Shown: piece by piece, positions 1 to 63,578 of the stretch
How the letters are laid out: each line of letters opens with the position of its first letter
Position numbering within the stretch: position 1 is the first letter of the stretch
Assembly: GCF_900109825.1 (NCBI RefSeq)
Contig: NZ_FOBL01000015.1
Span: 1-63,578 of the forward strand
From: Alkalibacterium putridalgicola
GTDB taxonomy: Bacteria; Bacillota; Bacilli; Lactobacillales; Carnobacteriaceae_A
DNA: 63,578 bases
Direction of reading: 5' to 3'
Program-made: the position numbers and the translations under genes
The notes under the pieces: generated by a model
Seen by the model: the letters and a program-made list of their open reading frames with translations, nothing else
Told to the model about the DNA's origin: nothing
Databases searched by the model: none

Positions 1-1580
1 GTTAGTGTAAAATAGTTCTCGGTTAGTGATATCATTTCGTTTTCTAGACAAAAAGAAACGAGACCTTTAATCTAGTAGTTACCACACCAGTAGAAAAGAG
101 GCCTCGTTATGAATCATATAATATCACAAATAGTTGAACTCTGGAAGAACGAAGAATCTGTTATTGATATAGAAAATAATTTAAACCTTTGGTTTCAAGG
201 TTGGAATGAATGGTTAATGCAGCATGCCATAGAGAGAATAGATAAAGAACTTTACCAGCAGTATAAACATAAAGGCTGGCATGTAGACAATATTGAACCT
301 CGAACTGTTCAATTTGTATTTGGTAAGATCACTTACTATCGGAGACGACTAAGAAAAGAAGGGAAACCATCTTTTATTGCTTTGGATGAAGCCTTAGGCT
401 TACAAAAGTATAAGCGCTACTCTCCCAACACTCAAAAGGTTATGGCTCAATTGGGGGCTAATATGCCTTATAGACAAGCCAAAAAGTCTCTTCTGATAAG
501 TAGTTCTGTGACAGCTAGCCATTCTACCATTCACCGTGTAACGCAAGAGGTTGGAGAAAAGGTTCAACACTATCTGTCTAAATATAACTATAAATCAAAT
601 CTTCCTAAGACTAAGCGAAAGAAGGTAAAAGCATTATATATTGAAGGTGATGGTTTGCTTGTCAAAGGAAGGCAAGGCGACTCCCCGACCATTCATCGCG
701 TCATCGTACATGAAGGTATTGATAAAAAGAAGCAGAGACATACGCTTATAAACAAAATGGCATTTTCAAGTTTAGATTCTAGTAAAGATGCTTTTAAGCA
801 AGCTGCTCATTACTTAAATCAAGTCTATGACTTGAAAGAGACACTTGTCATCACAAACAGTGATGGAGGAAGTGGATATGAAAAAGATAAATTTGACACT
901 ATCGTTGGCTATTGTCATCGGCATGAACATTTTAGAGATACCTACCACGTCTATCGAAAATTAAAAGAACGTTTATCTTTCGATAAAAAAATGGAAGGAT
1001 TAATGATAAAGGCTGTAAAAAAACATGACTGGTCATTAGTGGAATCCGTTTGTGCAACAGCTGAAAGCAGATTGATAGACATACCAGAAGAAAGCAAAGC
1101 AATACGTAAAGATCAAATTGAAAAACTGAAAAAATATTTGTATAGAAATTGGGAATACATCAAAAGCTTTAAACAACGTGATCTCCCCCTGTCCGATGGG
1201 ACAGGCGTTTGTGAAACTGGACATCGTGTGTATAGTTACCGGACGAAAAGGCAGGGACGTAGTTGGACAAAGTCAGGTGTAGCTAATGTCGTAGCATTAC
1301 TAACAGCAGAACAAAACAGTCTTCTGAAAAAAGCTTTGTCCACAGAAGTTGATTCTATCGTTGAACCGTTAGGTGAAGATCTTAAAGGAGCAGTACGTCA
1401 GGCTTTGAAAAAGCCTCGTTCAACTACACGCACTGTTCAAACTGGGAAGATATCCAACTATGGCCCTGTGAGTAGCTTCATTGGAAAATTAGGCCGGGCA
1501 TTTTCCTAAAAAAGTTAATATAACATACTTTCTGTTTAATTCTACTAGTTAAAGGTTACCGAGAAAAACTTGACGCATAC
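1..1580 (+). mobile_element. ISLre2-family insertion sequence, apparently complete
   Basis: The element is bounded by imperfect inverted repeats at about 1-27 and 1554-1580; 18 of 27 positions match, including a shared TTCTCGGT block. It contains one transposase gene that fills most of its length, as usual for ISLre2-type elements. The left repeat begins at base 1 of the window, so the true left end and the target duplication cannot be checked. The right end lies about 115 bp ahead of the next gene, so the insertion may have changed that gene's upstream region. Confidence 0.75.
109..1509 (+). CDS. ISLre2-family (UPF0236) transposase
   Basis: A 466-residue protein that matches the UPF0236/ISLre2 transposases in overall sequence pattern and length. 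The N-terminal part is rich in charged and aromatic residues, and a central block includes the stretch YIEGDGLLVKG, typical of the family around its first catalytic acidic residue. A later segment, TNSDGGSGYEKDKF, probably carries the second. A basic C-terminal tail follows. The frame is intact, so the enzyme may be active. The start ATG follows an AAAGAGGC ribosome binding site. Base composition is more AT-rich than in the neighbouring chromosomal genes, which fits horizontal arrival. Confidence 0.85.
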   Translation: MNHIISQIVELWKNEESVIDIENNLNLWFQGWNEWLMQHAIERIDKELYQQYKHKGWHVDNIEPRTVQFVFGKITYYRRRLRKEGKPSFIALDEALGLQKYKRYSPNTQKVMAQLGANMPYRQAKKSLLISSSVTASHSTIHRVTQEVGEKVQHYLSKYNYKSNLPKTKRKKVKALYIEGDGLLVKGRQGDSPTIHRVIVHEGIDKKKQRHTLINKMAFSSLDSSKDAFKQAAHYLNQVYDLKETLVITNSDGGSGYEKDKFDTIVGYCHRHEHFRDTYHVYRKLKERLSFDKKMEGLMIKAVKKHDWSLVESVCATAESRLIDIPEESKAIRKDQIEKLKKYLYRNWEYIKSFKQRDLPLSDGTGVCETGHRVYSYRTKRQGRSWTKSGVANVVALLTAEQNSLLKKALSTEVDSIVEPLGEDLKGAVRQALKKPRSTTRTVQTGKISNYGPVSSFIGKLGRAFS

Positions 1581-1595
1581 ATATAAGGTCTATTG

Positions 1596-1625
1596 TTTGA
1601 GCTGAACGCTTACCTTTCCTATAAT
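1596..1625 (+). promoter_or_regulatory. candidate promoter for the stress-protein gene
   Basis: A TATAAT hexamer lies at 1620-1625 with a weak TTTGAG at 1596-1601 (18-bp spacer), just outside the right end of the insertion sequence and about 70 bp ahead of the start codon at 1696. The -35 match is poor, so this is tentative. The IS end could also contribute outward transcription. Confidence 0.3.
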
Positions 1626-1695
1626 GAATATAATAAAGGCTTACATTTTGCTTATAGAGAACTAGACCATTTAAAAAAATTCAAGGAGGCCAAAC

Positions 1696-2331
1696 ATGAA
1701 TAATTTGGATCAGCGTGTTATCGGCAGTTATGAAGATGAAAAGGAAACGAAACGAGTGATTCGTCATTTAATGGATCAGGGGTACAGAAAAGACCAGCTG
1801 ACGATCTACACCAACGAAGAGAAGCATCATCTTTTCTCAGAGGTTGAAAATGTACAAGTAGCTCAACCTGAGCCTGATGCACATGAAAATACCGATACAC
1901 CTGAAGAAGATAAAAACTTCTGGGAATCGATCCGTGATGCCTTTCATGTCAGAGAAGACCATGAATTTGAAGATGCAAGCTATAAATCAGAGAATGATCT
2001 GCTCCACCCCTATCGCGATGACTTGAAAAATGGCCGCTATATCGTAGCTGTTGATGATTCCACTAGACGTCCCGGGGATAGTGAAACAGCTTCGGATAAA
2101 GAAGTCACCTCTGCTCCGAATCCTCAAATGGAAACGTTAGGTACAACAGCCGGTTTCCCCAATGAGGGTTCTGTTCAGGGTATGGGCGACGGCGGACAGC
2201 CACCTGTCGAACCACATTCTGAAGACGGCACGCCACCGGAGCTGGAAGATACCGCTGCTGCTGCCGATGAAAGAGAAGCAACAGAAGATCGACTCAGACA
2301 GGAGGGACGTGAAAATCGTCCGAAAAAATAA
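1696..2331 (+). CDS. general stress protein, YflT-domain (GSP17M-like)
   Basis: A 211-residue soluble protein. Residues about 5-110 resemble the YflT / general stress protein 17M domain: an opening VIGSYEDEKETKRVIRHLMDQGY, a beta-strand with TIYTN, and a later strand YIVAVDD. The last hundred residues are hydrophilic, rich in Glu, Pro, Gly and Asp, and look disordered. In Bacillus, proteins with this domain belong to the SigB general stress regulon, but their biochemical role is unknown. AAGGAGG precedes the ATG by about 8 nt. It is a single-gene unit followed by its own terminator. Confidence 0.75.
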   Translation: MNNLDQRVIGSYEDEKETKRVIRHLMDQGYRKDQLTIYTNEEKHHLFSEVENVQVAQPEPDAHENTDTPEEDKNFWESIRDAFHVREDHEFEDASYKSENDLLHPYRDDLKNGRYIVAVDDSTRRPGDSETASDKEVTSAPNPQMETLGTTAGFPNEGSVQGMGDGGQPPVEPHSEDGTPPELEDTAAAADEREATEDRLRQEGRENRPKK

Positions 2332-2346
2332 AAATTAAAATCAGTG

Positions 2347-2389
2347 ATGTGGAAAGACTCGATTTACCCGGGTCTTTCCACATTTTTTC
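2347..2389 (+). terminator. rho-independent terminator after the stress-protein gene
   Basis: Stem TGTGGAAAGAC / GTCTTTCCACA around a GC-rich loop, followed by a run of six T. It begins about 16 nt after the stop codon at 2331. Confidence 0.85.
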
Positions 2390-2522
2390 TTTGGTGGTGC
2401 TGAGTTTGCGCTAGTGTAATTCGTTCTGCTTGGTTATTTTATAGACTCCCAGCAGCTTTCCCTCTTAACTATCGTTTTCAGCAAAACAATGGTTTCAGTT
2501 CTCTTTAATAGCCACGACAGTC

Positions 2523-2553
2523 GAAAAAGGTTGAGACAGCGGTCTCAACCTTT
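2523..2553 (-). terminator. terminator of purR
   Basis: Perfect stem AAAGGTTGAGAC / GTCTCAACCTTT with a T-run on the minus strand. It sits about 18 nt beyond the purR stop codon. The bases on the plus side are also partly T-rich, so it may act in both directions. Confidence 0.85.
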
Positions 2554-2570
2554 CCTTATTGAAGCATGCT

Positions 2571-3398
2571 TTAATCTAGTGAAGACAAAAAGTTTCCGGC
2601 AGAAACTTCGATCGTACGATCTTCTGTATTGACGCTATCCACTTTCAGGAGTGCCGTATAATCCTTGACGGACCGTTCGCCTCTAAAAATGTTTTCTGCG
2701 ATGACGGTGGCTCCCACAACTTCTGAATTAAACTCTTCGATCAGACTGATCATACCGTTGATCGTCCCGCCACCTTTAAGAAAGTCGTCTACGATGACAA
2801 CTTTTGAGCCCATATCCAGGCTGCGTCTGGATAACTCCATTTTTTCTACCCGATCAAATGAAGAACCCGAAACATAATTGATACTTACGGTAGACCCTTC
2901 TGTTACTTTTGAATCCCGTCGCACGATCACGAACGGCACATTCAGATAAAATGCAACAGACTGGGCGATAGGAACACCTTTGGTCGCTACAGTCATCACG
3001 CTGTTGACTTCGGTCCCCATGTACTGAGAGGCAATCGCTCGACCGATTCGTCTCAGCCATTTCGGGTCACCCATCATATCTGACAAATAGACATATCCCC
3101 CAGGCAGAAGGCGTTTGGAATGATTCAGTTCTTCGATCAGATCATTTACGAAAGCTTCGATATCTTTCTTATTCATTTTCGGGATATACTTCACACCACC
3201 GGCAGCACCGGGAACAGTCTCCAGGAAACCTATGCCTCTTTCTGCAAAAGTGTTTTTAACGATCGTTAAGTCTTCACTGATGCTGGATTTTGCAGATTCA
3301 TACTTCTTTGAAAATAATGTCAAAGGAATCAGGGTATGCGGATGCTCCAGCAGATAATGAGTCATGTCGATCAGTCGCTCACTTCGTTTCGTTTTCAA
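2571..3398 (-). CDS. purR: purine operon repressor PurR
   Basis: A 275-residue protein of the Gram-positive PurR family: an N-terminal winged-helix DNA-binding domain (about residues 1-75) joined to a type I phosphoribosyltransferase fold. The PRPP-binding loop VVIVDDFLKGGGT is intact near residue 205. In Bacillus and lactococci these proteins control purine synthesis and salvage genes in response to PRPP. The start is TTG, placed 7 nt after a good GAGGTG site. In Bacillus subtilis purR directly follows ispE; here ispE lies more than 8 kb away, with znuACB, a cyclase gene and pyc in between. Confidence 0.93.
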   Translation of the reverse strand: MKTKRSERLIDMTHYLLEHPHTLIPLTLFSKKYESAKSSISEDLTIVKNTFAERGIGFLETVPGAAGGVKYIPKMNKKDIEAFVNDLIEELNHSKRLLPGGYVYLSDMMGDPKWLRRIGRAIASQYMGTEVNSVMTVATKGVPIAQSVAFYLNVPFVIVRRDSKVTEGSTVSINYVSGSSFDRVEKMELSRRSLDMGSKVVIVDDFLKGGGTINGMISLIEEFNSEVVGATVIAENIFRGERSVKDYTALLKVDSVNTEDRTIEVSAGNFLSSLD

Positions 3399-3602
3399 TT
3401 ATAAACACCTCTTTTTTTATGTAGCTCTTATTTCTGTGATACTTATTCTACCGTTTTTATTCGTTAATTAATAGTCATTCTTCTTATTTCATCTGATATT
3501 GTTCGTATTTAGCTGTAAATCTTACTGGATATTCCGAATCCATCTCACTGGTGGTCACACCGCTCGGGCAGGCAATAAATTTTATTGGCATAGCAATAAG
3601 CT

Positions 3603-4112
3603 GATATTCAGTTCACTCACGGAAACGCTTGACTGAGTACTGCTAATGTTCCCTGCATTCGACGTACTCGCGGACAAAACTGCTTGAGTAATGCTAATGT
3701 TGCCTTCATTCGGCGTACCCACGGACAAAAACTCCTTGAGCACTGCTAATGTTGCCTTCATTCGGCGTACCCACGGACAATACTCCTTGAGCACTGCTAA
3801 TGTTGCCTTCATTCGACGCACTCACGTACAAAATTCCTTGAGTACTGCTAATGAGGCCTGCATTCGACGTACTGACCGACAAAACCGCTTGAGTACTGCT
3901 AATGCTGCCTTCATTCGACGCACTCACGGCCAAAGCTGCTTGAATAATGCTAATGACGTTCTCATTCGACGTACCCACGGACAAAATGGTCTTCAGTACT
4001 GCCAATGTTGCCTTCATTCGGCGTACTCACGGCCAAAGCTGCTTGAGTAATGCTATTGACGTTCTCATTCGACGTTCTGACCGGCAAAACCGCTTGAGTA
4101 CTGTTAATAGTT
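3603..4112. repeat. array A: ten 51-bp hairpin-plus-linker units
   Basis: A core TGCTAATG (with small changes) recurs at 3641, 3692, 3744, 3795, 3846, 3897, 3948, 4000, 4051 and 4102, so the period is 51 or 52 bp. Each unit is an imperfect inverted repeat of about 35 nt, with outer arms GAGTAC and GTACTC (best at 3635-3669), followed by a linker resembling ACGGACAAAACTGCTT. A degenerate half unit precedes the first. The array fills the 870-bp gap between pyc and purR. Because 51 is divisible by three, several frames stay open on both strands; these are not genes. Function unknown. Confidence 0.9.
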
Positions 4113-4153
4113 GAACTAAAGTAAAAACAGGATAACTCGATCAAATAAGGTCT

Positions 4154-4175
4154 GGATCAGGCTGCAGCCTGATCC
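4154..4175. repeat. perfect 22-bp palindrome beside array A
   Basis: GGATCAGGCTG followed by its exact reverse complement, with no loop. It is flanked by an outer pair AAGGTCT (4147-4153) and AGACCTT (4188-4194). There is no T-run, so it is not a typical terminator. It lies between the end of array A and the pyc terminator. It could be a protein-binding site or a cruciform; nothing in the sequence decides this. Confidence 0.7.
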
Positions 4176-4234
4176 CACCTATCTGAAAGACCTTAGAATG
4201 AACAGATGACTGATTTCAGTAATTCATATCAGAT

Positions 4235-4266
4235 AAAAAGTCTGCGCTTTATTCGCGCAGACTTTT
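4235..4266 (-). terminator. terminator of pyc
   Basis: Perfect 12-bp stem AAAAGTCTGCGC / GCGCAGACTTTT with a short loop and flanking A/T tracts. It begins 3 nt past the pyc stop codon. Confidence 0.9.
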
Positions 4267-4268
4267 CC

Positions 4269-7200
4269 TTATTTTGTTTCGATTTCAACAAGCAGATCAT
4301 TGGTTTGTATCGTGTCGCCTTCTTTGACAAAGAGACGCTCGACTTTCCCGGCGATACCGGAACGGATCGTCGTTTCCATTTTCATGGCTTCTGTTATGAC
4401 GATCGGATCACCTTTATCAACCTTATCACCACGATTAACCAGTACTTGAAGTACAGAACCGGGCATGGTAGCGCCGACGTGACCTTTGTTTGTCGGCTCA
4501 GCCTTTTTACGGACCGCTTTCGTATTCGTCACGTTTTTATCTTTGACTTCGATCTGCCTTCCCTGTCCGTTAAGCTCGAAATACAGGACACGGTTTCCTT
4601 CCAGATCGGGATCGCCGATTTGATTCAGTTTAATGATCAGTGTTTTCCCTTTTTCCAGGGTCACTTCCACCTGTTCACCCATTCGCATGCCGTAGAAGAA
4701 TGTCGGCGTATCGAATTTGGTGACTTCACCGTACATATTGTAGAAGAATGTATAGTCCAGGAAGACCTGCGGATACATGATATAGCCCATAACTTCTTCT
4801 TCCGTCGGTTCACGGTCCAGGTGTTCGCTTAATTCTTTTCTCACTTCATTAAAATCAAGCGGTTCTTTATATTCGCCAGGTCTTTTTTCTAAAGGTTTAT
4901 CCCCATTCAGAACCAGTTTCTGAAGTTTCTCAGGGAAGCCGCCTTCGGGCTGACCCAGTTCACCTTTGAAGAAACGCACGACTGATGTCGGGAAGTCCAG
5001 GTCCTCACCTTTTTCATAAACCTCTTCTTCCGTCAGTTCATTCTGGATCATATAAAGAGCCATATCACCAACGACTTTAGAAGAAGGCGTGACTTTTACG
5101 ATATCTCCAAACATGCGGTTGACCACAGCATACATTTCTTTGATATCGTCCCACTGATCTTCAAGACCAACCCCCTTGGCCTGCTGTTTCAGGTTTGTGT
5201 ACTGGCCGCCAGGCATCTGGTGCGTGTAGACTTCCGTTGAAGCCGCCGGCATACCTTCTTCAAAATCAGCATAGTACTTACGTATATCTTCCCAGTAGTG
5301 ATTCAGCTGTTCCACATTCTTGATGTTATATTTGGGCGCATGCGTGGTGCCTTCCAGCGCATAGTACAGACTTCCCATACTTGGCTGACTGGTTTTTCCA
5401 CTCAAGGCACTTTGAGCCACATCTACGATATCCACACCTGCCCGGATCGCTGCACCGTAAGTGTAAATACCATTCCCACTGGTGTCATGCATATGGAGGT
5501 GAATGGGGATAGAAACAGTTTCTTTCAATTCCCCGATCAGGCGGTAAGCGGCATGCGGTTTAAGCAAACCGGCCATATCTTTGATCGCCAGGATGTGTGC
5601 GCCTGTTGCTTCAAGCTCTTTCGCCATGCGTTTGTAGTAGTTCATCGTGTATTTTGTCTGAGACGGGTCAAGAAGATCCCCGGTATAGCAGATCGTTGCT
5701 TCGGCTATCTTGTTGTTGTCTCTGACATACTGGATGCTTTTCTCCATTTGCGGGATCCAGTTCAAGCTATCGAAGATACGGAACACATCGATCCCATTTT
5801 CTGCAGCCAGTCGGATGAATTCTTCCAGCACGTTGTCCGGATAATTGTCATAACCGACGGCATTGGATCCGCGGAACAGCATCTGAAAGAGTGTATTCGG
5901 CATTTTCTCCCGCAGCTTTCTCAAACGTATCCATGGGTCTTCAGTCAGGAAGCGGTAGGCCACATCGAAAGTGGCACCTCCCCACATCTCTACAGAGAAT
6001 AGTTCAGGAATGGCTTTCTCCGTTTCTTCCGCGATCGCCAGCATGTCATGTGTACGCATACGGGTGGCCAGAAGACTCTGATGTGCATCACGCAGAGTCG
6101 TATCTGTCAGAAGGACTGAATCCTGTGCTTTGACCCATTCCGATACTTTTTCCGGTCCTTCTTTATCCAGGATATGTTTAGGATAAACCAGCTCTTTTGA
6201 AGGCTGGATGATTTTTTTAGGCATTCTTGGTTCTTTAAATGCGCGTTTCTCTATTTTACCTATGCCTGGGAATCCGTTGACCGTCACGTTGCCGATATAT
6301 TTCAGGGTCTTGTTGCCTCGGTCTCTGATTTTAGGGTATTCAAACAGTTCCGGTGTCTCATCGATGAAACGGGTCGTCACTTTCCCACTTCGGAAAGTCG
6401 GATGTTTCAGAACATTGATAAGAAACGGAATATTCGTTACAACACCACGGATGCGGAATTCGATCAGGGCACGGGTCATTTTCTGTACCGCTTGTTTATA
6501 ATCCAGGCCTTCTGTCGACAGTTTGACAAGGAGCGAGTCAAAGAACGGCGTGACTACAGAACCCTGAAAACCGTTTCCGGCGTCCAGACGTATACCGAAT
6601 CCCCCCGGCGAGCGGTAGGTATTGATTTTTCCTGTATCCGGCAGGAAACCGTTGGCCGGATCTTCAGTGGTGATGCGGCACTGGATAGCTGCGCCTTTCA
6701 GTTTAATGTCTTCCTGTTTAGGTATCCCGATATCTTTATGCAGATCCTGGCCTTGTGCGATCAGGATCTGAGTCTGAACGATATCTATGCCTGTCACCAT
6801 TTCAGTGATGGTATGCTCGACCTGCACACGGGGATTGACTTCAATAAAGTAGAATGCGTCATTTTCCAGCAGGAATTCTACCGTTCCAGCATTCACATAA
6901 CCGACATGTTCCATCAGCTTAACAGCTGTCTGACACAGTTCTTCTCTTAATGCGGGATCCAAGTCCACACATGGGGCAACTTCAACGACTTTCTGATGGC
7001 GTCTCTGGACCGAACAGTCTCTTTCAAACAAGTGGATAATGTTGCCGTGACTGTCACCAAAGATCTGCACTTCGATGTGTTTCGGATTAGCGATATATTT
7101 TTCGATATAGATATCATCCTGACCAAAGGCCGCTTTTGCTTCACTTTTGGCTCTTTCAAATCCTTCAGCTGCTTCGACTTCATTGTTTGCAACACGCATG

Positions 7201-7700
7201 CCGCGTCCGCCGCCGCCCATTGCCGCTTTCATCATGATCGGGTAACCATATGTTTCTCCAAATGAAAGGACAGCTTTCACGTCATCGACAGGTCCGTCAG
7301 TTCCTGGAACAGTCGGGATACCGGCTTCCTTTGCTACAGTTTTCGCTTTGATTTTGTCTCCGAATATGTCTAAATGATGTGTGTCCGGACCGATAAAGGT
7401 CAGACCTTCTGCTTCGCATCGCTCAGCAAATTCCAGATTTTCAGAAAGAAAGCCGTAACCCGGATGAATCGCATCCGCTCCTGCCTCCTTGGCCACTTGA
7501 ATGATGCTTTCACTGTCCAGATATGCTTCGATCGGTTTTTTACCTTTGCCTACGAGATAAGCTTCATCAGCTTTGAAACGGTGTACGCTTGCTTCATCTT
7601 CCAGTGCATAGATGCCCACTGTATCGATATTCAGTTCAGCCAGTGCTCTGAAGATGCGGATAGCTATTTCACCTCTATTGGCGACTAATACTTTTTTCAT
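4269..7700 (-). CDS. pyc: pyruvate carboxylase
   Basis: A 1143-residue biotin enzyme that makes oxaloacetate from pyruvate, bicarbonate and ATP in the cytoplasm. All three parts are present: a biotin carboxylase domain (residues 1 to about 450, opening KVLVANRGEIAIRIFRA, with the ATP-grasp glycine-rich loop GGGGRGMR), a carboxyltransferase barrel starting near residue 530 (LLTDTTLRDAHQSL), and a C-terminal biotinyl domain whose acceptor lysine is in EAMKMET. The length equals that of other single-chain enzymes. GAGGTG precedes the ATG. In a glucuronide- and glycerol-using fermenter it would feed aspartate synthesis and gluconeogenesis. It has its own terminator and is probably monocistronic. 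Confidence 0.96.
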   Translation of the reverse strand: MKKVLVANRGEIAIRIFRALAELNIDTVGIYALEDEASVHRFKADEAYLVGKGKKPIEAYLDSESIIQVAKEAGADAIHPGYGFLSENLEFAERCEAEGLTFIGPDTHHLDIFGDKIKAKTVAKEAGIPTVPGTDGPVDDVKAVLSFGETYGYPIMMKAAMGGGGRGMRVANNEVEAAEGFERAKSEAKAAFGQDDIYIEKYIANPKHIEVQIFGDSHGNIIHLFERDCSVQRRHQKVVEVAPCVDLDPALREELCQTAVKLMEHVGYVNAGTVEFLLENDAFYFIEVNPRVQVEHTITEMVTGIDIVQTQILIAQGQDLHKDIGIPKQEDIKLKGAAIQCRITTEDPANGFLPDTGKINTYRSPGGFGIRLDAGNGFQGSVVTPFFDSLLVKLSTEGLDYKQAVQKMTRALIEFRIRGVVTNIPFLINVLKHPTFRSGKVTTRFIDETPELFEYPKIRDRGNKTLKYIGNVTVNGFPGIGKIEKRAFKEPRMPKKIIQPSKELVYPKHILDKEGPEKVSEWVKAQDSVLLTDTTLRDAHQSLLATRMRTHDMLAIAEETEKAIPELFSVEMWGGATFDVAYRFLTEDPWIRLRKLREKMPNTLFQMLFRGSNAVGYDNYPDNVLEEFIRLAAENGIDVFRIFDSLNWIPQMEKSIQYVRDNNKIAEATICYTGDLLDPSQTKYTMNYYKRMAKELEATGAHILAIKDMAGLLKPHAAYRLIGELKETVSIPIHLHMHDTSGNGIYTYGAAIRAGVDIVDVAQSALSGKTSQPSMGSLYYALEGTTHAPKYNIKNVEQLNHYWEDIRKYYADFEEGMPAASTEVYTHQMPGGQYTNLKQQAKGVGLEDQWDDIKEMYAVVNRMFGDIVKVTPSSKVVGDMALYMIQNELTEEEVYEKGEDLDFPTSVVRFFKGELGQPEGGFPEKLQKLVLNGDKPLEKRPGEYKEPLDFNEVRKELSEHLDREPTEEEVMGYIMYPQVFLDYTFFYNMYGEVTKFDTPTFFYGMRMGEQVEVTLEKGKTLIIKLNQIGDPDLEGNRVLYFELNGQGRQIEVKDKNVTNTKAVRKKAEPTNKGHVGATMPGSVLQVLVNRGDKVDKGDPIVITEAMKMETTIRSGIAGKVERLFVKEGDTIQTNDLLVEIETK

Positions 7701-7789
7701 CCAATTTTCACCTCGTCCTTATTTATATGAATATTCTATCATCATTTTCTAAGCTTACACCTTATTTTACCAGAGTTTCAGCCTAAATA

Positions 7790-7827
7790 AAAAAGAATTT
7801 AAAAAGAATGCTTATCCGCACTCTTTT
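7790..7827 (-). terminator. terminator of the GGDEF gene
   Basis: Stem AAAAGAGTGC / GCATTCTTTT (one G-U pair) followed on the minus strand by a T-rich tract. It lies between the stop codon of the cyclase gene and the start of pyc, separating their transcripts. Confidence 0.65.
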
Positions 7828-7850
7828 TTCACCCTTTATTTTCTTTCAAT

Positions 7851-8927
7851 TTATACACTGACTCTGTTTCTCCCGTCATTCTTGGACTTGTAGAGAAGCA
7901 CATCAGCCATTTCGATCATATCTGACAGATGGTTGATCGTTTCCGGATAAACCGTCACGCCTAGTGATACGGTTACTGGGATACTGACTAAATTATGGGT
8001 AATGAAATGATGCTGTTCCACTTTCATTCTTATAGACTCAGCTAGTCTAACAGCCTCCGCTTTATCACTCTTTGGTAGAACGACAGCAAATTCTTCTCCA
8101 CCTTTTCTAAAGGCTATTCCTCTTTTTCCAATGACCTCTTCCAGAATGTGTCCAAGCTCTACCAGTACATAATCGCCAGCAGAATGACCATAGGCATCGT
8201 TGGTCTGTTTAAAATGATCGATATCAAGGAGAATGAGGGCACAGGATTCCTGATTTACTTGCGCATCCTGCGAGACTTTTCCCCAGAAATCTTCAAAGCG
8301 TCTGACATTGCTCAAACCCGTTAGAAAATCCGTCGAAGATTCGATCTGATACTTATTAAAAAGGTATTCCGAATTCCTGATGTAATTGACAAGATAAACA
8401 GCGGACATCCCGGCTAATGTTGAGATCACCCAGAACAGCAGTGTAAGAGGCGCCAGATTTATTCCATCAGTCAGGTAAATAAGAAAAACTGTCACAACAC
8501 TATTGGAATACAGGGTGAAGAACAGCCCTTTTTTCAACATGCTTTCTTCATTTTTTAAAATTTGGTCCAAAACGATATAACCTGCTAAGAGCACCATTGC
8601 CATATGGATTGCATAAACAGCCGATCGCCCTGTACCGATCTGAAACCGGCTTAAAGCAATAATGAGACTGCTGATCAGAGCTGGCCGTTTCCCCACAAAG
8701 AGTACCAGCAGCATGATTGGCACATACCTGAAATCTAAAATCGTATTTGAAGTGACACGAATAGAAAAAGACATCAGGAGGTAGCCCATCAGCCCTCCGC
8801 ATAGTCCATCAATCGTTAGCGACAGCCCTGGTATGGAAGATTTTTTGTGACTTTTCCACCTGACCTGCATGTAGATAAAAATCAGCGAAATAACGATTGA
8901 AAAATTGATAAATAAATCCCGACCCAT
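7851..8927 (-). CDS. membrane-bound diguanylate cyclase (GGDEF)
   Basis: The first 190 or so residues contain five or six hydrophobic segments resembling the 5TM-5TMR-LYT sensor region. A GGDEF domain follows (from about STDFLTGLSNVRRF). The active-site loop is RKGGEEF, a functional form of the motif, and the metal-binding DIDHFKQTND is present, so it should make cyclic di-GMP from GTP. The inhibitory RxxD site normally five residues ahead of the loop is absent. Two starts compete: an ATG at 8948 with a modest AGGA, and the ATG at 8927 with the stronger AGAAGGGG; I prefer the latter. Signal and targets are unknown. Confidence 0.88.
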   Translation of the reverse strand: MGRDLFINFSIVISLIFIYMQVRWKSHKKSSIPGLSLTIDGLCGGLMGYLLMSFSIRVTSNTILDFRYVPIMLLVLFVGKRPALISSLIIALSRFQIGTGRSAVYAIHMAMVLLAGYIVLDQILKNEESMLKKGLFFTLYSNSVVTVFLIYLTDGINLAPLTLLFWVISTLAGMSAVYLVNYIRNSEYLFNKYQIESSTDFLTGLSNVRRFEDFWGKVSQDAQVNQESCALILLDIDHFKQTNDAYGHSAGDYVLVELGHILEEVIGKRGIAFRKGGEEFAVVLPKSDKAEAVRLAESIRMKVEQHHFITHNLVSIPVTVSLGVTVYPETINHLSDMIEMADVLLYKSKNDGRNRVSV

Positions 8928-9164
8928 CTGATACCCCTTCTCATTCATAAAATCCTATTTAAGTGTGTTGTTTGATTGTGTGGAATTTTTTTACATTATT
9001 AAACATAATAAGAGTGTATCATGTTAGTGGCCTGGAGACAAAATGGCCTTTACTCTGCTTATGTCATTCTGTTCCTTTTTACACGAGTTTTTCCCCTTCT
9101 TCCCTATTATGGCCAGTAAAGGTGATCACTCATCAGCTTTCACGCTCATTCGTGTTTTTAGAAC

Positions 9165-9194
9165 AAAAAAGGCCGGGAACCATCCCCAGCCTTT
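9165..9194 (-). terminator. terminator of the zinc transporter operon
   Basis: Stem AAAGGCTGGG / CCCGGCCTTT (one mismatch) with six T on the minus strand, about 30 nt beyond the znuB stop codon. The 150 bp between it and the cyclase gene hold nothing I can name. Confidence 0.8.
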
Positions 9195-9222
9195 CATCTC
9201 AATTATCTGATTCAACAACCCT

Positions 9223-10014
9223 TTATTTAAATACAGCAAGTAATGAAAAAATACTGATATAAATCAGCGTGATGGTGGCACCCGGCGGGGTTCCCAGATA
9301 ATAAGACCCTACCAGTCCCATTATCATACCTATCAATGCTACTCCGATACCGATGAAGATGACACCGTTGAAGCTCTTGCTCAACCTTATGGAAATGGCT
9401 GCCGGCAGGATAAGTATCGCGGAGACAAGCAGCGCCCCTACGATCGGCATGATCAAAGCGATTGTTACACCCGTAAGGATATTGAACATCACCGACATGA
9501 ACTGGATCGGAAGGCCGGCTGTATAAGCCGTTTCTTCGTCAAAAGTCAGCGTGTACATCGGCTTTCTAAACACACTGTATAATACGATGATAATAAGGGT
9601 GAGAATAAGCAGCATCCAGACCTGCTGGACGGATATGGTCACAATGGAACCAAAGAGAAACTGCTGGATACTGACGGTGGCTCCGCTGTCGTTCAGACCC
9701 ATGAGTACCAGTGCGACAGCCATCCCTCCAGACATCAGGATCGCGATCGAGATTTCGGAATACGTCCGGTAAACTTTTCTTAAATATTCCAGGATCCCGG
9801 CGACGATCACGACGACCAGGATATTCATCCAGGTAGGGTCATAACCCAGGAGCAGCCCTAAGGCGACCCCTGCCAGCGATACATGGGAAAGAGTATCCGC
9901 CATCAGCGACTGACGCCTGAGGATGAGGAACAACCCCAGCATAGGCGCGATCAGTGAAATGAGGATGGATGCTTGGAACGCTCTTTGCATGAATCCATAG
10001 AGAAACATCTCCAC
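9223..10014 (-). CDS. znuB: zinc ABC transporter permease ZnuB/AdcB
   Basis: A 263-residue integral membrane protein of the ABC-3 family with seven or eight hydrophobic segments. The conserved segment ADTLSHVSLAGVALG near the N-terminus and the C-terminal membrane block are both typical. It forms the channel for metal released by the binding protein ZnuA and driven by ZnuC. The start is GTG at 10014, placed by AGGAAGGG 7 nt upstream; an ATG two codons later is too far from that site. The gene begins 64 bp inside the end of znuC, so the two are probably translationally coupled. Confidence 0.9.
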   Translation of the reverse strand: MEMFLYGFMQRAFQASILISLIAPMLGLFLILRRQSLMADTLSHVSLAGVALGLLLGYDPTWMNILVVVIVAGILEYLRKVYRTYSEISIAILMSGGMAVALVLMGLNDSGATVSIQQFLFGSIVTISVQQVWMLLILTLIIIVLYSVFRKPMYTLTFDEETAYTAGLPIQFMSVMFNILTGVTIALIMPIVGALLVSAILILPAAISIRLSKSFNGVIFIGIGVALIGMIMGLVGSYYLGTPPGATITLIYISIFSLLAVFK

Positions 10015-10685
10015 GGCGATCCCTCCTTCCTGATCAGCTCGATATGTTTGTTGGCATAATGCCGGATCTCTTCATGATCGTGGGTCACCATCAGAATGCC
10101 CTTGTCATGATATTCGCTGGCGTGCTGAAGAAGTTTGTAGAATTCTTCTCTGGAGTTGACATCCATACCGGTCGTCGGCTCGTCCAGAATAAACAGATCA
10201 GGATCCATGGCAAAGACACGCGCAATAGATATGCGCTGTTTCTGTCCGCCGGAGAGTTCACCGATTTTTTTGTTCCGCATCTCCCACATGCCTACGGATT
10301 CCAGTGACTTCCGCACATGTTCTTTATCTTCTTTATCTAGCTTTTTAAACCATTTCCCTCTAGGATAACGGCCGGAATTGACAAGTTCCAATACTGTACT
10401 TGGAAAACCGGCATTAAAAGAAGCCACTTGCTGAGGGATATAACCGACGACCAGCTTTTCGCCCTCTGTATTCTTTTTAGATAACGTGACTGATCCTTTT
10501 GTCGGCTTCAGTAAACCGAGAATGTTGCGCAGCAGTGTTGATTTCGCTGCACCATTCTCACCCGTCAGCATGGCAAAGTCTCCGGCATTGACTTCAAAGC
10601 ATATATTCTCAAGTACTGGTTCATCTTCATAGTGAAAGGCCAAGTCATCCACTTTTATATACTGCATATGATTCCCTGCTTTCAT
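9951..10685 (-). CDS. znuC: zinc ABC transporter ATP-binding protein ZnuC/AdcC
   Basis: A 244-residue ABC ATPase. Walker A is GENGAAKST, with alanine where most ATPases have the last glycine; from memory this variant occurs in other Adc/Znu ATPases. The signature is LSGGQKQRISIA and Walker B is LFILDEPTTGMD. A switch histidine is visible in MVTHDHEE. It powers zinc import with ZnuA and ZnuB. The last 20 or so residues are encoded in the stretch that overlaps the start of znuB. It lies 28 bp after znuA in the same transcript. Confidence 0.92.
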   Translation of the reverse strand: MKAGNHMQYIKVDDLAFHYEDEPVLENICFEVNAGDFAMLTGENGAAKSTLLRNILGLLKPTKGSVTLSKKNTEGEKLVVGYIPQQVASFNAGFPSTVLELVNSGRYPRGKWFKKLDKEDKEHVRKSLESVGMWEMRNKKIGELSGGQKQRISIARVFAMDPDLFILDEPTTGMDVNSREEFYKLLQHASEYHDKGILMVTHDHEEIRHYANKHIELIRKEGSPWRCFSMDSCKERSKHPSSFH

Positions 10686-10713
10686 TTTTAACTCTTGTTT
10701 AAGAGATCAGGAT

Positions 10714-11727
10714 TTACTGGATACTCATTTCCAGTGCTTCCAGATTCCTTTTCATCGCTTCGATGTAGCCTTGACCGTCATCTTCTACAGCTGCCGGTAG
10801 AGATTCCAGACTGTATAATTCAGCGACTTCTGCCCCTGTTTCATTGGCCACTGTTTCTGCGATCGCCGAATTGGCGCCTTCCTGGAAGTAGATCACAGGA
10901 ATGTCGAACTCTTCAACGAGCTGATTGATTTCAGCGATCCTTGAAGGACTGACTTCGACCTCAGTGGACAATCCACCTACGGCCATTTGAGTCAGATCAT
11001 AACGGTGCGCTATATAACCGAAGGCTTCATGCTGGGTGACGAAACGTCGTTGTTCAGCATCACTGAACGCTGCTTCAAATTCTTCATGCAGGTCCTGCAG
11101 GTCACTCTGATAGGCTTCAGCGTTCGCTGTGTAGCTTTCAGAACGATCCGGATCAATATTGATGAAGGCCTCTTTCACTGTCTCCACCTGTTCCTGAACC
11201 AAAACAGGATCCAGCCAGATATGCGGATCGACTGCATGGACATCTTCTTCATCCTCATGACCGTGTTCATCTTCAGCATGTTCATCTTCCTCAGCTTCGA
11301 TCAGGTCGACAGCTGCGGCCTGTTCCACTACAACGAGATCTTCATTATCCAGCGAGGCCAGCATGCTCTGTACCCACGTTTCCATTTCATCACTGCTGTA
11401 CACGAACATGTCCGCATCGTTGATCATCGCCATGTCTCTGGCACTCGGTTCATAGTGATGCACATCGGTTCCGCCGGTGATCATCATTTCGATATCGGCG
11501 TGATCGCCAGCAACCTGGTCAGTGAATTCATAGACCGGGTAAAATGTGGTGACGACAGATAATTTTTCCTCTTCAGTTGAAGCAGTATCTGTTTCTTCAT
11601 TCGTTTCATTCGTTGCATTTGCTTCAGAACTTTCATTGTCTTCAACAGGTTCCTGCGACTCAGGTGCACAAGCGGCAAGTGTCGACAGAGAAAGAAGTGA
11701 GATAAGTACTTTATTTAAATTTCTCAT
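10714..11727 (-). CDS. znuA: zinc-binding lipoprotein ZnuA/AdcA
   Basis: A 337-residue cluster A-I substrate-binding protein. A lipoprotein signal peptide ends in the lipobox LAAC (residues 17-20), so it should be anchored to the outer face of the membrane. Between the first and second metal ligands is a loop rich in His, Asp and Glu (EDEHAEDEHGHEDEEDVH), the usual mark of zinc rather than manganese specificity. The conserved DPHIWLDP follows, and two more histidine regions (TQHEAFGYIAHRY) are visible. A linker rich in Glu, Asn and Thr follows the lipidated cysteine. It is the first gene of the operon and carries the regulatory site upstream. Confidence 0.93.
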   Translation of the reverse strand: MRNLNKVLISLLSLSTLAACAPESQEPVEDNESSEANATNETNEETDTASTEEEKLSVVTTFYPVYEFTDQVAGDHADIEMMITGGTDVHHYEPSARDMAMINDADMFVYSSDEMETWVQSMLASLDNEDLVVVEQAAAVDLIEAEEDEHAEDEHGHEDEEDVHAVDPHIWLDPVLVQEQVETVKEAFINIDPDRSESYTANAEAYQSDLQDLHEEFEAAFSDAEQRRFVTQHEAFGYIAHRYDLTQMAVGGLSTEVEVSPSRIAEINQLVEEFDIPVIYFQEGANSAIAETVANETGAEVAELYSLESLPAAVEDDGQGYIEAMKRNLEALEMSIQ

Positions 11728-11751
11728 ACGTGTTATCCTCCAAAATTTAAC

Positions 11752-11804
11752 AAATCGTAATCATTACGATTTAAAGAATAGCATTTTTCTCTGTCTATTG
11801 TCAA
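11752..11804 (-). promoter_or_regulatory. znuA promoter with a perfect Zur-type operator
   Basis: On the minus strand: -35 TTGACA (11799-11804), an 18-bp spacer, -10 TATTCT (11775-11780). Directly downstream, over the expected start of transcription, lies a perfect inverted repeat (11752-11772) with arms AAATCGTAAT and ATTACGATTT around one C. This is the Bacillus Zur box, so the operon should be off when zinc is plentiful. Many lactic acid bacteria use AdcR here, whose site (TTAACNNGTTAA) differs. No regulator gene is in the window. Confidence 0.88.
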
Positions 11805-11818
11805 GCAAATTTTTTTCC

Positions 11819-12664
11819 TTATAATGTTCGAACCAGATAAACCTCTTTACAGAAGCCTTTCAATCCATTGACGATACGCTGAGCCTTTTTCATATTCTGA
11901 GTCAGGCCATAAACCGTCGGACCTGTCCCGCTCATCAGTGCTGTTTCTGCACCGAATTGCAGCATCTTATCTTTGACTTCGATGATCAATGGGTTCTGTT
12001 TCACGGCCTGAACTTCCAGGGCATTCCCGGCATAACGAACAGCATCCTTAAAGGAATGGTTTTCTATTGCTTCACGCATCGCCTGGATCTCATATGATAA
12101 AAGCTGACTGATATCCAGATCTTTAAAAACTGTCCAGCTGGAGATCCCTTTTGGTGGTTTGACAAGGATCACCCATGCTTTAGGAAACGGTTGGATAGGT
12201 TCGACGATTTCCCCTCTACCGGACACGAAAGCTGTCTGATTATAGACACAGAACGGCACATCCGAACCGATCTGTTCTCCCAGCCGAGCGAGTTCATCAA
12301 GAGAAAGTTCCAGATTCCATAAACGGTTCAGTCCTCTCAGCGTCGCCGCCGCATCGCTGCTTCCCCCACCCAGTCCAGCTGCGATGGGTATGTTTTTTTC
12401 TATATAGATATCCGCTCCCTGAGTTACTTGATACGTATCTTTAAGCAGCTGTGCTGTCTTGTAAACGATGTTCCGTTCATCTAAAGGCATGAACGAGCTG
12501 TTCGAGTCCAAGGAAATCTCCCTGTCAAGCAAACTGAACGTCAGCCGGTCCGCCAGATCGATAGGTGTCATCAGCATTTCCATTTCATGAAAGCCGTCCT
12601 CTCTTTTTCTGAGAACATTCAGGCAGAGATTGATTTTAGCCGGTGCTTTTTCGTATAGAGACAA
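11819..12664 (-). CDS. ispE: 4-diphosphocytidyl-2-C-methyl-D-erythritol kinase
   Basis: A GHMP-family kinase of about 281 residues that phosphorylates the 2-hydroxyl of CDP-methylerythritol in the non-mevalonate isoprenoid pathway. Visible motifs are the N-terminal APAKINLCLNVL, the ATP-binding AGLGGGSSDAAATLRGLN, and the C-terminal SGTGPTVYGL. I place the start at the TTG at 12664: a strong GAGGAGG lies just ahead of it, and the ATG 18 bp further upstream overlaps that ribosome binding site. Gene order with veg and ksgA is as in Bacillus. The presence of this gene implies an MEP pathway, which only some Lactobacillales have. Confidence 0.92.
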   Translation of the reverse strand: MSLYEKAPAKINLCLNVLRKREDGFHEMEMLMTPIDLADRLTFSLLDREISLDSNSSFMPLDERNIVYKTAQLLKDTYQVTQGADIYIEKNIPIAAGLGGGSSDAAATLRGLNRLWNLELSLDELARLGEQIGSDVPFCVYNQTAFVSGRGEIVEPIQPFPKAWVILVKPPKGISSWTVFKDLDISQLLSYEIQAMREAIENHSFKDAVRYAGNALEVQAVKQNPLIIEVKDKMLQFGAETALMSGTGPTVYGLTQNMKKAQRIVNGLKGFCKEVYLVRTL

Positions 12665-12771
12665 GAACGTTCCTCCTCTCATTCTTGGATTATCTATTTC
12701 CTATTGTAAATGAGTTTACCCTTTAATGAAAAAGAAAGGACCGTTCCACCTGATGAAAATATTTTCAAGCA

Positions 12772-12809
12772 TAAAAAAAGTAGCATAATTTAAAATAAAT
12801 TACACTACC
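12772..12809 (-). terminator. terminator of veg
   Basis: Stem GTAGTGTAATTT / AAATTATGCTAC (two non-Watson-Crick positions) followed by seven T on the minus strand, 18 nt after the veg stop codon. Confidence 0.8.
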
Positions 12810-12826
12810 GGATCTGTAAATTCTGT

Positions 12827-13084
12827 TTAGTTCAGTACAAGTTCGACTTCTTCAGAGAACTCGACCTCCACAGCATGTGTCAATACATCTGTATAGTTAT
12901 AAGAAACTCGTTCCACTGCATTTTCTTCCTGATCAAGTTCTACGACGAAAACTGAAGGATACGTTTCTGTTAAAATACCTTTGCGTTCTGTCGTCTTTTT
13001 TCTTCCAGCCTGGGCAATCAATTTGATTTCTCTTCCTATTTGACTGTCCAAGGTTTTCTTAATGCTCGCTAAAGTAGTTGGCAT
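12827..13084 (-). CDS. veg: Veg protein
   Basis: An 85-residue protein of the Veg family, highly expressed in Bacillus, where it stimulates biofilm matrix production; its molecular activity is not settled. The sequence opens MPTTLASIKKTLDSQIG and ends with an acidic strand, as in the family. The start at 13084 follows GAGGTGAG; the ATG 33 bp upstream lies inside the promoter -10 element and cannot be the start. It has its own promoter and terminator, between ksgA and ispE as in Bacillus. Confidence 0.9.
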   Translation of the reverse strand: MPTTLASIKKTLDSQIGREIKLIAQAGRKKTTERKGILTETYPSVFVVELDQEENAVERVSYNYTDVLTHAVEVEFSEEVELVLN

Positions 13085-13115
13085 ATTTCGACTCACCTCA
13101 CAAAGTAGTATATTC

Positions 13116-13121
13116 ATTATA
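13116..13121 (-). promoter_or_regulatory. veg promoter, extended -10 element
   Basis: On the minus strand TGGTATAAT, a perfect -10 with the TGn extension, about 30 nt ahead of the start codon. The -35 region is weak. The strength of the element fits the known high expression of veg. Confidence 0.65.
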
Positions 13122-13321
13122 CCACTAAAAACCGAAAATTAAAAGCTTTCAGGCGGATAAAGATAGGATTTTCTGTGAAGATTAAAATATAATGAGGCGG
13201 CTATCCCCTATATATCAAATATAATACCAACTTACATGAAGTTTTTTTAATGAAAGAGATTATCGACAGCGTCTAACGTTCGTGTTTTCCTGACCTGACG
13301 GATTGGCAGTCCACAACGGAT

Positions 13322-14224
13322 CTAAACAGCCGTATCTTTTCTGGACAAGCCGGCCTTACTAAACGCATTGGACATGCGTCCGAATTCTTCGATAGACAGA
13401 GTTTCTCCCCGTCTTTTCGGATCGATACCGGCAGAAGCCAATGCCTCAGACATTGTTTCTTTAACCGTCTGGTCTTTGCCGAAAGCTACCTGCAGGTTGT
13501 TCCATAAAGTCTTTCTGCGCTGGACGAAAGCCGCGCGGGTAAGGGTGAAAAACAGTTCCTCGTCTTTGACGTCTATGCCTTCCGTTTCTTTTCTGCTCAG
13601 TCTGATGATAGCTGAATCCACATTCGGCTGCGGCATAAAGACCGTCTTGGGCACCGTAAAGGCTACTTCTGCATCCATATAATACTGTACGGCGATGGAT
13701 AAAGACCCGTAGGCTTTTGTGCTTGGCTGAGCGGACAAACGACTGGCGACTTCTTTCTGCATCATCAGCACCATGCGGTCGATAGGCAGCTGTGATTCCA
13801 GGAACCTCAAGATGATGGGGGTGGTGATGTAGTAAGGCAGATTGGCCACCACCACGATCTCTTCTGCATCCTTTAGATGTGACGCATAAAAAGCCTCCAG
13901 GTCCACATTCAAGATGTCTTCGTGAATGATCTCGATGTTGTCATAGGGAGACAAGGTATCTGCAAGGACGGGCAGAAGGCGGTCGTCGATCTCAAAGGCG
14001 ATCACTTTTCCCGCCTGTTTGGCCAGCTGCTCCGTCAAGGCTCCGATCCCGGGACCGACTTCGATCACTGTGGTACGGTCGGAAACCTCCCCCGCCTCCA
14101 CGATATTTCTCAATATATTGGTGTCGATGATAAAATTCTGCCCCAGACTTTTCTTTGCGGAAAGTCCGTATGTCTGAAGTATTTCTTTGGTGCGATTAGG
14201 TGTTGCGATATCTTTATGCGTCAT
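13322..14224 (-). CDS. ksgA: 16S rRNA (adenine1518/1519-N6)-dimethyltransferase KsgA
   Basis: A 300-residue Rossmann-fold methyltransferase that uses S-adenosylmethionine to dimethylate two adjacent adenines in helix 45 of 16S rRNA during small-subunit maturation. The SAM motif VIEVGPGIGALTEQL is near residue 60, and the catalytic NLPYYITTPI is present. The C-terminal helical domain is complete. The start overlaps the last 11 bp of rnmV, so the genes are co-translated, and GAAAGGAACAAG precedes the ATG. Confidence 0.96.
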   Translation of the reverse strand: MTHKDIATPNRTKEILQTYGLSAKKSLGQNFIIDTNILRNIVEAGEVSDRTTVIEVGPGIGALTEQLAKQAGKVIAFEIDDRLLPVLADTLSPYDNIEIIHEDILNVDLEAFYASHLKDAEEIVVVANLPYYITTPIILRFLESQLPIDRMVLMMQKEVASRLSAQPSTKAYGSLSIAVQYYMDAEVAFTVPKTVFMPQPNVDSAIIRLSRKETEGIDVKDEELFFTLTRAAFVQRRKTLWNNLQVAFGKDQTVKETMSEALASAGIDPKRRGETLSIEEFGRMSNAFSKAGLSRKDTAV

Positions 14225-14789
14225 TGTCTGCTTGTTCCTTTCGTATCTTCGCTAATGCCTCTTTAACGTCTTCCTCTGAAAAACCGAACATGGTCAGACG
14301 TTTCTTCAGCTGCTTACCGTTGGTGTAGCCGATGCGCAGTTCTTCACCGAGAGCTTCCCGCAATGCCCGCGCTTTATCAGAGCCGATCAGCCCCTCTTTG
14401 ATCAGGAAAGACTGACTCACGGTCTCTTCTGCGTCGATACGTTCTTCAACGACCTGATCCAGGGCTTCGCGGATGTCTTCCACCGATGCATGTTCGATGC
14501 CCAGACTTGCTTTCACTGATTTTCTATGACGGCCCTGGTCCTTTGTAATAAAGGCATGCTTCACACCAGGGACATTCATCGAGATGATTTTACGGATCTT
14601 CTCACCCGGTCCGTCCGGATCAGTGAAGACGATGACCCCTCTCGTTTCCTGGGCTAAAGCGATCTGTTCCAGTATGTCCGGGCTGATCGCGGATCCACGG
14701 GTTTCGATCGTATCGGCATCGACCGCTAGAGCCAGACGCTTCGTGTCGTCTTTCCCTTCCACCACGATGATTTCTTTGATCTTTTCCAT
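14214..14789 (-). CDS. rnmV: ribonuclease M5
   Basis: A 191-residue Toprim-domain nuclease that matures 5S rRNA in low-GC Gram-positive bacteria. The catalytic glutamate is in IIVVEGKDDTKRLA and the metal-binding acidic pair in VFTDPDGPGEKIR. The length fits Bacillus M5. It lies 12 bp after tatD and overlaps ksgA, in the classic tatD-rnmV-ksgA order. AAGGTGAGA precedes the ATG. Confidence 0.95.
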   Translation of the reverse strand: MEKIKEIIVVEGKDDTKRLALAVDADTIETRGSAISPDILEQIALAQETRGVIVFTDPDGPGEKIRKIISMNVPGVKHAFITKDQGRHRKSVKASLGIEHASVEDIREALDQVVEERIDAEETVSQSFLIKEGLIGSDKARALREALGEELRIGYTNGKQLKKRLTMFGFSEEDVKEALAKIRKEQADNDA

Positions 14790-14801
14790 TACTATCTCAC
14801 C

Positions 14802-15572
14802 TTATTCTTCCAGTCTGAATAGACGCATAGCATTTTGGGTCGTCTGCTGAGCTACTTCCTCAAATTTCAGCCCGCGCTGTCTGGCGATCTCTTCGGCTAC
14901 GTACTTGACATAGGCCGGCTCATTCCGCTTGCCCCGATTAGGCATCGGAGCCATATAAGGGGCATCGGTTTCCACGAGCAGCTTTTCAAAGGGAACAGCC
15001 TTCGCCACTTCTTTCACTTCGGGCGCATTTTTAAACGTAACGACCCCGCTAAGTGAAATGTGCATGCCGATATCCAGGAATTTTTCCATCCAGTAGGTAT
15101 CCAGATTGAAGCTGTGCATGATTCCGCCAGTATCCCCGGCATGTTCTTCTTTGAGTATTTTATAGGTATCTTCTGTCGCATCCCGGTTATGGATAGAAAC
15201 CGGCAGGCTCAATTCTTTCGCCACTCGGATCTGACGTCTGAAGGCATCATGCTGGACAGGCTTTGGGGCTGTGTCCCAGTAATAATCCAGACCCATTTCA
15301 CCCATGGCAACGATTTTATCCCCTGTCAGCTGTTCCATCAGCTGATTCTCGACCGCGTCTGTATAGGTCGCCGCTTCAGTCGGGTGCCAGCCGATGATGG
15401 AATAGACGCCCTCGTAAGTTCGGCTCAATTCCAGGGATTTTCTGATCGTTTCTGTATCAAATCCGACCACCGCCATGCGGGTCACCTGATTCTCCCTGGC
15501 CCGTTCGATGGCTTCTTTTTCTTCACCTTTAAACCGGTCGACATTTATATGTGTGTGTGTATCAAAAAGCAT
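14802..15572 (-). CDS. tatD: TatD-family metal-dependent hydrolase/DNase
   Basis: A 256-residue TIM-barrel hydrolase. Metal ligands are visible: HTHIN at residues 6-10, a glutamate in GEMGLDYYWD, histidines in SIHNRDA and MHSFN, and an aspartate in LVETDAPYMAP. E. coli relatives have 3'-5' exonuclease activity; the role of this Firmicutes member (yabD in Bacillus) is unproven. GGAGAG precedes the ATG. It is probably the first gene of tatD-rnmV-ksgA, as a terminator separates it from metG. Confidence 0.93.
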   Translation of the reverse strand: MLFDTHTHINVDRFKGEEKEAIERARENQVTRMAVVGFDTETIRKSLELSRTYEGVYSIIGWHPTEAATYTDAVENQLMEQLTGDKIVAMGEMGLDYYWDTAPKPVQHDAFRRQIRVAKELSLPVSIHNRDATEDTYKILKEEHAGDTGGIMHSFNLDTYWMEKFLDIGMHISLSGVVTFKNAPEVKEVAKAVPFEKLLVETDAPYMAPMPNRGKRNEPAYVKYVAEEIARQRGLKFEEVAQQTTQNAMRLFRLEE

Positions 15573-15626
15573 GGCTTCTCTCCTTTGTTTGTCTTACTCG
15601 TCTCCTTCAGAATACACCATAAACAG

Positions 15627-15675
15627 AAAAATTCCAACAAAGTCAAAAGACGCATCTTCTCTCTTTGCTGGAATT
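15627..15675 (-). terminator. terminator of metG
   Basis: Stem AATTCCAGCAAAG / CTTTGTTGGAATT (one G-U pair) around a 20-nt loop, then a T-run on the minus strand. It stands between metG and tatD, 22 nt past the metG stop. Confidence 0.75.
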
Positions 15676-15696
15676 CCTGATAACGTTATAGTTGCG

Positions 15697-17760
<2,064 letters not shown>

Positions 17761-17850
17761 TTAGTTTGAACTTTTATTCGCTGTGCATTAAACATTTCTT
17801 AACTAGTATAGCACAGGAAACACTGCTGAAAAAGAACGGAATAAAGGGTC

Positions 17851-18675
17851 TCAGATCAGCCCGAAATGCTTCAGTGCTTTTTCGATCCCGTCTTTATCCA
17901 CATCGTCCGTCACATAATCGGCGATCTCTTTGACGTTGTCCCAGCTGTTCCCCATGGCGATACTGGTTTCTACATATCCCAGCATTTCCAGATCATTGGG
18001 GCTGTCTCCGATGGCGTAAGTATCTTTCAGGTCCACGCCGACATGATTCAGATAATGTTCGATCCCCGTCGCTTTGGAGATCCCTTTACTGATGACATCC
18101 ACGGTATAATGATTGGACCTGGCAAAGTTCAGCATATCGAAGGCTTCTCTGTACTGTTCTTCTTCCTCCTGCGAGGTTTCAATAATGACCTGATAGATGG
18201 GTTTTCCTTCATAATCTTCCGGTTTGGGCGGCTTTTTGATCAGACGGCTGAAGAACGACAGCTGAATGGAGCCGGGGACCAGTTTCACAAGCCCCTTGAG
18301 CAGCGTCAGGACTGAACTCCTTTTAGCCAGCGAGACGATGGAATTACTGAAAATATCTTTAGCTCCGCACAAAATGATACCGTCATTCTTATCCACTGCC
18401 CGGTCGATGAGCTGATCGACCGTTTCTTGTTCGATCGGGTTATGATAGACGACTTCGCCTTCGTGGACCACGAGTTGACCATTCATGGCGATATAGCTGT
18501 CGATACCAAGTTCACGCCGGACTTCTTCGATGAGAAGGGGGGCACGACCTGTCGAAATGACAGGCATTACGTTATTTTCTTTTAATTTCTGGATGGCACG
18601 TTTGGTCGACTGTGGTATAGTGTTATACTTGGTCACCAGCGTTCCATCTATATCAAGAAAAACTATTTTTGTCAT
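17851..18675 (-). CDS. Cof-type HAD phosphatase (YidA-like)
   Basis: A 274-residue HAD hydrolase of the Cof subfamily (type IIB cap). Motif I is FLDIDGTLV with both catalytic aspartates; motif II is the threonine of ISTGR; motif IV is AIGDSPNDLEML. These enzymes dephosphorylate sugar phosphates or pyridoxal phosphate, but substrates cannot be read from sequence. AAGGAAGTGAG precedes the ATG. It lies 114 bp before metG and 150 bp after the GH31 gene's terminator, so its transcription unit is unclear. Confidence 0.88.
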   Translation of the reverse strand: MTKIVFLDIDGTLVTKYNTIPQSTKRAIQKLKENNVMPVISTGRAPLLIEEVRRELGIDSYIAMNGQLVVHEGEVVYHNPIEQETVDQLIDRAVDKNDGIILCGAKDIFSNSIVSLAKRSSVLTLLKGLVKLVPGSIQLSFFSRLIKKPPKPEDYEGKPIYQVIIETSQEEEEQYREAFDMLNFARSNHYTVDVISKGISKATGIEHYLNHVGVDLKDTYAIGDSPNDLEMLGYVETSIAMGNSWDNVKEIADYVTDDVDKDGIEKALKHFGLI

Positions 18676-18748
18676 ATGCTAGGCTCACTTCCTTTAAAAC
18701 TTCAATTCCATTGTATCATGTCTAAGCATGCGGACCTATAAGAATACA

Positions 18749-18801
18749 GAAAAAGAAGGCAGATACTGAGAAGTCCTTCGACTGTCGTTCTGCCTTCTTC
18801 T
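18749..18801 (-). terminator. terminator of the GH31 gene
   Basis: Stem AAGAAGGCAGA / TCTGCCTTCTT with a 25-nt loop that folds further, followed by a T-run on the minus strand, 25 nt beyond the stop codon. Confidence 0.8.
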
Positions 18802-18825
18802 CTATTCTATTGTTTAGTTGTGATG

Positions 18826-21237
18826 CTAATCGACTTCGTCGGGATTGGCCCAGACGATTTCACTGATGGCATCGATGATGTCCTCACCCAAGTCCAAGGC
18901 AAGCAGTGCACTGATGACTCGCGCGCTTGATTTGCCTCTAATGATCGTATTGTAGATTTTTTCTTTCTGACTCGCCGGAAGCTGTGCGCGATCAAGGAAT
19001 CGGAACAGCTCACCATGCATATCATTCTGTTTCAGCTTCACTTCTTTTAAATGAACGGTATAAGTGGAATCTATCGGCTGTTTAGGTATGACGACGTTCG
19101 TCACTTTACCTTTGCGGAACACTTCAACATCGACCTGTTCATCATTCACATAAATTTCCGGCATCTTCTGACACGCAAAACCGATCAATGATAAAGTGAA
19201 CTGACGCTCAGCCGGCAGGATATCCTGATTGCCTTCAGGCGCATTGATCTGGAATATCGACCATTCGCCCTCTTCCTCTTTCCAGATCAGGGACATTTTC
19301 GTGGTCACTTCCTCCAGACCTTGCCCTAATCCGTCATCTTCATATAAAGAGAAGCTGCCGTTGTCCCCGGCATACACTTTCACTTCCATATGTTCGGGGT
19401 TATTTGTGTGATTACTGTAGCTCTGGTCAAGTGGAACGATCCCTCCGGCTTTCACAAAGACCGGATAAGCGGACAGCGAACGGTACATGTCTATCATACG
19501 ATCGCCTTCATACGCCCGGTTGATGAAGAAATCATACCAACGTCCTTCTGGAAGCCACACTTTCACTTTACCTAAACGCAAGTCGTCTCTTAAAGGCTGC
19601 GTTACAGGCGCAACGATCATCTGGGTCCCGAAATAATACTGATTCGGCACTTCATACGCTTCTTCCTTCCATGGGTAATGGTAATACATCGGTCGTATCA
19701 ACGGAAAATCATCGAAGTGATTGATCACATTCATCGTATACAGATAAGGGACCAGGCGATGTCTCAGCTGCAGGAATTCCGTCACGATTTTTTCTGCATT
19801 GTTACCGTAGCGCCAAGGTTCTTTTCCGCTGAACTCGCCGTCCTGACTGTGCAGCCGGTTGATCGGAGAAAAGACGCCGAACTGGACCCAGCGGACAAAG
19901 AGCTCATTGTCTTTCTTTCCACCGTAATGTCCGCCGATATCATGACTCCACCAGCCATAGCCGACATTGGATGCCGTCGCTGTGAAATAAGGCTGGAAAT
20001 TAAGTGAATCCCATGTCGCAGCCGTATCTCCGGAAAAGCCGATCGGATAGCGGTGTGAACCTAAGCCGGCATATCTTGAGAACACGAGCGGACGGCTCTC
20101 GCCTCTGCCATTATCGAGGAAGTGGTAGTGATTGAGCATCCATAAAGGATCCAGTCCTTCCACTTTTGTGACACTCCCCTGCTGCCAGTCGATCCACCAG
20201 AAGTCGACCCCGATCTCTTCATGCGGGTGATGCAGATATTTAAAATAGGCATCTAAAAATTCATGATTGGCGATATCAAAATTGATCGGCTTTTTCTCTT
20301 CGATATCAACGTCCAGCGCTTTAGCCATCGGTTCATACTGCTCTTCATAAGGCTGTACCCCGTTCGCCGGGTGGAGGTTCAGCGTCGTACGCAGCCCATG
20401 GTCGTCAAGCCAACCAAGGAATGCCTTGGGGTCAGGGAACAGATCCGTATCCCAGGTATACCCTGTCCAGCCGGATCCGTATTCAGGCGGAACGTCTGTG
20501 AGATGCCAGTCCATATCGATAACGGCGACTGAAAAAGGAATATCCCTTGTTTCAAATTCTTTGATCAGACGCTTGTATCCTTCTTGAGAATACGGATAAT
20601 AACGGCTCCACCAGTTCCCTAAAGCGTATCTAGGCAACATAGGCGTTTTGCCTGTCAGATGATGGTAGTCTTTCAGGGTTCCCAGATAATCCCGGCCATA
20701 ACCGAAGAAGTACATATCGGTGATCCCTTTGGGTCTTTTTTCCACCCAGCCGTCATCTGTCAGCCGCATGGATTTACTGTCGTCAAAGACCGAGTACCCG
20801 TTCTTGTTCATAAGCCCTTCTTCAAGTTCAATAGCTCCATCCGCAAAGTCGAGCGTCCGAGCCGTGCCTTTCAGTGTGTCCGGACGGTCACCGAAATACC
20901 AAGTACTGTGGTAAAGACTATAGTTCCCGATGGCTTCTATTCTAAGATTGTTTTTAGTAAAGCCGCCTTCTTCCTTATGAAAGATGAGGTGAGCTTTGGC
21001 GGTGATGATCTCGATATATTCATCATTTTCTTTTTTATTAAATTCTGGTGTATGGAAATTGCGGTTCAGAACCGTTTGAGTCGCACGGTCTTCAAATTCA
21101 CCATGCTTATCATACTCTATACGAAAAAGCGCAGAGGTTAAGACTGTAAACCGGTAATTCTTCCAGATAACCTGAGATTCAACTGGAGCTTCTGGCTCCC
21201 TATCTAAATTAAACACTTCTTTTCTTCTCTTAACCAA
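18826..21237 (-). CDS. glycoside hydrolase family 31 (alpha-glycosidase)
   Basis: An 803-residue GH31 enzyme: an N-terminal beta-sandwich, the catalytic barrel from about residue 200 and C-terminal beta domains. The strand VAVIDMDWHLTD and the nucleophile region VDFWWIDWQQG are clear, and the acid/base aspartate is in GFSGDTAATW. The QQG after the nucleophile differs from the usual NE/NG of alpha-glucosidases and marks a subgroup with unassigned specificity, so I do not name the sugar. No signal peptide is seen, implying a cytoplasmic role on imported oligosaccharides. The start is TTG, about 9 nt after AAAGGA. It is a monocistronic gene. Confidence 0.88.
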   Translation of the reverse strand: MVKRRKEVFNLDREPEAPVESQVIWKNYRFTVLTSALFRIEYDKHGEFEDRATQTVLNRNFHTPEFNKKENDEYIEIITAKAHLIFHKEEGGFTKNNLRIEAIGNYSLYHSTWYFGDRPDTLKGTARTLDFADGAIELEEGLMNKNGYSVFDDSKSMRLTDDGWVEKRPKGITDMYFFGYGRDYLGTLKDYHHLTGKTPMLPRYALGNWWSRYYPYSQEGYKRLIKEFETRDIPFSVAVIDMDWHLTDVPPEYGSGWTGYTWDTDLFPDPKAFLGWLDDHGLRTTLNLHPANGVQPYEEQYEPMAKALDVDIEEKKPINFDIANHEFLDAYFKYLHHPHEEIGVDFWWIDWQQGSVTKVEGLDPLWMLNHYHFLDNGRGESRPLVFSRYAGLGSHRYPIGFSGDTAATWDSLNFQPYFTATASNVGYGWWSHDIGGHYGGKKDNELFVRWVQFGVFSPINRLHSQDGEFSGKEPWRYGNNAEKIVTEFLQLRHRLVPYLYTMNVINHFDDFPLIRPMYYHYPWKEEAYEVPNQYYFGTQMIVAPVTQPLRDDLRLGKVKVWLPEGRWYDFFINRAYEGDRMIDMYRSLSAYPVFVKAGGIVPLDQSYSNHTNNPEHMEVKVYAGDNGSFSLYEDDGLGQGLEEVTTKMSLIWKEEEGEWSIFQINAPEGNQDILPAERQFTLSLIGFACQKMPEIYVNDEQVDVEVFRKGKVTNVVIPKQPIDSTYTVHLKEVKLKQNDMHGELFRFLDRAQLPASQKEKIYNTIIRGKSSARVISALLALDLGEDIIDAISEIVWANPDEVD

Positions 21238-21379
21238 GTGTCTTCATCCTTTCTCATTCACTCTTACTTATATTTTAGCATACACCAAATATATCTCCAC
21301 TTAAAAACAATTCAAAAGGTTAATAAACTAACGGAAACGTTTTGGGCTCCTCGTCCACTTGCCAGGTGGTTATAGACGG

Positions 21380-21408
21380 TTGACTTATACCCTCTAATCC
21401 CTTATACT
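21380..21408 (+). promoter_or_regulatory. tyrS promoter
   Basis: -35 TTGACT (21380-21385), a 17-bp spacer and -10 TATACT (21403-21408). Transcription should start near 21415, at the beginning of the T-box leader. Confidence 0.8.
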
Positions 21409-21414
21409 AACTGA

Positions 21415-21655
21415 GATAAATACTTTCAGCGATGAACAGGCGCAGTAGTTTTTCTGGTTTTTGTAAGAGAGCGGATGGCTGGTGAAAATCCGTATGATCA
21501 GATAAAACGAAGTACACCTCGGAGCTTTTCTCTTTTGAGCGCGACCCGGCGTTATGGGGATGAGTGAAGTCATTTTTTTATTGACTTTGATCTGGGTGGT
21601 ACCACGGCATTGTTCGTCCCGGCAAAAAGCACACGCTTTTTGCGGGGCTTTTTTT
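21415..21655 (+). promoter_or_regulatory. tyrosine T-box leader
   Basis: The conserved T-box core TGGGTGGTACCACGG lies at 21593-21607. Just after it, a terminator stem (about 21618-21630 with 21635-21647) is followed by seven T. The likely specifier codon is TAC (tyrosine) at 21513-21515, within the GAAGTACACC loop of stem I. When uncharged tRNA-Tyr binds, the antiterminator formed by the T-box sequence replaces the terminator and tyrS is read. Stem I and the linker have the expected length. Confidence 0.92.
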
Positions 21656-21691
21656 ATTGCATACAATCATGAAAAGGGAGAATACGTGAAT

Positions 21692-22957
21692 ATGAATATA
21701 CTAGACGAACTGGAATGGCGCGGAGCCATCAACCAGCAGACAGACGAAGAAGGTCTGCGCGAACTGACCAACGAGAAAGATATCGCCTTATACTGCGGGA
21801 TCGACCCATCAGGTGACAGCATGCATGTGGGACACTTGATCCCCTTCATGATCCTGAAACGATTCCAACTGGCGGGACATAGACCCGTTATCCTGATCGG
21901 CGGCGGAACAGGATCGATCGGAGACCCCAGCGGACGTAATTCCGAACGTGTCCTCCAGACCATGGACCAGATCGAGATGAACGCTAACAAACTGAGCAGT
22001 CAGATGCGCCAGCTGTTTGAGGCTGGTTCAGAACACTCCGGGATCAAACTCGTCAATAACTATGACTGGCTGAAAGAACTCTCTTTCCTGGATTTCCTCC
22101 GTGACTTCGGCAAGGAATTCAATATCAATACGATGCTGGCGAAAGACGTGGTGTCAAGCCGTTTAGATACTGGCATCTCCTTTACTGAATTTAGCTATCA
22201 GATCATCCAGTCTGTCGACTTCCTGCATTTATTCCAGAACGAAGACGTGCAGCTGCAGATCGGCGGTTCCGATCAGTGGGGCAATATCACGGCCGGACTG
22301 GACTTGATCCGTAAAAAAGAAGGCGCAGAGTCCAAAGCCTTTGGACTGACCATTCCCCTGCTTCTGAAAGCAGATGGCACAAAATTCGGTAAATCAGCAG
22401 ACGGCGCGATCTGGCTGGATCCTGAAAAGACGACCCCTTACGAATTCTACCAGTTCTGGTTCAACCAGGATGATCGTGATGTCGTCAAGTACTTGAAGTA
22501 CTTCACTTTCCTTTCAAAAGAGGAAATCGAAACTCTGGCTGAACAAGTAGAAACCGAGCCGCACAAGCGTGCCGCTCAAAAAGCTTTAGCTGAAGAAATG
22601 ACACGTTTTGTCCACGGTCAGGACGCATTGGATGAAGCCATCAAGATCAGTCAGGCACTCTTTTCCGGCGAGATCCAGGAACTGACAGCGGACCAGATCG
22701 CCGCCACCTTTAAAGATGTGCCGTCATCAGAAGCACCTGCCGGCGAACATGGTTTGGTCGAGTTTCTGGTGGATATCACTAAAATCGAACCGTCACGACG
22801 TCAAGCACGCGAAGACATCAAAAACGGTGCGATCCGCCTCAAGGGGATTCAAGTCAAAGATGTCGATTACACCGTGACAGAAGACGACAGCTTCGACGGC
22901 CGTTTTGTTATCGTACGTAAAGGTAAAAAGAAATACTTCCTGGTTCATTTAGTTTAA
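21692..22957 (+). CDS. tyrS: tyrosyl-tRNA synthetase
   Basis: A 421-residue class I synthetase, the same length as Bacillus TyrS. The HIGH-type motif is MHVGHLIP, the KMSKS-type motif is KFGKSADG, and a C-terminal S4 RNA-binding domain is present (about residues 355-421). The ATG at 21692 lies 11 nt after AAGGGAG; a GTG two codons earlier is 5 nt from that site and could also serve. The open frame runs further upstream through the T-box terminator, but that part is untranslated leader. It is the only long plus-strand gene between 2.4 kb and the right end. Confidence 0.96.
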   Translation: MNILDELEWRGAINQQTDEEGLRELTNEKDIALYCGIDPSGDSMHVGHLIPFMILKRFQLAGHRPVILIGGGTGSIGDPSGRNSERVLQTMDQIEMNANKLSSQMRQLFEAGSEHSGIKLVNNYDWLKELSFLDFLRDFGKEFNINTMLAKDVVSSRLDTGISFTEFSYQIIQSVDFLHLFQNEDVQLQIGGSDQWGNITAGLDLIRKKEGAESKAFGLTIPLLLKADGTKFGKSADGAIWLDPEKTTPYEFYQFWFNQDDRDVVKYLKYFTFLSKEEIETLAEQVETEPHKRAAQKALAEEMTRFVHGQDALDEAIKISQALFSGEIQELTADQIAATFKDVPSSEAPAGEHGLVEFLVDITKIEPSRRQAREDIKNGAIRLKGIQVKDVDYTVTEDDSFDGRFVIVRKGKKKYFLVHLV

Positions 22958-22972
22958 TAGATACACAAACAA

Positions 22973-23015
22973 AAAAACGATCCCGCCTTCAGAGAAAGAA
23001 GGCGGGATCGTTTTT
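22973..23015 (+). terminator. terminator of tyrS
   Basis: Long perfect stem AAAAACGATCCCGCCTTC / GAAGGCGGGATCGTTTTT, 15 nt after the tyrS stop codon. Its A and T tracts are symmetric, so it can work from both strands. Confidence 0.9.
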
Positions 23016-23044
23016 ATCTATTAACTAAAGCATTTTTTAATGTA

Positions 23045-23440
23045 GAGTTCATAAAAACCGGTTTTGCTTTTATGAACTCCTCTGTATTTATCTTTCAGGT
23101 TGAGAGAAGAACTGGCTTCTTTTAGCAGCTGCTACCGAAATGTTCACAGGAGTTCATAGAAGATCGGCCATCTTTTGGCAACACTTTAGTCTTTTACCAT
23201 CGAGTTATAAGAAGACACCCCTTCTTTTCATAACTCCGGGCCTTTTTTGATTTGGGATACTAGAAAAAGACCCTTCTTCTAGTAACTCGCTCTTATTTTC
23301 TATACTAAGTTCACAGAAGTTACCTCTTCTTCTAGTAACTCGACAGCTTTGGCTGCTTCTGTTCCGATAACATTTATACCCTTCTGCCAGCTTCCTGTCG
23401 ATAACTAAGTGAGTTAACAAAAGACGACCTTCAGAAATCA
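23045..23440. repeat. array B: eight hairpin units at 51-54 bp spacing
   Basis: Units start near 23045, 23099, 23150, 23202, 23254, 23307, 23358 and 23411. Four of them are inverted repeats of exactly 35 nt: 23045-23079, 23202-23236, 23254-23288 and 23307-23341. The clearest has arms GAGTTATAAGAAG and CTTCTTTTCATAACTC. The 16-19-nt linkers between hairpins differ from one another, whereas the arms are conserved. There are no T-runs after the hairpins. The array fills the gap between the convergent 3' ends of tyrS and the DUF1002 gene. Function unknown. Confidence 0.85.
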
Positions 23441-23477
23441 AAAAAAAGACCGAATCACATTCACATGTGATTCGACC
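23440..23477 (-). terminator. terminator of the DUF1002 gene
   Basis: Stem GTCGAATCACAT / ATGTGATTCGGTC with eight T on the minus strand, ten nt past the stop codon. It abuts the last unit of array B. Confidence 0.88.
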
Positions 23478-23486
23478 CTTAGGATT

Positions 23487-24452
23487 TTAGTTGAAGAAAT
23501 TTCTGATCGCTTCCCATAACTGACTGAAGAAGTTGCCGATCTGGTCGATCAGACCGCTGTCTTCAGCGTCCTGCCAGACATCTCCGAAACGGTCTCTGAT
23601 GTTCGTGGACAGATTCTCCAGTTGTTCTCTTACTTGAGCAGAATCGATGGCCCCGGTCTGCTGATAGCGTTCAAAGAAAGCCAGCAGGCGGTCGATCTGT
23701 TCCTGACTGATCACGTTCTGCAGATCATTGTTTTCCAGCGCTTCATTGATGATGCGCTCAATATCTTCACGTGTAGCCAGTTCATTCTGCTGTTCGCGGA
23801 GGTCGGCCAGCTGCTGTTTGATCTCAACGATCGCCTGATCAAAGCGGGAGGTATCGAATCCTTCTTCCCCGGTGTTCGCCTGAGCGATATCGTTGGTCGT
23901 TTCCAGTTCTTCCTGGGCCACTTCCATGCGGTCCTGGTCCAGATCTTCACCGTTCACGTCAAAGGCTTTATAAATGCCGGTCAAAGCACTTTCGCCGGTA
24001 ACAGGACGGATACTGGCGACCATGATGGTCACATCTTCTACACCTGCTGTGATGGCTGCATTGGCATACTGTTCTTCGGTTATTTCCGTGATATCATCCG
24101 GTGTTTCGATCAGGACACTGACGCCGTCGCCTTCATCCTCACGTTGAACCAGAACGGAGGAAATCATGCTGGCCGTGTTGCCAGATCCGGTCCCCAGATA
24201 ATTCTGCAGATCTTCACCTGTCACATCCACGCCTGCAACGTTTTCTCTGTTATCGATCCCCAATAGATCCGCTGTTTCAGCGATCTGAGCCTCATCCAGC
24301 CCGCCGCCATAAACAAAGGTTGGCAGTCCCCAGGCTTCATCCACCACACTTGTATCGATGCCTTCAGAAGCATTGACAGTCGACATCGGAACCACTGACA
24401 AGACACTCAATGCGGTAATATAACCAAGTTTTCTTTTCAATTCTTTAATCAT
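23487..24452 (-). CDS. secreted DUF1002 protein (YpuA-like)
   Basis: A 321-residue protein with a signal peptide (basic start MIKELKRK, hydrophobic core, cut near VNASE), so probably exported. The body matches DUF1002: VYGGGLDEAQIAETADLLGI, a GTGSGNTASMISSV segment, and a second half rich in charged residues that looks alpha-helical (about residues 190-290). The C-terminus is aromatic, ending WEAIRNFFN. The Bacillus relative YpuA has no known molecular function. GGAGAG precedes the ATG. It is a monocistronic gene. Confidence 0.85.
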   Translation of the reverse strand: MIKELKRKLGYITALSVLSVVPMSTVNASEGIDTSVVDEAWGLPTFVYGGGLDEAQIAETADLLGIDNRENVAGVDVTGEDLQNYLGTGSGNTASMISSVLVQREDEGDGVSVLIETPDDITEITEEQYANAAITAGVEDVTIMVASIRPVTGESALTGIYKAFDVNGEDLDQDRMEVAQEELETTNDIAQANTGEEGFDTSRFDQAIVEIKQQLADLREQQNELATREDIERIINEALENNDLQNVISQEQIDRLLAFFERYQQTGAIDSAQVREQLENLSTNIRDRFGDVWQDAEDSGLIDQIGNFFSQLWEAIRNFFN

Positions 24453-24498
24453 CGTTTTCTCTCCTTTAAAATAAATGCATTAGATCAAATGCACATAT

Positions 24499-24504
24499 AG
24501 TATA
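24499..24504 (-). promoter_or_regulatory. promoter of the DUF1002 gene, extended -10
   Basis: On the minus strand TGGTATACT, a good extended -10 about 45 nt ahead of the start codon. A TAGTCA 17 bp upstream is a weak -35. Confidence 0.45.
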
Positions 24505-24630
24505 CCACCCTCCTTCACTTTTGACTATTCACACTATAAATGATCAACCTATATAATGACTTTAAAACTGAAGAAAATAAGAATCGATCAATAAGCTGAT
24601 AGGACGATTTAAACTTTTACCATTAAGGGA

Positions 24631-24662
24631 AAGAAGCATCGACTTTATAGCCGATGCTTCTT
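24631..24662 (-). terminator. terminator of the NAD(P)-binding gene
   Basis: Perfect stem AAGAAGCATCG / CGATGCTTCTT, about 20 nt past the stop codon at 24683; the T-tract on the minus strand is interrupted by C. Confidence 0.65.
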
Positions 24663-24682
24663 CATCAAATATTTTCAGTTTA

Positions 24683-25336
24683 TTAAAGGCCGTTCAGTGC
24701 ATCTTCAACAGACTTATCTCCTGTGACCAGATCAAATGACTTGTGGTAGGTGTTTTCATTTTCAAGAGATGCAGCCAGGACTTTAGCCACATCGACCCGA
24801 GGGATACTGAATACATCTGAATCGGTAATGACATCTTTGGCAAGGACTTTGCCGATCGTTTCTTTGTTTTCAAGCATACCCGGACGCACAATGGTATAAT
24901 TCAGACTCGAATCCATCAGCCACATGTCCGCAAAGTGCTTCGCTACATAATACGGCTTGAGTTCTTCATTCCATCTGTCCCGATCATCGGCCCCAAAGGC
25001 ACTGACCATCACAAACCGGTCGATTCCGCTGGCTTTGGTCGCTTCAATGACTTTCACTGCTCCGTCCAGGTCGATCAGCAGAGTCTTATCAGACCCCGTA
25101 CTGCCGCCTGAACCGGCTGTAAAGACCACAGCATCGATATCAGCCATACGCTCTTTGATTTCATCTACAGAGTCTTCCAGATTGCCTAGTCTTGCTTCGA
25201 CGTCCTGTTCTTTGAATTTTTCTACCTGTTCTTCTTTTCTGACAAAAGCGACGGGCTTATGTTTACCTTCATCCTTCAACTCATCCACTAAGTGTTGTCC
25301 GATCTGACCATTCGCTCCAACAATCAATACATTCAT
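24683..25336 (-). CDS. NAD(P)-binding atypical SDR (YhfK/NmrA-like)
   Basis: A 217-residue Rossmann-fold protein with the glycine motif VLIVGANGQIGQHL at the N-terminus, the short form typical of atypical short-chain dehydrogenases such as Bacillus YhfK. The conserved VVFTAGSGGSTG and MVSAFGADDRD segments are present. The substrate is unknown; many relatives bind the cofactor and act as redox sensors or flavin-type reductases. GAAGGAGCG precedes the ATG. It stands alone between two terminators. Confidence 0.8.
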   Translation of the reverse strand: MNVLIVGANGQIGQHLVDELKDEGKHKPVAFVRKEEQVEKFKEQDVEARLGNLEDSVDEIKERMADIDAVVFTAGSGGSTGSDKTLLIDLDGAVKVIEATKASGIDRFVMVSAFGADDRDRWNEELKPYYVAKHFADMWLMDSSLNYTIVRPGMLENKETIGKVLAKDVITDSDVFSIPRVDVAKVLAASLENENTYHKSFDLVTGDKSVEDALNGL

Positions 25337-25377
25337 ACTATCGCTCCTTCGTTTTTAAACTCTATTATAACCATAAC

Positions 25378-25427
25378 AAAAAAAAGACAGGATAACCAAA
25401 AGGACGCTTAGTTCCGGTCACTGTCTT
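25378..25427 (-). terminator. terminator of the siderophore transporter operon
   Basis: Stem AAGACAG / CTGTCTT enclosing a second small hairpin, with a long T-run on the minus strand, directly after the last gene of the operon. Confidence 0.7.
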
Positions 25428-25437
25428 CTCAATAGAT

Positions 25438-26229
25438 TTATTCTTTTTCTACCAGCTGATAAGTCAGACAGGCAAGTTTCTTAGTAGCGGGATCTTCCAC
25501 GATATGTGCATCGATATCGAATACCGAACGCAGGACTTTATTGGTCATTACATCTCGCGGGGATCCGGCTTTGATGACTTCGCCATCCCGCATCGAGACG
25601 ATGAAATCCGAAAAGCGGGATGCATGATTCAAATCATGCATCACCATGACGATGGTTTTCCCCTGCTTTTTGTTCAGTCGTTCCAAAACCTGCAGGACAT
25701 CGAGCTGATGGGCGAGATCCAGATAAGTGGTCGGTTCATCAAGCAGCAGGATGTCTGTATCCTGAGCCAGAGCCATGGCGATCCACACACGCTGACGCTG
25801 ACCGCCCGATAATGAATGCACAAACCGGTCAGCATACTCGAGCAGATTGGTCTCTCCCAATGCCCAGTGGATCATTTCCCAGTCTTTCGCTGTCAGCTGG
25901 CCGAAACCTTTCTGATAAGGTGACCGTCCATATGACACCAGGTCTTTTACCGTGATTTCCTCCGGAGTATGGGGAGACTGTGCAAGAATGGCGATTTTCT
26001 TAGCGATGTCTCTGGTCGACTGCTTGTGGATCGCTTTACCGTCAAGGAGGACTGAGCCGTGTGAAGGTTTCAGTATCCGTGCGACAGTTTTCAGCAGCGT
26101 CGACTTGCCACAGCCATTTGGACCGATGATACTGGTGATCTGAGATTCAGGGATGGTCAAATCCATCTCTTCTATAACTGGTCGTTTTCCATAGCCGACT
26201 GATAAATCCCTTGCTTCAATCCGGGACAA
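25438..26229 (-). CDS. ferric-siderophore ABC transporter ATP-binding protein
   Basis: A 263-residue FecE/FhuC-type ATPase. Walker A is GPNGCGKST, the signature LSGGQRQRVWIA, Walker B ILLLDEPTTYLD, and the switch histidine lies in VMHDLNHA. It powers uptake with the two FecCD permeases encoded upstream. The start is TTG, fixed by GGAGGAGGGG 5 nt before it. It is the last gene of the four-gene operon, 17 bp after the binding protein, and is followed by a terminator. Confidence 0.93.
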   Translation of the reverse strand: MSRIEARDLSVGYGKRPVIEEMDLTIPESQITSIIGPNGCGKSTLLKTVARILKPSHGSVLLDGKAIHKQSTRDIAKKIAILAQSPHTPEEITVKDLVSYGRSPYQKGFGQLTAKDWEMIHWALGETNLLEYADRFVHSLSGGQRQRVWIAMALAQDTDILLLDEPTTYLDLAHQLDVLQVLERLNKKQGKTIVMVMHDLNHASRFSDFIVSMRDGEVIKAGSPRDVMTNKVLRSVFDIDAHIVEDPATKKLACLTYQLVEKE

Positions 26230-26246
26230 GAAATCCCCTCCTCCTG

Positions 26247-27194
26247 TTAGTCGTTTGCGATACTGTCTTCAATATGACCGAGGACCTGTTCATTTGCTGT
26301 CGGTCCATAATATAACCATGCTGAATCAGAAGCAAAGACATGGACCTGATCATTTTCTACTGCAGGAATATTCTGCCATAAACGGTCCTCAGTCAAAGCT
26401 TCTTCACCATTATCAGATATGAAGAATAAACGGTCAACGTCCATCTGGGCCAGTTCTTCTAATGAAACGGCAGCCCAGTCAGCGTCTCCTGATAAATCGG
26501 AAACGACTTCAGGGACTTCAAACCCGGCATCACCGTAGAGAACAGCGCCGCTTGAACGTTCAGGATGAACGACGAACAAGCTGGTATCCACCATCCAGAC
26601 CGCTGCAGCCGATTCACCTTCAGCATTTTCTGAAACGAGATCTCTCGCTTCTGTCGCTTCCTGATCATAAGCGTCAATGACCTCTTCTGCTTTCGTTTCT
26701 TCGCCTAAAACTTCGCCGATTTCCGTCAAGGTCCCACGCCAGTCTGTCGGCTGGGATTCAAGAACGTAAGTCGGAGCGATCTGTGCATACTGGCTGACCA
26801 TATCTTCTTCCGGCTGATCGCGAAGGATCAATAGGTCCGGACTGAATTCAAGCACTGATTCATAAGGAAGATCGTAAGGGATCGTCGGAACATCTCCCAG
26901 TTCTTCCTGCAGATAGTTCTGGACCCCTGCACCGTCACTGATCGACCACTGGGCAGCTGGAGTGACATCCAAAGCGACTAAGTAATCTTCCAGATATGAC
27001 GCAATAATGTTTTCGGGATCTTCAGGGATCTCAACTTCTCTACCCATTCCGTCCTTCAGCGTTACAGGCCCTGTTTCTATTTCCTCTTGAACTGGCTCTT
27101 CAGCTGTTTCTTCCGTCTCATCAACAGTATTTTCTTCACCGCAGGCAGTCAATAATAAAGCAAGGGTCAAACCCGTCATTCCTAATTTTTTCAT
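26247..27194 (-). CDS. ferric-siderophore-binding lipoprotein
   Basis: A 315-residue periplasmic-binding-type protein of the FecB/FepB class. A lipoprotein signal ends at LLTAC (Cys18), so it should be tethered to the outside of the membrane. A Glu-rich linker of about 25 residues follows. The body shows the conserved start VTLKDGMGREVEIPEDPENIIA and a segment LILRDQPEEDM typical of class III binding proteins. It would capture ferric hydroxamate or catecholate siderophores; the ligand cannot be inferred. AGGAGG precedes the ATG. Confidence 0.9.
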   Translation of the reverse strand: MKKLGMTGLTLALLLTACGEENTVDETEETAEEPVQEEIETGPVTLKDGMGREVEIPEDPENIIASYLEDYLVALDVTPAAQWSISDGAGVQNYLQEELGDVPTIPYDLPYESVLEFSPDLLILRDQPEEDMVSQYAQIAPTYVLESQPTDWRGTLTEIGEVLGEETKAEEVIDAYDQEATEARDLVSENAEGESAAAVWMVDTSLFVVHPERSSGAVLYGDAGFEVPEVVSDLSGDADWAAVSLEELAQMDVDRLFFISDNGEEALTEDRLWQNIPAVENDQVHVFASDSAWLYYGPTANEQVLGHIEDSIAND

Positions 27195-27207
27195 CCTATT
27201 TCCTCCG

Positions 27208-28254
27208 TTAATCTTTAATCGTCATTAATAAGTAAATAAAGTAAGGTGCCCCGAGGACCGAAACGATCAGTCCCACAGGTATTTCAGCAGGCGCAAGCAG
27301 TGTGCGTGCCAGGGTATCAGAAACCACCATCAAGATAGCACCGACAACTGCTGTGATTGGAATAAGTCTCAGAAACTTACCTCCGACAAGACGCCGACTT
27401 AAATGCGGAGCCACCAGTCCTAAAAAGGCAATGCCTCCCGCGACAGCTACACTGGCCGCGGCCATCGCCACGCCGATAATGAGTAATAAAAATTTCTCTT
27501 TTTCCACTCGTGTCCCTAAGCCTAGAGCCATTTCTTCTCCCAGCTGCATCACCGCCAATATTCGTGCCTTGTAAAGAGTCAATGGCAAGAAGATGAGGAT
27601 CCAAGGTAAAAGACTCCAGACAGACTGCCAGCTAGCATTCCAGATCGATCCCGACAGCCATACGAGAGCCCGGTTGAAGTCACTGTCGCTCATTTTGAGC
27701 TGGACTAACAGCAGCAGGGCCGAGAACCCCGCATTCAACCCGATCCCCACCAGGATAAGCCGGACGGGAGTCACGCCGCTTTTCCAGGCCAGGATATATA
27801 TCATCAGGGCCGCAGTAATGCCGCCTATAAAAGCGACGAAAGGCAGACTGAGTTGCGTACACCAGGGCTGAGAGCCTTCATACAAAGACGTGAGGTACAA
27901 AAACATGACAACGAACAGACCGGATCCAGAATGGATACCGATGATCCCCGGATCTGCCAGCTCGTTTTGAGTGATACCCTGAAACACCGCTCCGGCCACA
28001 CCCATACCGATCCCGACGAGAACGGCTACAAGCAGTCTGGGGATCCGAAACTGAAACAGGAGCAGGGCATGACTGTCTGTCCCTGAACCGATCAGGGTTT
28101 TAAAGATGTCAATGAGTGACAAGGTCAGATGACCGGCACCCATACTGACAAAAAACATCACTAGCAGCACCCCGACTAAAAACAGGAACAGTTTTATCGT
28201 CCGCTTTGATTGTCTGGTGTACCGACCTGCAGACTTCTGATTCCTCATTTCCAT
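27208..28254 (-). CDS. FecCD-family siderophore transporter permease (second)
   Basis: A 348-residue membrane protein with about nine or ten hydrophobic segments. Family motifs are seen: PRLLVAVLVGIGMGVAGAVFQ near residue 70, NELADPGIIGIHSGSG, and the ATPase-coupling stretch LGEEMALGLG. It pairs with the other FecCD permease as a heterodimer. The start overlaps the end of that gene by 10 bp, with AGGAGGGAG ahead of the ATG. The N-terminal 25 residues are strongly basic. Confidence 0.92.
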   Translation of the reverse strand: MEMRNQKSAGRYTRQSKRTIKLFLFLVGVLLVMFFVSMGAGHLTLSLIDIFKTLIGSGTDSHALLLFQFRIPRLLVAVLVGIGMGVAGAVFQGITQNELADPGIIGIHSGSGLFVVMFLYLTSLYEGSQPWCTQLSLPFVAFIGGITAALMIYILAWKSGVTPVRLILVGIGLNAGFSALLLLVQLKMSDSDFNRALVWLSGSIWNASWQSVWSLLPWILIFLPLTLYKARILAVMQLGEEMALGLGTRVEKEKFLLLIIGVAMAAASVAVAGGIAFLGLVAPHLSRRLVGGKFLRLIPITAVVGAILMVVSDTLARTLLAPAEIPVGLIVSVLGAPYFIYLLMTIKD

Positions 28255-29312
28255 CCTCTCCCTCCTTTACGTGCCAGAAAGAGAAAGAACGGGACGCCGA
28301 TCAGCGCTGTCAGTGTTCCAACAGGCGTTTCATAGGGAGGGTTGATCACACGGGCACCAATGTCGGCCAGCACAAGCAGGCTGGCTCCGAATAAAGCAGA
28401 TATCGGAAGGACCCATCGATAATCCAGGCCTACGATTTTTTTCGTCATGTGCGGGATGACCAGACCTATAAAACCGACCGCCCCCGCTATGGAAACAGCT
28501 GCCCCCGTCAAGACCAGAACAATGAGTAAAGAAATCAGTTTTATCCATCCGATTCTCAGTCCCAGTCCCCTAGCCATCTCTTCACCCAGCGAGAGGATCG
28601 TAAGAGAACGTGAGAGCGTTAATGAAGCAAATAAACCGATGATCCCAATGAGAGCGATCACCGTGACACTTTCGATTCTCACCCCCGCAACTCCACCGGC
28701 ATACCAGAAACTCATGTCTCTGGCTACATCAAAATGGATCGCGATCATCGTTGACAATGATTGAAGCAGCGCACTGACTGCGGATCCAGCTAAGGCAAGT
28801 TTTACAGGCGTCAATCCTCTTTGAGTGAAGAACCCTATAGAAAAAACCATGCCTGCTCCCAATGCTGCTCCCGTAAAGGACCAGAAAATCAGCTGATAAT
28901 GTGACAGCTGTGGGAACAAGGCAAAGCCAAGCGCGATCATAAAGGCCGACCCAGACGTCACACCCATGATAGAAGGCGACGCAAGTGGATTGAGCGTCAA
29001 TGCCTGCATGATCACACCCGAAACGGCTAACGACGCTCCAACAACCGCTGCAGCAAGGACTCGAGGAATACGCAGATCAACCAGGATCACATGCGCAGTA
29101 TCCGTTGCATCAAAGTTCCATATCGCCTCGCCGATCATTTCCCACGTGAGTTCAGCCGCACCGAAGCGCAGAGAGAGAAGCATCAGCAGAAACAGGATCA
29201 CACCACTCGTGAAGAAGATCCAAGCCGTCGGATGCGAATGACTCAACCGTCTCATTAAACGTTTCTGTATATCTTTATCTGTTAGTTGTTTACGTCTGAT
29301 TTCATCCATCAT
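28245..29312 (-). CDS. FecCD-family siderophore transporter permease (first)
   Basis: A 355-residue multi-spanning permease related to its neighbour. Motifs include PRVLAAAVVGASLAVSGVIMQ, NPLASPSIMGVTSGS and the coupling helix LGEEMARGLGLR. GGAAAGAGAG precedes two adjacent ATG codons (29312 and 29309); either may be used. It is the first transporter gene of the operon, about 200 bp after the small ORF at 29514-29660 and about 390 bp from the Fur-controlled promoter. Confidence 0.92.
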   Translation of the reverse strand: MMDEIRRKQLTDKDIQKRLMRRLSHSHPTAWIFFTSGVILFLLMLLSLRFGAAELTWEMIGEAIWNFDATDTAHVILVDLRIPRVLAAAVVGASLAVSGVIMQALTLNPLASPSIMGVTSGSAFMIALGFALFPQLSHYQLIFWSFTGAALGAGMVFSIGFFTQRGLTPVKLALAGSAVSALLQSLSTMIAIHFDVARDMSFWYAGGVAGVRIESVTVIALIGIIGLFASLTLSRSLTILSLGEEMARGLGLRIGWIKLISLLIVLVLTGAAVSIAGAVGFIGLVIPHMTKKIVGLDYRWVLPISALFGASLLVLADIGARVINPPYETPVGTLTALIGVPFFLFLARKGGRGWK

Positions 29313-29513
29313 TACTCTCTTTCCTCTGTATCAGGATCTGTCCGTCTATACTTCTCTCTCCTCTAGGCCTATATTAAGAGAAGACACAATGTTTTTTCCT
29401 TCTTTTGGATCTCAGACAGGCTGTGCTGCAATCAAGACTATCTCGATCGGTTCGGCTTCTTCTGTAACGTACCTTCCTTCATCCTACGGTATACAATCGG
29501 AAGCCGTTAAAGA

Positions 29514-29660
29514 TTAAGGTCCGCCACAAGTCGCCTTAACTACTGTGATAATTTTCTCGTTTAATAGAATGCCAGAATCGAAAGGTTTAGCCTGGATAAT
29601 CATATACTCCATCGCTTTCATAGCAGTAATAGCCGCCTCACTGTCAACGTCCATCTGCAT
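29514..29660 (-). CDS. 48-residue ORF directly behind the Fur box
   Basis: A short frame with a good ribosome binding site (AGGAG, 10 nt before the ATG) as first gene of the iron transcript. The predicted peptide starts MQMDVDSEAAITAMKAM, has a central IIQAKPFDSGILLNEKII and ends VVKATCGGP. I do not recognise it. After its TAA the same frame continues through nine codons, a TAG, and 23 more codons ending IEIVLIAAQPV before a TGA at 29414. So it is either a genuine small protein or the first part of an older gene of about 80 codons broken by two stops. No other ORF explains the 200 bp before the permease. Confidence 0.45.
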   Translation of the reverse strand: MQMDVDSEAAITAMKAMEYMIIQAKPFDSGILLNEKIITVVKATCGGP

Positions 29661-29683
29661 CTTTCTAGCTCTCCTGAATTAAT

Positions 29684-29738
29684 TGAGAATGATTATCACC
29701 TTCATATAAGTTATACCATTCACAAAGTCGCTTGTAAA
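29684..29738 (-). promoter_or_regulatory. Fur-controlled promoter of the iron transport operon
   Basis: On the minus strand: -35 TTTACA (29733-29738), a 17-bp spacer and -10 TATAAC (29710-29715). The 15-bp TGAGAATGATTATCA at 29684-29698 differs from the Fur 7-1-7 consensus TGATAATNATTATCA at one position and lies over the start of transcription. Iron-loaded Fur should block the operon. The layout mirrors the Zur-controlled znuA promoter. Confidence 0.85.
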
Positions 29739-29764
29739 GGCTAGATAAGGAAATGGCAGCGTTA

Positions 29765-29806
29765 TAAAAAAAGACAATGCACTGAGAATAAACTCAGCAC
29801 ATTGTC
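29765..29806 (-). terminator. terminator of the first GPH symporter gene
   Basis: Stem GACAATGTGCTGAG / CTCAGTGCATTGTC (one G-U pair) followed by seven T on the minus strand, 18 nt after the stop codon. Confidence 0.85.
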
Positions 29807-29823
29807 CTCGAACTAATTAAAAC

Positions 29824-31335
29824 TTAAATTTCTTTATTGTGTAACACTTCTTGTCTTCTGGACTCGATTTCAGCCTGAATCTCTTCCATTTTTGCTTTAT
29901 CTAAATCATAGAACTTCATTGCAACGAGTGAAGCGATCCATGCAAACATCAGCGTTCCAACGAACAAGAACATTGTGACCCAGAGAATCTCATCTGAATA
30001 TGGTGTAGTAACATCCGGGAAAATCTGGTCAAAACCGATAAATGCAAGAGTGATTCCGATAACTGTCTGACCAAATGAAGAAATCATTTTGTCAACAAAT
30101 GAGAAGATGGTCCCCATTACCCCAGGAGCATAACGCCCTGTTCTATATGTCTCATAGTCCGTCACATCTGGTATCATTGGAATGACCAGTCCGCCGGATA
30201 AGGTTCTTACACCGTTACCGATGACATATAAACTTAGGAATGCGATCGTCATGAAACCCATATTGCTCATTGAAATTTGTGATGGGTCGCCAAAAACGAT
30301 CAGCAGGAACATACCGCCATAAGTGATCATTGAAAGCCAGGTAGCGCCTATATATCCTTTTTTGGTTCCAAACTTACCAGCCATACGCGTGCCGAATATA
30401 GCGATGATGATATTCGGTATCAATAATATCCCTGAAATCACACCAAACAATCCATAATCTCCAATAATGATACCGAAAAGCATGACCATTACGATCGAGT
30501 TACCAGCGATAGTCTGGCCCAGTTTATCTGTAGAAGCAGCCACGATCAGCATTTGAAGCGGGCGATTTCCTTTAAGGATCTGCCACATATCTTTGAGTGT
30601 GATTTTTACTGCTTTACCCGTCCCAAAGAATTCTGTACGATCTTTTTCCCATATTCCGATAATGGCAAGAGTCGTCAGTATTCCAGAGATAGCAATAACG
30701 GTCAATGTAAACTCTGCAAATAATGCAGCACTGTTGAATGTTCCATATTTTGGAACCAGATAGTTAGCCAGATAAATACCCGCTCCGGCAAACAATAATG
30801 ACGTCATTGAAATATCAAAGGTAGAAAAGAGCGGTCGCTGTTCGGGATCATTGGTCAGTACGGATTGACCAGACTTAGTTACTGCCGTCTGGAAAGTGTA
30901 TCCAATAATGTAAAGCAGATATAATAAAATGAAATAGGGCAAGCGTAATGGATCAGGTACCAAATGGTTTGTGAAGAACAGCAGCAGTACCACGACAGTC
31001 ATTGTCAAATAGCCTGCCAGCATGAAAGGTCTGAATTTTCCGTATTTCCCATCTGTCTTATCGATCCATAATCCAATGATCGGATCGGTGATACCATCGA
31101 ACATTCGACTTCCGGTAATTAGCGTTGAGACCAGCACTGTTCCGAGCCCCACAACCCCAGTAGCAAAGTAGGCAACGTTCATCATCAGGAACATATAAAT
31201 ATTCGTCGCACTATTATTAGCGGCAAAGAATCCCATCTGCCAGATTTTAGCTCGTCTATAGTTCTTTGGATTAGCTGATTTTGGAAGGATCTTGTCTACC
31301 GCTACAGCTTCAGTTGGTTTGTGCGTTGTTTGCAT
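29824..31335 (-). CDS. GPH-family glycoside:cation symporter, copy 1
   Basis: A 503-residue protein with about twelve membrane segments, in the glycoside-pentoside-hexuronide family (MelB/UidB type). It has the family motif DGITDPIIGLWIDKTDGKYGKFRPF. The position next to kdgK-eda and the shared operator suggest it imports beta-glucuronides or hexuronates. Two further copies at 44034 and 46719 are close relatives. AAAGGAG fixes the start at 31335; an upstream in-frame ATG lacks a site. It is a monocistronic gene with operator, cre-like site and terminator. Confidence 0.88.
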   Translation of the reverse strand: MQTTHKPTEAVAVDKILPKSANPKNYRRAKIWQMGFFAANNSATNIYMFLMMNVAYFATGVVGLGTVLVSTLITGSRMFDGITDPIIGLWIDKTDGKYGKFRPFMLAGYLTMTVVVLLLFFTNHLVPDPLRLPYFILLYLLYIIGYTFQTAVTKSGQSVLTNDPEQRPLFSTFDISMTSLLFAGAGIYLANYLVPKYGTFNSAALFAEFTLTVIAISGILTTLAIIGIWEKDRTEFFGTGKAVKITLKDMWQILKGNRPLQMLIVAASTDKLGQTIAGNSIVMVMLFGIIIGDYGLFGVISGILLIPNIIIAIFGTRMAGKFGTKKGYIGATWLSMITYGGMFLLIVFGDPSQISMSNMGFMTIAFLSLYVIGNGVRTLSGGLVIPMIPDVTDYETYRTGRYAPGVMGTIFSFVDKMISSFGQTVIGITLAFIGFDQIFPDVTTPYSDEILWVTMFLFVGTLMFAWIASLVAMKFYDLDKAKMEEIQAEIESRRQEVLHNKEI

Positions 31336-31412
31336 GATATAACACTCCTTTTTTTGTTTTAAAGCCAATAAACACAAAAAATGATTTCTACAACTTATTC
31401 GTTATACAAATG

Positions 31413-31454
31413 TAAAAGCGCTTTCTTTATATTGTATACTAGTATATTAGCATA
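31413..31454 (-). promoter_or_regulatory. operator and cre-like site ahead of symporter copy 1
   Basis: A palindromic core TATACTAGTATA (31435-31446) extends as TATACTAG-TATATTAG-CATA in plus-strand reading. Six bp further towards the gene, TAAAAGCGCTTTCT (31413-31426) matches the consensus CcpA site TGAAAGCGCTTTCA at 12 of 14 positions. Predicted: induction by a hexuronide through a GntR regulator and catabolite repression by CcpA. The rest of the 430-bp gap to kdgK is AT-rich, with a terminator at its far end. Confidence 0.75.
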
Positions 31455-31721
31455 CGATAAAAAGATATGCTAGTGTTTTATTAAGCCTTTTCATTTTGAT
31501 TTTTATTCCATTTTTATCATTTATTATTGAGATAATGATAATTTAGTATTTTATGTAAAAACGCTTACTTTAGAATAGTGAATTTTGTGACTAATTTGTG
31601 ACTAATTAGTATATCAGTCATCATAAACCTTGTCATATAAGGGTTATGATGCTATAAACTATCTTGAAATCGGCCGTCCCATCTTAAAAAAATAACTGAA
31701 CAAGAAATCTGATATACCAGT

Positions 31722-31760
31722 AAAAAAAGGCCAGCACTGCGATAAGCAGTACTGGCCTTT
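31722..31760 (-). terminator. terminator of eda-kdgK
   Basis: Stem AAAGGCCAGTACTGC / GCAGTGCTGGCCTTT (one G-U pair) with seven T on the minus strand, 7 nt past the kdgK stop. Confidence 0.9.
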
Positions 31761-31767
31761 CATCTCA

Positions 31768-32712
31768 TTAACTGTAATTGGCAATGTAACTTTCAAGTCG
31801 ACTTCTTGTCGGCAGTCCTTCATTGTCTCCGGAATGCTGAACTTGCAATGAACCGATCGCATTGGCGTAAACAGCTGCCTCCGTCCATGACCGGCCATTC
31901 AGATACCCATGAATCACGCCTACAGCGAAGCCGTCTCCGGCTCCGACTGTATCGACGACTTTATCTACTTTGAATCCTTTGACATTCACCGTTTCTTTCC
32001 CTTTTTCCGTCACAAAGGCACCATGTGCACCACTTTTTGTAATGACGACTTGGGCTCCCTGGTCCAGATAAAAATGAGCGATTTCCTCGACATCGTCCGA
32101 CCCCATGAGGATCTTTCCTTCTGCTACACCGGGGAGAACGACATCAGCATAACTGGCCAGTTCGTTGAGAACTGAAATCATCGTTTTTTCTGATTCCCAT
32201 ATCGAAGGACGGATGTTGGGATCAAACGTAATAAACGTTCCGGCTTCCTTAGCTTTTTTCATTAGATAGAATATTGCTTCCCTAACAGAAAAACTCACTG
32301 CAGGCGGGATGCCGGTAATATGCAGGAGTTCGATCGATTCGACATCCAGATTCTTGATTTCTTCAACAGATAAAGTTGTAAACGCACTGTAGCGACGATA
32401 GTATGCAGTGACTGGATCCCCGTCGCTCACTTTGTTTTTCAGCATAAGTCCTGTTTCATGGTTATCTGAAAAGAGCACACTGCTTGTGTCCATACCTTCA
32501 TTATTCAAATAATCCAATATATGTTCTCCGATAGGATCTACGCCTAACTTGGTCACATACTTCACCTTGTGATCGAGACGCGACAGCCCTATCCCCACAT
32601 TAAGTTCAGCACCTGCGACAGATCGGGTAAAGCGTGAAACATCCTTGACTGCTCCATATTCCTGTGCTCTAAACAAACCCATTGGTTCTCCAATTAATAC
32701 AACGCTAGCCAT
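31768..32712 (-). CDS. kdgK: 2-keto-3-deoxygluconate kinase
   Basis: A 314-residue PfkB-family sugar kinase that phosphorylates 2-keto-3-deoxygluconate (KDG), the product of mannonate dehydratase. Both family signatures are seen: the glycine-rich GAELNVGIGLSRLDHKVKYV near residue 35 and the C-terminal VDTVGAGDGFAVGVIHG with the catalytic aspartate. The start at 32712 follows AGGATG by 8 nt; the ATG three codons earlier is part of that ribosome binding site. It lies 10 bp after eda in a two-gene operon. Other PfkB substrates are possible, but the context is decisive. Confidence 0.92.
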   Translation of the reverse strand: MASVVLIGEPMGLFRAQEYGAVKDVSRFTRSVAGAELNVGIGLSRLDHKVKYVTKLGVDPIGEHILDYLNNEGMDTSSVLFSDNHETGLMLKNKVSDGDPVTAYYRRYSAFTTLSVEEIKNLDVESIELLHITGIPPAVSFSVREAIFYLMKKAKEAGTFITFDPNIRPSIWESEKTMISVLNELASYADVVLPGVAEGKILMGSDDVEEIAHFYLDQGAQVVITKSGAHGAFVTEKGKETVNVKGFKVDKVVDTVGAGDGFAVGVIHGYLNGRSWTEAAVYANAIGSLQVQHSGDNEGLPTRSRLESYIANYS

Positions 32713-32722
32713 TTCGCACATC

Positions 32723-33364
32723 CTATTTTAAATTATTGTATTTATCTACAAATGCCTTGGCATTTTCTGTTGCTTTGCTGTAGTCATTACCTTCTAGACC
32801 TTTAGTCAGCGCACTGCCGATACCGACTGCCCATGCACCATTTGCCATCCACTGATCCATATTGTCCAGACTTACACCGCCTGAAGGCATCATTTCCACA
32901 TGCGGGATCGGACCATGCACATTCTTGATAAACGCAGGGCCTAAGATTCCGCCTGGGAATACTTTGACGACTTCGACGCCTGTAGCCATAGCACTCGCCA
33001 CTTCTGTCACAGTGCCGCAGCCTGGCAGATAAGGGACTGCATAAGTATTACATACTGTTGAGATTTCAGGTACGAAGTTGGGGCTGACGATGAATTCTGC
33101 TCCGGCAATGATAGCCAGACGTGCTGTGATGGCATCCATGACTGTCCCTGCACCGACCACCATATCTGTGTCTGCGTATTTTTTAGCCAGTGTTTTGATC
33201 GATTCATCAGCCTGAGGTGTGGTAAACGTCACCTCGATGTTCTTGATGCCGCCTTCGTAGACAGCCTCTGATATTTTCGTTGCATCATCAGCAGACTTTC
33301 CGCGGATGACCGCAAATAAGTAGTTTTCTTTTAATTGAGATAAAATCCCTTGTTTTTTAGTCAT
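32723..33364 (-). CDS. eda: KDPG aldolase (bifunctional KHG/KDPG type)
   Basis: A 213-residue class I aldolase that splits 2-keto-3-deoxy-6-phosphogluconate into pyruvate and glyceraldehyde 3-phosphate. The Schiff-base lysine is in VVKVFPGG, the catalytic glutamate in NIEVTFTTPQA, and the phosphate-binding part in MPSGGVSLDN. AGGAGG fixes the ATG at 33364. It begins the eda-kdgK operon, whose promoter overlaps a copy of the island's operator. Confidence 0.95.
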   Translation of the reverse strand: MTKKQGILSQLKENYLFAVIRGKSADDATKISEAVYEGGIKNIEVTFTTPQADESIKTLAKKYADTDMVVGAGTVMDAITARLAIIAGAEFIVSPNFVPEISTVCNTYAVPYLPGCGTVTEVASAMATGVEVVKVFPGGILGPAFIKNVHGPIPHVEMMPSGGVSLDNMDQWMANGAWAVGIGSALTKGLEGNDYSKATENAKAFVDKYNNLK

Positions 33365-33390
33365 AATATTCCTCCTATTTTCCATGCACT

Positions 33391-33427
33391 TGTATACTAG
33401 TATAACGCTTTCTCTATATCAGCTCAA
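33391..33427 (-). promoter_or_regulatory. eda-kdgK promoter overlapped by the operator
   Basis: On the minus strand: -35 TTGAGC (33422-33427), a 17-bp spacer and -10 TATACT (33399-33404). The operator TGTATACTAGTATA (33391-33404, plus reading) covers the -10 and the start of transcription, the layout expected for a repressor. A cre-like AGAAAGCGTTATAC overlaps the spacer, with 11 of 14 matches. Confidence 0.78.
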
Positions 33428-33435
33428 CAGCTACT

Positions 33436-35397
33436 TTACATGTCATAGCTGAACTTATCTTCATTCAAGATTTCCTGCGACTGGATATACTCCACGACTT
33501 CAAGTAAGATGTCGATCTGTTTCTGAATAGCTGTCCCGATCGTTGTATCTTTGATCAATGTTCTTTCCAGTTTCCCATCGATCACATGTTTCAGACTTGT
33601 TTCATCTTTTCCACGTTCAAATAAACCGGAGACAGACTCAAAGGGCTGATGAGTCACGATCTGGAAACCGTAGGAATTGTTCAAGAGCGAATAACCCGCG
33701 ATCCCCGTAGCCGCCCTGTAGGCTTCATTCATGCCGCCGTCGATGACGATCAGACGTCCGCCGGCTTTGATCGGGCTTTCCCCTTTTTTAACTTTTATGG
33801 GGGTATGTCCATTGATTATCCTGGCACTTTTATTTTCCAGTCCAAAGGTACGCAATATTTTTTTCACTGTGTCCTCATTTTCTCTCAGGTCAAAGTAAGC
33901 ATTCCGCTTTTCCTTATGTGTTTCTTTATCTTTGATATAGTACCGTTCAAACGTTGTCATTTTGTTTCTTCCAAATAACGGAGACTTGTCACCGGCCCAG
34001 GCATACCAAAGTACATCGGTAGCATAGTCTTCACTGGAATCCGGAGACTGACTGGCTTTTCTGACGTACATATCGAAGGCATCGAGCATCCCTTTTCCTT
34101 GAACCTTCCGGCCTTCTAACTCAACTGACTGGAAATCACCGTTCTCATCCATCGGCAGACAGCCATGAAAAAGTAAATGGCCATTATAAACCAGGTACAT
34201 GCGGCCTTTTTCAAGCAGAAAGGTCATATACTTACGGATCTTTTCCGACCGCTGAAAACTTTCAATCAGCGTGTCGACAATGTGTTCCTCTTCATAAGAT
34301 AAGCGGGCCGGATCGTTTTCATCGATTCGATCATAGGGAAAGTCCGTCAGCTCGCAGTCTTTACCATCGATCTCGACCTTTTTATTCACCTTATCCACTT
34401 TCCCAAGAAACTGCCGGTTGGCCATCTGAAACTCGGGACGTCTTTCAATGATCTGCTCCTCCAGTTTGAACTGGATCACTGCCAGCGCATGATGGGCTTT
34501 CGCCAGCAGCTCTTCACTCTCTTCCTGCAGCAGAGATGAGTTTTTTAATCCTTTAGGTCTGAAGGCTTCTGTTACTTCATAGTTTTCCTCCGCATAGAGA
34601 AAAAGTGGCCGCAGATTCAACCCGTACGTTCTCTCGAGTTCAAATAAATAGCCATATCTGGCGGCGATGCGCAGGAGGGTGATCAGGTTCACTTTCGAAC
34701 CGAAGTGAGCTCCCATCCAAAGCAAATCATGATTCCCCCACTGCAAATCGACGGAATGGTGCTGTATCAGCCTTTCCATCACCTGCTCTTCCCCACTTGA
34801 ACGGTCAAAAACATCCCCCACCAGATGCAGATGATCAATCACCAGCCGCTGGACGACCTCACTCAGCGCAATGATAAAAGGCTCTGCCTGTTTCAGACTG
34901 ATCAGACGGTTCAGGATATTCCTGTAATATAAATTCTTTTTTCTTTGAGTTAAGTCTGTATAAAGGAGCTCTTCGATAATGTAGGTATATTTTTGCGGCA
35001 GAGCTTTTCTTACTTTCGACCGGGTATACTTGACTGCACAGAAGCCCATGAACTTCACCAGATGAATGATCGTATCTGCATACCAGTCATCGTCTTTTGC
35101 AGATTCGAAAGGGTCGTGTTTCAAGGCATATTCCGGGTAACTGATAAGCAGACCGAACCAGTCTTTCTGTTCAGCTGTCCACTCGTCTCCGTAATAGTTC
35201 TCCAATTTTTCCCGTACATTCCCCGCTCCGGTACGCAGGATATGTTCGAATGCTGCAGAAGAACCGTGGACATCCGAAAGATACAACTCTGTCCCTTTTG
35301 GCAGGTTCTGTATCGCTTCTAAATTGATAAGCTCTGTATAGACCGCTTCCGGTGTCGAATATTTTTCTCTGAGCAAGTTCAAATAGTACTGATCCAT
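33436..35397 (-). CDS. fbp: fructose-1,6-bisphosphatase, class III
   Basis: A 653-residue class III enzyme, the large Firmicutes type unrelated to the E. coli Fbp, that makes fructose 6-phosphate for gluconeogenesis. Metal-binding phosphoesterase motifs are visible: YLSDVHGSSAAFE near residue 43, HLVGDVFDRSSGE, LQWGNHDLLWMGA, and a late INGHTPIK. GGGAGG precedes two adjacent ATG codons; the second (35397) has the better 6-nt spacing. The open frame runs 28 codons further upstream through a terminator hairpin, which I treat as leader. It has no terminator of its own before the eda promoter. Confidence 0.95.
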   Translation of the reverse strand: MDQYYLNLLREKYSTPEAVYTELINLEAIQNLPKGTELYLSDVHGSSAAFEHILRTGAGNVREKLENYYGDEWTAEQKDWFGLLISYPEYALKHDPFESAKDDDWYADTIIHLVKFMGFCAVKYTRSKVRKALPQKYTYIIEELLYTDLTQRKKNLYYRNILNRLISLKQAEPFIIALSEVVQRLVIDHLHLVGDVFDRSSGEEQVMERLIQHHSVDLQWGNHDLLWMGAHFGSKVNLITLLRIAARYGYLFELERTYGLNLRPLFLYAEENYEVTEAFRPKGLKNSSLLQEESEELLAKAHHALAVIQFKLEEQIIERRPEFQMANRQFLGKVDKVNKKVEIDGKDCELTDFPYDRIDENDPARLSYEEEHIVDTLIESFQRSEKIRKYMTFLLEKGRMYLVYNGHLLFHGCLPMDENGDFQSVELEGRKVQGKGMLDAFDMYVRKASQSPDSSEDYATDVLWYAWAGDKSPLFGRNKMTTFERYYIKDKETHKEKRNAYFDLRENEDTVKKILRTFGLENKSARIINGHTPIKVKKGESPIKAGGRLIVIDGGMNEAYRAATGIAGYSLLNNSYGFQIVTHQPFESVSGLFERGKDETSLKHVIDGKLERTLIKDTTIGTAIQKQIDILLEVVEYIQSQEILNEDKFSYDM

Positions 35398-35428
35398 CAT
35401 TATCCTCCCAATTGATACAAGATGTTTT

Positions 35429-35462
35429 AAAAAAAGACAGCTTCCGGTTTCAGAAAGCTGCC
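35429..35462 (-). terminator. terminator between uxuB and fbp, close ahead of fbp
   Basis: Stem GGCAGCTTTC / GGAAGCTGTC (two mismatches) followed by seven T on the minus strand. It lies 92 nt past the uxuB stop codon but only about 32 nt before the fbp start. No promoter fits between the hairpin and fbp, so it may also act as an attenuator for fbp. A possible promoter (TTCTTT, 17 bp, TAAAAT) lies upstream of the hairpin near 35483-35511. Confidence 0.75.
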
Positions 35463-35553
35463 TCATTAAATCCATCTTCATTTTACTCCTAAATCCATAC
35501 TAAAAGAAGGATTTTCAATGCATTTTTTGCAGCATGAAGATGTAACGTACCTA

Positions 35554-36399
35554 TTAGACGCCTGAATAAGCGTTGAATCCACCATCGATCGGTAAAACGA
35601 CACCGTTGACAAAGCTGGCTGCATGTTCGTCAGTCAGGAACAACAGACCGCCGATCAGTTCTTCAGCTTCACCAAAGCGTCCCATTGGTGTGTTGTTCAA
35701 GATCTTGTTCGCACGAGCCGTTGGTGTGCCGTCTTCGTTGAACAACAAGGCACGGTTCTGGTTGCTCACTAAGAAACCTGGTGCGATCGCGTTGACACGG
35801 ATACCGACGTGTGAGAAGTGCACAGCCAGCCATTCAGTAAAGTTGGAGATCGCTGCTTTTGCACCTGAATAAGCAGGGATCTTCGTCAGTGGCGTAAAGC
35901 CGTTCATGCTTGAAATGTTCAGGATGTTAGCCCCTTTTCTTCCGACCATGTCTTTAGCAAAGACCTGTGTCGGCAACAGGGTTCCCAGGAAGTTCAAGTT
36001 GAATACGAATGAAATGCCGTCCTGGTCTAGATCGAAGAACGTCTTCATGTCTTCAAGACCTTCTGTTTCGTGGAATTCGTTGTCTGTCGTTGCTCGAGCA
36101 TTGTTCCCGCCGGCACCGTTGACAAGGATATCGACTTCGCCTAAGTCTTTGACTACAGCTTCTTTGGCCGCTTCGATGCTTGGTTTTTCTAAAACATTAC
36201 ATTTGTATGCACGAGCTGTTCCACCGGCATTGTTGATTTCGTCAGCGTATCCTTGTGCTGCTTCTTCATTTAAATCAAGAAGCGCTACTTTCGCGCCTGC
36301 CTGAGCATACTGCTTGGCGAATTCCGAAACTAAAACGCCGCCTGCCCCTGTCAAAACGACAACTTTACCTTTAAAATCATGTGCGTGTTGCTTTGTCAT
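35554..36399 (-). CDS. uxuB: D-mannonate oxidoreductase (fructuronate reductase), SDR type
   Basis: A 281-residue short-chain dehydrogenase, the Firmicutes type of UxuB (like Bacillus YjmF), not the larger E. coli enzyme. The nucleotide motif is VVLTGAGGVLVSEFA, the NNAG-like motif appears as VNGAGGNN, and the catalytic serine, tyrosine and lysine are in NISSMNGFTPLTKIPAYSGAKAA. It reduces D-fructuronate to D-mannonate with NAD(P)H, between UxaC and UxuA. AGGAGG precedes the ATG. It is the last gene of the glucuronide operon. Confidence 0.93.
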   Translation of the reverse strand: MTKQHAHDFKGKVVVLTGAGGVLVSEFAKQYAQAGAKVALLDLNEEAAQGYADEINNAGGTARAYKCNVLEKPSIEAAKEAVVKDLGEVDILVNGAGGNNARATTDNEFHETEGLEDMKTFFDLDQDGISFVFNLNFLGTLLPTQVFAKDMVGRKGANILNISSMNGFTPLTKIPAYSGAKAAISNFTEWLAVHFSHVGIRVNAIAPGFLVSNQNRALLFNEDGTPTARANKILNNTPMGRFGEAEELIGGLLFLTDEHAASFVNGVVLPIDGGFNAYSGV

Positions 36400-36426
36400 A
36401 ATATTTTCCTCCTATGGGTTGGTTTT

Positions 36427-37470
36427 TTATTTACCTGCTTTTTGTACTGCTTCGTATAAACCGTTCAGATAGGTTGCTCCTAAGGCACGGTCATATAAGC
36501 CGTAGCCTGGTTTGCCTGTTTCTCCCCAAATCATGCGGCCGTGGTCCGGACGGATAGATCCTTCAAATCCGTGATCAGACAAAGCTTTAACCACTTCGTA
36601 CATGTCGATGGATCCCATTTTAGACAAGTGTGCGGATTCTTCGAAAGATTTACCTTCACCTGTCAGCTTGACGTTACGCGCGTGCACAAAGTTCACACGG
36701 TCTTTTTCAAGCATGTCTTTCAGCATAGCAACGGCATCATTTTTCGGATCAGATGCATACGAACCGACACAAGCTGTCACACCGTTGTATTTTGAGTCAT
36801 ATAAGTTGATGAAACGGTTCAGAGCTTCTTTATTGGTAATGACACGTGGCAAGCCGAAAATACTGTAAGGAGGATCATCCGGATGGATCGCCATCTTGAC
36901 GTCAGCTTCTTCTGCAGTCGGCATGATCGCTTTGATGAAGTACTCCAGGTTTTCCCAAAGTTTTTCTGTATCGACTTCTTTATATTCATCCATCAGCTGG
37001 TTCATTTCTTCAGCTGTATAACTCTCGTCCCAGCCTGGAAGTGACAACGTGCGCGGATCCATTTTGTTGACTTCTTCTTCGTCAAAGATCAGTGCGTGCG
37101 AACCGTCTTCCAGTTCATAGTTCAAGTCAGAACGGGTCCAGTCAAAGACTGGCATGAAGTTGTAACAGACCACAGGAATGCCGGCTTCACCTAAATTACG
37201 CAGGGTTTGTTTGTAGTTTTCGATGTATTTATCACGAGATGGTTTGCCCAGTTTGATATCTTCATGAACAGGTACGCTTTCGATGACTGAAAGCTCGAGA
37301 CCTTTATCTTCGACCTGCTGTTTGAGTTCCTGGATTTTTTCCAGCGGCCAGACTTCGCCGACCGGGATATCGTAAATAGCTGATACGATCCCTTTCATGT
37401 TTGGTATTTGACGAATATAGTCTAACGATACGGGGTCAGAAGTCCCGTACCAGCGGAATGACATTTGCAT
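36427..37470 (-). CDS. uxuA: mannonate dehydratase
   Basis: A 347-residue TIM-barrel dehydratase that converts D-mannonate to 2-keto-3-deoxygluconate. The opening [22 protein letters not shown], the metal-ligand segments [17 protein letters not shown] and NFVHARNVK, and the C-terminal [12 protein letters not shown] are typical. AGGAGG precedes the ATG; a second ATG two codons later is possible. It sits between uxaC and uxuB with short gaps. Confidence 0.96.
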
Positions 37471-37521
37471 AATTCTTTTCCTCCTAATTTAGTTACCTTC
37501 TATTTTATTAATATCTGAAAC

Positions 37522-38928
37522 TTATTTTTTAAAGTACTCAATGGCATTGTTATAAGAGACATTCTCGATCAGTTTCTTGAGCAGGTTCTCATCGTTAGGG
37601 AATTTGCCCAGTTCGACTTGTTCGCCGACGAAGTTACATAGAATACGACGGAAGTAGTCGTGTCTTGGATATGAGACGAAACTGCGTGAATCTGTCAGCA
37701 TCCCGACGAAATGCATCAGGAGACCGTGGTCAGCCAGTGTTTCCATCTGACGGAGCATCCCTTGTTCTGTGTCGTTGAACCACCAGCCGGCACCGAATTG
37801 AACTTTGCCTTTGATGCCTTCGTCGTTGCCCTGGAAGTTTGCGACGGTACTGGCCACGATATGGTTGTACATAGGGTTCAGGTTGTAAACGATCGTTTTA
37901 GGCAGCGTGCCGTTTTTATGCATGCTGTTCAGAAGATTGTTCAGTGCATAAGCAACATCTGTCTGATCATTGATCGAGTCGAAACCGGCATCCGGTCCGA
38001 TCGCTTCAAATGATCTCGCATTGTTGTTGCGAATCGCGCCAAAGTGGATCTGCATGATCCAGCCGCGTTTTTCATACATCGCTGAAAGATCTGTCAGCAA
38101 ACGTGTCAGATACTTGGCTTTTTCTTCTTTTGTGACTTCTTTTTCTGCCAGAGCTTTAACATAGATGGCATCGATCTCTTCATCTGTTGCTTCTGCATAG
38201 AGAAGTTCTGTCAGACCGTGGTCTGAAGCCAGTGTGCCGCGCTGATCAAAGTACTCGACGCGCTCTTCAAGCAGGGCTACAAGTTCAGCGTAACTTTCAG
38301 CTGTTTTTCCTGTCACATCTTTCAGTTTGTTCAGGAAGTTCGTGAATTTCTCTTCACCGATCGCGAAGGCTTCGTCCGGACGGAATGAAGGTGCTACAGT
38401 GACGTCAAAAGAATCGTCCGCTTTGATCTGGTCGTGATATTCAAGAGAGTCTGTCGGATTATCTGTCGTTCCGATGAAAGCAACATTTGAATTTTCGACC
38501 AGTTTGCGTGCAGTCAATCCTTCATCGCGCAGTTTCGTGTTGGCACGGTCATAAACGTCTTTCCAGTTTTCGCTGGTCAGGAGATCCTCGATACCGAAAT
38601 ATTTTTTCAGTTCAAGCTGAGTCCAGTGGAACAGAGGATTCCCGATAGCCACTTCAGCCGTCCCGGCCCATGCTTCGAATTTCTCTTCAGGTGAAGCATC
38701 GCCTGTTACTTTGTCTTCTGACACACCGTTCGCACGCATGGCACGCCATTTGTAGTGGTCGCCGGCCAGCCATAGTTCCGTCAGGTTTTCAAACTGGTGG
38801 TCTTCCGCGATCTGCTTAGGATCCAGGTGACAGTGATAGTCAAAAATCGGCAGGTCTTTTGCATAGTCGTGGTACAAGTGCTTGGCTACATCGTTCTGCA
38901 GCATGAAATCGTCATGTATAAAAGTCAT
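37522..38928 (-). CDS. uxaC: glucuronate isomerase
   Basis: A 468-residue member of the uronate isomerase family that turns D-glucuronate into D-fructuronate (and galacturonate into tagaturonate). The metal-site motif FDYHCHLDPKQIAED is near residue 30. Further histidines are in MQIHFGAIRNNN and a late TDSRSFVSYPRHDYFRRILCN matches the family. AAAGGAG precedes the ATG. The gene begins 13 bp after the GH2 gene, so glucuronate release and isomerisation are co-expressed. Confidence 0.96.
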   Translation of the reverse strand: MTFIHDDFMLQNDVAKHLYHDYAKDLPIFDYHCHLDPKQIAEDHQFENLTELWLAGDHYKWRAMRANGVSEDKVTGDASPEEKFEAWAGTAEVAIGNPLFHWTQLELKKYFGIEDLLTSENWKDVYDRANTKLRDEGLTARKLVENSNVAFIGTTDNPTDSLEYHDQIKADDSFDVTVAPSFRPDEAFAIGEEKFTNFLNKLKDVTGKTAESYAELVALLEERVEYFDQRGTLASDHGLTELLYAEATDEEIDAIYVKALAEKEVTKEEKAKYLTRLLTDLSAMYEKRGWIMQIHFGAIRNNNARSFEAIGPDAGFDSINDQTDVAYALNNLLNSMHKNGTLPKTIVYNLNPMYNHIVASTVANFQGNDEGIKGKVQFGAGWWFNDTEQGMLRQMETLADHGLLMHFVGMLTDSRSFVSYPRHDYFRRILCNFVGEQVELGKFPNDENLLKKLIENVSYNNAIEYFKK

Positions 38929-38941
38929 GAATTCGTCTCCT

Positions 38942-41239
38942 TTATTTTTTGCTGATTTTAGTCAATTGTCTGTTCAATCGATTGAGCAGTTTAGGATTCA
39001 ATGTTTCTTCATCCATAGAGGCCAGCATATCCAGACTCATACCTGACATCATCTCATACATCGGCGAAGCTTCCATATCTCCGAAGAACTTGGACAGCAC
39101 AGCTTTGATTTCATTGTTTTCCATAAGATCCGAGATCTTGTCTCTTGAGGAATACACATCGTCAGTAATGACGACGTCTTCGTCACTGTCTTCCAGGTCC
39201 TCTTCATCCTCAGGCATAGAGAACCAGTTGGATACCAGTCCGCCTTCTTCACTGTCAGGAGCCTTGTAGTATTCTGGCAGTTCGGAAACTTTTTCAAACA
39301 CACCCTGGTCTGTATAGCCGTCGTCTCCAACGACTTTGACAAAGGTCTCGTCATCATTCAGTGCAACATTTTCAAAGACGACTTTGTGGTCGACCGCTTC
39401 TTTTGTTTCGATTTCTTTGCCGTCAACGACCAGCGTGACGGAATCACAGTTCGTATACACTTTGAACGTCGTTTCGTCGCCCACACGTTCGATGTAACGC
39501 TTGCCAGTCAGGTGAACGAATTTCTCTGTCGTCCAGTTGGCTTTATACATATAGAACGCATCTTTTTTAAGTTTACGGTCGTAAGTGATCAGGCCTTTGT
39601 TGTTTCGGCCTTTCACACCACCTTCGTCACGGATGTTTGCGCCGAAGTCAAACATGTTCCAGACATAAGTGGCCCACAGGTACGGACGCTCTGAATACAT
39701 TTTCCATACTTTTTCGTGATACAGCGCATGGTATTCTTCAGTGTAATCCTTCACTTTCGGCTCATCGGTGTGATACTCGATGATGCCTTCTGCCCCGTAT
39801 TCTGAGATACACAGCGGCGTTTCCGGATTCTTCTCGTGGAAGGTATCCATCCAGGGACCGAAGTCTTCCGTTTCACCCATGTACCAGCCGTAATACTTGT
39901 TATAGCCCACGACATCAGTCATGTAGTTATAGTCGTCTTCATCATCCACGAACATGACATTTGCCAGTGTCGTCAGACGGCTCGGGTCTTCTTTCTTGGT
40001 CAGTTCAGTCAATTTTTTAACAACGTCTCTAACTTCCTGAGACTCGCCGCCGATCTGGATCTCATTCTGTACGCCCCAGAAAATAATGGACGGATGATTG
40101 TAATTCTGACGGATCAGCTCTGTCATCTGACTGATCGCATTCGTTCCTTCAAGATCGGTTTTTGACATGCGAGAAATGAATGGGATCTCTGCCCAGACGA
40201 CCATGCCTTCCTGGTCACAGAGATCGTAGAAGGTCTGGTCATGCTGATAGTGAGCCAAACGAATAGAGGTGGCCCCGACTTCTTTGATCAGTTCCATATC
40301 CTCTTTATGCTCTTTTTCTGTGATGGCCCAGCCCATGTCTTTTCTGTCCTGGTGACGCGAAACACCGTTCAGCTGCACACGCTTGCCATTGAGGAAGAAG
40401 CCTTTTTGCGGATCGACGTGGAAATAACGCAGACCAAAAGGAATCGTCAGTTCATCGATCGTATCATTGAACTTCTGAACGCTTACCTTAGCTGTATAAT
40501 GGTACGGATTTTCGATACCGTTCCAAAGCACCGGATCATTCAGTTTGAATGGTACGGTGACTGTCTTCTTACTGTTCGCTTCCATCTGTATATCTTTAGC
40601 TCGACTGTTGACGACCCGGCCTTCCTGATCGAGTATGTCGATCCACAAGCGGACTTTTCTGTCTTCTGTCAAGTCATTCGTCAGTCCAGTTTCCACTTCA
40701 AAGCTTGCTTCATTATCTGAGACGTCCTGCTGCTTGATGTAGACACCCTGAGAACCATGATCCAGAACATCCACATGCACTGGGTTGGTGAGCACTAAAT
40801 TCACATCACGGTACAGGCCGCCGTAAAAAGTGAAGTCTGCCATCAGAGGATAAACGTCTTCAAATGCTGAGTTATCCACTTCAACGAGCAGCGTGTTGTC
40901 TTCACCGAAAGTAAAGTGTTCAGTCAGATCGAAACGGAAGGTTGAATAGCCGCCGCGGTGTTCCCCTAAGTGATGACCATTGATGTAAACATTCGTTACA
41001 CTATTCGATCCTTCAAACTCAATAAACACACGCTGGTCTTTCTTTTCTATAGGAAGAGACAAGGTTTTTTCATACCAGCAGGCGCCGCGATAAAAATCAA
41101 AACCGTTTGCGCCGTCTACAGCGTTCCATGTGTGCGGCACGGAAACTGCTGTCCACCCAGATGCATTCTCCGGATTATTCGTGTCCACTGATTCTTTTGT
41201 AAATTTCCAGTCTTTATTTAATGATAAAATTTGTCGCAT
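38942..41239 (-). CDS. uidA: GH2 beta-glycosidase, probable beta-glucuronidase
   Basis: A 765-residue GH2 enzyme: sugar-binding jelly roll (residues 1-180), immunoglobulin-like domain, and catalytic barrel (about 280-580). The acid/base glutamate is in WGVQNEIQ and the nucleophile in CISEYGAEG. GRNNKGLI contains an N-x-K, known to contact the carboxylate in glucuronidases, but similar sequences occur in GH2 galactosidases, so it is not proof. The operon, with uxaC, uxuA and uxuB, makes glucuronide the best substrate. No signal peptide, so it acts on imported glycosides. The last 90 residues form an acidic, helical extension beyond the core. GGAGG precedes the ATG. Confidence 0.8.
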   Translation of the reverse strand: MRQILSLNKDWKFTKESVDTNNPENASGWTAVSVPHTWNAVDGANGFDFYRGACWYEKTLSLPIEKKDQRVFIEFEGSNSVTNVYINGHHLGEHRGGYSTFRFDLTEHFTFGEDNTLLVEVDNSAFEDVYPLMADFTFYGGLYRDVNLVLTNPVHVDVLDHGSQGVYIKQQDVSDNEASFEVETGLTNDLTEDRKVRLWIDILDQEGRVVNSRAKDIQMEANSKKTVTVPFKLNDPVLWNGIENPYHYTAKVSVQKFNDTIDELTIPFGLRYFHVDPQKGFFLNGKRVQLNGVSRHQDRKDMGWAITEKEHKEDMELIKEVGATSIRLAHYQHDQTFYDLCDQEGMVVWAEIPFISRMSKTDLEGTNAISQMTELIRQNYNHPSIIFWGVQNEIQIGGESQEVRDVVKKLTELTKKEDPSRLTTLANVMFVDDEDDYNYMTDVVGYNKYYGWYMGETEDFGPWMDTFHEKNPETPLCISEYGAEGIIEYHTDEPKVKDYTEEYHALYHEKVWKMYSERPYLWATYVWNMFDFGANIRDEGGVKGRNNKGLITYDRKLKKDAFYMYKANWTTEKFVHLTGKRYIERVGDETTFKVYTNCDSVTLVVDGKEIETKEAVDHKVVFENVALNDDETFVKVVGDDGYTDQGVFEKVSELPEYYKAPDSEEGGLVSNWFSMPEDEEDLEDSDEDVVITDDVYSSRDKISDLMENNEIKAVLSKFFGDMEASPMYEMMSGMSLDMLASMDEETLNPKLLNRLNRQLTKISKK

Positions 41240-41274
41240 TATTTTAGTCCTCCATGTAAGTGTCAGTGACGGAT

Positions 41275-42117
41275 CTATTTGCTTAATGCATCCTTGAATT
41301 CCTTGATAAGCTGTTCCTGGTAATCTTCGTCAAAGTCGTCATTGACCAGTTTGTCTTTTGCTTCTGTCTTCAGTCTTTCCCACGATTCTGCTTCTTTACC
41401 GACAACGATCGGGTAATAATGTACGCCGTTCTGCTGCGCAGCATCCAGGTCGCCGGGCGCATCACCGACCATGACGATCTGGTTTTCTGAATCATAGTGC
41501 TTTTTCAGCTGAGAGATACAGTAAGCTTTCGATCCAGCTTCCTGTCCAAGCATCACTTCGACATAAGGAGCCAAATCATGTTTCGTCCATTCGTTATAGA
41601 CAGCCTCACCATTAGCGGAGGAAACGATTGCTATATCCGCCACTTTGCTCAGTTCTGCCAGGCCTTCCTTGACACCGTCAAATGGGTGATCTTCTCCTGA
41701 AAGGCCTTCGATGCACTGATTCACACGGTCACTCCACTCCAGAGCCAGTTTGAGTTCTTCTTCTCCAGTTTTTTCGATTTCTCTCTGTAAAGAAGGTTTA
41801 GATAGTTCATCCGATTCTTCGGTCCATTTTTTAACATGAGCAAGTTCAGGAACATCCAGTCCTTTTTCATGAGCAATGTCAAACGATAAAGCCAGACCCT
41901 TAAAGCGGTTGATGCCTCGTGTCATAGAAAATAAATTGATTTCATTCCAGATTTTCAAAAATTCGTCTTTTACTGATTCGATCCCGAATACGTCAACGGC
42001 TCTTGGCCCAAAACAATGAAAATGTTTGATATCCATTGTATCCATGGCACAACCATCAGAGTCCACACAGACTAGATATTCATGCCTTTTTTCGAACTCT
42101 TCTACGCGTTGTTTCAT
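41275..42117 (-). CDS. HAD-family hydrolase heading the glucuronide operon
   Basis: A 280-residue HAD-superfamily protein. Motif I is VCVDSDGCAMDTM: nucleophile Asp, then SDG rather than the usual FDGTL. Motif II is the serine in IVSSANGEA, the lysine is in QEAGSKAYC and motif IV is MVGDAPGDLDAA. A helical cap (about residues 30-160) is large, as in class C1. It is the first gene of the operon leading to uxuB. I can assign no substrate; a phosphatase for a sugar phosphate made in the pathway is a guess. GAGGTG precedes the ATG. Confidence 0.82.
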   Translation of the reverse strand: MKQRVEEFEKRHEYLVCVDSDGCAMDTMDIKHFHCFGPRAVDVFGIESVKDEFLKIWNEINLFSMTRGINRFKGLALSFDIAHEKGLDVPELAHVKKWTEESDELSKPSLQREIEKTGEEELKLALEWSDRVNQCIEGLSGEDHPFDGVKEGLAELSKVADIAIVSSANGEAVYNEWTKHDLAPYVEVMLGQEAGSKAYCISQLKKHYDSENQIVMVGDAPGDLDAAQQNGVHYYPIVVGKEAESWERLKTEAKDKLVNDDFDEDYQEQLIKEFKDALSK

Positions 42118-42145
42118 TTTTTCACCTCATAATTGATTTGTAAAA

Positions 42146-42165
42146 CTAATATACTAGTATATTAG
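42146..42165 (-). promoter_or_regulatory. operator of the main glucuronide operon
   Basis: A perfect 20-bp palindrome, CTAATATACT joined to AGTATATTAG, 29 bp ahead of the HAD gene. A possible -35 TTGTAA and TAATAT -10 with 17-bp spacing place the operator over the -10. No cre site is obvious here. It shares its core with the four other operators of the island. Confidence 0.75.
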
Positions 42166-42238
42166 CATGAAACCCCTTCATTTACAACACTAATTTAAAG
42201 AAAATCCTGTTAAATCCCTTCTAATTATATCACAGGAA

Positions 42239-42283
42239 GAAAACCTCCAATAAATTAGACACATTCTAATTATCGGAGGTTTT
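42239..42283 (-). terminator. terminator of the symporter-GH3 operon
   Basis: Stem AAAACCTCC / GGAGGTTTT enclosing a second inverted repeat AATTAGA / TCTAATT. It lies 11 nt past the GH3 stop codon and can read as a terminator on both strands. Confidence 0.8.
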
Positions 42284-42294
42284 CCTAATATTAT

Positions 42295-44016
42295 TTACAG
42301 TTTAGCCTGCCATTTGTTTGCCCAGACATTTTCATTAGGAACGCCTTTGAACTCAGATTTCCCTTCAAGTTTATCTATCAGCTGTCTGATCGTTTCTTCA
42401 TTATCATGATACGCATTGATGTACGTTTTCACCATCGTAGCATCATGCAGATGCGTCGTGTAGTTCAATGAGACGAACACAGTCGGTACTTCATGAACGA
42501 ACCATGGCACCTCATTAGACATGGCCACTGTCCACTGGATCCGGTAGTTGTTCTGTGCACCGTATCCCACAACATTAGCCACTTCCAGAGCGAGGTCTAC
42601 ATTTTCCCGATATTCCAGCGTTCTTCCTTTGACACGGGAGTTACCGTCATTCAATGTCACGTCGTATCCGCGACGCTCGAGTTCTTCTTTAATGAAGGTT
42701 ACTGTTTCGTCACTTGTTGCCATCATGCCGCCTTTTTCCCCTTCAAGGTAATATAGACGGATGCGTCGATGCGTTTCTGGGCTGATCGGGAGGTTTCCCT
42801 GTGTATCTTTGACCAGCGTGATCCCTTTATCTGCCGCTTCTTTTCGCATCTCAAGGTGTTCATCACTGCCGATCACTTTAAGGTCTTCTTCTGATTTCAG
42901 TAATGTACCGGCTTCTTTTTTCTGAGGCAGGTTCAATTTGGCTTTCAATCCCAGGATCCGACGCAAAGCATCAGTCATGCGTTCCTCAGTTATCACGCCG
43001 TTCTGGTATCCTTTAAGCATAAAGTTAAAATCTTCTTCAATATTATTGAAGAACAGGAACATATCGCACCCGGCCGCGATCGACTGAGGCACGTAGTCTT
43101 CACGGCGCATGGCTGCAGTCATGCCGAGCATGTGAGACGCATCAGTGATGACCATACCGTTGAAATCCAGTTTCGTTTTCAAAAGATCCTGGATCAGTTC
43201 AGGTGCCAGAGTGGCCGGCAGGATATTTTTGTCTTCGAGTTCAGGGTCGAGTGCTTTCTGATATTCCGGCAAAGCGATATGCCCCGCCATGATCATTTCT
43301 ACACCATTATCGATATGATGACTGTACACGCGTCCAAAGGAGTCTTCCCATTCATCTATAGACATTTCGTTAACGCCTAATACCAGATGCTGGTCGCGTT
43401 CTTCCGTGCCGTCACCCGGGAAGTGCTTGATGCACTGGATGACTTCGCTCTGTGTCAGTCCTTCAAGGTACGCTGTCGTGTACTTGATGACATCGTCCGC
43501 ATTCGTTCCATAGGCACGCGTATTGACGATCGTATTGCGCCAGTTCTTCAGGATATCTACACAGGGATCAAAGTTGACGTTGACACCGAGTGCCGTTTCT
43601 TCCCGTCCCGATACATAACCGGCATCATAGGCCACTTGTGTATCTCTGGAAGCTTCAGCCTGAGCACCTGAAGCGATATACGTGCCGTCACTTGTTGCAC
43701 CGTTCCCGCCTGCATCGCAGTTCGCAGCGACGAGCAGCGGGATGTTAGATTTTTCCTGCAGCGAGTTGATGAGTTCCTGAATCTCTTTTGAATTGCTTCC
43801 ATGATAGCGGGCACCCCCGATATGGAACCGTTCGATAATCTCGTCATTGGTGAAATCATTCCCGCTGAACTTATCTTCTCCAAAGAAAAAGAGGTTGGTG
43901 AAGAGCTGACCTGCTTTTTCTTCATCAGACATGTTACTGATCGTATCTTCGACCCAGCTGATCTGACTTTCGTCAAGCTGATAAGGTTTCTTTGTTAAAT
44001 CGACTAATTTAGGCAT
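42295..44016 (-). CDS. GH3 beta-glycosidase (NagZ-like, probable beta-N-acetylhexosaminidase)
   Basis: A 573-residue GH3 enzyme. The N-terminal barrel carries the signature KHFPGDGTEERDQHL, the His-Asp/Glu type seen in beta-N-acetylglucosaminidases, and the nucleophile aspartate in VITDASHMLGM. A C-terminal alpha/beta domain of about 180 residues follows, so it is longer than single-domain NagZ. No signal peptide: a cytoplasmic enzyme for imported oligosaccharides. It follows a symporter gene by 17 bp. With the glucuronidase it could split glycans in which glucuronic acid alternates with hexosamine, but that is inference. The ribosome binding site is weak. Confidence 0.82.
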   Translation of the reverse strand: MPKLVDLTKKPYQLDESQISWVEDTISNMSDEEKAGQLFTNLFFFGEDKFSGNDFTNDEIIERFHIGGARYHGSNSKEIQELINSLQEKSNIPLLVAANCDAGGNGATSDGTYIASGAQAEASRDTQVAYDAGYVSGREETALGVNVNFDPCVDILKNWRNTIVNTRAYGTNADDVIKYTTAYLEGLTQSEVIQCIKHFPGDGTEERDQHLVLGVNEMSIDEWEDSFGRVYSHHIDNGVEMIMAGHIALPEYQKALDPELEDKNILPATLAPELIQDLLKTKLDFNGMVITDASHMLGMTAAMRREDYVPQSIAAGCDMFLFFNNIEEDFNFMLKGYQNGVITEERMTDALRRILGLKAKLNLPQKKEAGTLLKSEEDLKVIGSDEHLEMRKEAADKGITLVKDTQGNLPISPETHRRIRLYYLEGEKGGMMATSDETVTFIKEELERRGYDVTLNDGNSRVKGRTLEYRENVDLALEVANVVGYGAQNNYRIQWTVAMSNEVPWFVHEVPTVFVSLNYTTHLHDATMVKTYINAYHDNEETIRQLIDKLEGKSEFKGVPNENVWANKWQAKL

Positions 44017-44033
44017 TCATATCCGCTCTTTTC

Positions 44034-45560
44034 TTATTGGTTTTCTTTCGCTTTTTCTTTCTTAGCCAGTACTTCGTCTTTTCTGTCCTGCAGTTCATTC
44101 TGGATCATCAGCATTTTTTCTTTATCCAGGTCATAAAATTTCATAGCGATCAGTGAAGCGATCCAGGCAAACAACAAGATACCTATAAACAGGAACATCG
44201 TGACCCATAAAATCTCGCTGGTATATGGTGTATCGACATCTGGGAAGATCTGTTCAAACCCGATGTAAGCTAACGTGAATCCGATAACAGTCTGAGCTAA
44301 AGATGAGATCATTTTGTCAACGAATGAGAAGATAGTCCCCATGACACCCGGGGCATAACGTCCGGATTTATACGTTTCATAATCTGTAACGTCCGGGATC
44401 ATCGGAATGACAAGACCACCGGAAAGTGTTCGTACTCCATTACCGACAACGTATAATGTAACGAATGAAATCGTCATGAATCCCCAGTTATCCATGGATA
44501 TTGCACCAGGATCACCTAAAACGATAAGCAGGAACATCCCGACGAAAGCGGCGATGGATGCCCATGTTGCTAAAATATAGCCTTGTTTCGTACCAAATTT
44601 CGCCGCGATCCTTGTACCGAATATCGCGATGATCACGTTCGGAATAAGCATGATTCCCGAAAGGACACCGAACAAGCCATAATCCCCAATAACGATACCG
44701 AACAGCATGACCATAACGATCGAGTTAGTTGCGACCTGCTGGCCCAGTTTATCTGTAGAAGCGGCAACGACCAGCATCTGAAGCGGACGATTCCCCTTAA
44801 GGATCTGCCACATGTCTTTGAAGGTGATTTTAACCACTTCACCTGTACCGAAGAACTCGGGACGGTCTTTTGACCAGATACCTATGACGGCCAGTGTAGT
44901 CAATATTCCTGAGAAAACAATAAAGGTTAAAGCAAATTCATAGAACAGTGCTTCACTGTTCCAGCCGCCATATTTGGGTACCAGATAGTTAGCGAGATAA
45001 ATACCGATTCCTGCGAAGAATATTGACGTCATTGAAATATCAAAAGTAGAGAAAATCGGACGCTGTTCCGGATCACTTGTGATGACCGACTGTCCAGATT
45101 TTGTTACAGCCGTCTGGAAGGTATAACCAATAATATAAAGGGCATACAATCCAATGAAATACGGTAACTTCATCGCATCAGGGACCAGCTGGTTCGTAAA
45201 GAAGAGAAGCAGCATAACGATCGTCATCAAAAGATAACCACCCACCATAAAGGGACGGAATTTACCGAATTTACCGCTTGTCTTGTCGATCCACATCCCG
45301 ATGACCGGATCTGTAAAGCCATCAAAAATACGACTCCCGGTAATAACTGTAGATACGATCACTGTACCTAAGCCCACGACACCGGTTGCAAAATAGGCCA
45401 CGTTCATCATCAGGAACATGTAGGCATTCGTTGCCGTATTATTAGCCGCAAAGAATCCTATCTGCCATATTTTAGCTCTATTGAAATTCCGTTTCTTTCC
45501 TGCTACCGCTTTCATATCTGATTCGCCTTTAGCTTCATTTGTTCTGTGTCCTACATCCAT
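44034..45560 (-). CDS. GPH-family glycoside:cation symporter, copy 2
   Basis: A 508-residue twelve-helix transporter, very similar to copy 3 (46719-48230) and somewhat less to copy 1. The cytoplasmic family motif reads DGFTDPVIGMWIDKTSGKFGKFRPF. AGAAGGAG fixes the start at 45560; the 31 codons of open frame before it are leader. It is co-transcribed with the GH3 gene. It probably imports a disaccharide or oligosaccharide containing uronic acid, with a cation. The C-terminus is Lys- and Glu-rich. Confidence 0.88.
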   Translation of the reverse strand: MDVGHRTNEAKGESDMKAVAGKKRNFNRAKIWQIGFFAANNTATNAYMFLMMNVAYFATGVVGLGTVIVSTVITGSRIFDGFTDPVIGMWIDKTSGKFGKFRPFMVGGYLLMTIVMLLLFFTNQLVPDAMKLPYFIGLYALYIIGYTFQTAVTKSGQSVITSDPEQRPIFSTFDISMTSIFFAGIGIYLANYLVPKYGGWNSEALFYEFALTFIVFSGILTTLAVIGIWSKDRPEFFGTGEVVKITFKDMWQILKGNRPLQMLVVAASTDKLGQQVATNSIVMVMLFGIVIGDYGLFGVLSGIMLIPNVIIAIFGTRIAAKFGTKQGYILATWASIAAFVGMFLLIVLGDPGAISMDNWGFMTISFVTLYVVGNGVRTLSGGLVIPMIPDVTDYETYKSGRYAPGVMGTIFSFVDKMISSLAQTVIGFTLAYIGFEQIFPDVDTPYTSEILWVTMFLFIGILLFAWIASLIAMKFYDLDKEKMLMIQNELQDRKDEVLAKKEKAKENQ

Positions 45561-45632
45561 GATGAAAAACTCCTTCTGTATTTGAATTTGTATATGCTTA
45601 CAAAAACGCTTAAAAAATAAATGCTCTTCCAT

Positions 45633-45671
45633 ATAAAACGTTTTCAACAACATGTATACTAGTATATTAGC
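45633..45671 (-). promoter_or_regulatory. operator and cre-like site ahead of symporter copy 2
   Basis: Operator core TATACTAGTATA with the extension TTAGCATA (45655-45674, plus reading), then towards the gene ATAAAACGTTTTCA (45633-45646), a CcpA-like site with 12 of 14 matches. The order operator, cre, gene is the same as at copies 1 and 3. The leader down to the start codon is alignable with that of copy 3. Confidence 0.72.
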
Positions 45672-45857
45672 ATATGTATTTTGATAAATCTACACCGTTT
45701 TCTTAATTTCTTTAAAAAAATCAGATCTCTACCTTTTCTCATTTATATAGCAGCTCTGTGTAAGCCTTAGTTAAGGGACGTGTTAACGGTCAGAGAATGT
45801 GTGACGGTCATTCGAACTGCCCTATCTACTGGAATCATATCACAACGAAACACCTTT

Positions 45858-46556
45858 CTAACCTAGTATAGACCGTTTTGCTTCTTCGAGAAAATAGTCG
45901 GGATACTTGTCAATAATGCATGTCTTGGAACTGACCATAAAGAGGATATGCTTGTCGACAAGCTTTTTCACTTCTACCTTATTGCCAGCTTTAATCGCTG
46001 CCAGGATATTTTCATGTTCCTCTAAAACCAGATTATAGTCAAAGGTGATATTTTTTAAGTTCAGCCATCTCAAGCGATCCAAATGCACACTGGTCTTTCT
46101 GATCCACTTCCAGATCTGACCTTTACCCACGATTTCATAACAGGTACGGTGAAATGCATCATCAAGGTCGTGATAGTTAGATATATTGCCATTTTCATAC
46201 TCCAGCTTCTGCTGATCGAGTATGATTTGCAGGCTTTTCTCAGAGTTATGGTCGAGAACATCACATAGTTCAGCCATCACTTCTCTCTCCGTATATAACC
46301 TGAAAAATCTGGAATGGTCCGCTTGATCTATGTCTATTTTTGATACATAGGTCCCCGACTGCGGAAAAGTATACAGCAGATTTTGCTTCTTTAGTTGTTT
46401 AAGGGATTCCCGGATCGGCGTACGCCCCACTTCCAGGAGATTCATCAATCGTGATTCCGATAATTTCTGTCCTGGATACAGCTCAGTTTTTATGATCATT
46501 TCATTCAACTGTTCATATGTCTGATCCTGAATCGTTATATTTTTCAGCACGCTCAT
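45858..46556 (-). CDS. GntR-family regulator with FCD domain, copy 1
   Basis: A 232-residue transcription factor: an N-terminal winged helix (residues about 8-72, with GRTPIRESLKQLKKQNLLYTFPQSGTYVSKID) and a C-terminal all-helical FCD ligand domain of the FadR subfamily. Candidate metal/ligand residues include Asp and His in HDLDDAFHRTCYE and a later histidine. Such regulators often bind hexuronates or fructuronate. It lies between two symporter genes and is a paralogue of the protein at 48496. It is the likely reader of the TATACTAG operators. The 200 bp after it hold no evident terminator. Confidence 0.88.
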   Translation of the reverse strand: MSVLKNITIQDQTYEQLNEMIIKTELYPGQKLSESRLMNLLEVGRTPIRESLKQLKKQNLLYTFPQSGTYVSKIDIDQADHSRFFRLYTEREVMAELCDVLDHNSEKSLQIILDQQKLEYENGNISNYHDLDDAFHRTCYEIVGKGQIWKWIRKTSVHLDRLRWLNLKNITFDYNLVLEEHENILAAIKAGNKVEVKKLVDKHILFMVSSKTCIIDKYPDYFLEEAKRSILG

Positions 46557-46646
46557 ACCTTCCTTTCTAGTTAAGATATTAGGACTTCTTCCAGTTCTCT
46601 TGCAAAATGACCCTTGTTTTTATGGTAAGGCTTACATTATCTTTCG

Positions 46647-46682
46647 AAAAAAAGAGATAGCTTTGAAGCTATCTCTTTTTTT
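46647..46682 (-). terminator. terminator of symporter copy 3
   Basis: Perfect stem AAAAAGAGATAGCTT / AAGCTATCTCTTTTT with extended T-run on the minus strand, about 36 nt past the stop codon. Confidence 0.88.
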
Positions 46683-46718
46683 ATACATCTTAACTTTTCA
46701 TAAAAAATCAGACACTGA

Positions 46719-48230
46719 TTACTGATCCTTTTTTGCGAGTATTTCACCTTTTTTATCCTGCAGTTCATTTTGGATGATCAGCATTTTATCTTTATCTAAG
46801 TCATAGAAATGCATGGCGATCAGAGAGGCGACCCAGGCAAATACAAGCGTACCTACAAACAGGAACATCGTGACCCATAAAATATTATCTGAGTATGGTG
46901 TGTCGACATCAGGGAAGAGCTGTTCATAACCGATCAGGGCTAGTGAAAAGCCGATGATCGTCTGAGCAAATGAGGAGATCATTTTATCAACGAATGAGAA
47001 TATGGTTCCCATCACACCTGGTGCATAGCGTCCAGTTTTATGGGTCTCATAGTCTGTGACGTCCGGGATCATTGGAATGACCAGTCCACCTGACAGCGTA
47101 CGCACACCATTACCGATCACATAAAGAGTAACGAAGGCGATCGTCATGAAACCCCAGTTGTCCATCGCAATAGCTCTTGGATCGCCAATAACTAACAGCA
47201 GGAACATACCGACGAAGGTTGCAATGGCAGCCCAGGTTGACAGGATGTAGCCTTGTTTCGTTCCATATTTCCCGGCAATTCGTGTGCCAAAGAACGCAAT
47301 AACAACGTTGGGAATGAGCATGATAGCCGATAGGATACCAAACATGCCATAATCACCAATGATAATACCGAAAAGCATAACCATAACGATCGAGTTTGTC
47401 GCGACCTGCTGGCCTAATTTAGTTGTGGACGCTGTGATGACCAGCATCTGCAGTGGTCGGTTCCCTTTAAGGATCTGCCACATATCTTTAAAGGTGATTT
47501 TTTTGACTTCCCCCGTACCGAAAAATTCCGGACGGTCTTTTGCCCAGATTCCGATAACTGCTAAAGTAGTCAGTACACCTGAGAAGATGATAAAGGTCAA
47601 AGCAAATTCGTGGAACAATCCTTCACTGTTCCATCCGCCGTATTTGGGTACCAGATAGTTTGACAAGTAAATGCCTGCGCCGGCAAAAAAGATGGACGTC
47701 ATTGAAATATCAAATGTTGAAAACAGCGGGCGCTGTTCCGGATCACTTGTGATAACCGACTGACCAGATTTCGTTACAGCCGTCTGAAAAGTATAACCGA
47801 TAATGTATAAGGCGTACAATACAATAAAGTATGGCATTTTCAATGAATCAGGTACAAGCTGGTTCGTAAAGAAGAGAAGCAGCATGACTGCTGTCATTAA
47901 CAGATAGCCCCCCACCATAAAGGGCCTGAATTTACCGAACTTTCCATTTGTCTTGTCGATCCACATGCCAATGATCGGATCCGTGATACCGTCAAAAATA
48001 CGGCTGCCCGTAATAATCGTTGATACAAGTACTGTTCCTAAGCCAACGACACCGGTTGCAAAATAAGCAACGTTCATCATTAAGAACATGTAGGCATTCG
48101 TAGCCGTATTGTTAGCTGCAAAAAAGCCTATCTGCCAGACTTTCGCTCTATTGAAATCTCGCTTCTTTCCTGACACCGATTTCACTTTAGCTTCGCCTTG
48201 AGCTCTATTGTTTTCTTGTGCTATATCCAT
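46719..48230 (-). CDS. GPH-family glycoside:cation symporter, copy 3
   Basis: A 503-residue twelve-helix symporter, the closest relative of copy 2: long identical stretches run through the whole protein, including the N-terminal RAKVWQIGFFAANNTATNAY. The family motif is DGITDPIIGMWIDKTNGKFGKFRPF. AGAAGGAG lies 8 nt before the ATG. It is a single-gene unit with its own operator, cre-like site and terminator. It probably handles a substrate related to that of copies 1 and 2. Confidence 0.88.
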   Translation of the reverse strand: MDIAQENNRAQGEAKVKSVSGKKRDFNRAKVWQIGFFAANNTATNAYMFLMMNVAYFATGVVGLGTVLVSTIITGSRIFDGITDPIIGMWIDKTNGKFGKFRPFMVGGYLLMTAVMLLLFFTNQLVPDSLKMPYFIVLYALYIIGYTFQTAVTKSGQSVITSDPEQRPLFSTFDISMTSIFFAGAGIYLSNYLVPKYGGWNSEGLFHEFALTFIIFSGVLTTLAVIGIWAKDRPEFFGTGEVKKITFKDMWQILKGNRPLQMLVITASTTKLGQQVATNSIVMVMLFGIIIGDYGMFGILSAIMLIPNVVIAFFGTRIAGKYGTKQGYILSTWAAIATFVGMFLLLVIGDPRAIAMDNWGFMTIAFVTLYVIGNGVRTLSGGLVIPMIPDVTDYETHKTGRYAPGVMGTIFSFVDKMISSFAQTIIGFSLALIGYEQLFPDVDTPYSDNILWVTMFLFVGTLVFAWVASLIAMHFYDLDKDKMLIIQNELQDKKGEILAKKDQ

Positions 48231-48303
48231 TACTAAAACTCCTTCTCTTTTCTTTATTTGTATATGCTTACATAAACGTTTAAAAAATAAGTGCTTTTTT
48301 CAA

Positions 48304-48344
48304 TTAAATCGTTTTCGCTAACATGTATACTAGTATACTAGCAT
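48304..48344 (-). promoter_or_regulatory. operator and cre-like site ahead of symporter copy 3
   Basis: The clearest operator of the set: a perfect 14-bp palindrome GTATACTAGTATAC (48325-48338) that also reads as a direct repeat TATACTAG-TATACTAG followed by CATA. A cre-like TTAAATCGTTTTCG (48304-48317, 12 of 14 matches) lies between it and the gene. Confidence 0.75.
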
Positions 48345-48376
48345 ATGTGTTAAAATAAATCCACACCCTTTTTAAA

Positions 48377-48443
48377 GAAAAAAAGCCTACAACAACTACC
48401 CCTTGAAGATATTGGTCTCAAGGCTGTTGTTATAGGCTTTTTT
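48377..48443 (-). terminator. terminator of the second GntR gene
   Basis: Stem AAAAAAGCCTATAACAAC / GTTGTTGTAGGCTTTTTT (one mismatch) with an additional inner hairpin, and T-run on the minus strand. It lies about 50 nt past the stop codon. Confidence 0.85.
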
Positions 48444-48495
48444 AATCATTCAACTTTGACGATAATTTGAATAAAATGCTTATCTGTTCTTTTTA

Positions 48496-49206
48496 TCACA
48501 ATATAGCGTCATCTGCTTCATTTAACGGTTGTACCGTTTCTTCCAGAAAAAACTCCGGATACTTGTCAATAATGTTTGTTTGAGATTTGACCATGAAGTG
48601 GATATGGTTAACGACAAGATATTTTACTTCTTCCGTTTTTCTGGCTTTTATTGCTGCAAGAATATCTTTATGTTCTTCCAGGATCTGGTTATAATCAAAT
48701 GTGATATTTTTCAGGTGCAGCCATCTGAAACGATCCAAGTGTACACTGAACTCTTTGATCCAACTCCAGATCTGACCTTTCCCTACGATTTCATAACAGG
48801 TTCGGTGAAATTCATTATCCAGATCATGATAGCCTGAAATATTGCCTTTCTCAAATTCCACTTTCTGTTTATCCAGAATAGCCTGCAAGCGAGTCTCGGC
48901 TTTTTTATTCATATTAGCACTCAATTCGACCATCACTTCTTTTTCTATACATTCTCTGACAAAGCGTGAGTGAATCGCCTGCTCCATATCGATTTTTGAA
49001 ACATAAGTCCCCGACTGCGGGAAAGTATAAACTAGTCCTTGTTTCTTCAACTGTTTTAATGACTCCCTGATAGGAGTACGTCCGACCTCCAGCAGTTCCA
49101 TCAGACTGGATTCTGATATTTTCTGTCCCGGGTAAAGTTCAGTTTTTATAATCAAATCACGTAATTTTTCATATGTCTGATCTTGCAAGGTAATGTTCTG
49201 CATCAT
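48496..49206 (-). CDS. GntR-family regulator with FCD domain, copy 2
   Basis: A 236-residue FadR-type GntR regulator, paralogous to the protein at 45858 along its length; the recognition helix region GRTPIRESLKQLKKQGLVYTFPQSGTYVSKID is nearly identical, so both should bind the same DNA sites. The FCD ligand domain is more diverged, suggesting different inducers. A degenerate TATATACTAATAT near 49243 may serve in autoregulation. It heads the gntR-symporter pair that appears to have been duplicated. The 390 bp upstream hold only this site and the terminator at 49548-49580. Confidence 0.88.
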   Translation of the reverse strand: MMQNITLQDQTYEKLRDLIIKTELYPGQKISESSLMELLEVGRTPIRESLKQLKKQGLVYTFPQSGTYVSKIDMEQAIHSRFVRECIEKEVMVELSANMNKKAETRLQAILDKQKVEFEKGNISGYHDLDNEFHRTCYEIVGKGQIWSWIKEFSVHLDRFRWLHLKNITFDYNQILEEHKDILAAIKARKTEEVKYLVVNHIHFMVKSQTNIIDKYPEFFLEETVQPLNEADDAIL

Positions 49207-49547
49207 TTTTTATCTTCCTTCTTTTTTATGTAATCGCTATCTTATATACTAATATCTAAAAATATAACACAAAAATGCAAAAAATGTTAGTTTTTAGCGG
49301 AAATTTACGTGAAAAATGTCTGAAATCGTTCTTTTTCTGATAGATTAACAAAAATAACTCTGACCGACTTATATTCAGACTCCTTTTGGTTCAACTCTGC
49401 TCTTACCGTCCTTCTATAAGCTGAGGTTGACGTAGTTCGCTTATTCCAGCACCTTATCAGAAACAAATGTGTCAAACCTGCCAAAAAAAGTATAAAGCCT
49501 ATTTTTTATCGTTTGTACAGATTTGAATTTATTTTATTATTATATAG

Positions 49548-49580
49548 TAAAAACGAGATAACGGTGATGTTATCTCGTTT
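49548..49580 (-). terminator. terminator of the AraC/oxidoreductase operon
   Basis: Perfect stem AAACGAGATAAC / GTTATCTCGTTT with T-run on the minus strand, 13 nt past the stop codon of the last gene. Confidence 0.88.
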
Positions 49581-49593
49581 CCGATTTGTTTTT

Positions 49594-50670
49594 TCAATTT
49601 TTGACTCGAATGGCTTTTTCCTGAGCCAGGATGCAGAGTTCCTGTGCTTTGAAGATATGCTCCTGCGTCATCGCATTTTCTGTACGGTCGATACAGTCCT
49701 TGATCATTTCCCCGAAGAACGGGAAACCGACTTCTCCGCTGACATGATAATGCTTTTCGCCTTCTTCATTGACGAGATAAACATGGTCGCCGCTCTCTTC
49801 TTTAGCCACATCCACATATTTTCTCACTTCGATCGTGCCTTTGGTCCCTGTGATGAACATACGGCCGTCTCCCCAGGTGCTCAAACCGTCCGGCGTGAAC
49901 CAGTCCACTTTAAAGATGAACGTCGCTCCGTTTTCACCTACAAGCGTCGCATCGCCGTAGTCTTCCAGTTCCGGTTTGTCAGGGTTCGCATAGTTCCCTA
50001 CTTTACTGTGAAGGATCTCCGCATCTTTATTGCCTGTGAAAGTCAGGAACTGCTCGATCTGGTGGCTGCCGATATCACAGAGGATACCGCCGTACTGTTC
50101 TTTATTGAAGAACCAGTCTGGACGGCTTTCCTTGTTCAAGCGGTGCGGACCGAACCCTGTGATCTGAATGACGTCACCGATCACGCCGTCTTCGATCAGC
50201 TGACCGGCAAAGATCGCGCCTTCCACATGCAGACGTTCACTGAAATACACCCAGTATTTCTGCCCGGTCTCTTCAACGACTTTTTTGGTTTCTTCAAGTT
50301 GTTCCATCGTCGTGAAAGCTGTCTTGTCTGAGAAATAATCTTTCCCGGCTTTCATCACGCGGTTCCCTAGAGCACTGCGCTCGTTGGGGATCGCCGCTGC
50401 CGCGACAAGTTTGACTTCCGGATCTTTCAGGATCTGATCGATCGATTCAGCCACTTCTGCCTGAGGGAACTGTTCTCTGTATTCTTTGACCTTTTCAGGA
50501 TCAGGATCATAGACCCATTTCAATGTCGCACCCGCTTCAAGCAAACCATTGGTCATCCCATTGATATGTCCGTGATCCAAGGCAGCCACGCCGAAGGTAA
50601 ATTCGCCTTCGTCAACGACACGGTTCACTTTCCCTTTAGGTGCGTAATTCATTCCGTCTTTATTACTCAA
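49594..50670 (-). CDS. Gfo/Idh/MocA-family oxidoreductase, third of the operon
   Basis: A 358-residue NAD(P)-dependent dehydrogenase. The cofactor-binding strand FTFGVAALDHGHINGM is unusual: the normal GxGxxG is absent, as in a subset of this family. The EKP motif is replaced by SDKTAF with its lysine, and the catalytic DIGSHQIEQFL is present. It would oxidise or reduce a sugar or cyclitol. The start is TTG, fixed by AGGTGAG; an ATG six codons later lacks a site. It is followed by a terminator. Confidence 0.82.
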   Translation of the reverse strand: MSNKDGMNYAPKGKVNRVVDEGEFTFGVAALDHGHINGMTNGLLEAGATLKWVYDPDPEKVKEYREQFPQAEVAESIDQILKDPEVKLVAAAAIPNERSALGNRVMKAGKDYFSDKTAFTTMEQLEETKKVVEETGQKYWVYFSERLHVEGAIFAGQLIEDGVIGDVIQITGFGPHRLNKESRPDWFFNKEQYGGILCDIGSHQIEQFLTFTGNKDAEILHSKVGNYANPDKPELEDYGDATLVGENGATFIFKVDWFTPDGLSTWGDGRMFITGTKGTIEVRKYVDVAKEESGDHVYLVNEEGEKHYHVSGEVGFPFFGEMIKDCIDRTENAMTQEHIFKAQELCILAQEKAIRVKN

Positions 50671-50701
50671 ATACTCTCACCTTCTCTTATTATTTCTAGT
50701 A

Positions 50702-51565
50702 TTAAAATAGATCTTTATAGCCGTTTTCGTATAAGTAGTCCCGTGATGTCGCCAGACAGTCGAAGGGATCTCTGCCGTACTGGTCGTCCTGTTCGACTAA
50801 TAGGTAACGGGCCCCGCTCTTGAGGCTCTGCTCGATGATCCCTGGAAGGTCCAGAGTCCCTTCACCTAATTCAGCGAACTGGATGATATTCGTGAAGGCC
50901 TGCATGAAGGCTTCCATATCGCCATTATTAAGGGCTTCAAAGGCTTCGTCTGGAAGCTGTGTCACGCGGTAGTCTTTCAAGTGGACCAGATCGACTTTGC
51001 CTTCATATTCTTTCAGGACTTCGATCGGGTTGCGGCCGCCGCGCTGGACCCAGTGAACATCCAGTTCGAACCCTAAAAGCGGTGCTTCTTCTCGGATGAT
51101 ATCCAGCAGGAACTTGCCGTCATATTTAGTGAATTCGATGTGGTGGTTGTGATAATACAGCTTGATGCCGTGTTCGGCCAGTTTTTCGGCATAGCTGTTT
51201 GCTTCGCGGGCAAATGCGATGACTTTATCTAAAGAAGCCATCGCATCGAACGGCAGCATACCGATACGCAGTATTTCTGCACCGACGGCTTTACAGTCCG
51301 CAACGATTTTATCAAAGTGTGTGCTTAAAGACTCTTGTCCTTCTGTCATCGGTTTCAGTCCGGCTGACATGGACGCGATCTCCATACCGAAGTCCGTCGA
51401 GGCTTTTTTGATGGCTTCCACATTTTCAGGTGTCATAGGGATCTGAGAGACTTCGATCGAATAGTAACCCAATTCGCTGACTTTCTTTAATGTCTCATAG
51501 GCACCCAGTTCTTCGAATTTTTCTTTCAACATCATGGCTTGAACGCCAATTTTAGCTTGTGACAT
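50702..51565 (-). CDS. sugar phosphate isomerase/epimerase-like TIM barrel
   Basis: A 287-residue protein of the xylose-isomerase-like AP endonuclease-2 family (IolE/IolH/YcjR type). Metal ligands are probable in ELDVHWVQRGG, VHLKDY and the C-terminal VEQDDQYGRD. Members isomerise or dehydrate keto sugars and inosose. With three Gfo/Idh/MocA oxidoreductases around it, an oxidation, epimerisation or dehydration, and reduction route is likely. GGAGGAG precedes the ATG; the start overlaps the upstream gene by 14 bp. Confidence 0.82.
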   Translation of the reverse strand: MSQAKIGVQAMMLKEKFEELGAYETLKKVSELGYYSIEVSQIPMTPENVEAIKKASTDFGMEIASMSAGLKPMTEGQESLSTHFDKIVADCKAVGAEILRIGMLPFDAMASLDKVIAFAREANSYAEKLAEHGIKLYYHNHHIEFTKYDGKFLLDIIREEAPLLGFELDVHWVQRGGRNPIEVLKEYEGKVDLVHLKDYRVTQLPDEAFEALNNGDMEAFMQAFTNIIQFAELGEGTLDLPGIIEQSLKSGARYLLVEQDDQYGRDPFDCLATSRDYLYENGYKDLF

Positions 51566-52580
51566 AGTTTATCTCCTCCAGTTCGATTCGTTCAGGTCGT
51601 TTCGTGTTATTGGAAGACAGATCCATCAGCTTGATCATCTGCATAGAAGGTATCGAGTCTTCGATCGTTACATAATCATCTGTATCGTTCAAGATACTTT
51701 CATAGAAGCGGTCGATCAGATGCATGTGACCGGCACCGTAATAAAACTTGGAGCCTGGCAGTTTGTCATCTTCAACGATTACTTCTTTTCTGCCTTCATC
51801 ATTCGTGATATATAAGCGGCTGTCTTTGATCGTGAATTTTTCTTTTTCAGTAATGACCTGGATCTCCACTGACGAATTCTCCGTATAGGCATTCGTCGCA
51901 TGGAAAAAGGCTTTGACTCCGGATGTAAAGGTAAAGGTCGCGCTGGCCGTATCTTCTACTTCGATATCATAGTCAGTCAGGTTAGACAGGACGGCTTTAC
52001 AGCTCTTCAGATCGCCGCCGATGAGCTGAATGAGATCCAGTGTGTGGATCGACTGATTGATGATCGAACCATAGCCGGCTCTGTCTTTCTGACCGCGCCA
52101 GGGTTTAGATGTGTAATAGGATTCAGGCCGGAACCAGGTGACCAATCCTTTGATGGAGGTCACCTCTCCGACATCTTCATTTCTAAGGATCTCCATAAGA
52201 CGGATAAAGCTGGCATTATAGCGGTTCTGAAAACTCACACATATCTTTTTGTCTGTCCTATTCTTTACCTCTAATTGTTCAAGCGCCTCTTCGTAAGTCA
52301 TTGCCACAGGTTTTTCCAGATAAACATGGACATCGTGTTCCACACATTTCTGTGTGATCGGATAATGCAAGTCATGAGGCAGACAGACATGCACAATATC
52401 CAGATTCATTTTCTCAAGCATTCGGTCGACATTGGAGAAAAAAGGGATCTCAGGAAAATTTGAACTGAGTTCCGTATTCGTATCACAGACTGCCACTAGT
52501 TCACCATGGTCACTTACATGAATCGCATGCACATGTATCGGCGACACATCGCCCAGACCGATCAATCCTACTCTTAACAT
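51552..52580 (-). CDS. Gfo/Idh/MocA-family oxidoreductase, second of the operon
   Basis: A 342-residue protein with the cofactor motif VGLIGLGDVSPIHVHAI, the EKP motif in YLEKPVAMTYEEAL and a catalytic region NQSIHTLDLIQLIGG that has lysine/histidine residues typical of the family. It should act on a sugar or cyclitol with NAD(P). It overlaps the isomerase gene by 14 bp. The ribosome binding site is GGAAGTGAG. Confidence 0.86.
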   Translation of the reverse strand: MLRVGLIGLGDVSPIHVHAIHVSDHGELVAVCDTNTELSSNFPEIPFFSNVDRMLEKMNLDIVHVCLPHDLHYPITQKCVEHDVHVYLEKPVAMTYEEALEQLEVKNRTDKKICVSFQNRYNASFIRLMEILRNEDVGEVTSIKGLVTWFRPESYYTSKPWRGQKDRAGYGSIINQSIHTLDLIQLIGGDLKSCKAVLSNLTDYDIEVEDTASATFTFTSGVKAFFHATNAYTENSSVEIQVITEKEKFTIKDSRLYITNDEGRKEVIVEDDKLPGSKFYYGAGHMHLIDRFYESILNDTDDYVTIEDSIPSMQMIKLMDLSSNNTKRPERIELEEINYVTS

Positions 52581-52622
52581 AAAACACTCACTTCCCGTTT
52601 CGTTTAGCTTTTGACTTGCAGA

Positions 52623-53789
52623 TTATTTCGTTTCGAATTTGCCTTCTTCTTTGATGTGCTTGTTCAATTCTTCCAGATAGAAATCTTCGTCCAGATCTTT
52701 CAGGCTGACTTCTTTTTTAGTCCAGCTTGACAAGTGGATAGCATTGGCCAGTCGCACGCCGTTGATCCCATCAGAACCGGGTGCGAGAAGCGGTGTGCCG
52801 TCCAGAACATTGGCTGCAAAGTTTTCAAGAACGCCAGCATGCTGTTCGCCCCAGGCACTTTCGAACTCGATCGTTTCCTGTGTGTACAAGTCATCCATGT
52901 TCATTTGACCCATGAAGAGTTTTTTAACATCTTCCATGCCCATTTCGCTGCTTAATTCCTGTTCAGGTTTTTTCAGTCGTGTCACAGTAGCTACCTGGCT
53001 GCCGTCTACGACAATTTTACCTTTATCTCCAAGGATCTCAAAGCGGTCTGTACCAACGATGTCATGTGTGGCTGTGACAAACGTTCCTGTCGCGCCGTAA
53101 CCGTAATCAACGACTGCAGTCACTTCATCTTCGACAGCGATATTGCGACGGAAACCATAAGAAACTTTAGAATAAACAGATTCCGGCACGCCGCAGATCC
53201 ACTGCCATAAGTCCAGCTGATGCGGTGCCTGGTTGACCAGGACGCCTCCGCCTTCGCCGCCCCATGTTGCACGCCATTCGCTTTGATCATAATAAGGCTG
53301 TGGTCTCCACCAGGTCGTAATGATCCAGTTGGTACGACGGATCTTACCGATGTCACCATTATCCACGATCTCTTTGATTTTTTTGTATAAAGGGTTGTTA
53401 CGCTGGTTGAACATGATACCAAAGGTCAATTCAGGTTTTGAAGCAGCAAATTCGTTCAGTTCCTTGACCTGTTTCGTGTAAACACCTGCAGGTTTTTCAA
53501 CTAATGCATGAATATCGCGTTTTAAAGCGGCAATACCCATCTCCGGATGCAGGTAGTGAGGCACTGTTGTAATGATCGCATCCACTTTGCCGCTGTCCAG
53601 CATTTCGATGTAGTCTTCATAAAAAGGAACGCCTTGATATTCTGCGTCTACTGTTTCTTTTTTAGAAACATCGATATCACAGATCGCCGCGATCTCCATG
53701 TTCGGCACCATGCCGTCTTTAATAAATTTCGCATACATGCCGCCTTGTGTACCTAATCCGATAATGCCTAATCTTACTTTTTTACTCAT
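52623..53789 (-). CDS. Gfo/Idh/MocA-family oxidoreductase, first of the operon
   Basis: A 388-residue dehydrogenase with the cofactor motif LGIIGLGTQGGMYAKFI, the EKP motif in ALVEKPAGVYTKQV and the substrate-side NQAPHQLDLWQWI. A tryptophan-rich segment (TTWWRPQPYYDQSEWRATWGGEGG) suggests a bulky or cyclic sugar ligand. The ATG at 53789 is 6 nt after TAGGTG; a GTG three codons upstream is less well placed. It starts 9 bp after the araC stop codon, so both are co-transcribed. Confidence 0.88.
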   Translation of the reverse strand: MSKKVRLGIIGLGTQGGMYAKFIKDGMVPNMEIAAICDIDVSKKETVDAEYQGVPFYEDYIEMLDSGKVDAIITTVPHYLHPEMGIAALKRDIHALVEKPAGVYTKQVKELNEFAASKPELTFGIMFNQRNNPLYKKIKEIVDNGDIGKIRRTNWIITTWWRPQPYYDQSEWRATWGGEGGGVLVNQAPHQLDLWQWICGVPESVYSKVSYGFRRNIAVEDEVTAVVDYGYGATGTFVTATHDIVGTDRFEILGDKGKIVVDGSQVATVTRLKKPEQELSSEMGMEDVKKLFMGQMNMDDLYTQETIEFESAWGEQHAGVLENFAANVLDGTPLLAPGSDGINGVRLANAIHLSSWTKKEVSLKDLDEDFYLEELNKHIKEEGKFETK

Positions 53790-53798
53790 TCTATTCAC

Positions 53799-54701
53799 CT
53801 ATTCCCTTTCAGTTATGATCATTTTTTTATACTGTTTTGGAGTCATCCCCGTTCGCTTCTTGAAAAAGCGATTAAAATGGGCATCGCTTTCAAAACCGCA
53901 TTCCAACGCACATTCTTTGATCGTCGTTTCATGAGGAGCGAGACCCATGTACGCCTTAGCCTGGATCAGCCGATAATTCATCAGGTATTCCATCACCGTG
54001 TAGCCCGTGACTTCTTTAAAGAGATGCGACACATAGGATTCGCTCAGATTCAGCGCTTTGGCGATCCCCTTGATAGTCATCTTCTGGTTGAAGTGCTGCT
54101 GGACATATGAAGCGATCTCTTCCGCCATCCTGGCTTTGTCTGTCTTGGCAAAACTGTCCTTCATCACATCAGACTTTTCTGATCGATAGACTTTCATCAG
54201 GAGATAAAGCAGGGTGATCCTGGCATCGGCTTCGTTCACACCCGACTGTTCTCTATGAGTGATGTGACTCAGTTTCTCGATGAGCCGGATGACTTCATCC
54301 AAGTCTTCCGGCTCATCAAATGTAAATATCCGGTGGTGAAAGGCTTTAAAATAATCAAGAAGAAACGACGCATCACTCCCGGCTATTAAATCCTCCAGCC
54401 ACTTCGGATCAAAGTGGGTATGGCTCCTGACATACTCTTTCTCGTTCCCGGTCACTTGGACTTTATGAAGTTCCGTACCGTCGAGCAGAATAACCGTTCC
54501 CGGATGCAGCTCGAATATCTGATTATTGATCAGATACTGGGCTTTTCCTTCCTGAAGAACGTAGATTTCAAACTGCTGATGGGAATGGAACTCATACGGA
54601 ATCGCTAAACCCTTTACACTTGCCTGTGCGATAAGGTTCGGCGCGAAACTGAAATGATCCTCCTTTTTTGGATGCCCTTTCATTATAGAGGTTTTCTTCA
54701 T
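53799..54701 (-). CDS. AraC-family regulator with cupin sensor
   Basis: A regulator of about 300 residues: an N-terminal cupin (PYEFHSHQQFEIYVLQEGKAQY, ELHPGTVILLDGTELHKV) and two helix-turn-helix motifs at the C-terminus (MTIKGIAKALNLSESYVSHLFKEVTG and ECALECGFESDAHFNRFFKKRTGMTPKQYKK). It heads the operon of oxidoreductases and probably activates it on sensing the substrate. The ATG at 54701 is 11 nt after AGAGG; an ATG three codons before is too close. The open frame extends far upstream, but that part runs through a terminator and another gene's end and is not coding. Confidence 0.9.
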   Translation of the reverse strand: MKKTSIMKGHPKKEDHFSFAPNLIAQASVKGLAIPYEFHSHQQFEIYVLQEGKAQYLINNQIFELHPGTVILLDGTELHKVQVTGNEKEYVRSHTHFDPKWLEDLIAGSDASFLLDYFKAFHHRIFTFDEPEDLDEVIRLIEKLSHITHREQSGVNEADARITLLYLLMKVYRSEKSDVMKDSFAKTDKARMAEEIASYVQQHFNQKMTIKGIAKALNLSESYVSHLFKEVTGYTVMEYLMNYRLIQAKAYMGLAPHETTIKECALECGFESDAHFNRFFKKRTGMTPKQYKKMIITERE

Positions 54702-54790
54702 GATTATCATTGCCTCTTTCTGTAAACATTTGTATGTAAAATTGACTGAAACTGCTTTTATCTTACGGGAAGCACTGAGCGAGTGCAAGT

Positions 54791-54842
54791 AAAAAGAGTA
54801 GAAAAGATCGAACGTCAGCCGTTCGATCCTTTCTACTCTTTT
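54791..54842 (-). terminator. terminator of the DUF2207 gene
   Basis: Very long stem, AAAAGAGTAGAAAGGATCGA and further to ACG, pairing over about 23 bp with one mismatch, T-run on the minus strand. It lies 30 nt past the stop codon and blocks read-through into araC. Confidence 0.92.
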
Positions 54843-54871
54843 ATTCATGCCTGGCGATGATCCCGCCGGAG

Positions 54872-56581
54872 TCAGCGTACACCGCCACCGCCTCCACCGA
54901 TCGCGCCGCCACCGCCGCCGATCGACGTCGGGCCACCCGTGCCCCCTGTGTGCGTATAGCCGCCATTGGACAAACCGGTATGCACGCTGGTCGACATCAT
55001 ATGAATCCCATAATAGCCTGTGTAAAAATAAGGGAGCCCCTCGATCAGCTGTGTCTGCCATTCAGGTACAACCTCTTCCAGCTGGCTGATGACATCTTCT
55101 TCCTTGCCATAAAGACTTGCCCAGATCAGAAAATCTTTTTCTTCAATAAGCTGTCGGTAAGACAGTGACGGGTCTTTTTTCAAGGCATTGATATGATTTT
55201 CAAACTGGGTCAACCGGTCATACAGCTTCTGACCTTTTTTGGTGATCCCCATAAAAGGCAGCTTCATTGTCATGAATTTCAGCATTTTCTCTTTCAGGTA
55301 ACCTTCCTTGATCAGTACAGCCTGTGATTCATCCATCAGACTTTGCTGCAGTGCCTGAAGCTCTTTACCGTTCTTCTCTGCCCAACTGGTCATCTCTTCA
55401 TTTGTCAGTTGATTCTTGTCATCCGATGCTGCCACGAAGAGTTCCCACAGTTCCAGTTCAAAATGGGAGGTATTCAGACTGTTCTCTCTTTTCTTCCGGA
55501 AAGTGTGTGGAGCAAAAGTCAGGACTGTTGTTTCTGCATCACCTGACTCATCTGCTTCTGTTTTGATAGAAACCAGTTTCTCTTTTGACCATTTAAGCAA
55601 ATAGGCAAAGATATACTGCTCATATGTCCCTTTGTGAAGGTGTTGAAGGAAATAGGCAATATCCGTCAGTTCCCCATCTTTGTAAGGGATCGCTGTAAAC
55701 ATCAAGCCCTTATTGCGTTTGCGTTGAATGGATGCCGACGGGACTTTGCCTTGTTCTTTTTTCCTGGCATCGATATTAAATAAAGCAAAGATAAAGGCCA
55801 GAAAGCCCGCGACAAGAAAAGCGAGGGCCGTCGCAAGAATGGAACTGTCAATGGATCCCTCTCCACCTCGACTGGTTTCCGCCTCAGCACGTTCGACCTG
55901 TTCTTCCAGCGTTTCATCGACATAATAAGACGGGATGAATGGATCATTCATAAACTGCATCAGTATCGCTACAGGCCGGTCGGCTTCGACTCCACCTTCT
56001 GAAGTTGAGCGCAGGACGCCGTCAACCAGATCCACTTGCCCTTCATATCCGAAACCATAAAGACGTGTATCTTCTTCAGAAAAAGGCTGTGGCCCGCTTA
56101 TTTCAATAACCAGATTTTCCGGTTCAAGTTCTCCGAAAGTATTGAAATCCCAGAACAGCGACTGCCCGTCATTCAACTGTCTGACCACATTGGCTACAGC
56201 ATAAGAAAGTGTGTACGACTGTTCTCCGTATTCGCTTATGCCCCAGACCAGTTCTATGCTGTCCCCGTCTTGAATCATTCCATAAGTCCCGGCTTTTTCT
56301 TCCCGAGACAGATCAGAATCCCAGTCGTCTACTTCCCTCAAACCATCCACTTGAAAATCAAGGAGTTCCAACCCATCTTCTTCATTGATGACGATATAAA
56401 GTTCCGTGCCGCTGTCCAGGATCATGTCTCTCTCTTCCGTAATAATGCCTGTCCCGTTCTCAAGCAGCTCGACCGATACGCGCATCTCAGTCATTTCATT
56501 TTCCTGAGCATGAACGGTGCCGCTGACCATCATTGAGCTGAACACCAACACAAGCATCCAACCTATCCAACTATTTTTCAT
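54872..56581 (-). CDS. DUF2207 membrane protein with glycine-rich tail
   Basis: A 569-residue protein: signal peptide (residues 1-26, VHAQE cleavage), an extracellular DUF2207 domain of about 200 residues, one membrane helix (SSILATALAFLVAGFLAFIFALF, near 250), then a cytoplasmic part of 300 residues. The C-terminus is almost only glycine (GGGGGAIGGGGGGVR), as in many DUF2207 proteins, whose function is unknown. GGAGG fixes the start at 56581, five codons after the first in-frame ATG. It is monocistronic with a strong terminator. Confidence 0.85.
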   Translation of the reverse strand: MKNSWIGWMLVLVFSSMMVSGTVHAQENEMTEMRVSVELLENGTGIITEERDMILDSGTELYIVINEEDGLELLDFQVDGLREVDDWDSDLSREEKAGTYGMIQDGDSIELVWGISEYGEQSYTLSYAVANVVRQLNDGQSLFWDFNTFGELEPENLVIEISGPQPFSEEDTRLYGFGYEGQVDLVDGVLRSTSEGGVEADRPVAILMQFMNDPFIPSYYVDETLEEQVERAEAETSRGGEGSIDSSILATALAFLVAGFLAFIFALFNIDARKKEQGKVPSASIQRKRNKGLMFTAIPYKDGELTDIAYFLQHLHKGTYEQYIFAYLLKWSKEKLVSIKTEADESGDAETTVLTFAPHTFRKKRENSLNTSHFELELWELFVAASDDKNQLTNEEMTSWAEKNGKELQALQQSLMDESQAVLIKEGYLKEKMLKFMTMKLPFMGITKKGQKLYDRLTQFENHINALKKDPSLSYRQLIEEKDFLIWASLYGKEEDVISQLEEVVPEWQTQLIEGLPYFYTGYYGIHMMSTSVHTGLSNGGYTHTGGTGGPTSIGGGGGAIGGGGGGVR

Positions 56582-56683
56582 TAGTACGTCCTCCATTTTT
56601 TCCTCTTGTTACTAGTATATAAAAGACAGGTCTGAATGATAACGGTCTTAGGACTGATTTTTCATTTTTTCAGATATATACGC

Positions 56684-56866
56684 TTAAATATTCCAGTTTC
56701 CCGGACTCCAGAGTGTTCCGTCCAGTTCCCCCTGCAGCTGTTCTCTTCGTTTTTCCTGTTCTTCAAGCAAAGCGATCGTTGCCTGAAGCAGTGCTTTCTG
56801 TTTGTAGTCCCGGCTGTCACTTTCCAGCTGTTCCAGCTGTTTTACCAGCCACTGATGCTCTTCCAT
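56684..56866 (-). CDS. small coiled-coil protein of unknown function
   Basis: A 60-residue protein, rich in Glu, Gln and Leu, predicted to be one long helix (residues 1-48) and ending in a Trp/Gly/Asn tail. AGAGGG lies 5 nt before the ATG, and the gene starts 18 bp after the quinone reductase gene in the same direction, so it looks genuinely translated. I do not recognise a family. Confidence 0.6.
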   Translation of the reverse strand: MEEHQWLVKQLEQLESDSRDYKQKALLQATIALLEEQEKRREQLQGELDGTLWSPGNWNI

Positions 56867-56884
56867 ACTATCCCTCTACTTCCT

Positions 56885-57583
56885 TTATATATCATAGTTA
56901 TCGATATGCAGACGCAGCTCGTCCAGTTCCATGCGATTGTCTTCAATAGCCTCCGCAGCGGCTTCAAGAACGAATGCGGCATCTTCAGTCGGCAAGGTTT
57001 CTTTCGATGTCTTTGCCAGCTGATCGAGTACCCAGTTTTCCTTTCTCTTCAATGAAATAGGCTGAGGCAGACTGAGATACTGCTGGTAATCGACAAGCAG
57101 CGCTTTTTTCTCAGGTTCCGCCAGATAAGGGAACTGAAAAATCGTTAAAGGTTTCAGATAATGCATCCCAGTCTTTTTGGCCATGGCCTGAAAGGGTTTA
57201 GTCAACTCACTGATACTGAACCCTTCCTGTCCCCCTGTCTGGTATTCCTTTTCCGGCAAGCCAATGACCAGCACCAGTCCGAACTCTTTATCATGCAGTT
57301 TGGTCCCGCGATAACCGAAAGCAAAATGGTCCGTCAAGACTTCATCCTGCCACTTCTTTAAAAGCGGCGGCGAGGAATACCAGTAAAACGGAAACTGAAA
57401 AAGGATCCGATCATGTTCGCGAAGAAGTGCCTGCTCTTTGTCTACATCGATTTCTCCATCAGGATAGGTTTGTTCAAGTACATGTAAAGTGATCTCTTCA
57501 TCGTCCGGTAATGACTGAATCAGGAATTGCTGACTGCCAGATTCTTCGACCGTCGGGTGAGAGACAATAATTAAGGTTTTCAC
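56885..57583 (-). CDS. NAD(P)H dehydrogenase (quinone), flavodoxin-fold
   Basis: A 232-residue flavoprotein of the MdaB/KefF/NQO family. The FMN-binding start TLIIVSHPTVEESGSQQFL, the strand FQFPFYWYSSPPLLKKWQDEVL, and FGYRGTKLHDKEFGLVLVIGLP are typical. It would reduce quinones or nitro compounds with NAD(P)H. The start is GTG at 57583, fixed by AAGGAG 7 nt upstream; an ATG further upstream lacks a site. It is followed by the 60-residue protein gene. Confidence 0.87.
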   Translation of the reverse strand: MKTLIIVSHPTVEESGSQQFLIQSLPDDEEITLHVLEQTYPDGEIDVDKEQALLREHDRILFQFPFYWYSSPPLLKKWQDEVLTDHFAFGYRGTKLHDKEFGLVLVIGLPEKEYQTGGQEGFSISELTKPFQAMAKKTGMHYLKPLTIFQFPYLAEPEKKALLVDYQQYLSLPQPISLKRKENWVLDQLAKTSKETLPTEDAAFVLEAAAEAIEDNRMELDELRLHIDNYDI

Positions 57584-57840
57584 AGTGATTCTCCTTGTAT
57601 ATCTGATTAGTTTTCTCTTAAGCAACTTAAGTATACCAAATCTTCATTATTAAAGTGAATCATTAGAAGCCGCCGGACAAAAGAGATTTATAAACAGTTC
57701 AAACCGGAAGGCTCCGTAATTGAACGGGACGCTTCCGGTTTGTTCCTTTTTGAAAAGTCTTTTTGATTTTTCACTCGTTTACCGCATTAGAATCGATTTA
57801 TTTATGAAGAAATGTCGACTCAATAAGGTCAGTCTGTGTC

Positions 57841-58207
57841 GGTACGACAGTTTCGTCCCAGAAGTGCGTACTCAAAGGTATCAGGGCGCGTGAGTACGAC
57901 ATTCGACTGTGAAAAGTGTTCGCTCATTTGTGTCTGTTGATGCGAGGCCGACATTCGACTGTGGAAAGTGTTCACTCATGAGTGACTTTCGATCTGGGTG
58001 CGACATTTCATGTTGAAAAGTGTCCAGTCGTAACGTCTTGACACACTGAGTACGACATTTCGGTGACGAAAGTGTTCGCTCATGAGTGACTTTCGATCTG
58101 GGTGCGACATTTCATGTTGAAAAGTGTCCAGTCATGGGCTACTTCCCGTCCGAGAACGACATTTTGATCCCACAATGTCGTACTCAGGCATTCTTCCATA
58201 CTTGAGT
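57841..58207. repeat. array C: seven hairpin units with exact 52-bp period
   Basis: The core CGAC occurs at 57845, 57897, 57949, 58001, 58053, 58105 and 58157, exactly 52 bp apart. Each unit holds a 34-nt inverted repeat, arms like GAGTACGACATT and AAAGTGTTCGCTC; the best (58152-58185) pairs ACGACATT with AATGTCGT. Linkers are about 18 nt. A 55-nt block (about 57975-58029 and 58079-58133) occurs twice without change, so one two-unit duplication is recent. The array continues without a phase break into array D. Function unknown. Confidence 0.88.
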
Positions 58208-58500
58208 CGGACATCTTTGCTCTGATATGGCAGACCCAGTTGCTTTCCTTCTGTGACCTTGTTATTTTCCTTCTGAAATGACAAGCTCAGCTGAGTTCTT
58301 CCCGCCACTTTGTCATTTTCTTTCTGAAACGACAAGGTCAGCTGAGTTCTTCCCGTGACTTTGTCATTTTCTCTCTGAGATGACAGACCCAGTCACTTTT
58401 CTTAAGCGACTTTGTCATTTTCACAACCAAATGACAAAGTCGCGGAATACACAGGAGCAAGTTTGTCATCTTCTCTTTAATCGAGCAGAAAAATAGAGGA
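58208..58500. repeat. array D: hairpin units of a second type, in phase with array C
   Basis: Cores (GTCATTTT and variants) at 58210, 58261, 58312, 58363, 58414 and 58465 give a 51-bp period. The best unit (58408-58441) is a perfect 13-bp inverted repeat, GACTTTGTCATTT and AAATGACAAAGTC, of 34 nt in total. Linkers resemble GGTCAGCTGAGTTCTTCCCG. The spacing from the last C unit (58157) to the first D unit is again 51-53 bp. The array ends about 60-90 bp from the stop of the P-loop gene. Open frames across it are by-products of the period. Confidence 0.85.
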
Positions 58501-58561
58501 ATACATTTCTTTTCCTGCTGGCAGGATGGTCTGTCCCCGTCATCACAGCACCTCTTAAGAA

Positions 58562-59152
58562 TCAGTAACCCAAACTTTTCATCCACTCATAAATCTCTTT
58601 TGCGGCATCAGAAGCTTTCAGCGAGGTGTTATTTATTCTTAAGTAGTTGACGAACGGGAGTCGCTTTTCAACTTCCCTCTCATAGGAATTCAAGCGGTGA
58701 CTCCTGGAACTTTCCAGGAGTTCGTTTCTTGAGAAGGGAATATCCCGTTTGGATGGTTTGGCAGACAACCGGTCTTCATGGATGTTCCGTTTCATTCGTT
58801 CTTCCAGGTCAGCCTCTAACTCTATAAAATAAACACGACCCTGGGCGTGTTTGAACAGCTCTATCCAGTTTTCCATCACTTTCCAGTCATTGTCCAGATC
58901 AAAACCTGCCACGACCGTAAAGATGATCCCTCTGGTTGTGTTCGTCTTTTCATTAGAAGTGAATGCCTTGAACAAATCCAGACGGACCTTTTCGGATAAC
59001 TGAAAGGTTTCTGATGTGTAGCCTAAAAACCGGGCAAACAAATCAATGGTCTGGTGATTGAATAAAAGTTCTGCATCGATCAGCTTTTCCAGCTCCAGTC
59101 CGACTGTCATTTTCCCTACCGCCTGCGGTCCGACTACTAAAATAAGATCCAC
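58562..59152 (-). CDS. P-loop NTPase, kinase-like
   Basis: A 196-residue protein with Walker A GPQAVGKMT at residues 8-16 and a later VYFIELEADLEERMKRN that resembles the lid region of small-molecule or shikimate-type kinases (Arg residues for phosphate). The closing helix is EIYEWMKSLGY. The substrate is unknown; ATP-dependent phosphorylation is only a family-based guess. The start is GTG, fixed by AAGGGGGG 9 nt upstream. It follows the thioesterase gene by 19 bp. No separate terminator lies between its stop codon and array D. Confidence 0.78.
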   Translation of the reverse strand: MDLILVVGPQAVGKMTVGLELEKLIDAELLFNHQTIDLFARFLGYTSETFQLSEKVRLDLFKAFTSNEKTNTTRGIIFTVVAGFDLDNDWKVMENWIELFKHAQGRVYFIELEADLEERMKRNIHEDRLSAKPSKRDIPFSRNELLESSRSHRLNSYEREVEKRLPFVNYLRINNTSLKASDAAKEIYEWMKSLGY

Positions 59153-59171
59153 GACCTGTCCCCCCTTGCCT

Positions 59172-59588
59172 TTATTCTCTGATCATCCCATTAAACAAGT
59201 TATAAAGTTCCTTATGTTTGCGTTTCAGTGACAGCGGACGATAGGTTTCTTTGTCCAGAAAAGCGTGTTTCGTTTCTCCCACCGCACGTATTTCCTGAGT
59301 CTCCCGGTCTCGACACACATAACTGACGATAAGCTTGACTCCACTGAATTGTTTGACTGCGGCTTCGATTTCAACCGTTTCACCGTAGCGCGACATGGTC
59401 TTGTATTCTGCATTCACGGCTAATACCGGAATGACGATACCTTCATCTTCCATCCGCTTATAGCTGAAGCCGATCTCGTCCATCAGATGCGTACGGGCTT
59501 CTTCAAACCATCTTATGTAATTGGAATGATGCACGATCTGCATCTGATCCGTTTCGTAATAATGTACTTTATGACTGTAAATGTCCAT
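59172..59588 (-). CDS. acyl-CoA thioesterase, YbgC/FadM-type hot dog fold
   Basis: A 138-residue hot dog protein. The active-site stretch YYETDQMQIVHHSNYIRWFEEARTHLMDEIG has the catalytic aspartate and histidine region of the 4-hydroxybenzoyl-CoA/YbgC thioesterases. It probably hydrolyses acyl-CoA or acyl-ACP in lipid metabolism. AGGGGATACC precedes the ATG. It is the first gene of a two-gene unit. The 183 bp to glpD hold no clear terminator. Confidence 0.88.
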   Translation of the reverse strand: MDIYSHKVHYYETDQMQIVHHSNYIRWFEEARTHLMDEIGFSYKRMEDEGIVIPVLAVNAEYKTMSRYGETVEIEAAVKQFSGVKLIVSYVCRDRETQEIRAVGETKHAFLDKETYRPLSLKRKHKELYNLFNGMIRE

Positions 59589-59771
59589 TACGGTATCCCC
59601 TATCTATTATATATTATTGCATTTCAGTGTATCATAAATCCGCATCACAGAGGATTTATTTTTAGTTCATCAGCAAACAGGCAAAGGCATGTGACTGATC
59701 CTGCTTTTATTTTCATAGGCATGTAAAAAAGCTGCTGGATACTTTTTCCTACAGATGATTTCAGTCGACCT

Positions 59772-61439
59772 TCACTTCCCATTACTTTTAAACTGAGTCA
59801 GTTTCTTCCGGACTACCTGTTCACCCAAATGACTTGACCAGTCCGCTCTTTCCTGACGATTCCAGCCCAGTTCAGTTTCCAGGACAGTTAGTACGGGTTC
59901 AGTTAGACTTTCAAGTTTATCGATATTGAAAAGCAGGGAATCCGTCCGTCTGCCAAAAAAGTCTTCCGGCGTCATGACCATCTCATACGCCAGTCCATAA
60001 GCTAACTGAAGGGCATCCGGGAGTGGCATATCCATGGTTTCTGCTTTATCCACCAAGTCGTAAACCTTATCGATATTCGATCCATACCAGTCAGCGAGGT
60101 AATCCGCTTCTGCCTCATCCAGACCCAGTGACATCCCACGAGACCGCTTGGCAGAAACAAAGTCAGCCATCGTTCCTCTAATGTCTCCACCTGAAAGCGG
60201 GATCTCTTTTGTATCTTTATCCGGGAAGCTTATCCCCGCTGTTTTCCACTCCTGGTCGATCAGTGTAAAGGTATCTTCCGCCATTCCGCGGTAATCAGTC
60301 AGCTTACCTCCTGCGATAGTGATCAGGCCATCTTCTGACAAAAAGACTTCATGGCCTCTGGATATACCGGAAGGGTCACTGTTATCTTCATCCTTGATCA
60401 GCGGACGCAGCCCTGCCCAGCTCGATACAATGTCAGAAAGTGACAGATCAGCCACATCAAACCGGTGATTGACGGCGTTGAGCAGATATTCGATATCTTC
60501 TTGTGTGATCTCAGGATCCTCATAAGGACCGTTAAAAGGGGTATCCGTCGTCCCGAAATACGTTTTATTGCCTCTAGGGACCACGAAGATCATACGATCA
60601 TCATTTAGCCCAGTGTCCGTGTAGATCGCCCGTGTCACAGGCAGTTTTTCATGGTCCACGACAAAGTGCACCCCTTTTGTCGGGTACATTTTCTTTTCAG
60701 TCACATCTCTCTGTTTTTTACGGAGTTCATCTGACCAGGGCCCCGTTGCGTTGACAACCACCGTAGCTTTAATGTCAAAATACTCATCACTCAAGGTGTC
60801 CCTGGCTTTGACCCCTTTGATCTGGCCTTTATCATCATAAATAAACCCCACCGCTTTGACATAATTAGCCAGCCAGGCACCTAACTCATGGGCTTTCTTG
60901 ACCGTCTCTATCGTCAGGCGGCAATCATCATTGATGTAATCCAGATAATATCCGCCGGCTAAGAGATTTTCTTCTTTCAGTGACGGTTCATCTTCCAGCA
61001 CTTCTGTTTTCTCAGCCAGATAATGCTGCCACGTCTCATCCACTTCAGCCAAATAATCATATAAGTGCAAAACGACTTCTGCAGAAAAAGCATTGAACGA
61101 GGCCCCGGGCTCATCATACACAGGCATCAGCATAAAATCAGGCTGAACGATATGCGGCGCATTCCTGGCGATGACTGCTCGTTCCTTGGCAACATCCGCC
61201 ACAAGCTCCACTTCAAACTGCTTCAGATAACGCAGACCGCCGTGGACCAGTTTTGTTGATCGGCTACTCGTTCCTCCGCCAAAGTCCTGCATTTCCACTA
61301 GGCCTACCCGGCTTCCCCGCACCGCACCCTGTAAAGCCAGGCCCGCTCCTGTGACTCCGCCTCCGATGATCAGCAAGTCCAGCGTCTGTTTTTTTAATTG
61401 TTCAATGGTCGATTTTCTTGTCTGAGCTGAAAAAGTCAT
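59772..61439 (-). CDS. glpD: aerobic glycerol-3-phosphate dehydrogenase
   Basis: A 555-residue FAD enzyme that oxidises glycerol 3-phosphate to dihydroxyacetone phosphate. The FAD motif LLIIGGGVTGAGLALQ is near residue 25 and GGGTSSRSTKLVHGGLRYL follows. The length equals that of Bacillus GlpD; the H2O2-forming GlpO of many lactic acid bacteria is about 50 residues longer owing to an insertion. Electron transfer to quinone is therefore more likely than to oxygen, though sequence alone cannot settle this. GAAAGGG lies upstream of the ATG. It follows glpK by 37 bp. Confidence 0.9.
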   Translation of the reverse strand: MTFSAQTRKSTIEQLKKQTLDLLIIGGGVTGAGLALQGAVRGSRVGLVEMQDFGGGTSSRSTKLVHGGLRYLKQFEVELVADVAKERAVIARNAPHIVQPDFMLMPVYDEPGASFNAFSAEVVLHLYDYLAEVDETWQHYLAEKTEVLEDEPSLKEENLLAGGYYLDYINDDCRLTIETVKKAHELGAWLANYVKAVGFIYDDKGQIKGVKARDTLSDEYFDIKATVVVNATGPWSDELRKKQRDVTEKKMYPTKGVHFVVDHEKLPVTRAIYTDTGLNDDRMIFVVPRGNKTYFGTTDTPFNGPYEDPEITQEDIEYLLNAVNHRFDVADLSLSDIVSSWAGLRPLIKDEDNSDPSGISRGHEVFLSEDGLITIAGGKLTDYRGMAEDTFTLIDQEWKTAGISFPDKDTKEIPLSGGDIRGTMADFVSAKRSRGMSLGLDEAEADYLADWYGSNIDKVYDLVDKAETMDMPLPDALQLAYGLAYEMVMTPEDFFGRRTDSLLFNIDKLESLTEPVLTVLETELGWNRQERADWSSHLGEQVVRKKLTQFKSNGK

Positions 61440-61476
61440 AAGGCTGTCAGCCCTTTCTCTAGAATTTTAATGCATG

Positions 61477-63033
<1,557 letters not shown>

Positions 63034-63041
63034 TTAAACTC

Positions 63042-63047
63042 AGTATA
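63042..63047 (-). promoter_or_regulatory. glpK promoter, extended -10
   Basis: TGTTATACT on the minus strand, about 45 nt ahead of the start codon; the -35 is unclear. No convincing cre site is seen. Confidence 0.45.
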
Positions 63048-63174
63048 ACACTATCAAAAATCGACAATCTATTTATTTAGCCTGAAGGCAGGGATTTTTC
63101 GTATTAAAAGCGACCATTCAGAATGATAATACTCTCTGAGGCTTTCATCGATTTCTGTTTATTTTATAAATATA

Positions 63175-63230
63175 ATCGAGTAGGAGGTAAATAATTAATT
63201 TATTTACCGTCCTCTCACACCACCGTACGT
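63175..63230 (-). mobile_element. truncated 3' end of a group II intron
   Basis: On the minus strand ACGTACGGTGGTGTGAGAGG is followed by a small hairpin (GGTAAATAA / TTATTTACC) and CCTACTCGAT. This is the pattern of the 3' half of domain V plus domain VI ending in AT, as in bacterial group II introns. The 5' half of domain V, the rest of the intron and its reverse transcriptase gene are absent, so this is a remnant. It lies between glpK and the transposase fragment. Confidence 0.6.
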
Positions 63231-63345
63231 CAGACTGTCTAACAAATAATTTGAATTCAGTCAGAATATCTTAAATTTCACAATTTTTTCGTGAAAAAGG
63301 ATGTAATCTAGAAGTTTAGTCAAAAAAAAGAAAGATCGGGAGTAG

Positions 63346-63578
63346 TTAAGCTGTGAGCAGCTCGACTATTTCCGAAACTTTTTTAATTTTTGTTAACCTT
63401 TTGAAATTATAGGCAACACAAATTAGAGCTGCTTCTGCATTTGCAGAATCCAACCCTTTTCCTAAAAAGTATGAGTAACCGAAGGTTCTTTTTATTGTAC
63501 CGAAAGGATGCTCTACAATGTGAGATCGTTTTTTGTAGATATCATTATTATCTTCTGTATCCATTTTTAATTTCTCAA
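63346..63578 (-). CDS. IS1182-family transposase, C-terminal part, runs off the window
   Basis: The visible 77 residues or so include RSHIVEHPFGTIKRTFGYSYFL and ANAEAALICVAYNFKRL, the C-terminal signature of IS1182-type DDE transposases (with the catalytic glutamate in VEHPFG). The frame stays open to the last base of the window, so the N-terminal part is outside. It cannot be seen whether the gene is intact. The stop codon at 63346 is followed by a possible element end near 63320-63340. Confidence 0.8.
   Translation of the reverse strand, partial: EKLKMDTEDNNDIYKKRSHIVEHPFGTIKRTFGYSYFLGKGLDSANAEAALICVAYNFKRLTKIKKVSEIVELLTA

Follow-up and report, generated by a model that had tools for sequence, protein, structure and literature searches.

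Relation to described repeat families

CRISPR arrays consist of regular palindromic, near-identical repeats with unique spacers. Among intergenic repeats, STAR elements of Staphylococcus have tandem units of about 50 nt and spacers particular to each locus, and their defining feature is a 14-bp GC-rich direct motif, T[GAT]TGTTG[GT]GGCCC[CA] (available portion of PMC3532100). REP, BIME and REPIN sequences are clustered extragenic palindromes of 20-40 bp that lie between co-directional and convergent genes (available portion of PMC3733652). BOX elements of Streptococcus are modular, with a variable number of internal units, a convergent bias and whole-element presence or absence, and tolerated insertions such as BOX, RUP and SPRITE also sit at convergent 3' ends (available portion of PMC3049150).

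Here we describe tandem arrays at three loci of a 63,578-nucleotide stretch of Alkalibacterium putridalgicola DNA (hereafter the window). A sequence-only reading of the window had stated that no named element resembles them. STAR is in fact similar: as far as the available text of PMC3532100 describes it, it shares with our arrays the intergenic location, a unit of about 50 nt, a sequence distinct for each locus, variable copy number, gene neighbours that vary by species, and a spread mechanism and function that are not established. Membership in STAR was rejected, since the 14-bp motif was absent: it had no exact occurrence in 346 loci, and its one match with two mismatches in the window, against 2.08 expected, is at chance level. 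STAR, to the extent that this text describes it, also has no phased palindromes with covarying arms.

The short extragenic palindromes occur in many copies and in the size range of REP and BIME (20-40 bp). The unpaired GTAG or CGTC end tag of these elements was not found in the consensus of families B and D (the families checked), whose ends are paired (GAG/CTC and TGA/TCA); the linkers that adjoin these ends in B differ as much as shuffled sequence. The RAYT Y1 transposase domain (PF01797) was present in 5 of 12 Alkalibacterium genomes, including that of A. putridalgicola, and was not found in the array-bearing genomes G001, G010 (89% complete) and G011, on which ground REP/RAYT membership was rejected. 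With BOX the arrays share the convergent bias, variable unit number, whole-array presence or absence and a possible end module (four family A arrays); the terminal repeats and target duplications reported for BOX in the available part of PMC3049150 were not seen in the arrays by eye. Family B is CRISPR-like in its unique linkers of constant length between palindromic repeats; unlike the near-identical repeats of CRISPR, its hairpins are 62% alike within an array, and its linkers measure 17-18 bp.

No described RNA family matched the arrays above threshold. Rfam returned only a T-box in the window at gathering score, and one T-box and one tRNA, both outside the arrays, in 20 array loci at E ≤ 0.1. 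A search of 851 bases of locus L034 extended to E 5 gave 24 matches, all sub-gathering (e.g., RsaD with 27 bits against 50) and taken for chance.

Arrays of the window

The arrays were scored independently of sequence as chains of palindromes spaced 48.5-55.5 bp, with 40 first-order Markov resamplings of the window as control. The chain score reached 24.0 at 58.14-58.45 kb and 19.5 at 23.04-23.35 kb, compared with a control maximum of 7.5. Array A scored 7.5 only, equal to the control maximum, because arm mismatches are frequent in it, and it rests on its tandem-repeat score (Table 1). Two other stretches slightly exceeded the control (9.5 at 31.3-31.8 kb and 8.5 at 24.62-24.77 kb) and were taken for chance or terminator hairpins. 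By chain and TRF scores the three loci proposed earlier are real, with periods of 51 bp (A), 52-53 bp (B) and 51-52 bp (C/D). The inverted repeats of 34-35 nt that had been assigned to every unit were recovered as hairpins in families B and D (35-36 bp); those of family A fall short of full pairing, with mismatches usual at arm positions 7, 8 and 10, and perfection varies.

Table 1. Arrays and adjoining hairpins in the window.
Feature	Position	Strand	Description
Array A	3634-4113	.	About 9.4 copies of 51 bp; TRF score 548; unit: 35-nt imperfect hairpin GAGYACTGCYAATG-N7-CATTCGACGTACTC + 16-nt linker
Hairpin GGTCTGGATCAGGC-TGCA-GCCTGATCCCACCT	4149-4180	.	Past last unit of array A
Hairpin + T-run	4236-4266	-	Behind pyc (4269-7700, -); read as pyc intrinsic terminator
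Terminator hairpin of tyrS	22973-23015	+	tyrS at 21554-22957 (+)
Array B	23045-23341	.	Six 35-nt hairpins starting at 23045, 23097, 23150, 23202, 23254, 23307 (steps 52, 53, 52, 52, 53)
Terminator-like hairpin	23445-23480	-	Of convergent gene 23487-24452 (-)
Array C	57891-58136	.	52 bp x 4.7; arms GAGTACGACATT / AAGTGTTCGCTC
Array D	58150-58443	.	Six hairpins, 51-52 bp apart; arms GACTTTGTCATTTT / AAAATGACAAAGTC

Array A sits past the terminator-like hairpin of pyc and precedes the purR start by 235 bp; array B sits past the terminator hairpin of tyrS. The last clear hairpin of array D is followed 118 bp further by a gene end at 58562, and no terminator-like hairpin was found in the window between the C/D array and its gene. 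Decayed-looking units continue array B to about position 23420, and the first hairpin of array D resembles those of C.

Palindrome symmetry, arm covariation and spacing

Family B hairpins score nearly alike on either strand when fitted to their covariance model (e.g., 46.6 and 46.0 bits), and the family is thus dyad-symmetric. In family B 82.6% of arm cells were paired (77.5 ± 1.0 after shuffling) and in family D 82.7% (78.3 ± 1.0), with 46 double-changed cells in B against 26.5 ± 5.8 and 30 in D against 14.2 ± 4.2. No covariation was found in family A among the units passing the foot-motif, parity and score filters. Hence, the compensatory arm changes anticipated by the sequence-only reading occur in B and D, where orthologues also keep pairing (see below), and not in A. 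Template switching, which can create and repair hairpins, is a possible alternative source of covariation according to the accessible part of PMC8794818. In the other arrays of Alkalibacterium the consensus was moderately palindromic (14 units, combined p 0.0015, median p 0.21), and a hairpin is therefore not claimed for every array of 51-52 bp.

Since the chain method admits only gaps of 48.5-55.5 bp, the spacing of family B is cited from the gaps between matches to its covariance model, which ignores spacing and whose source hairpins had first been detected in spaced chains. The search, which scored 150 candidates out of 2124 in the A. putridalgicola genome (1,478-2,699 per genome), gave at least 54 hairpin sites at 10 loci among the matches listed. 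Among these listed sites all 42 adjacent gaps measured 52 bp (27) or 53 bp (15), and two more measured 105 bp, one start (C19:394) being extrapolated from a partial match. Loci C19 and C52:52.9-53.2 kb, which lie outside the model-building set, contributed 5 of the 42 gaps and both 105-bp doubles. The mean gap of 52.36 bp corresponds to 5 x 10.47 bp. The identity of the linkers, taken from units passing the same filters, was 0.30 within arrays, 0.30 between arrays and 0.28 after shuffling, so that linker sequence is randomised while length is nearly unchanged. Spacing near five helical turns in spite of random linkers suggests that a protein reads the spacing. The strict phasing proposed for the arrays is thus borne out for family B. 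Local homogenisation, also proposed, was observed for arrays A and C, within the species, and fails for family B, whose hairpins are as alike between arrays (0.63) as within one array (0.62).

Distribution of the arrays

Our genome scan, which took in 200 kb of contig C41 together with individual loci, gave 45 detector intervals. Three were dropped, namely two contig-end copies that match a different contig at 100% identity and the stretch 24628-24763 of the window, which is doubtful; merging of neighbours left 40. The expectation that many more arrays with several arm sequences exist elsewhere in the genome was therefore confirmed (about 40 arrays, several sequence families). In 877 kb of Alkalibacterium, 11 intergenic tandem repeats had a period of at least 30 bp; in 10 of them it was 50-52 bp and in the other 154 bp. 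A period peak was also present in Paenibacillaceae and relatives (8 of 19 intergenic arrays), with weakly palindromic units (13 arrays, combined p 0.04). Across Bacillota more broadly (20 stretches, 373 kb) there was no peak and one 51-bp row, and no such arrays were found in the 140 kb of Marinilactibacillus sampled; in the relatives, several short contigs read as N.

These figures bear on the view that the arrays are ordinary minisatellites without function, grown by slippage and unequal crossing-over, whose arms stay complementary through template switching. Homogenisation of A and C and the decayed look of units at array edges (by eye) agree with it, as does the hairpin-making and hairpin-repairing activity of template switching (PMC8794818, available part). 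An array is found within about 170 bp of 16 contig ends, which belong to 14 contigs; this points to repetitive DNA breaking the assembly; such arrays would probably break short-read assemblies of Alkalibacterium in general. Slippage is not known to prefer such a period, and the concentration of periods at 50-52 bp, together with randomised linkers of almost constant length, makes a minisatellite origin improbable.

Gene context and level of action

Twenty-four merged arrays had a resolved gene context: 11 lay between convergent genes, 12 between co-directional and one between divergent genes, whereas the 88 background gaps were divided 9, 68 and 11 in this order (p 2.5e-4). The other 16 of the 40 arrays lie mostly at contig ends; background gaps were defined by ORFs of at least 100 aa, and array counts were identical at 80 or 100 aa. 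The arrays had been placed just beyond gene 3' ends. The association with 3' ends holds genome-wide; the immediate adjacency does not hold for arrays A and B, which lie beyond terminator-like hairpins. Such a hairpin stood between stop codon and array at 34 of 47 3'-facing genes (82 of 230 in shuffles).

This arrangement speaks against tandem 3' UTR hairpins with a role in mRNA stability or as targets of an RNA-binding protein, although the position of the arrays behind genes and the covariation of arms in B and D would suit such RNA elements. Arm mismatches in 35 chains, a set including a few probable chance chains and duplicate contig ends, comprised 236 G.T and 227 A.C, which suggests, without proving it, the lack of a clear RNA-strand signature. 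Counts were also similar in family B (68 and 57), and its dyad symmetry likewise speaks against RNA. Family D showed an excess of G.T (38 vs 23, p 0.07), above all in array L056 (14 vs 3, p 0.013), which lies 16 bp from a gene end and, as the C/D array of the window, has no terminator-like hairpin before it. A skew from array to array was absent (heterogeneity p 0.91 for B and 0.37 for D). Nor did any Rfam family match above threshold. As the general reading, action as RNA appears very improbable; some arrays may have an RNA role.

Conservation, gain and replacement in sister species

In the sister genome G004, an array occupies the position of array A, array B is colinear, and a 7-copy array occupies the position of array C. 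In family B orthologues, arms had diverged by 17% and linkers by 35% (p 0.0015); 56 pairs were kept compared with 48.1 ± 2.9 expected (12 of 2000 randomisations), with one double compensatory change against 0.89 expected. Orthologues of family D kept 56 pairs compared with 44.2 ± 2.7 (0 of 2000) and showed four double compensatory changes against a null of 1.15 (19 of 2000). In the orthologous D array linkers had changed less than arms (6/60 and 25/140).

Other loci differed in array content. The flanks of L032 are separated by 357 bp here and by 7 bp in G004, and G003 also lacks the array; L034 measures 687 bp here and 19 and 24 bp in the sisters. An array was copied between L034 and L035 (82% identity), L060 carries seven D hairpins here and one in G004, and at the tyrS, L037 and L038 gaps the unit family differs between species. 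The L034 insertion begins with a 48-bp piece that we take to be group-II-intron-like, which makes it a composite event. Two further strong matches to this piece occur in the genome, and Rfam gave no match. A group II intron was rejected as carrier of the arrays, none having been seen on reading the flanks of these two matches.

Missing whole arrays, the L034/L035 copy, the change in copy number at L060 and the family swaps are what selfish, non-autonomous mobile elements of STAR, BOX or REP type would produce. Their hairpins would be transposase or recombinase recognition sites, tandem duplication would enlarge the arrays, insertions would be tolerated behind genes, and the period would reflect the enzyme or descent from one ancestral unit and not a host function. 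Homogenisation of A and C and the convergent bias, as in BOX (PMC3049150, available part), agree with this explanation, which we regard as a serious, if doubtful, possibility. Mobility by itself leaves 42 of 42 gaps of 52-53 bp with random linkers unexplained. Moreover, no target duplication was seen by eye at L032, PF01797 was not found in the three array-bearing genomes named above, and the L034 insertion is composite.

A candidate phased binding array

We tentatively favour, while giving it less than an even chance, the reading of the arrays as helically phased rows of predicted binding sites that act at the DNA level and spread in modular form. On this reading, dyad-symmetric sites of about 35 bp, with centres about five helical turns from one another, stand behind transcription terminators at gene 3' ends, above all between convergent genes. 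A candidate dimeric DNA-binding protein, or paralogues with one per arm family, would bind each palindrome, and neighbouring dimers would touch across the linker on one helix face. We propose that selection acting through these contacts preserves both the spacing and the dyad symmetry, and that the linkers, and on a longer time scale the arms, may drift in sequence. By analogy with E. coli BIMEs, the arrays would likely form a topological or nucleoid-structuring barrier where convergent or successive transcription meets. Like STAR and BOX, they might spread as mobile or expanding modules.

Counted against the phased binding array are the lesser change of linkers than of arms in D, the single compensatory change in B, the lack of covariation in A, the G.T excess in D, the construction of the covariance model from spaced chains, the scoring of 150 of the 2124 candidates, the possible origin of covariation in template switching, the convergent 3' location that tolerated insertions share, and a mean period that varies by family (52.4 vs 51.1 bp, equal to 10.5 and 10.2 bp per turn). 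The original view of the arrays as phased protein-binding or structural elements is partly supported.

A shared sequence is what usually defines a bacterial repeat family, whereas here length and, in several families, symmetry persist across families and species, so that helical phasing of a chromosomal element becomes testable by simple respacing. It is a rather unlikely generalisation that Bacilli possess a class of chromosomal architecture elements defined by geometry and not by sequence, in which families of five-turn dyad sites give way to each other in the same intergenic places and evolve together with binding proteins particular to each lineage, like eukaryotic satellite DNA and the proteins that bind it. 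The same geometry may bear on the size of about 50 nt of STAR and other intergenic repeats of Bacilli.

Family A shows one further feature. No conserved module was seen by eye in the left flanks of its arrays, which are unalike; after the last unit, a hairpin like that at 4149-4180 follows four family A arrays here and three in G004, and it is possibly an end module.

Repeat arrays in the window and across the genome

The three palindromic arrays that the sequence-only reading had described in the window (contig C43 of a 2.60-Mb genome in 72 contigs) proved real, as sequence reading, TRF and a sequence-independent chain score for palindromes spaced 48.5-55.5 bp agreed. Chain scores reached 24.0 for array D and 19.5 for array B against a control maximum of 7.5 in 40 resamplings; array A scored just 7.5 because its arms are mismatched, and two further window stretches exceeded the resampling maximum (9.5 and 8.5). 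Searches of the genome's DNA with the three window arrays gave 36, 16 and 29 matches at E <= 1. Merged with TRF and chain hits, these bore out the expectation of further arrays, yielding 45 intervals, or 40 arrays after three were dropped and neighbours joined, in a scan of the fetched loci plus 200 kb of contig C41 only. By sequence, family A was confined to this genome and its congener G004 among 41 genomes (E <= 0.001).

The arrays matched no Rfam family above threshold. Families B and D lack the REP tag, RAYT transposase was not found in three array-bearing genomes, and the STAR motif was absent. Among the open-licence PubMed Central articles listed for intergenic 51/52-bp or palindromic tandem repeats, none has a title or abstract opening that describes arrays of this kind, and the one article listed for tandem repeats in Alkalibacterium concerns food phages.

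Array families and associated features
Feature	Location	Arms or sequence	Detail
Array A	window	GAGYACTGCCAATG..CATTCGACGTACTC	period 51 bp x 9.4 copies
Array B	window	GAGTTATTAAAAGA..TCTTTTAGTAACTC	six hairpins, steps 52-53 bp
Arrays C/D	window	C, GAGTACGACATT; D, GACTTTGTCATTTT..AAAATGACAAAGTC	period 51-52 bp
At least two additional families	C37:60.4-60.7 kb; C10:125-529
D array at locus L056	C23:43813-44208		16 bp behind gene
Right-end hairpin	window 4149-4180; L006, L007, L011; G004 L082, L084, L087	AATAAGGTCTGGAT..ATCCCACCT	some family A arrays
Repeated hairpin	window 63178-63216; L034:1800-1847; L035 near 1255-1290	GTAGGAGGTAAATAA..TTATTTACC	in the window and close to array loci
48-bp intron-like sequence	L034:1174-1225; L343, L344 near 1501		directly after terminator T-runs
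T-box leader	window 21423-21624 (+)		Rfam RF00230, 104 bits; upstream of tyrS

Spacing

A covariance model built from 44 B hairpins, which holds no spacing information, listed 54 sites at 10 loci of this genome. Among these matches all 42 adjacent gaps measured 52 (27) or 53 bp (15), two further gaps were 105 bp, i.e. one unit skipped, and no listed site was solitary; the two loci outside model training (C19, and C52 at 52.9-53.2 kb) supplied five of the adjacent gaps as well as both of 105 bp. The B linkers are as unlike each other (30% identity within and 30% between arrays) as shuffled sequence (28%), hence their sequence is saturated, yet their length is constrained. Within the 48.5-55.5 bp search band, 19 of 23 D gaps and 38 of 40 A gaps were 51 bp.

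The arrays are phased (B), symmetric (B and D), biased to gene 3' sides and replaceable. We propose that each palindrome would bind one dimeric protein and that adjacent dimers would touch, one five-turn step apart. By analogy with BIMEs, for which a topological or nucleoid role has been proposed, the arrays might serve a similar role. An article on REP/BIME/REPIN elements mentions supercoiling (PMC3733652).

DNA or RNA

In one-strand RNA G.T mismatches are tolerated, A.C being the same site on the opposite strand. Across 35 chains, arm mismatches were balanced (236 G.T, 227 A.C), with 68 vs 57 in family B (p 0.37) and 38 vs 23 in family D (p 0.07). Furthermore, B hairpins are dyad-symmetric with similar model scores on either strand, and a terminator-like hairpin lies between stop and array for 34 of 47 3'-facing genes vs 82 of 230 shuffles (37/50 vs 92/250 prior to merging arrays). 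On balance, mismatch balance, symmetry and terminators point to DNA-level action, less clearly for D than for B. The best candidate for an RNA-acting array is the D array at L056, which follows its gene closely, lacks an intervening terminator-like hairpin and has a G.T excess (14 vs 3, p 0.013).

The compensatory change between arms expected by the sequence-only reading appeared in B and D and failed in A. When 3' letters were shuffled among units, pairing fell from 82.6% to 77.5 +/- 1.0% in B and from 82.7% to 78.3 +/- 1.0% in D (0/500 shuffles reaching the observed value in either), and re-dealing whole 3' arms gave z of 2.7 (B), 3.8 (D) and -2.8 (A); counts of pairs changed on both sides were unremarkable (matched in 101 and 50 of 500 shuffles for B and D). 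Against the G004 orthologue, the D array showed four such pairs still paired (null 1.15; 19/2000) and 56 pairs kept vs 44.2 +/- 2.7; B showed one (null 0.89) and 56 kept vs 48.1 +/- 2.9. Arms diverged less than linkers in B (28/168 vs 30/86, p 0.0015), and not in D (25/140 vs 6/60, p 0.20). Since replication template switching can yield such patterns without selection (PMC8794818), covariation alone is no proof of function.

Position and turnover

Among the 24 of 40 merged arrays with resolved context, 11 were convergent, 12 co-directional and one divergent, against 9, 68 and 11 of 88 background intergenic regions of at least 50 bp in 200 kb of C41 (convergent excess, p 2.5e-4). The same bias has been described for BOX elements, whose authors interpreted it as indicating mobile elements at sites that tolerate them (PMC3049150). 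The chief rival to protein binding is a selfish element whose own enzyme would set the ruler.

Each of the three window positions also carries an array in G004: B is colinear, unit for unit, and A and C are rewritten to a species-specific consensus. Behind tyrS, judged by eye, B arrays occur in this genome, G003 and G004 (the last with an extra array of another family), different families in G002 and G010, and none in G005, G006, G007, G008, G009 and G011; G001 is cut by a contig end. Relatives identified through tyrS belong to Alkalibacterium (Carnobacteriaceae); among the named matches listed, A. subtropicum DSM 23664 is nearest (tyrS 96%). For eight loci of this genome, picked because they carry arrays, the counterparts in G004 and G003 were examined. 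At L032 a 357-bp array between flanks is missing in G004 (7 bp) and G003, and at L034 687 bp are missing in both (19 and 24 bp). G004 retains the D array at L048, the A array at L002 and, at L060, the C part with one D hairpin vs seven. The B arrays at L037 and L038 face another family in G004, the L037 position in G003 is taken by a third family (51 bp x 8.6), and L035 has no clear array in either relative. The binding and selfish readings are compatible, with possible selfish spread and retention for binding.

The L034 insertion opens with 48 bp that we take to resemble a group II intron 5' end; this sequence has no Rfam match.

Range of the period

Among intergenic tandem repeats of period at least 30 bp, 10 of 11 in 877 kb of Alkalibacterium, a sample that takes in C41 and in which many stretches begin at contig ends, had periods of 50-52 bp, the remaining one 154. 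Inside ORFs there were two of 51, one of 102 and one of 39; the ORFs holding the 51- and 102-bp repeats may simply run through them. All six in other Carnobacteriaceae (253 kb) were 51-52 bp, 8 of 19 in Paenibacillaceae and relatives (1,092 kb) were 50-52 bp, and a Bacillota sample (373 kb) gave one 51-bp row. Repeats of period 50-54 were absent from Marinilactibacillus (140 kb sampled), from G014-G018 of the same family (20-60 kb each) and, in samples of 40-60 kb apiece, from six genomes representing five further families of the order; three of these six have repeats of at least 30 bp with different periods. G013, which belongs to the same family as G014-G018, has three of period 52. The period may extend more widely than the hairpin. 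In the tyrS regions of Paenibacillaceae and relatives (L191-L244), the 50-52 bp peak accompanies weak or lacking palindromes.

Accessory hairpins and contig ends

The right-end hairpin is possibly an end module of family A arrays. For the repeated hairpin, a stricter pattern search matched L173 alone. Sixteen contig ends of this genome adjoin an array (C10, C14, C15, C16, C27, C30, C31, C37, C39, C49, C56, C60, C67, C70), and the end pairs C14/C49 and C56/C72 match at 100% identity across 536 and 1220 bp; the arrays therefore probably break the assembly.
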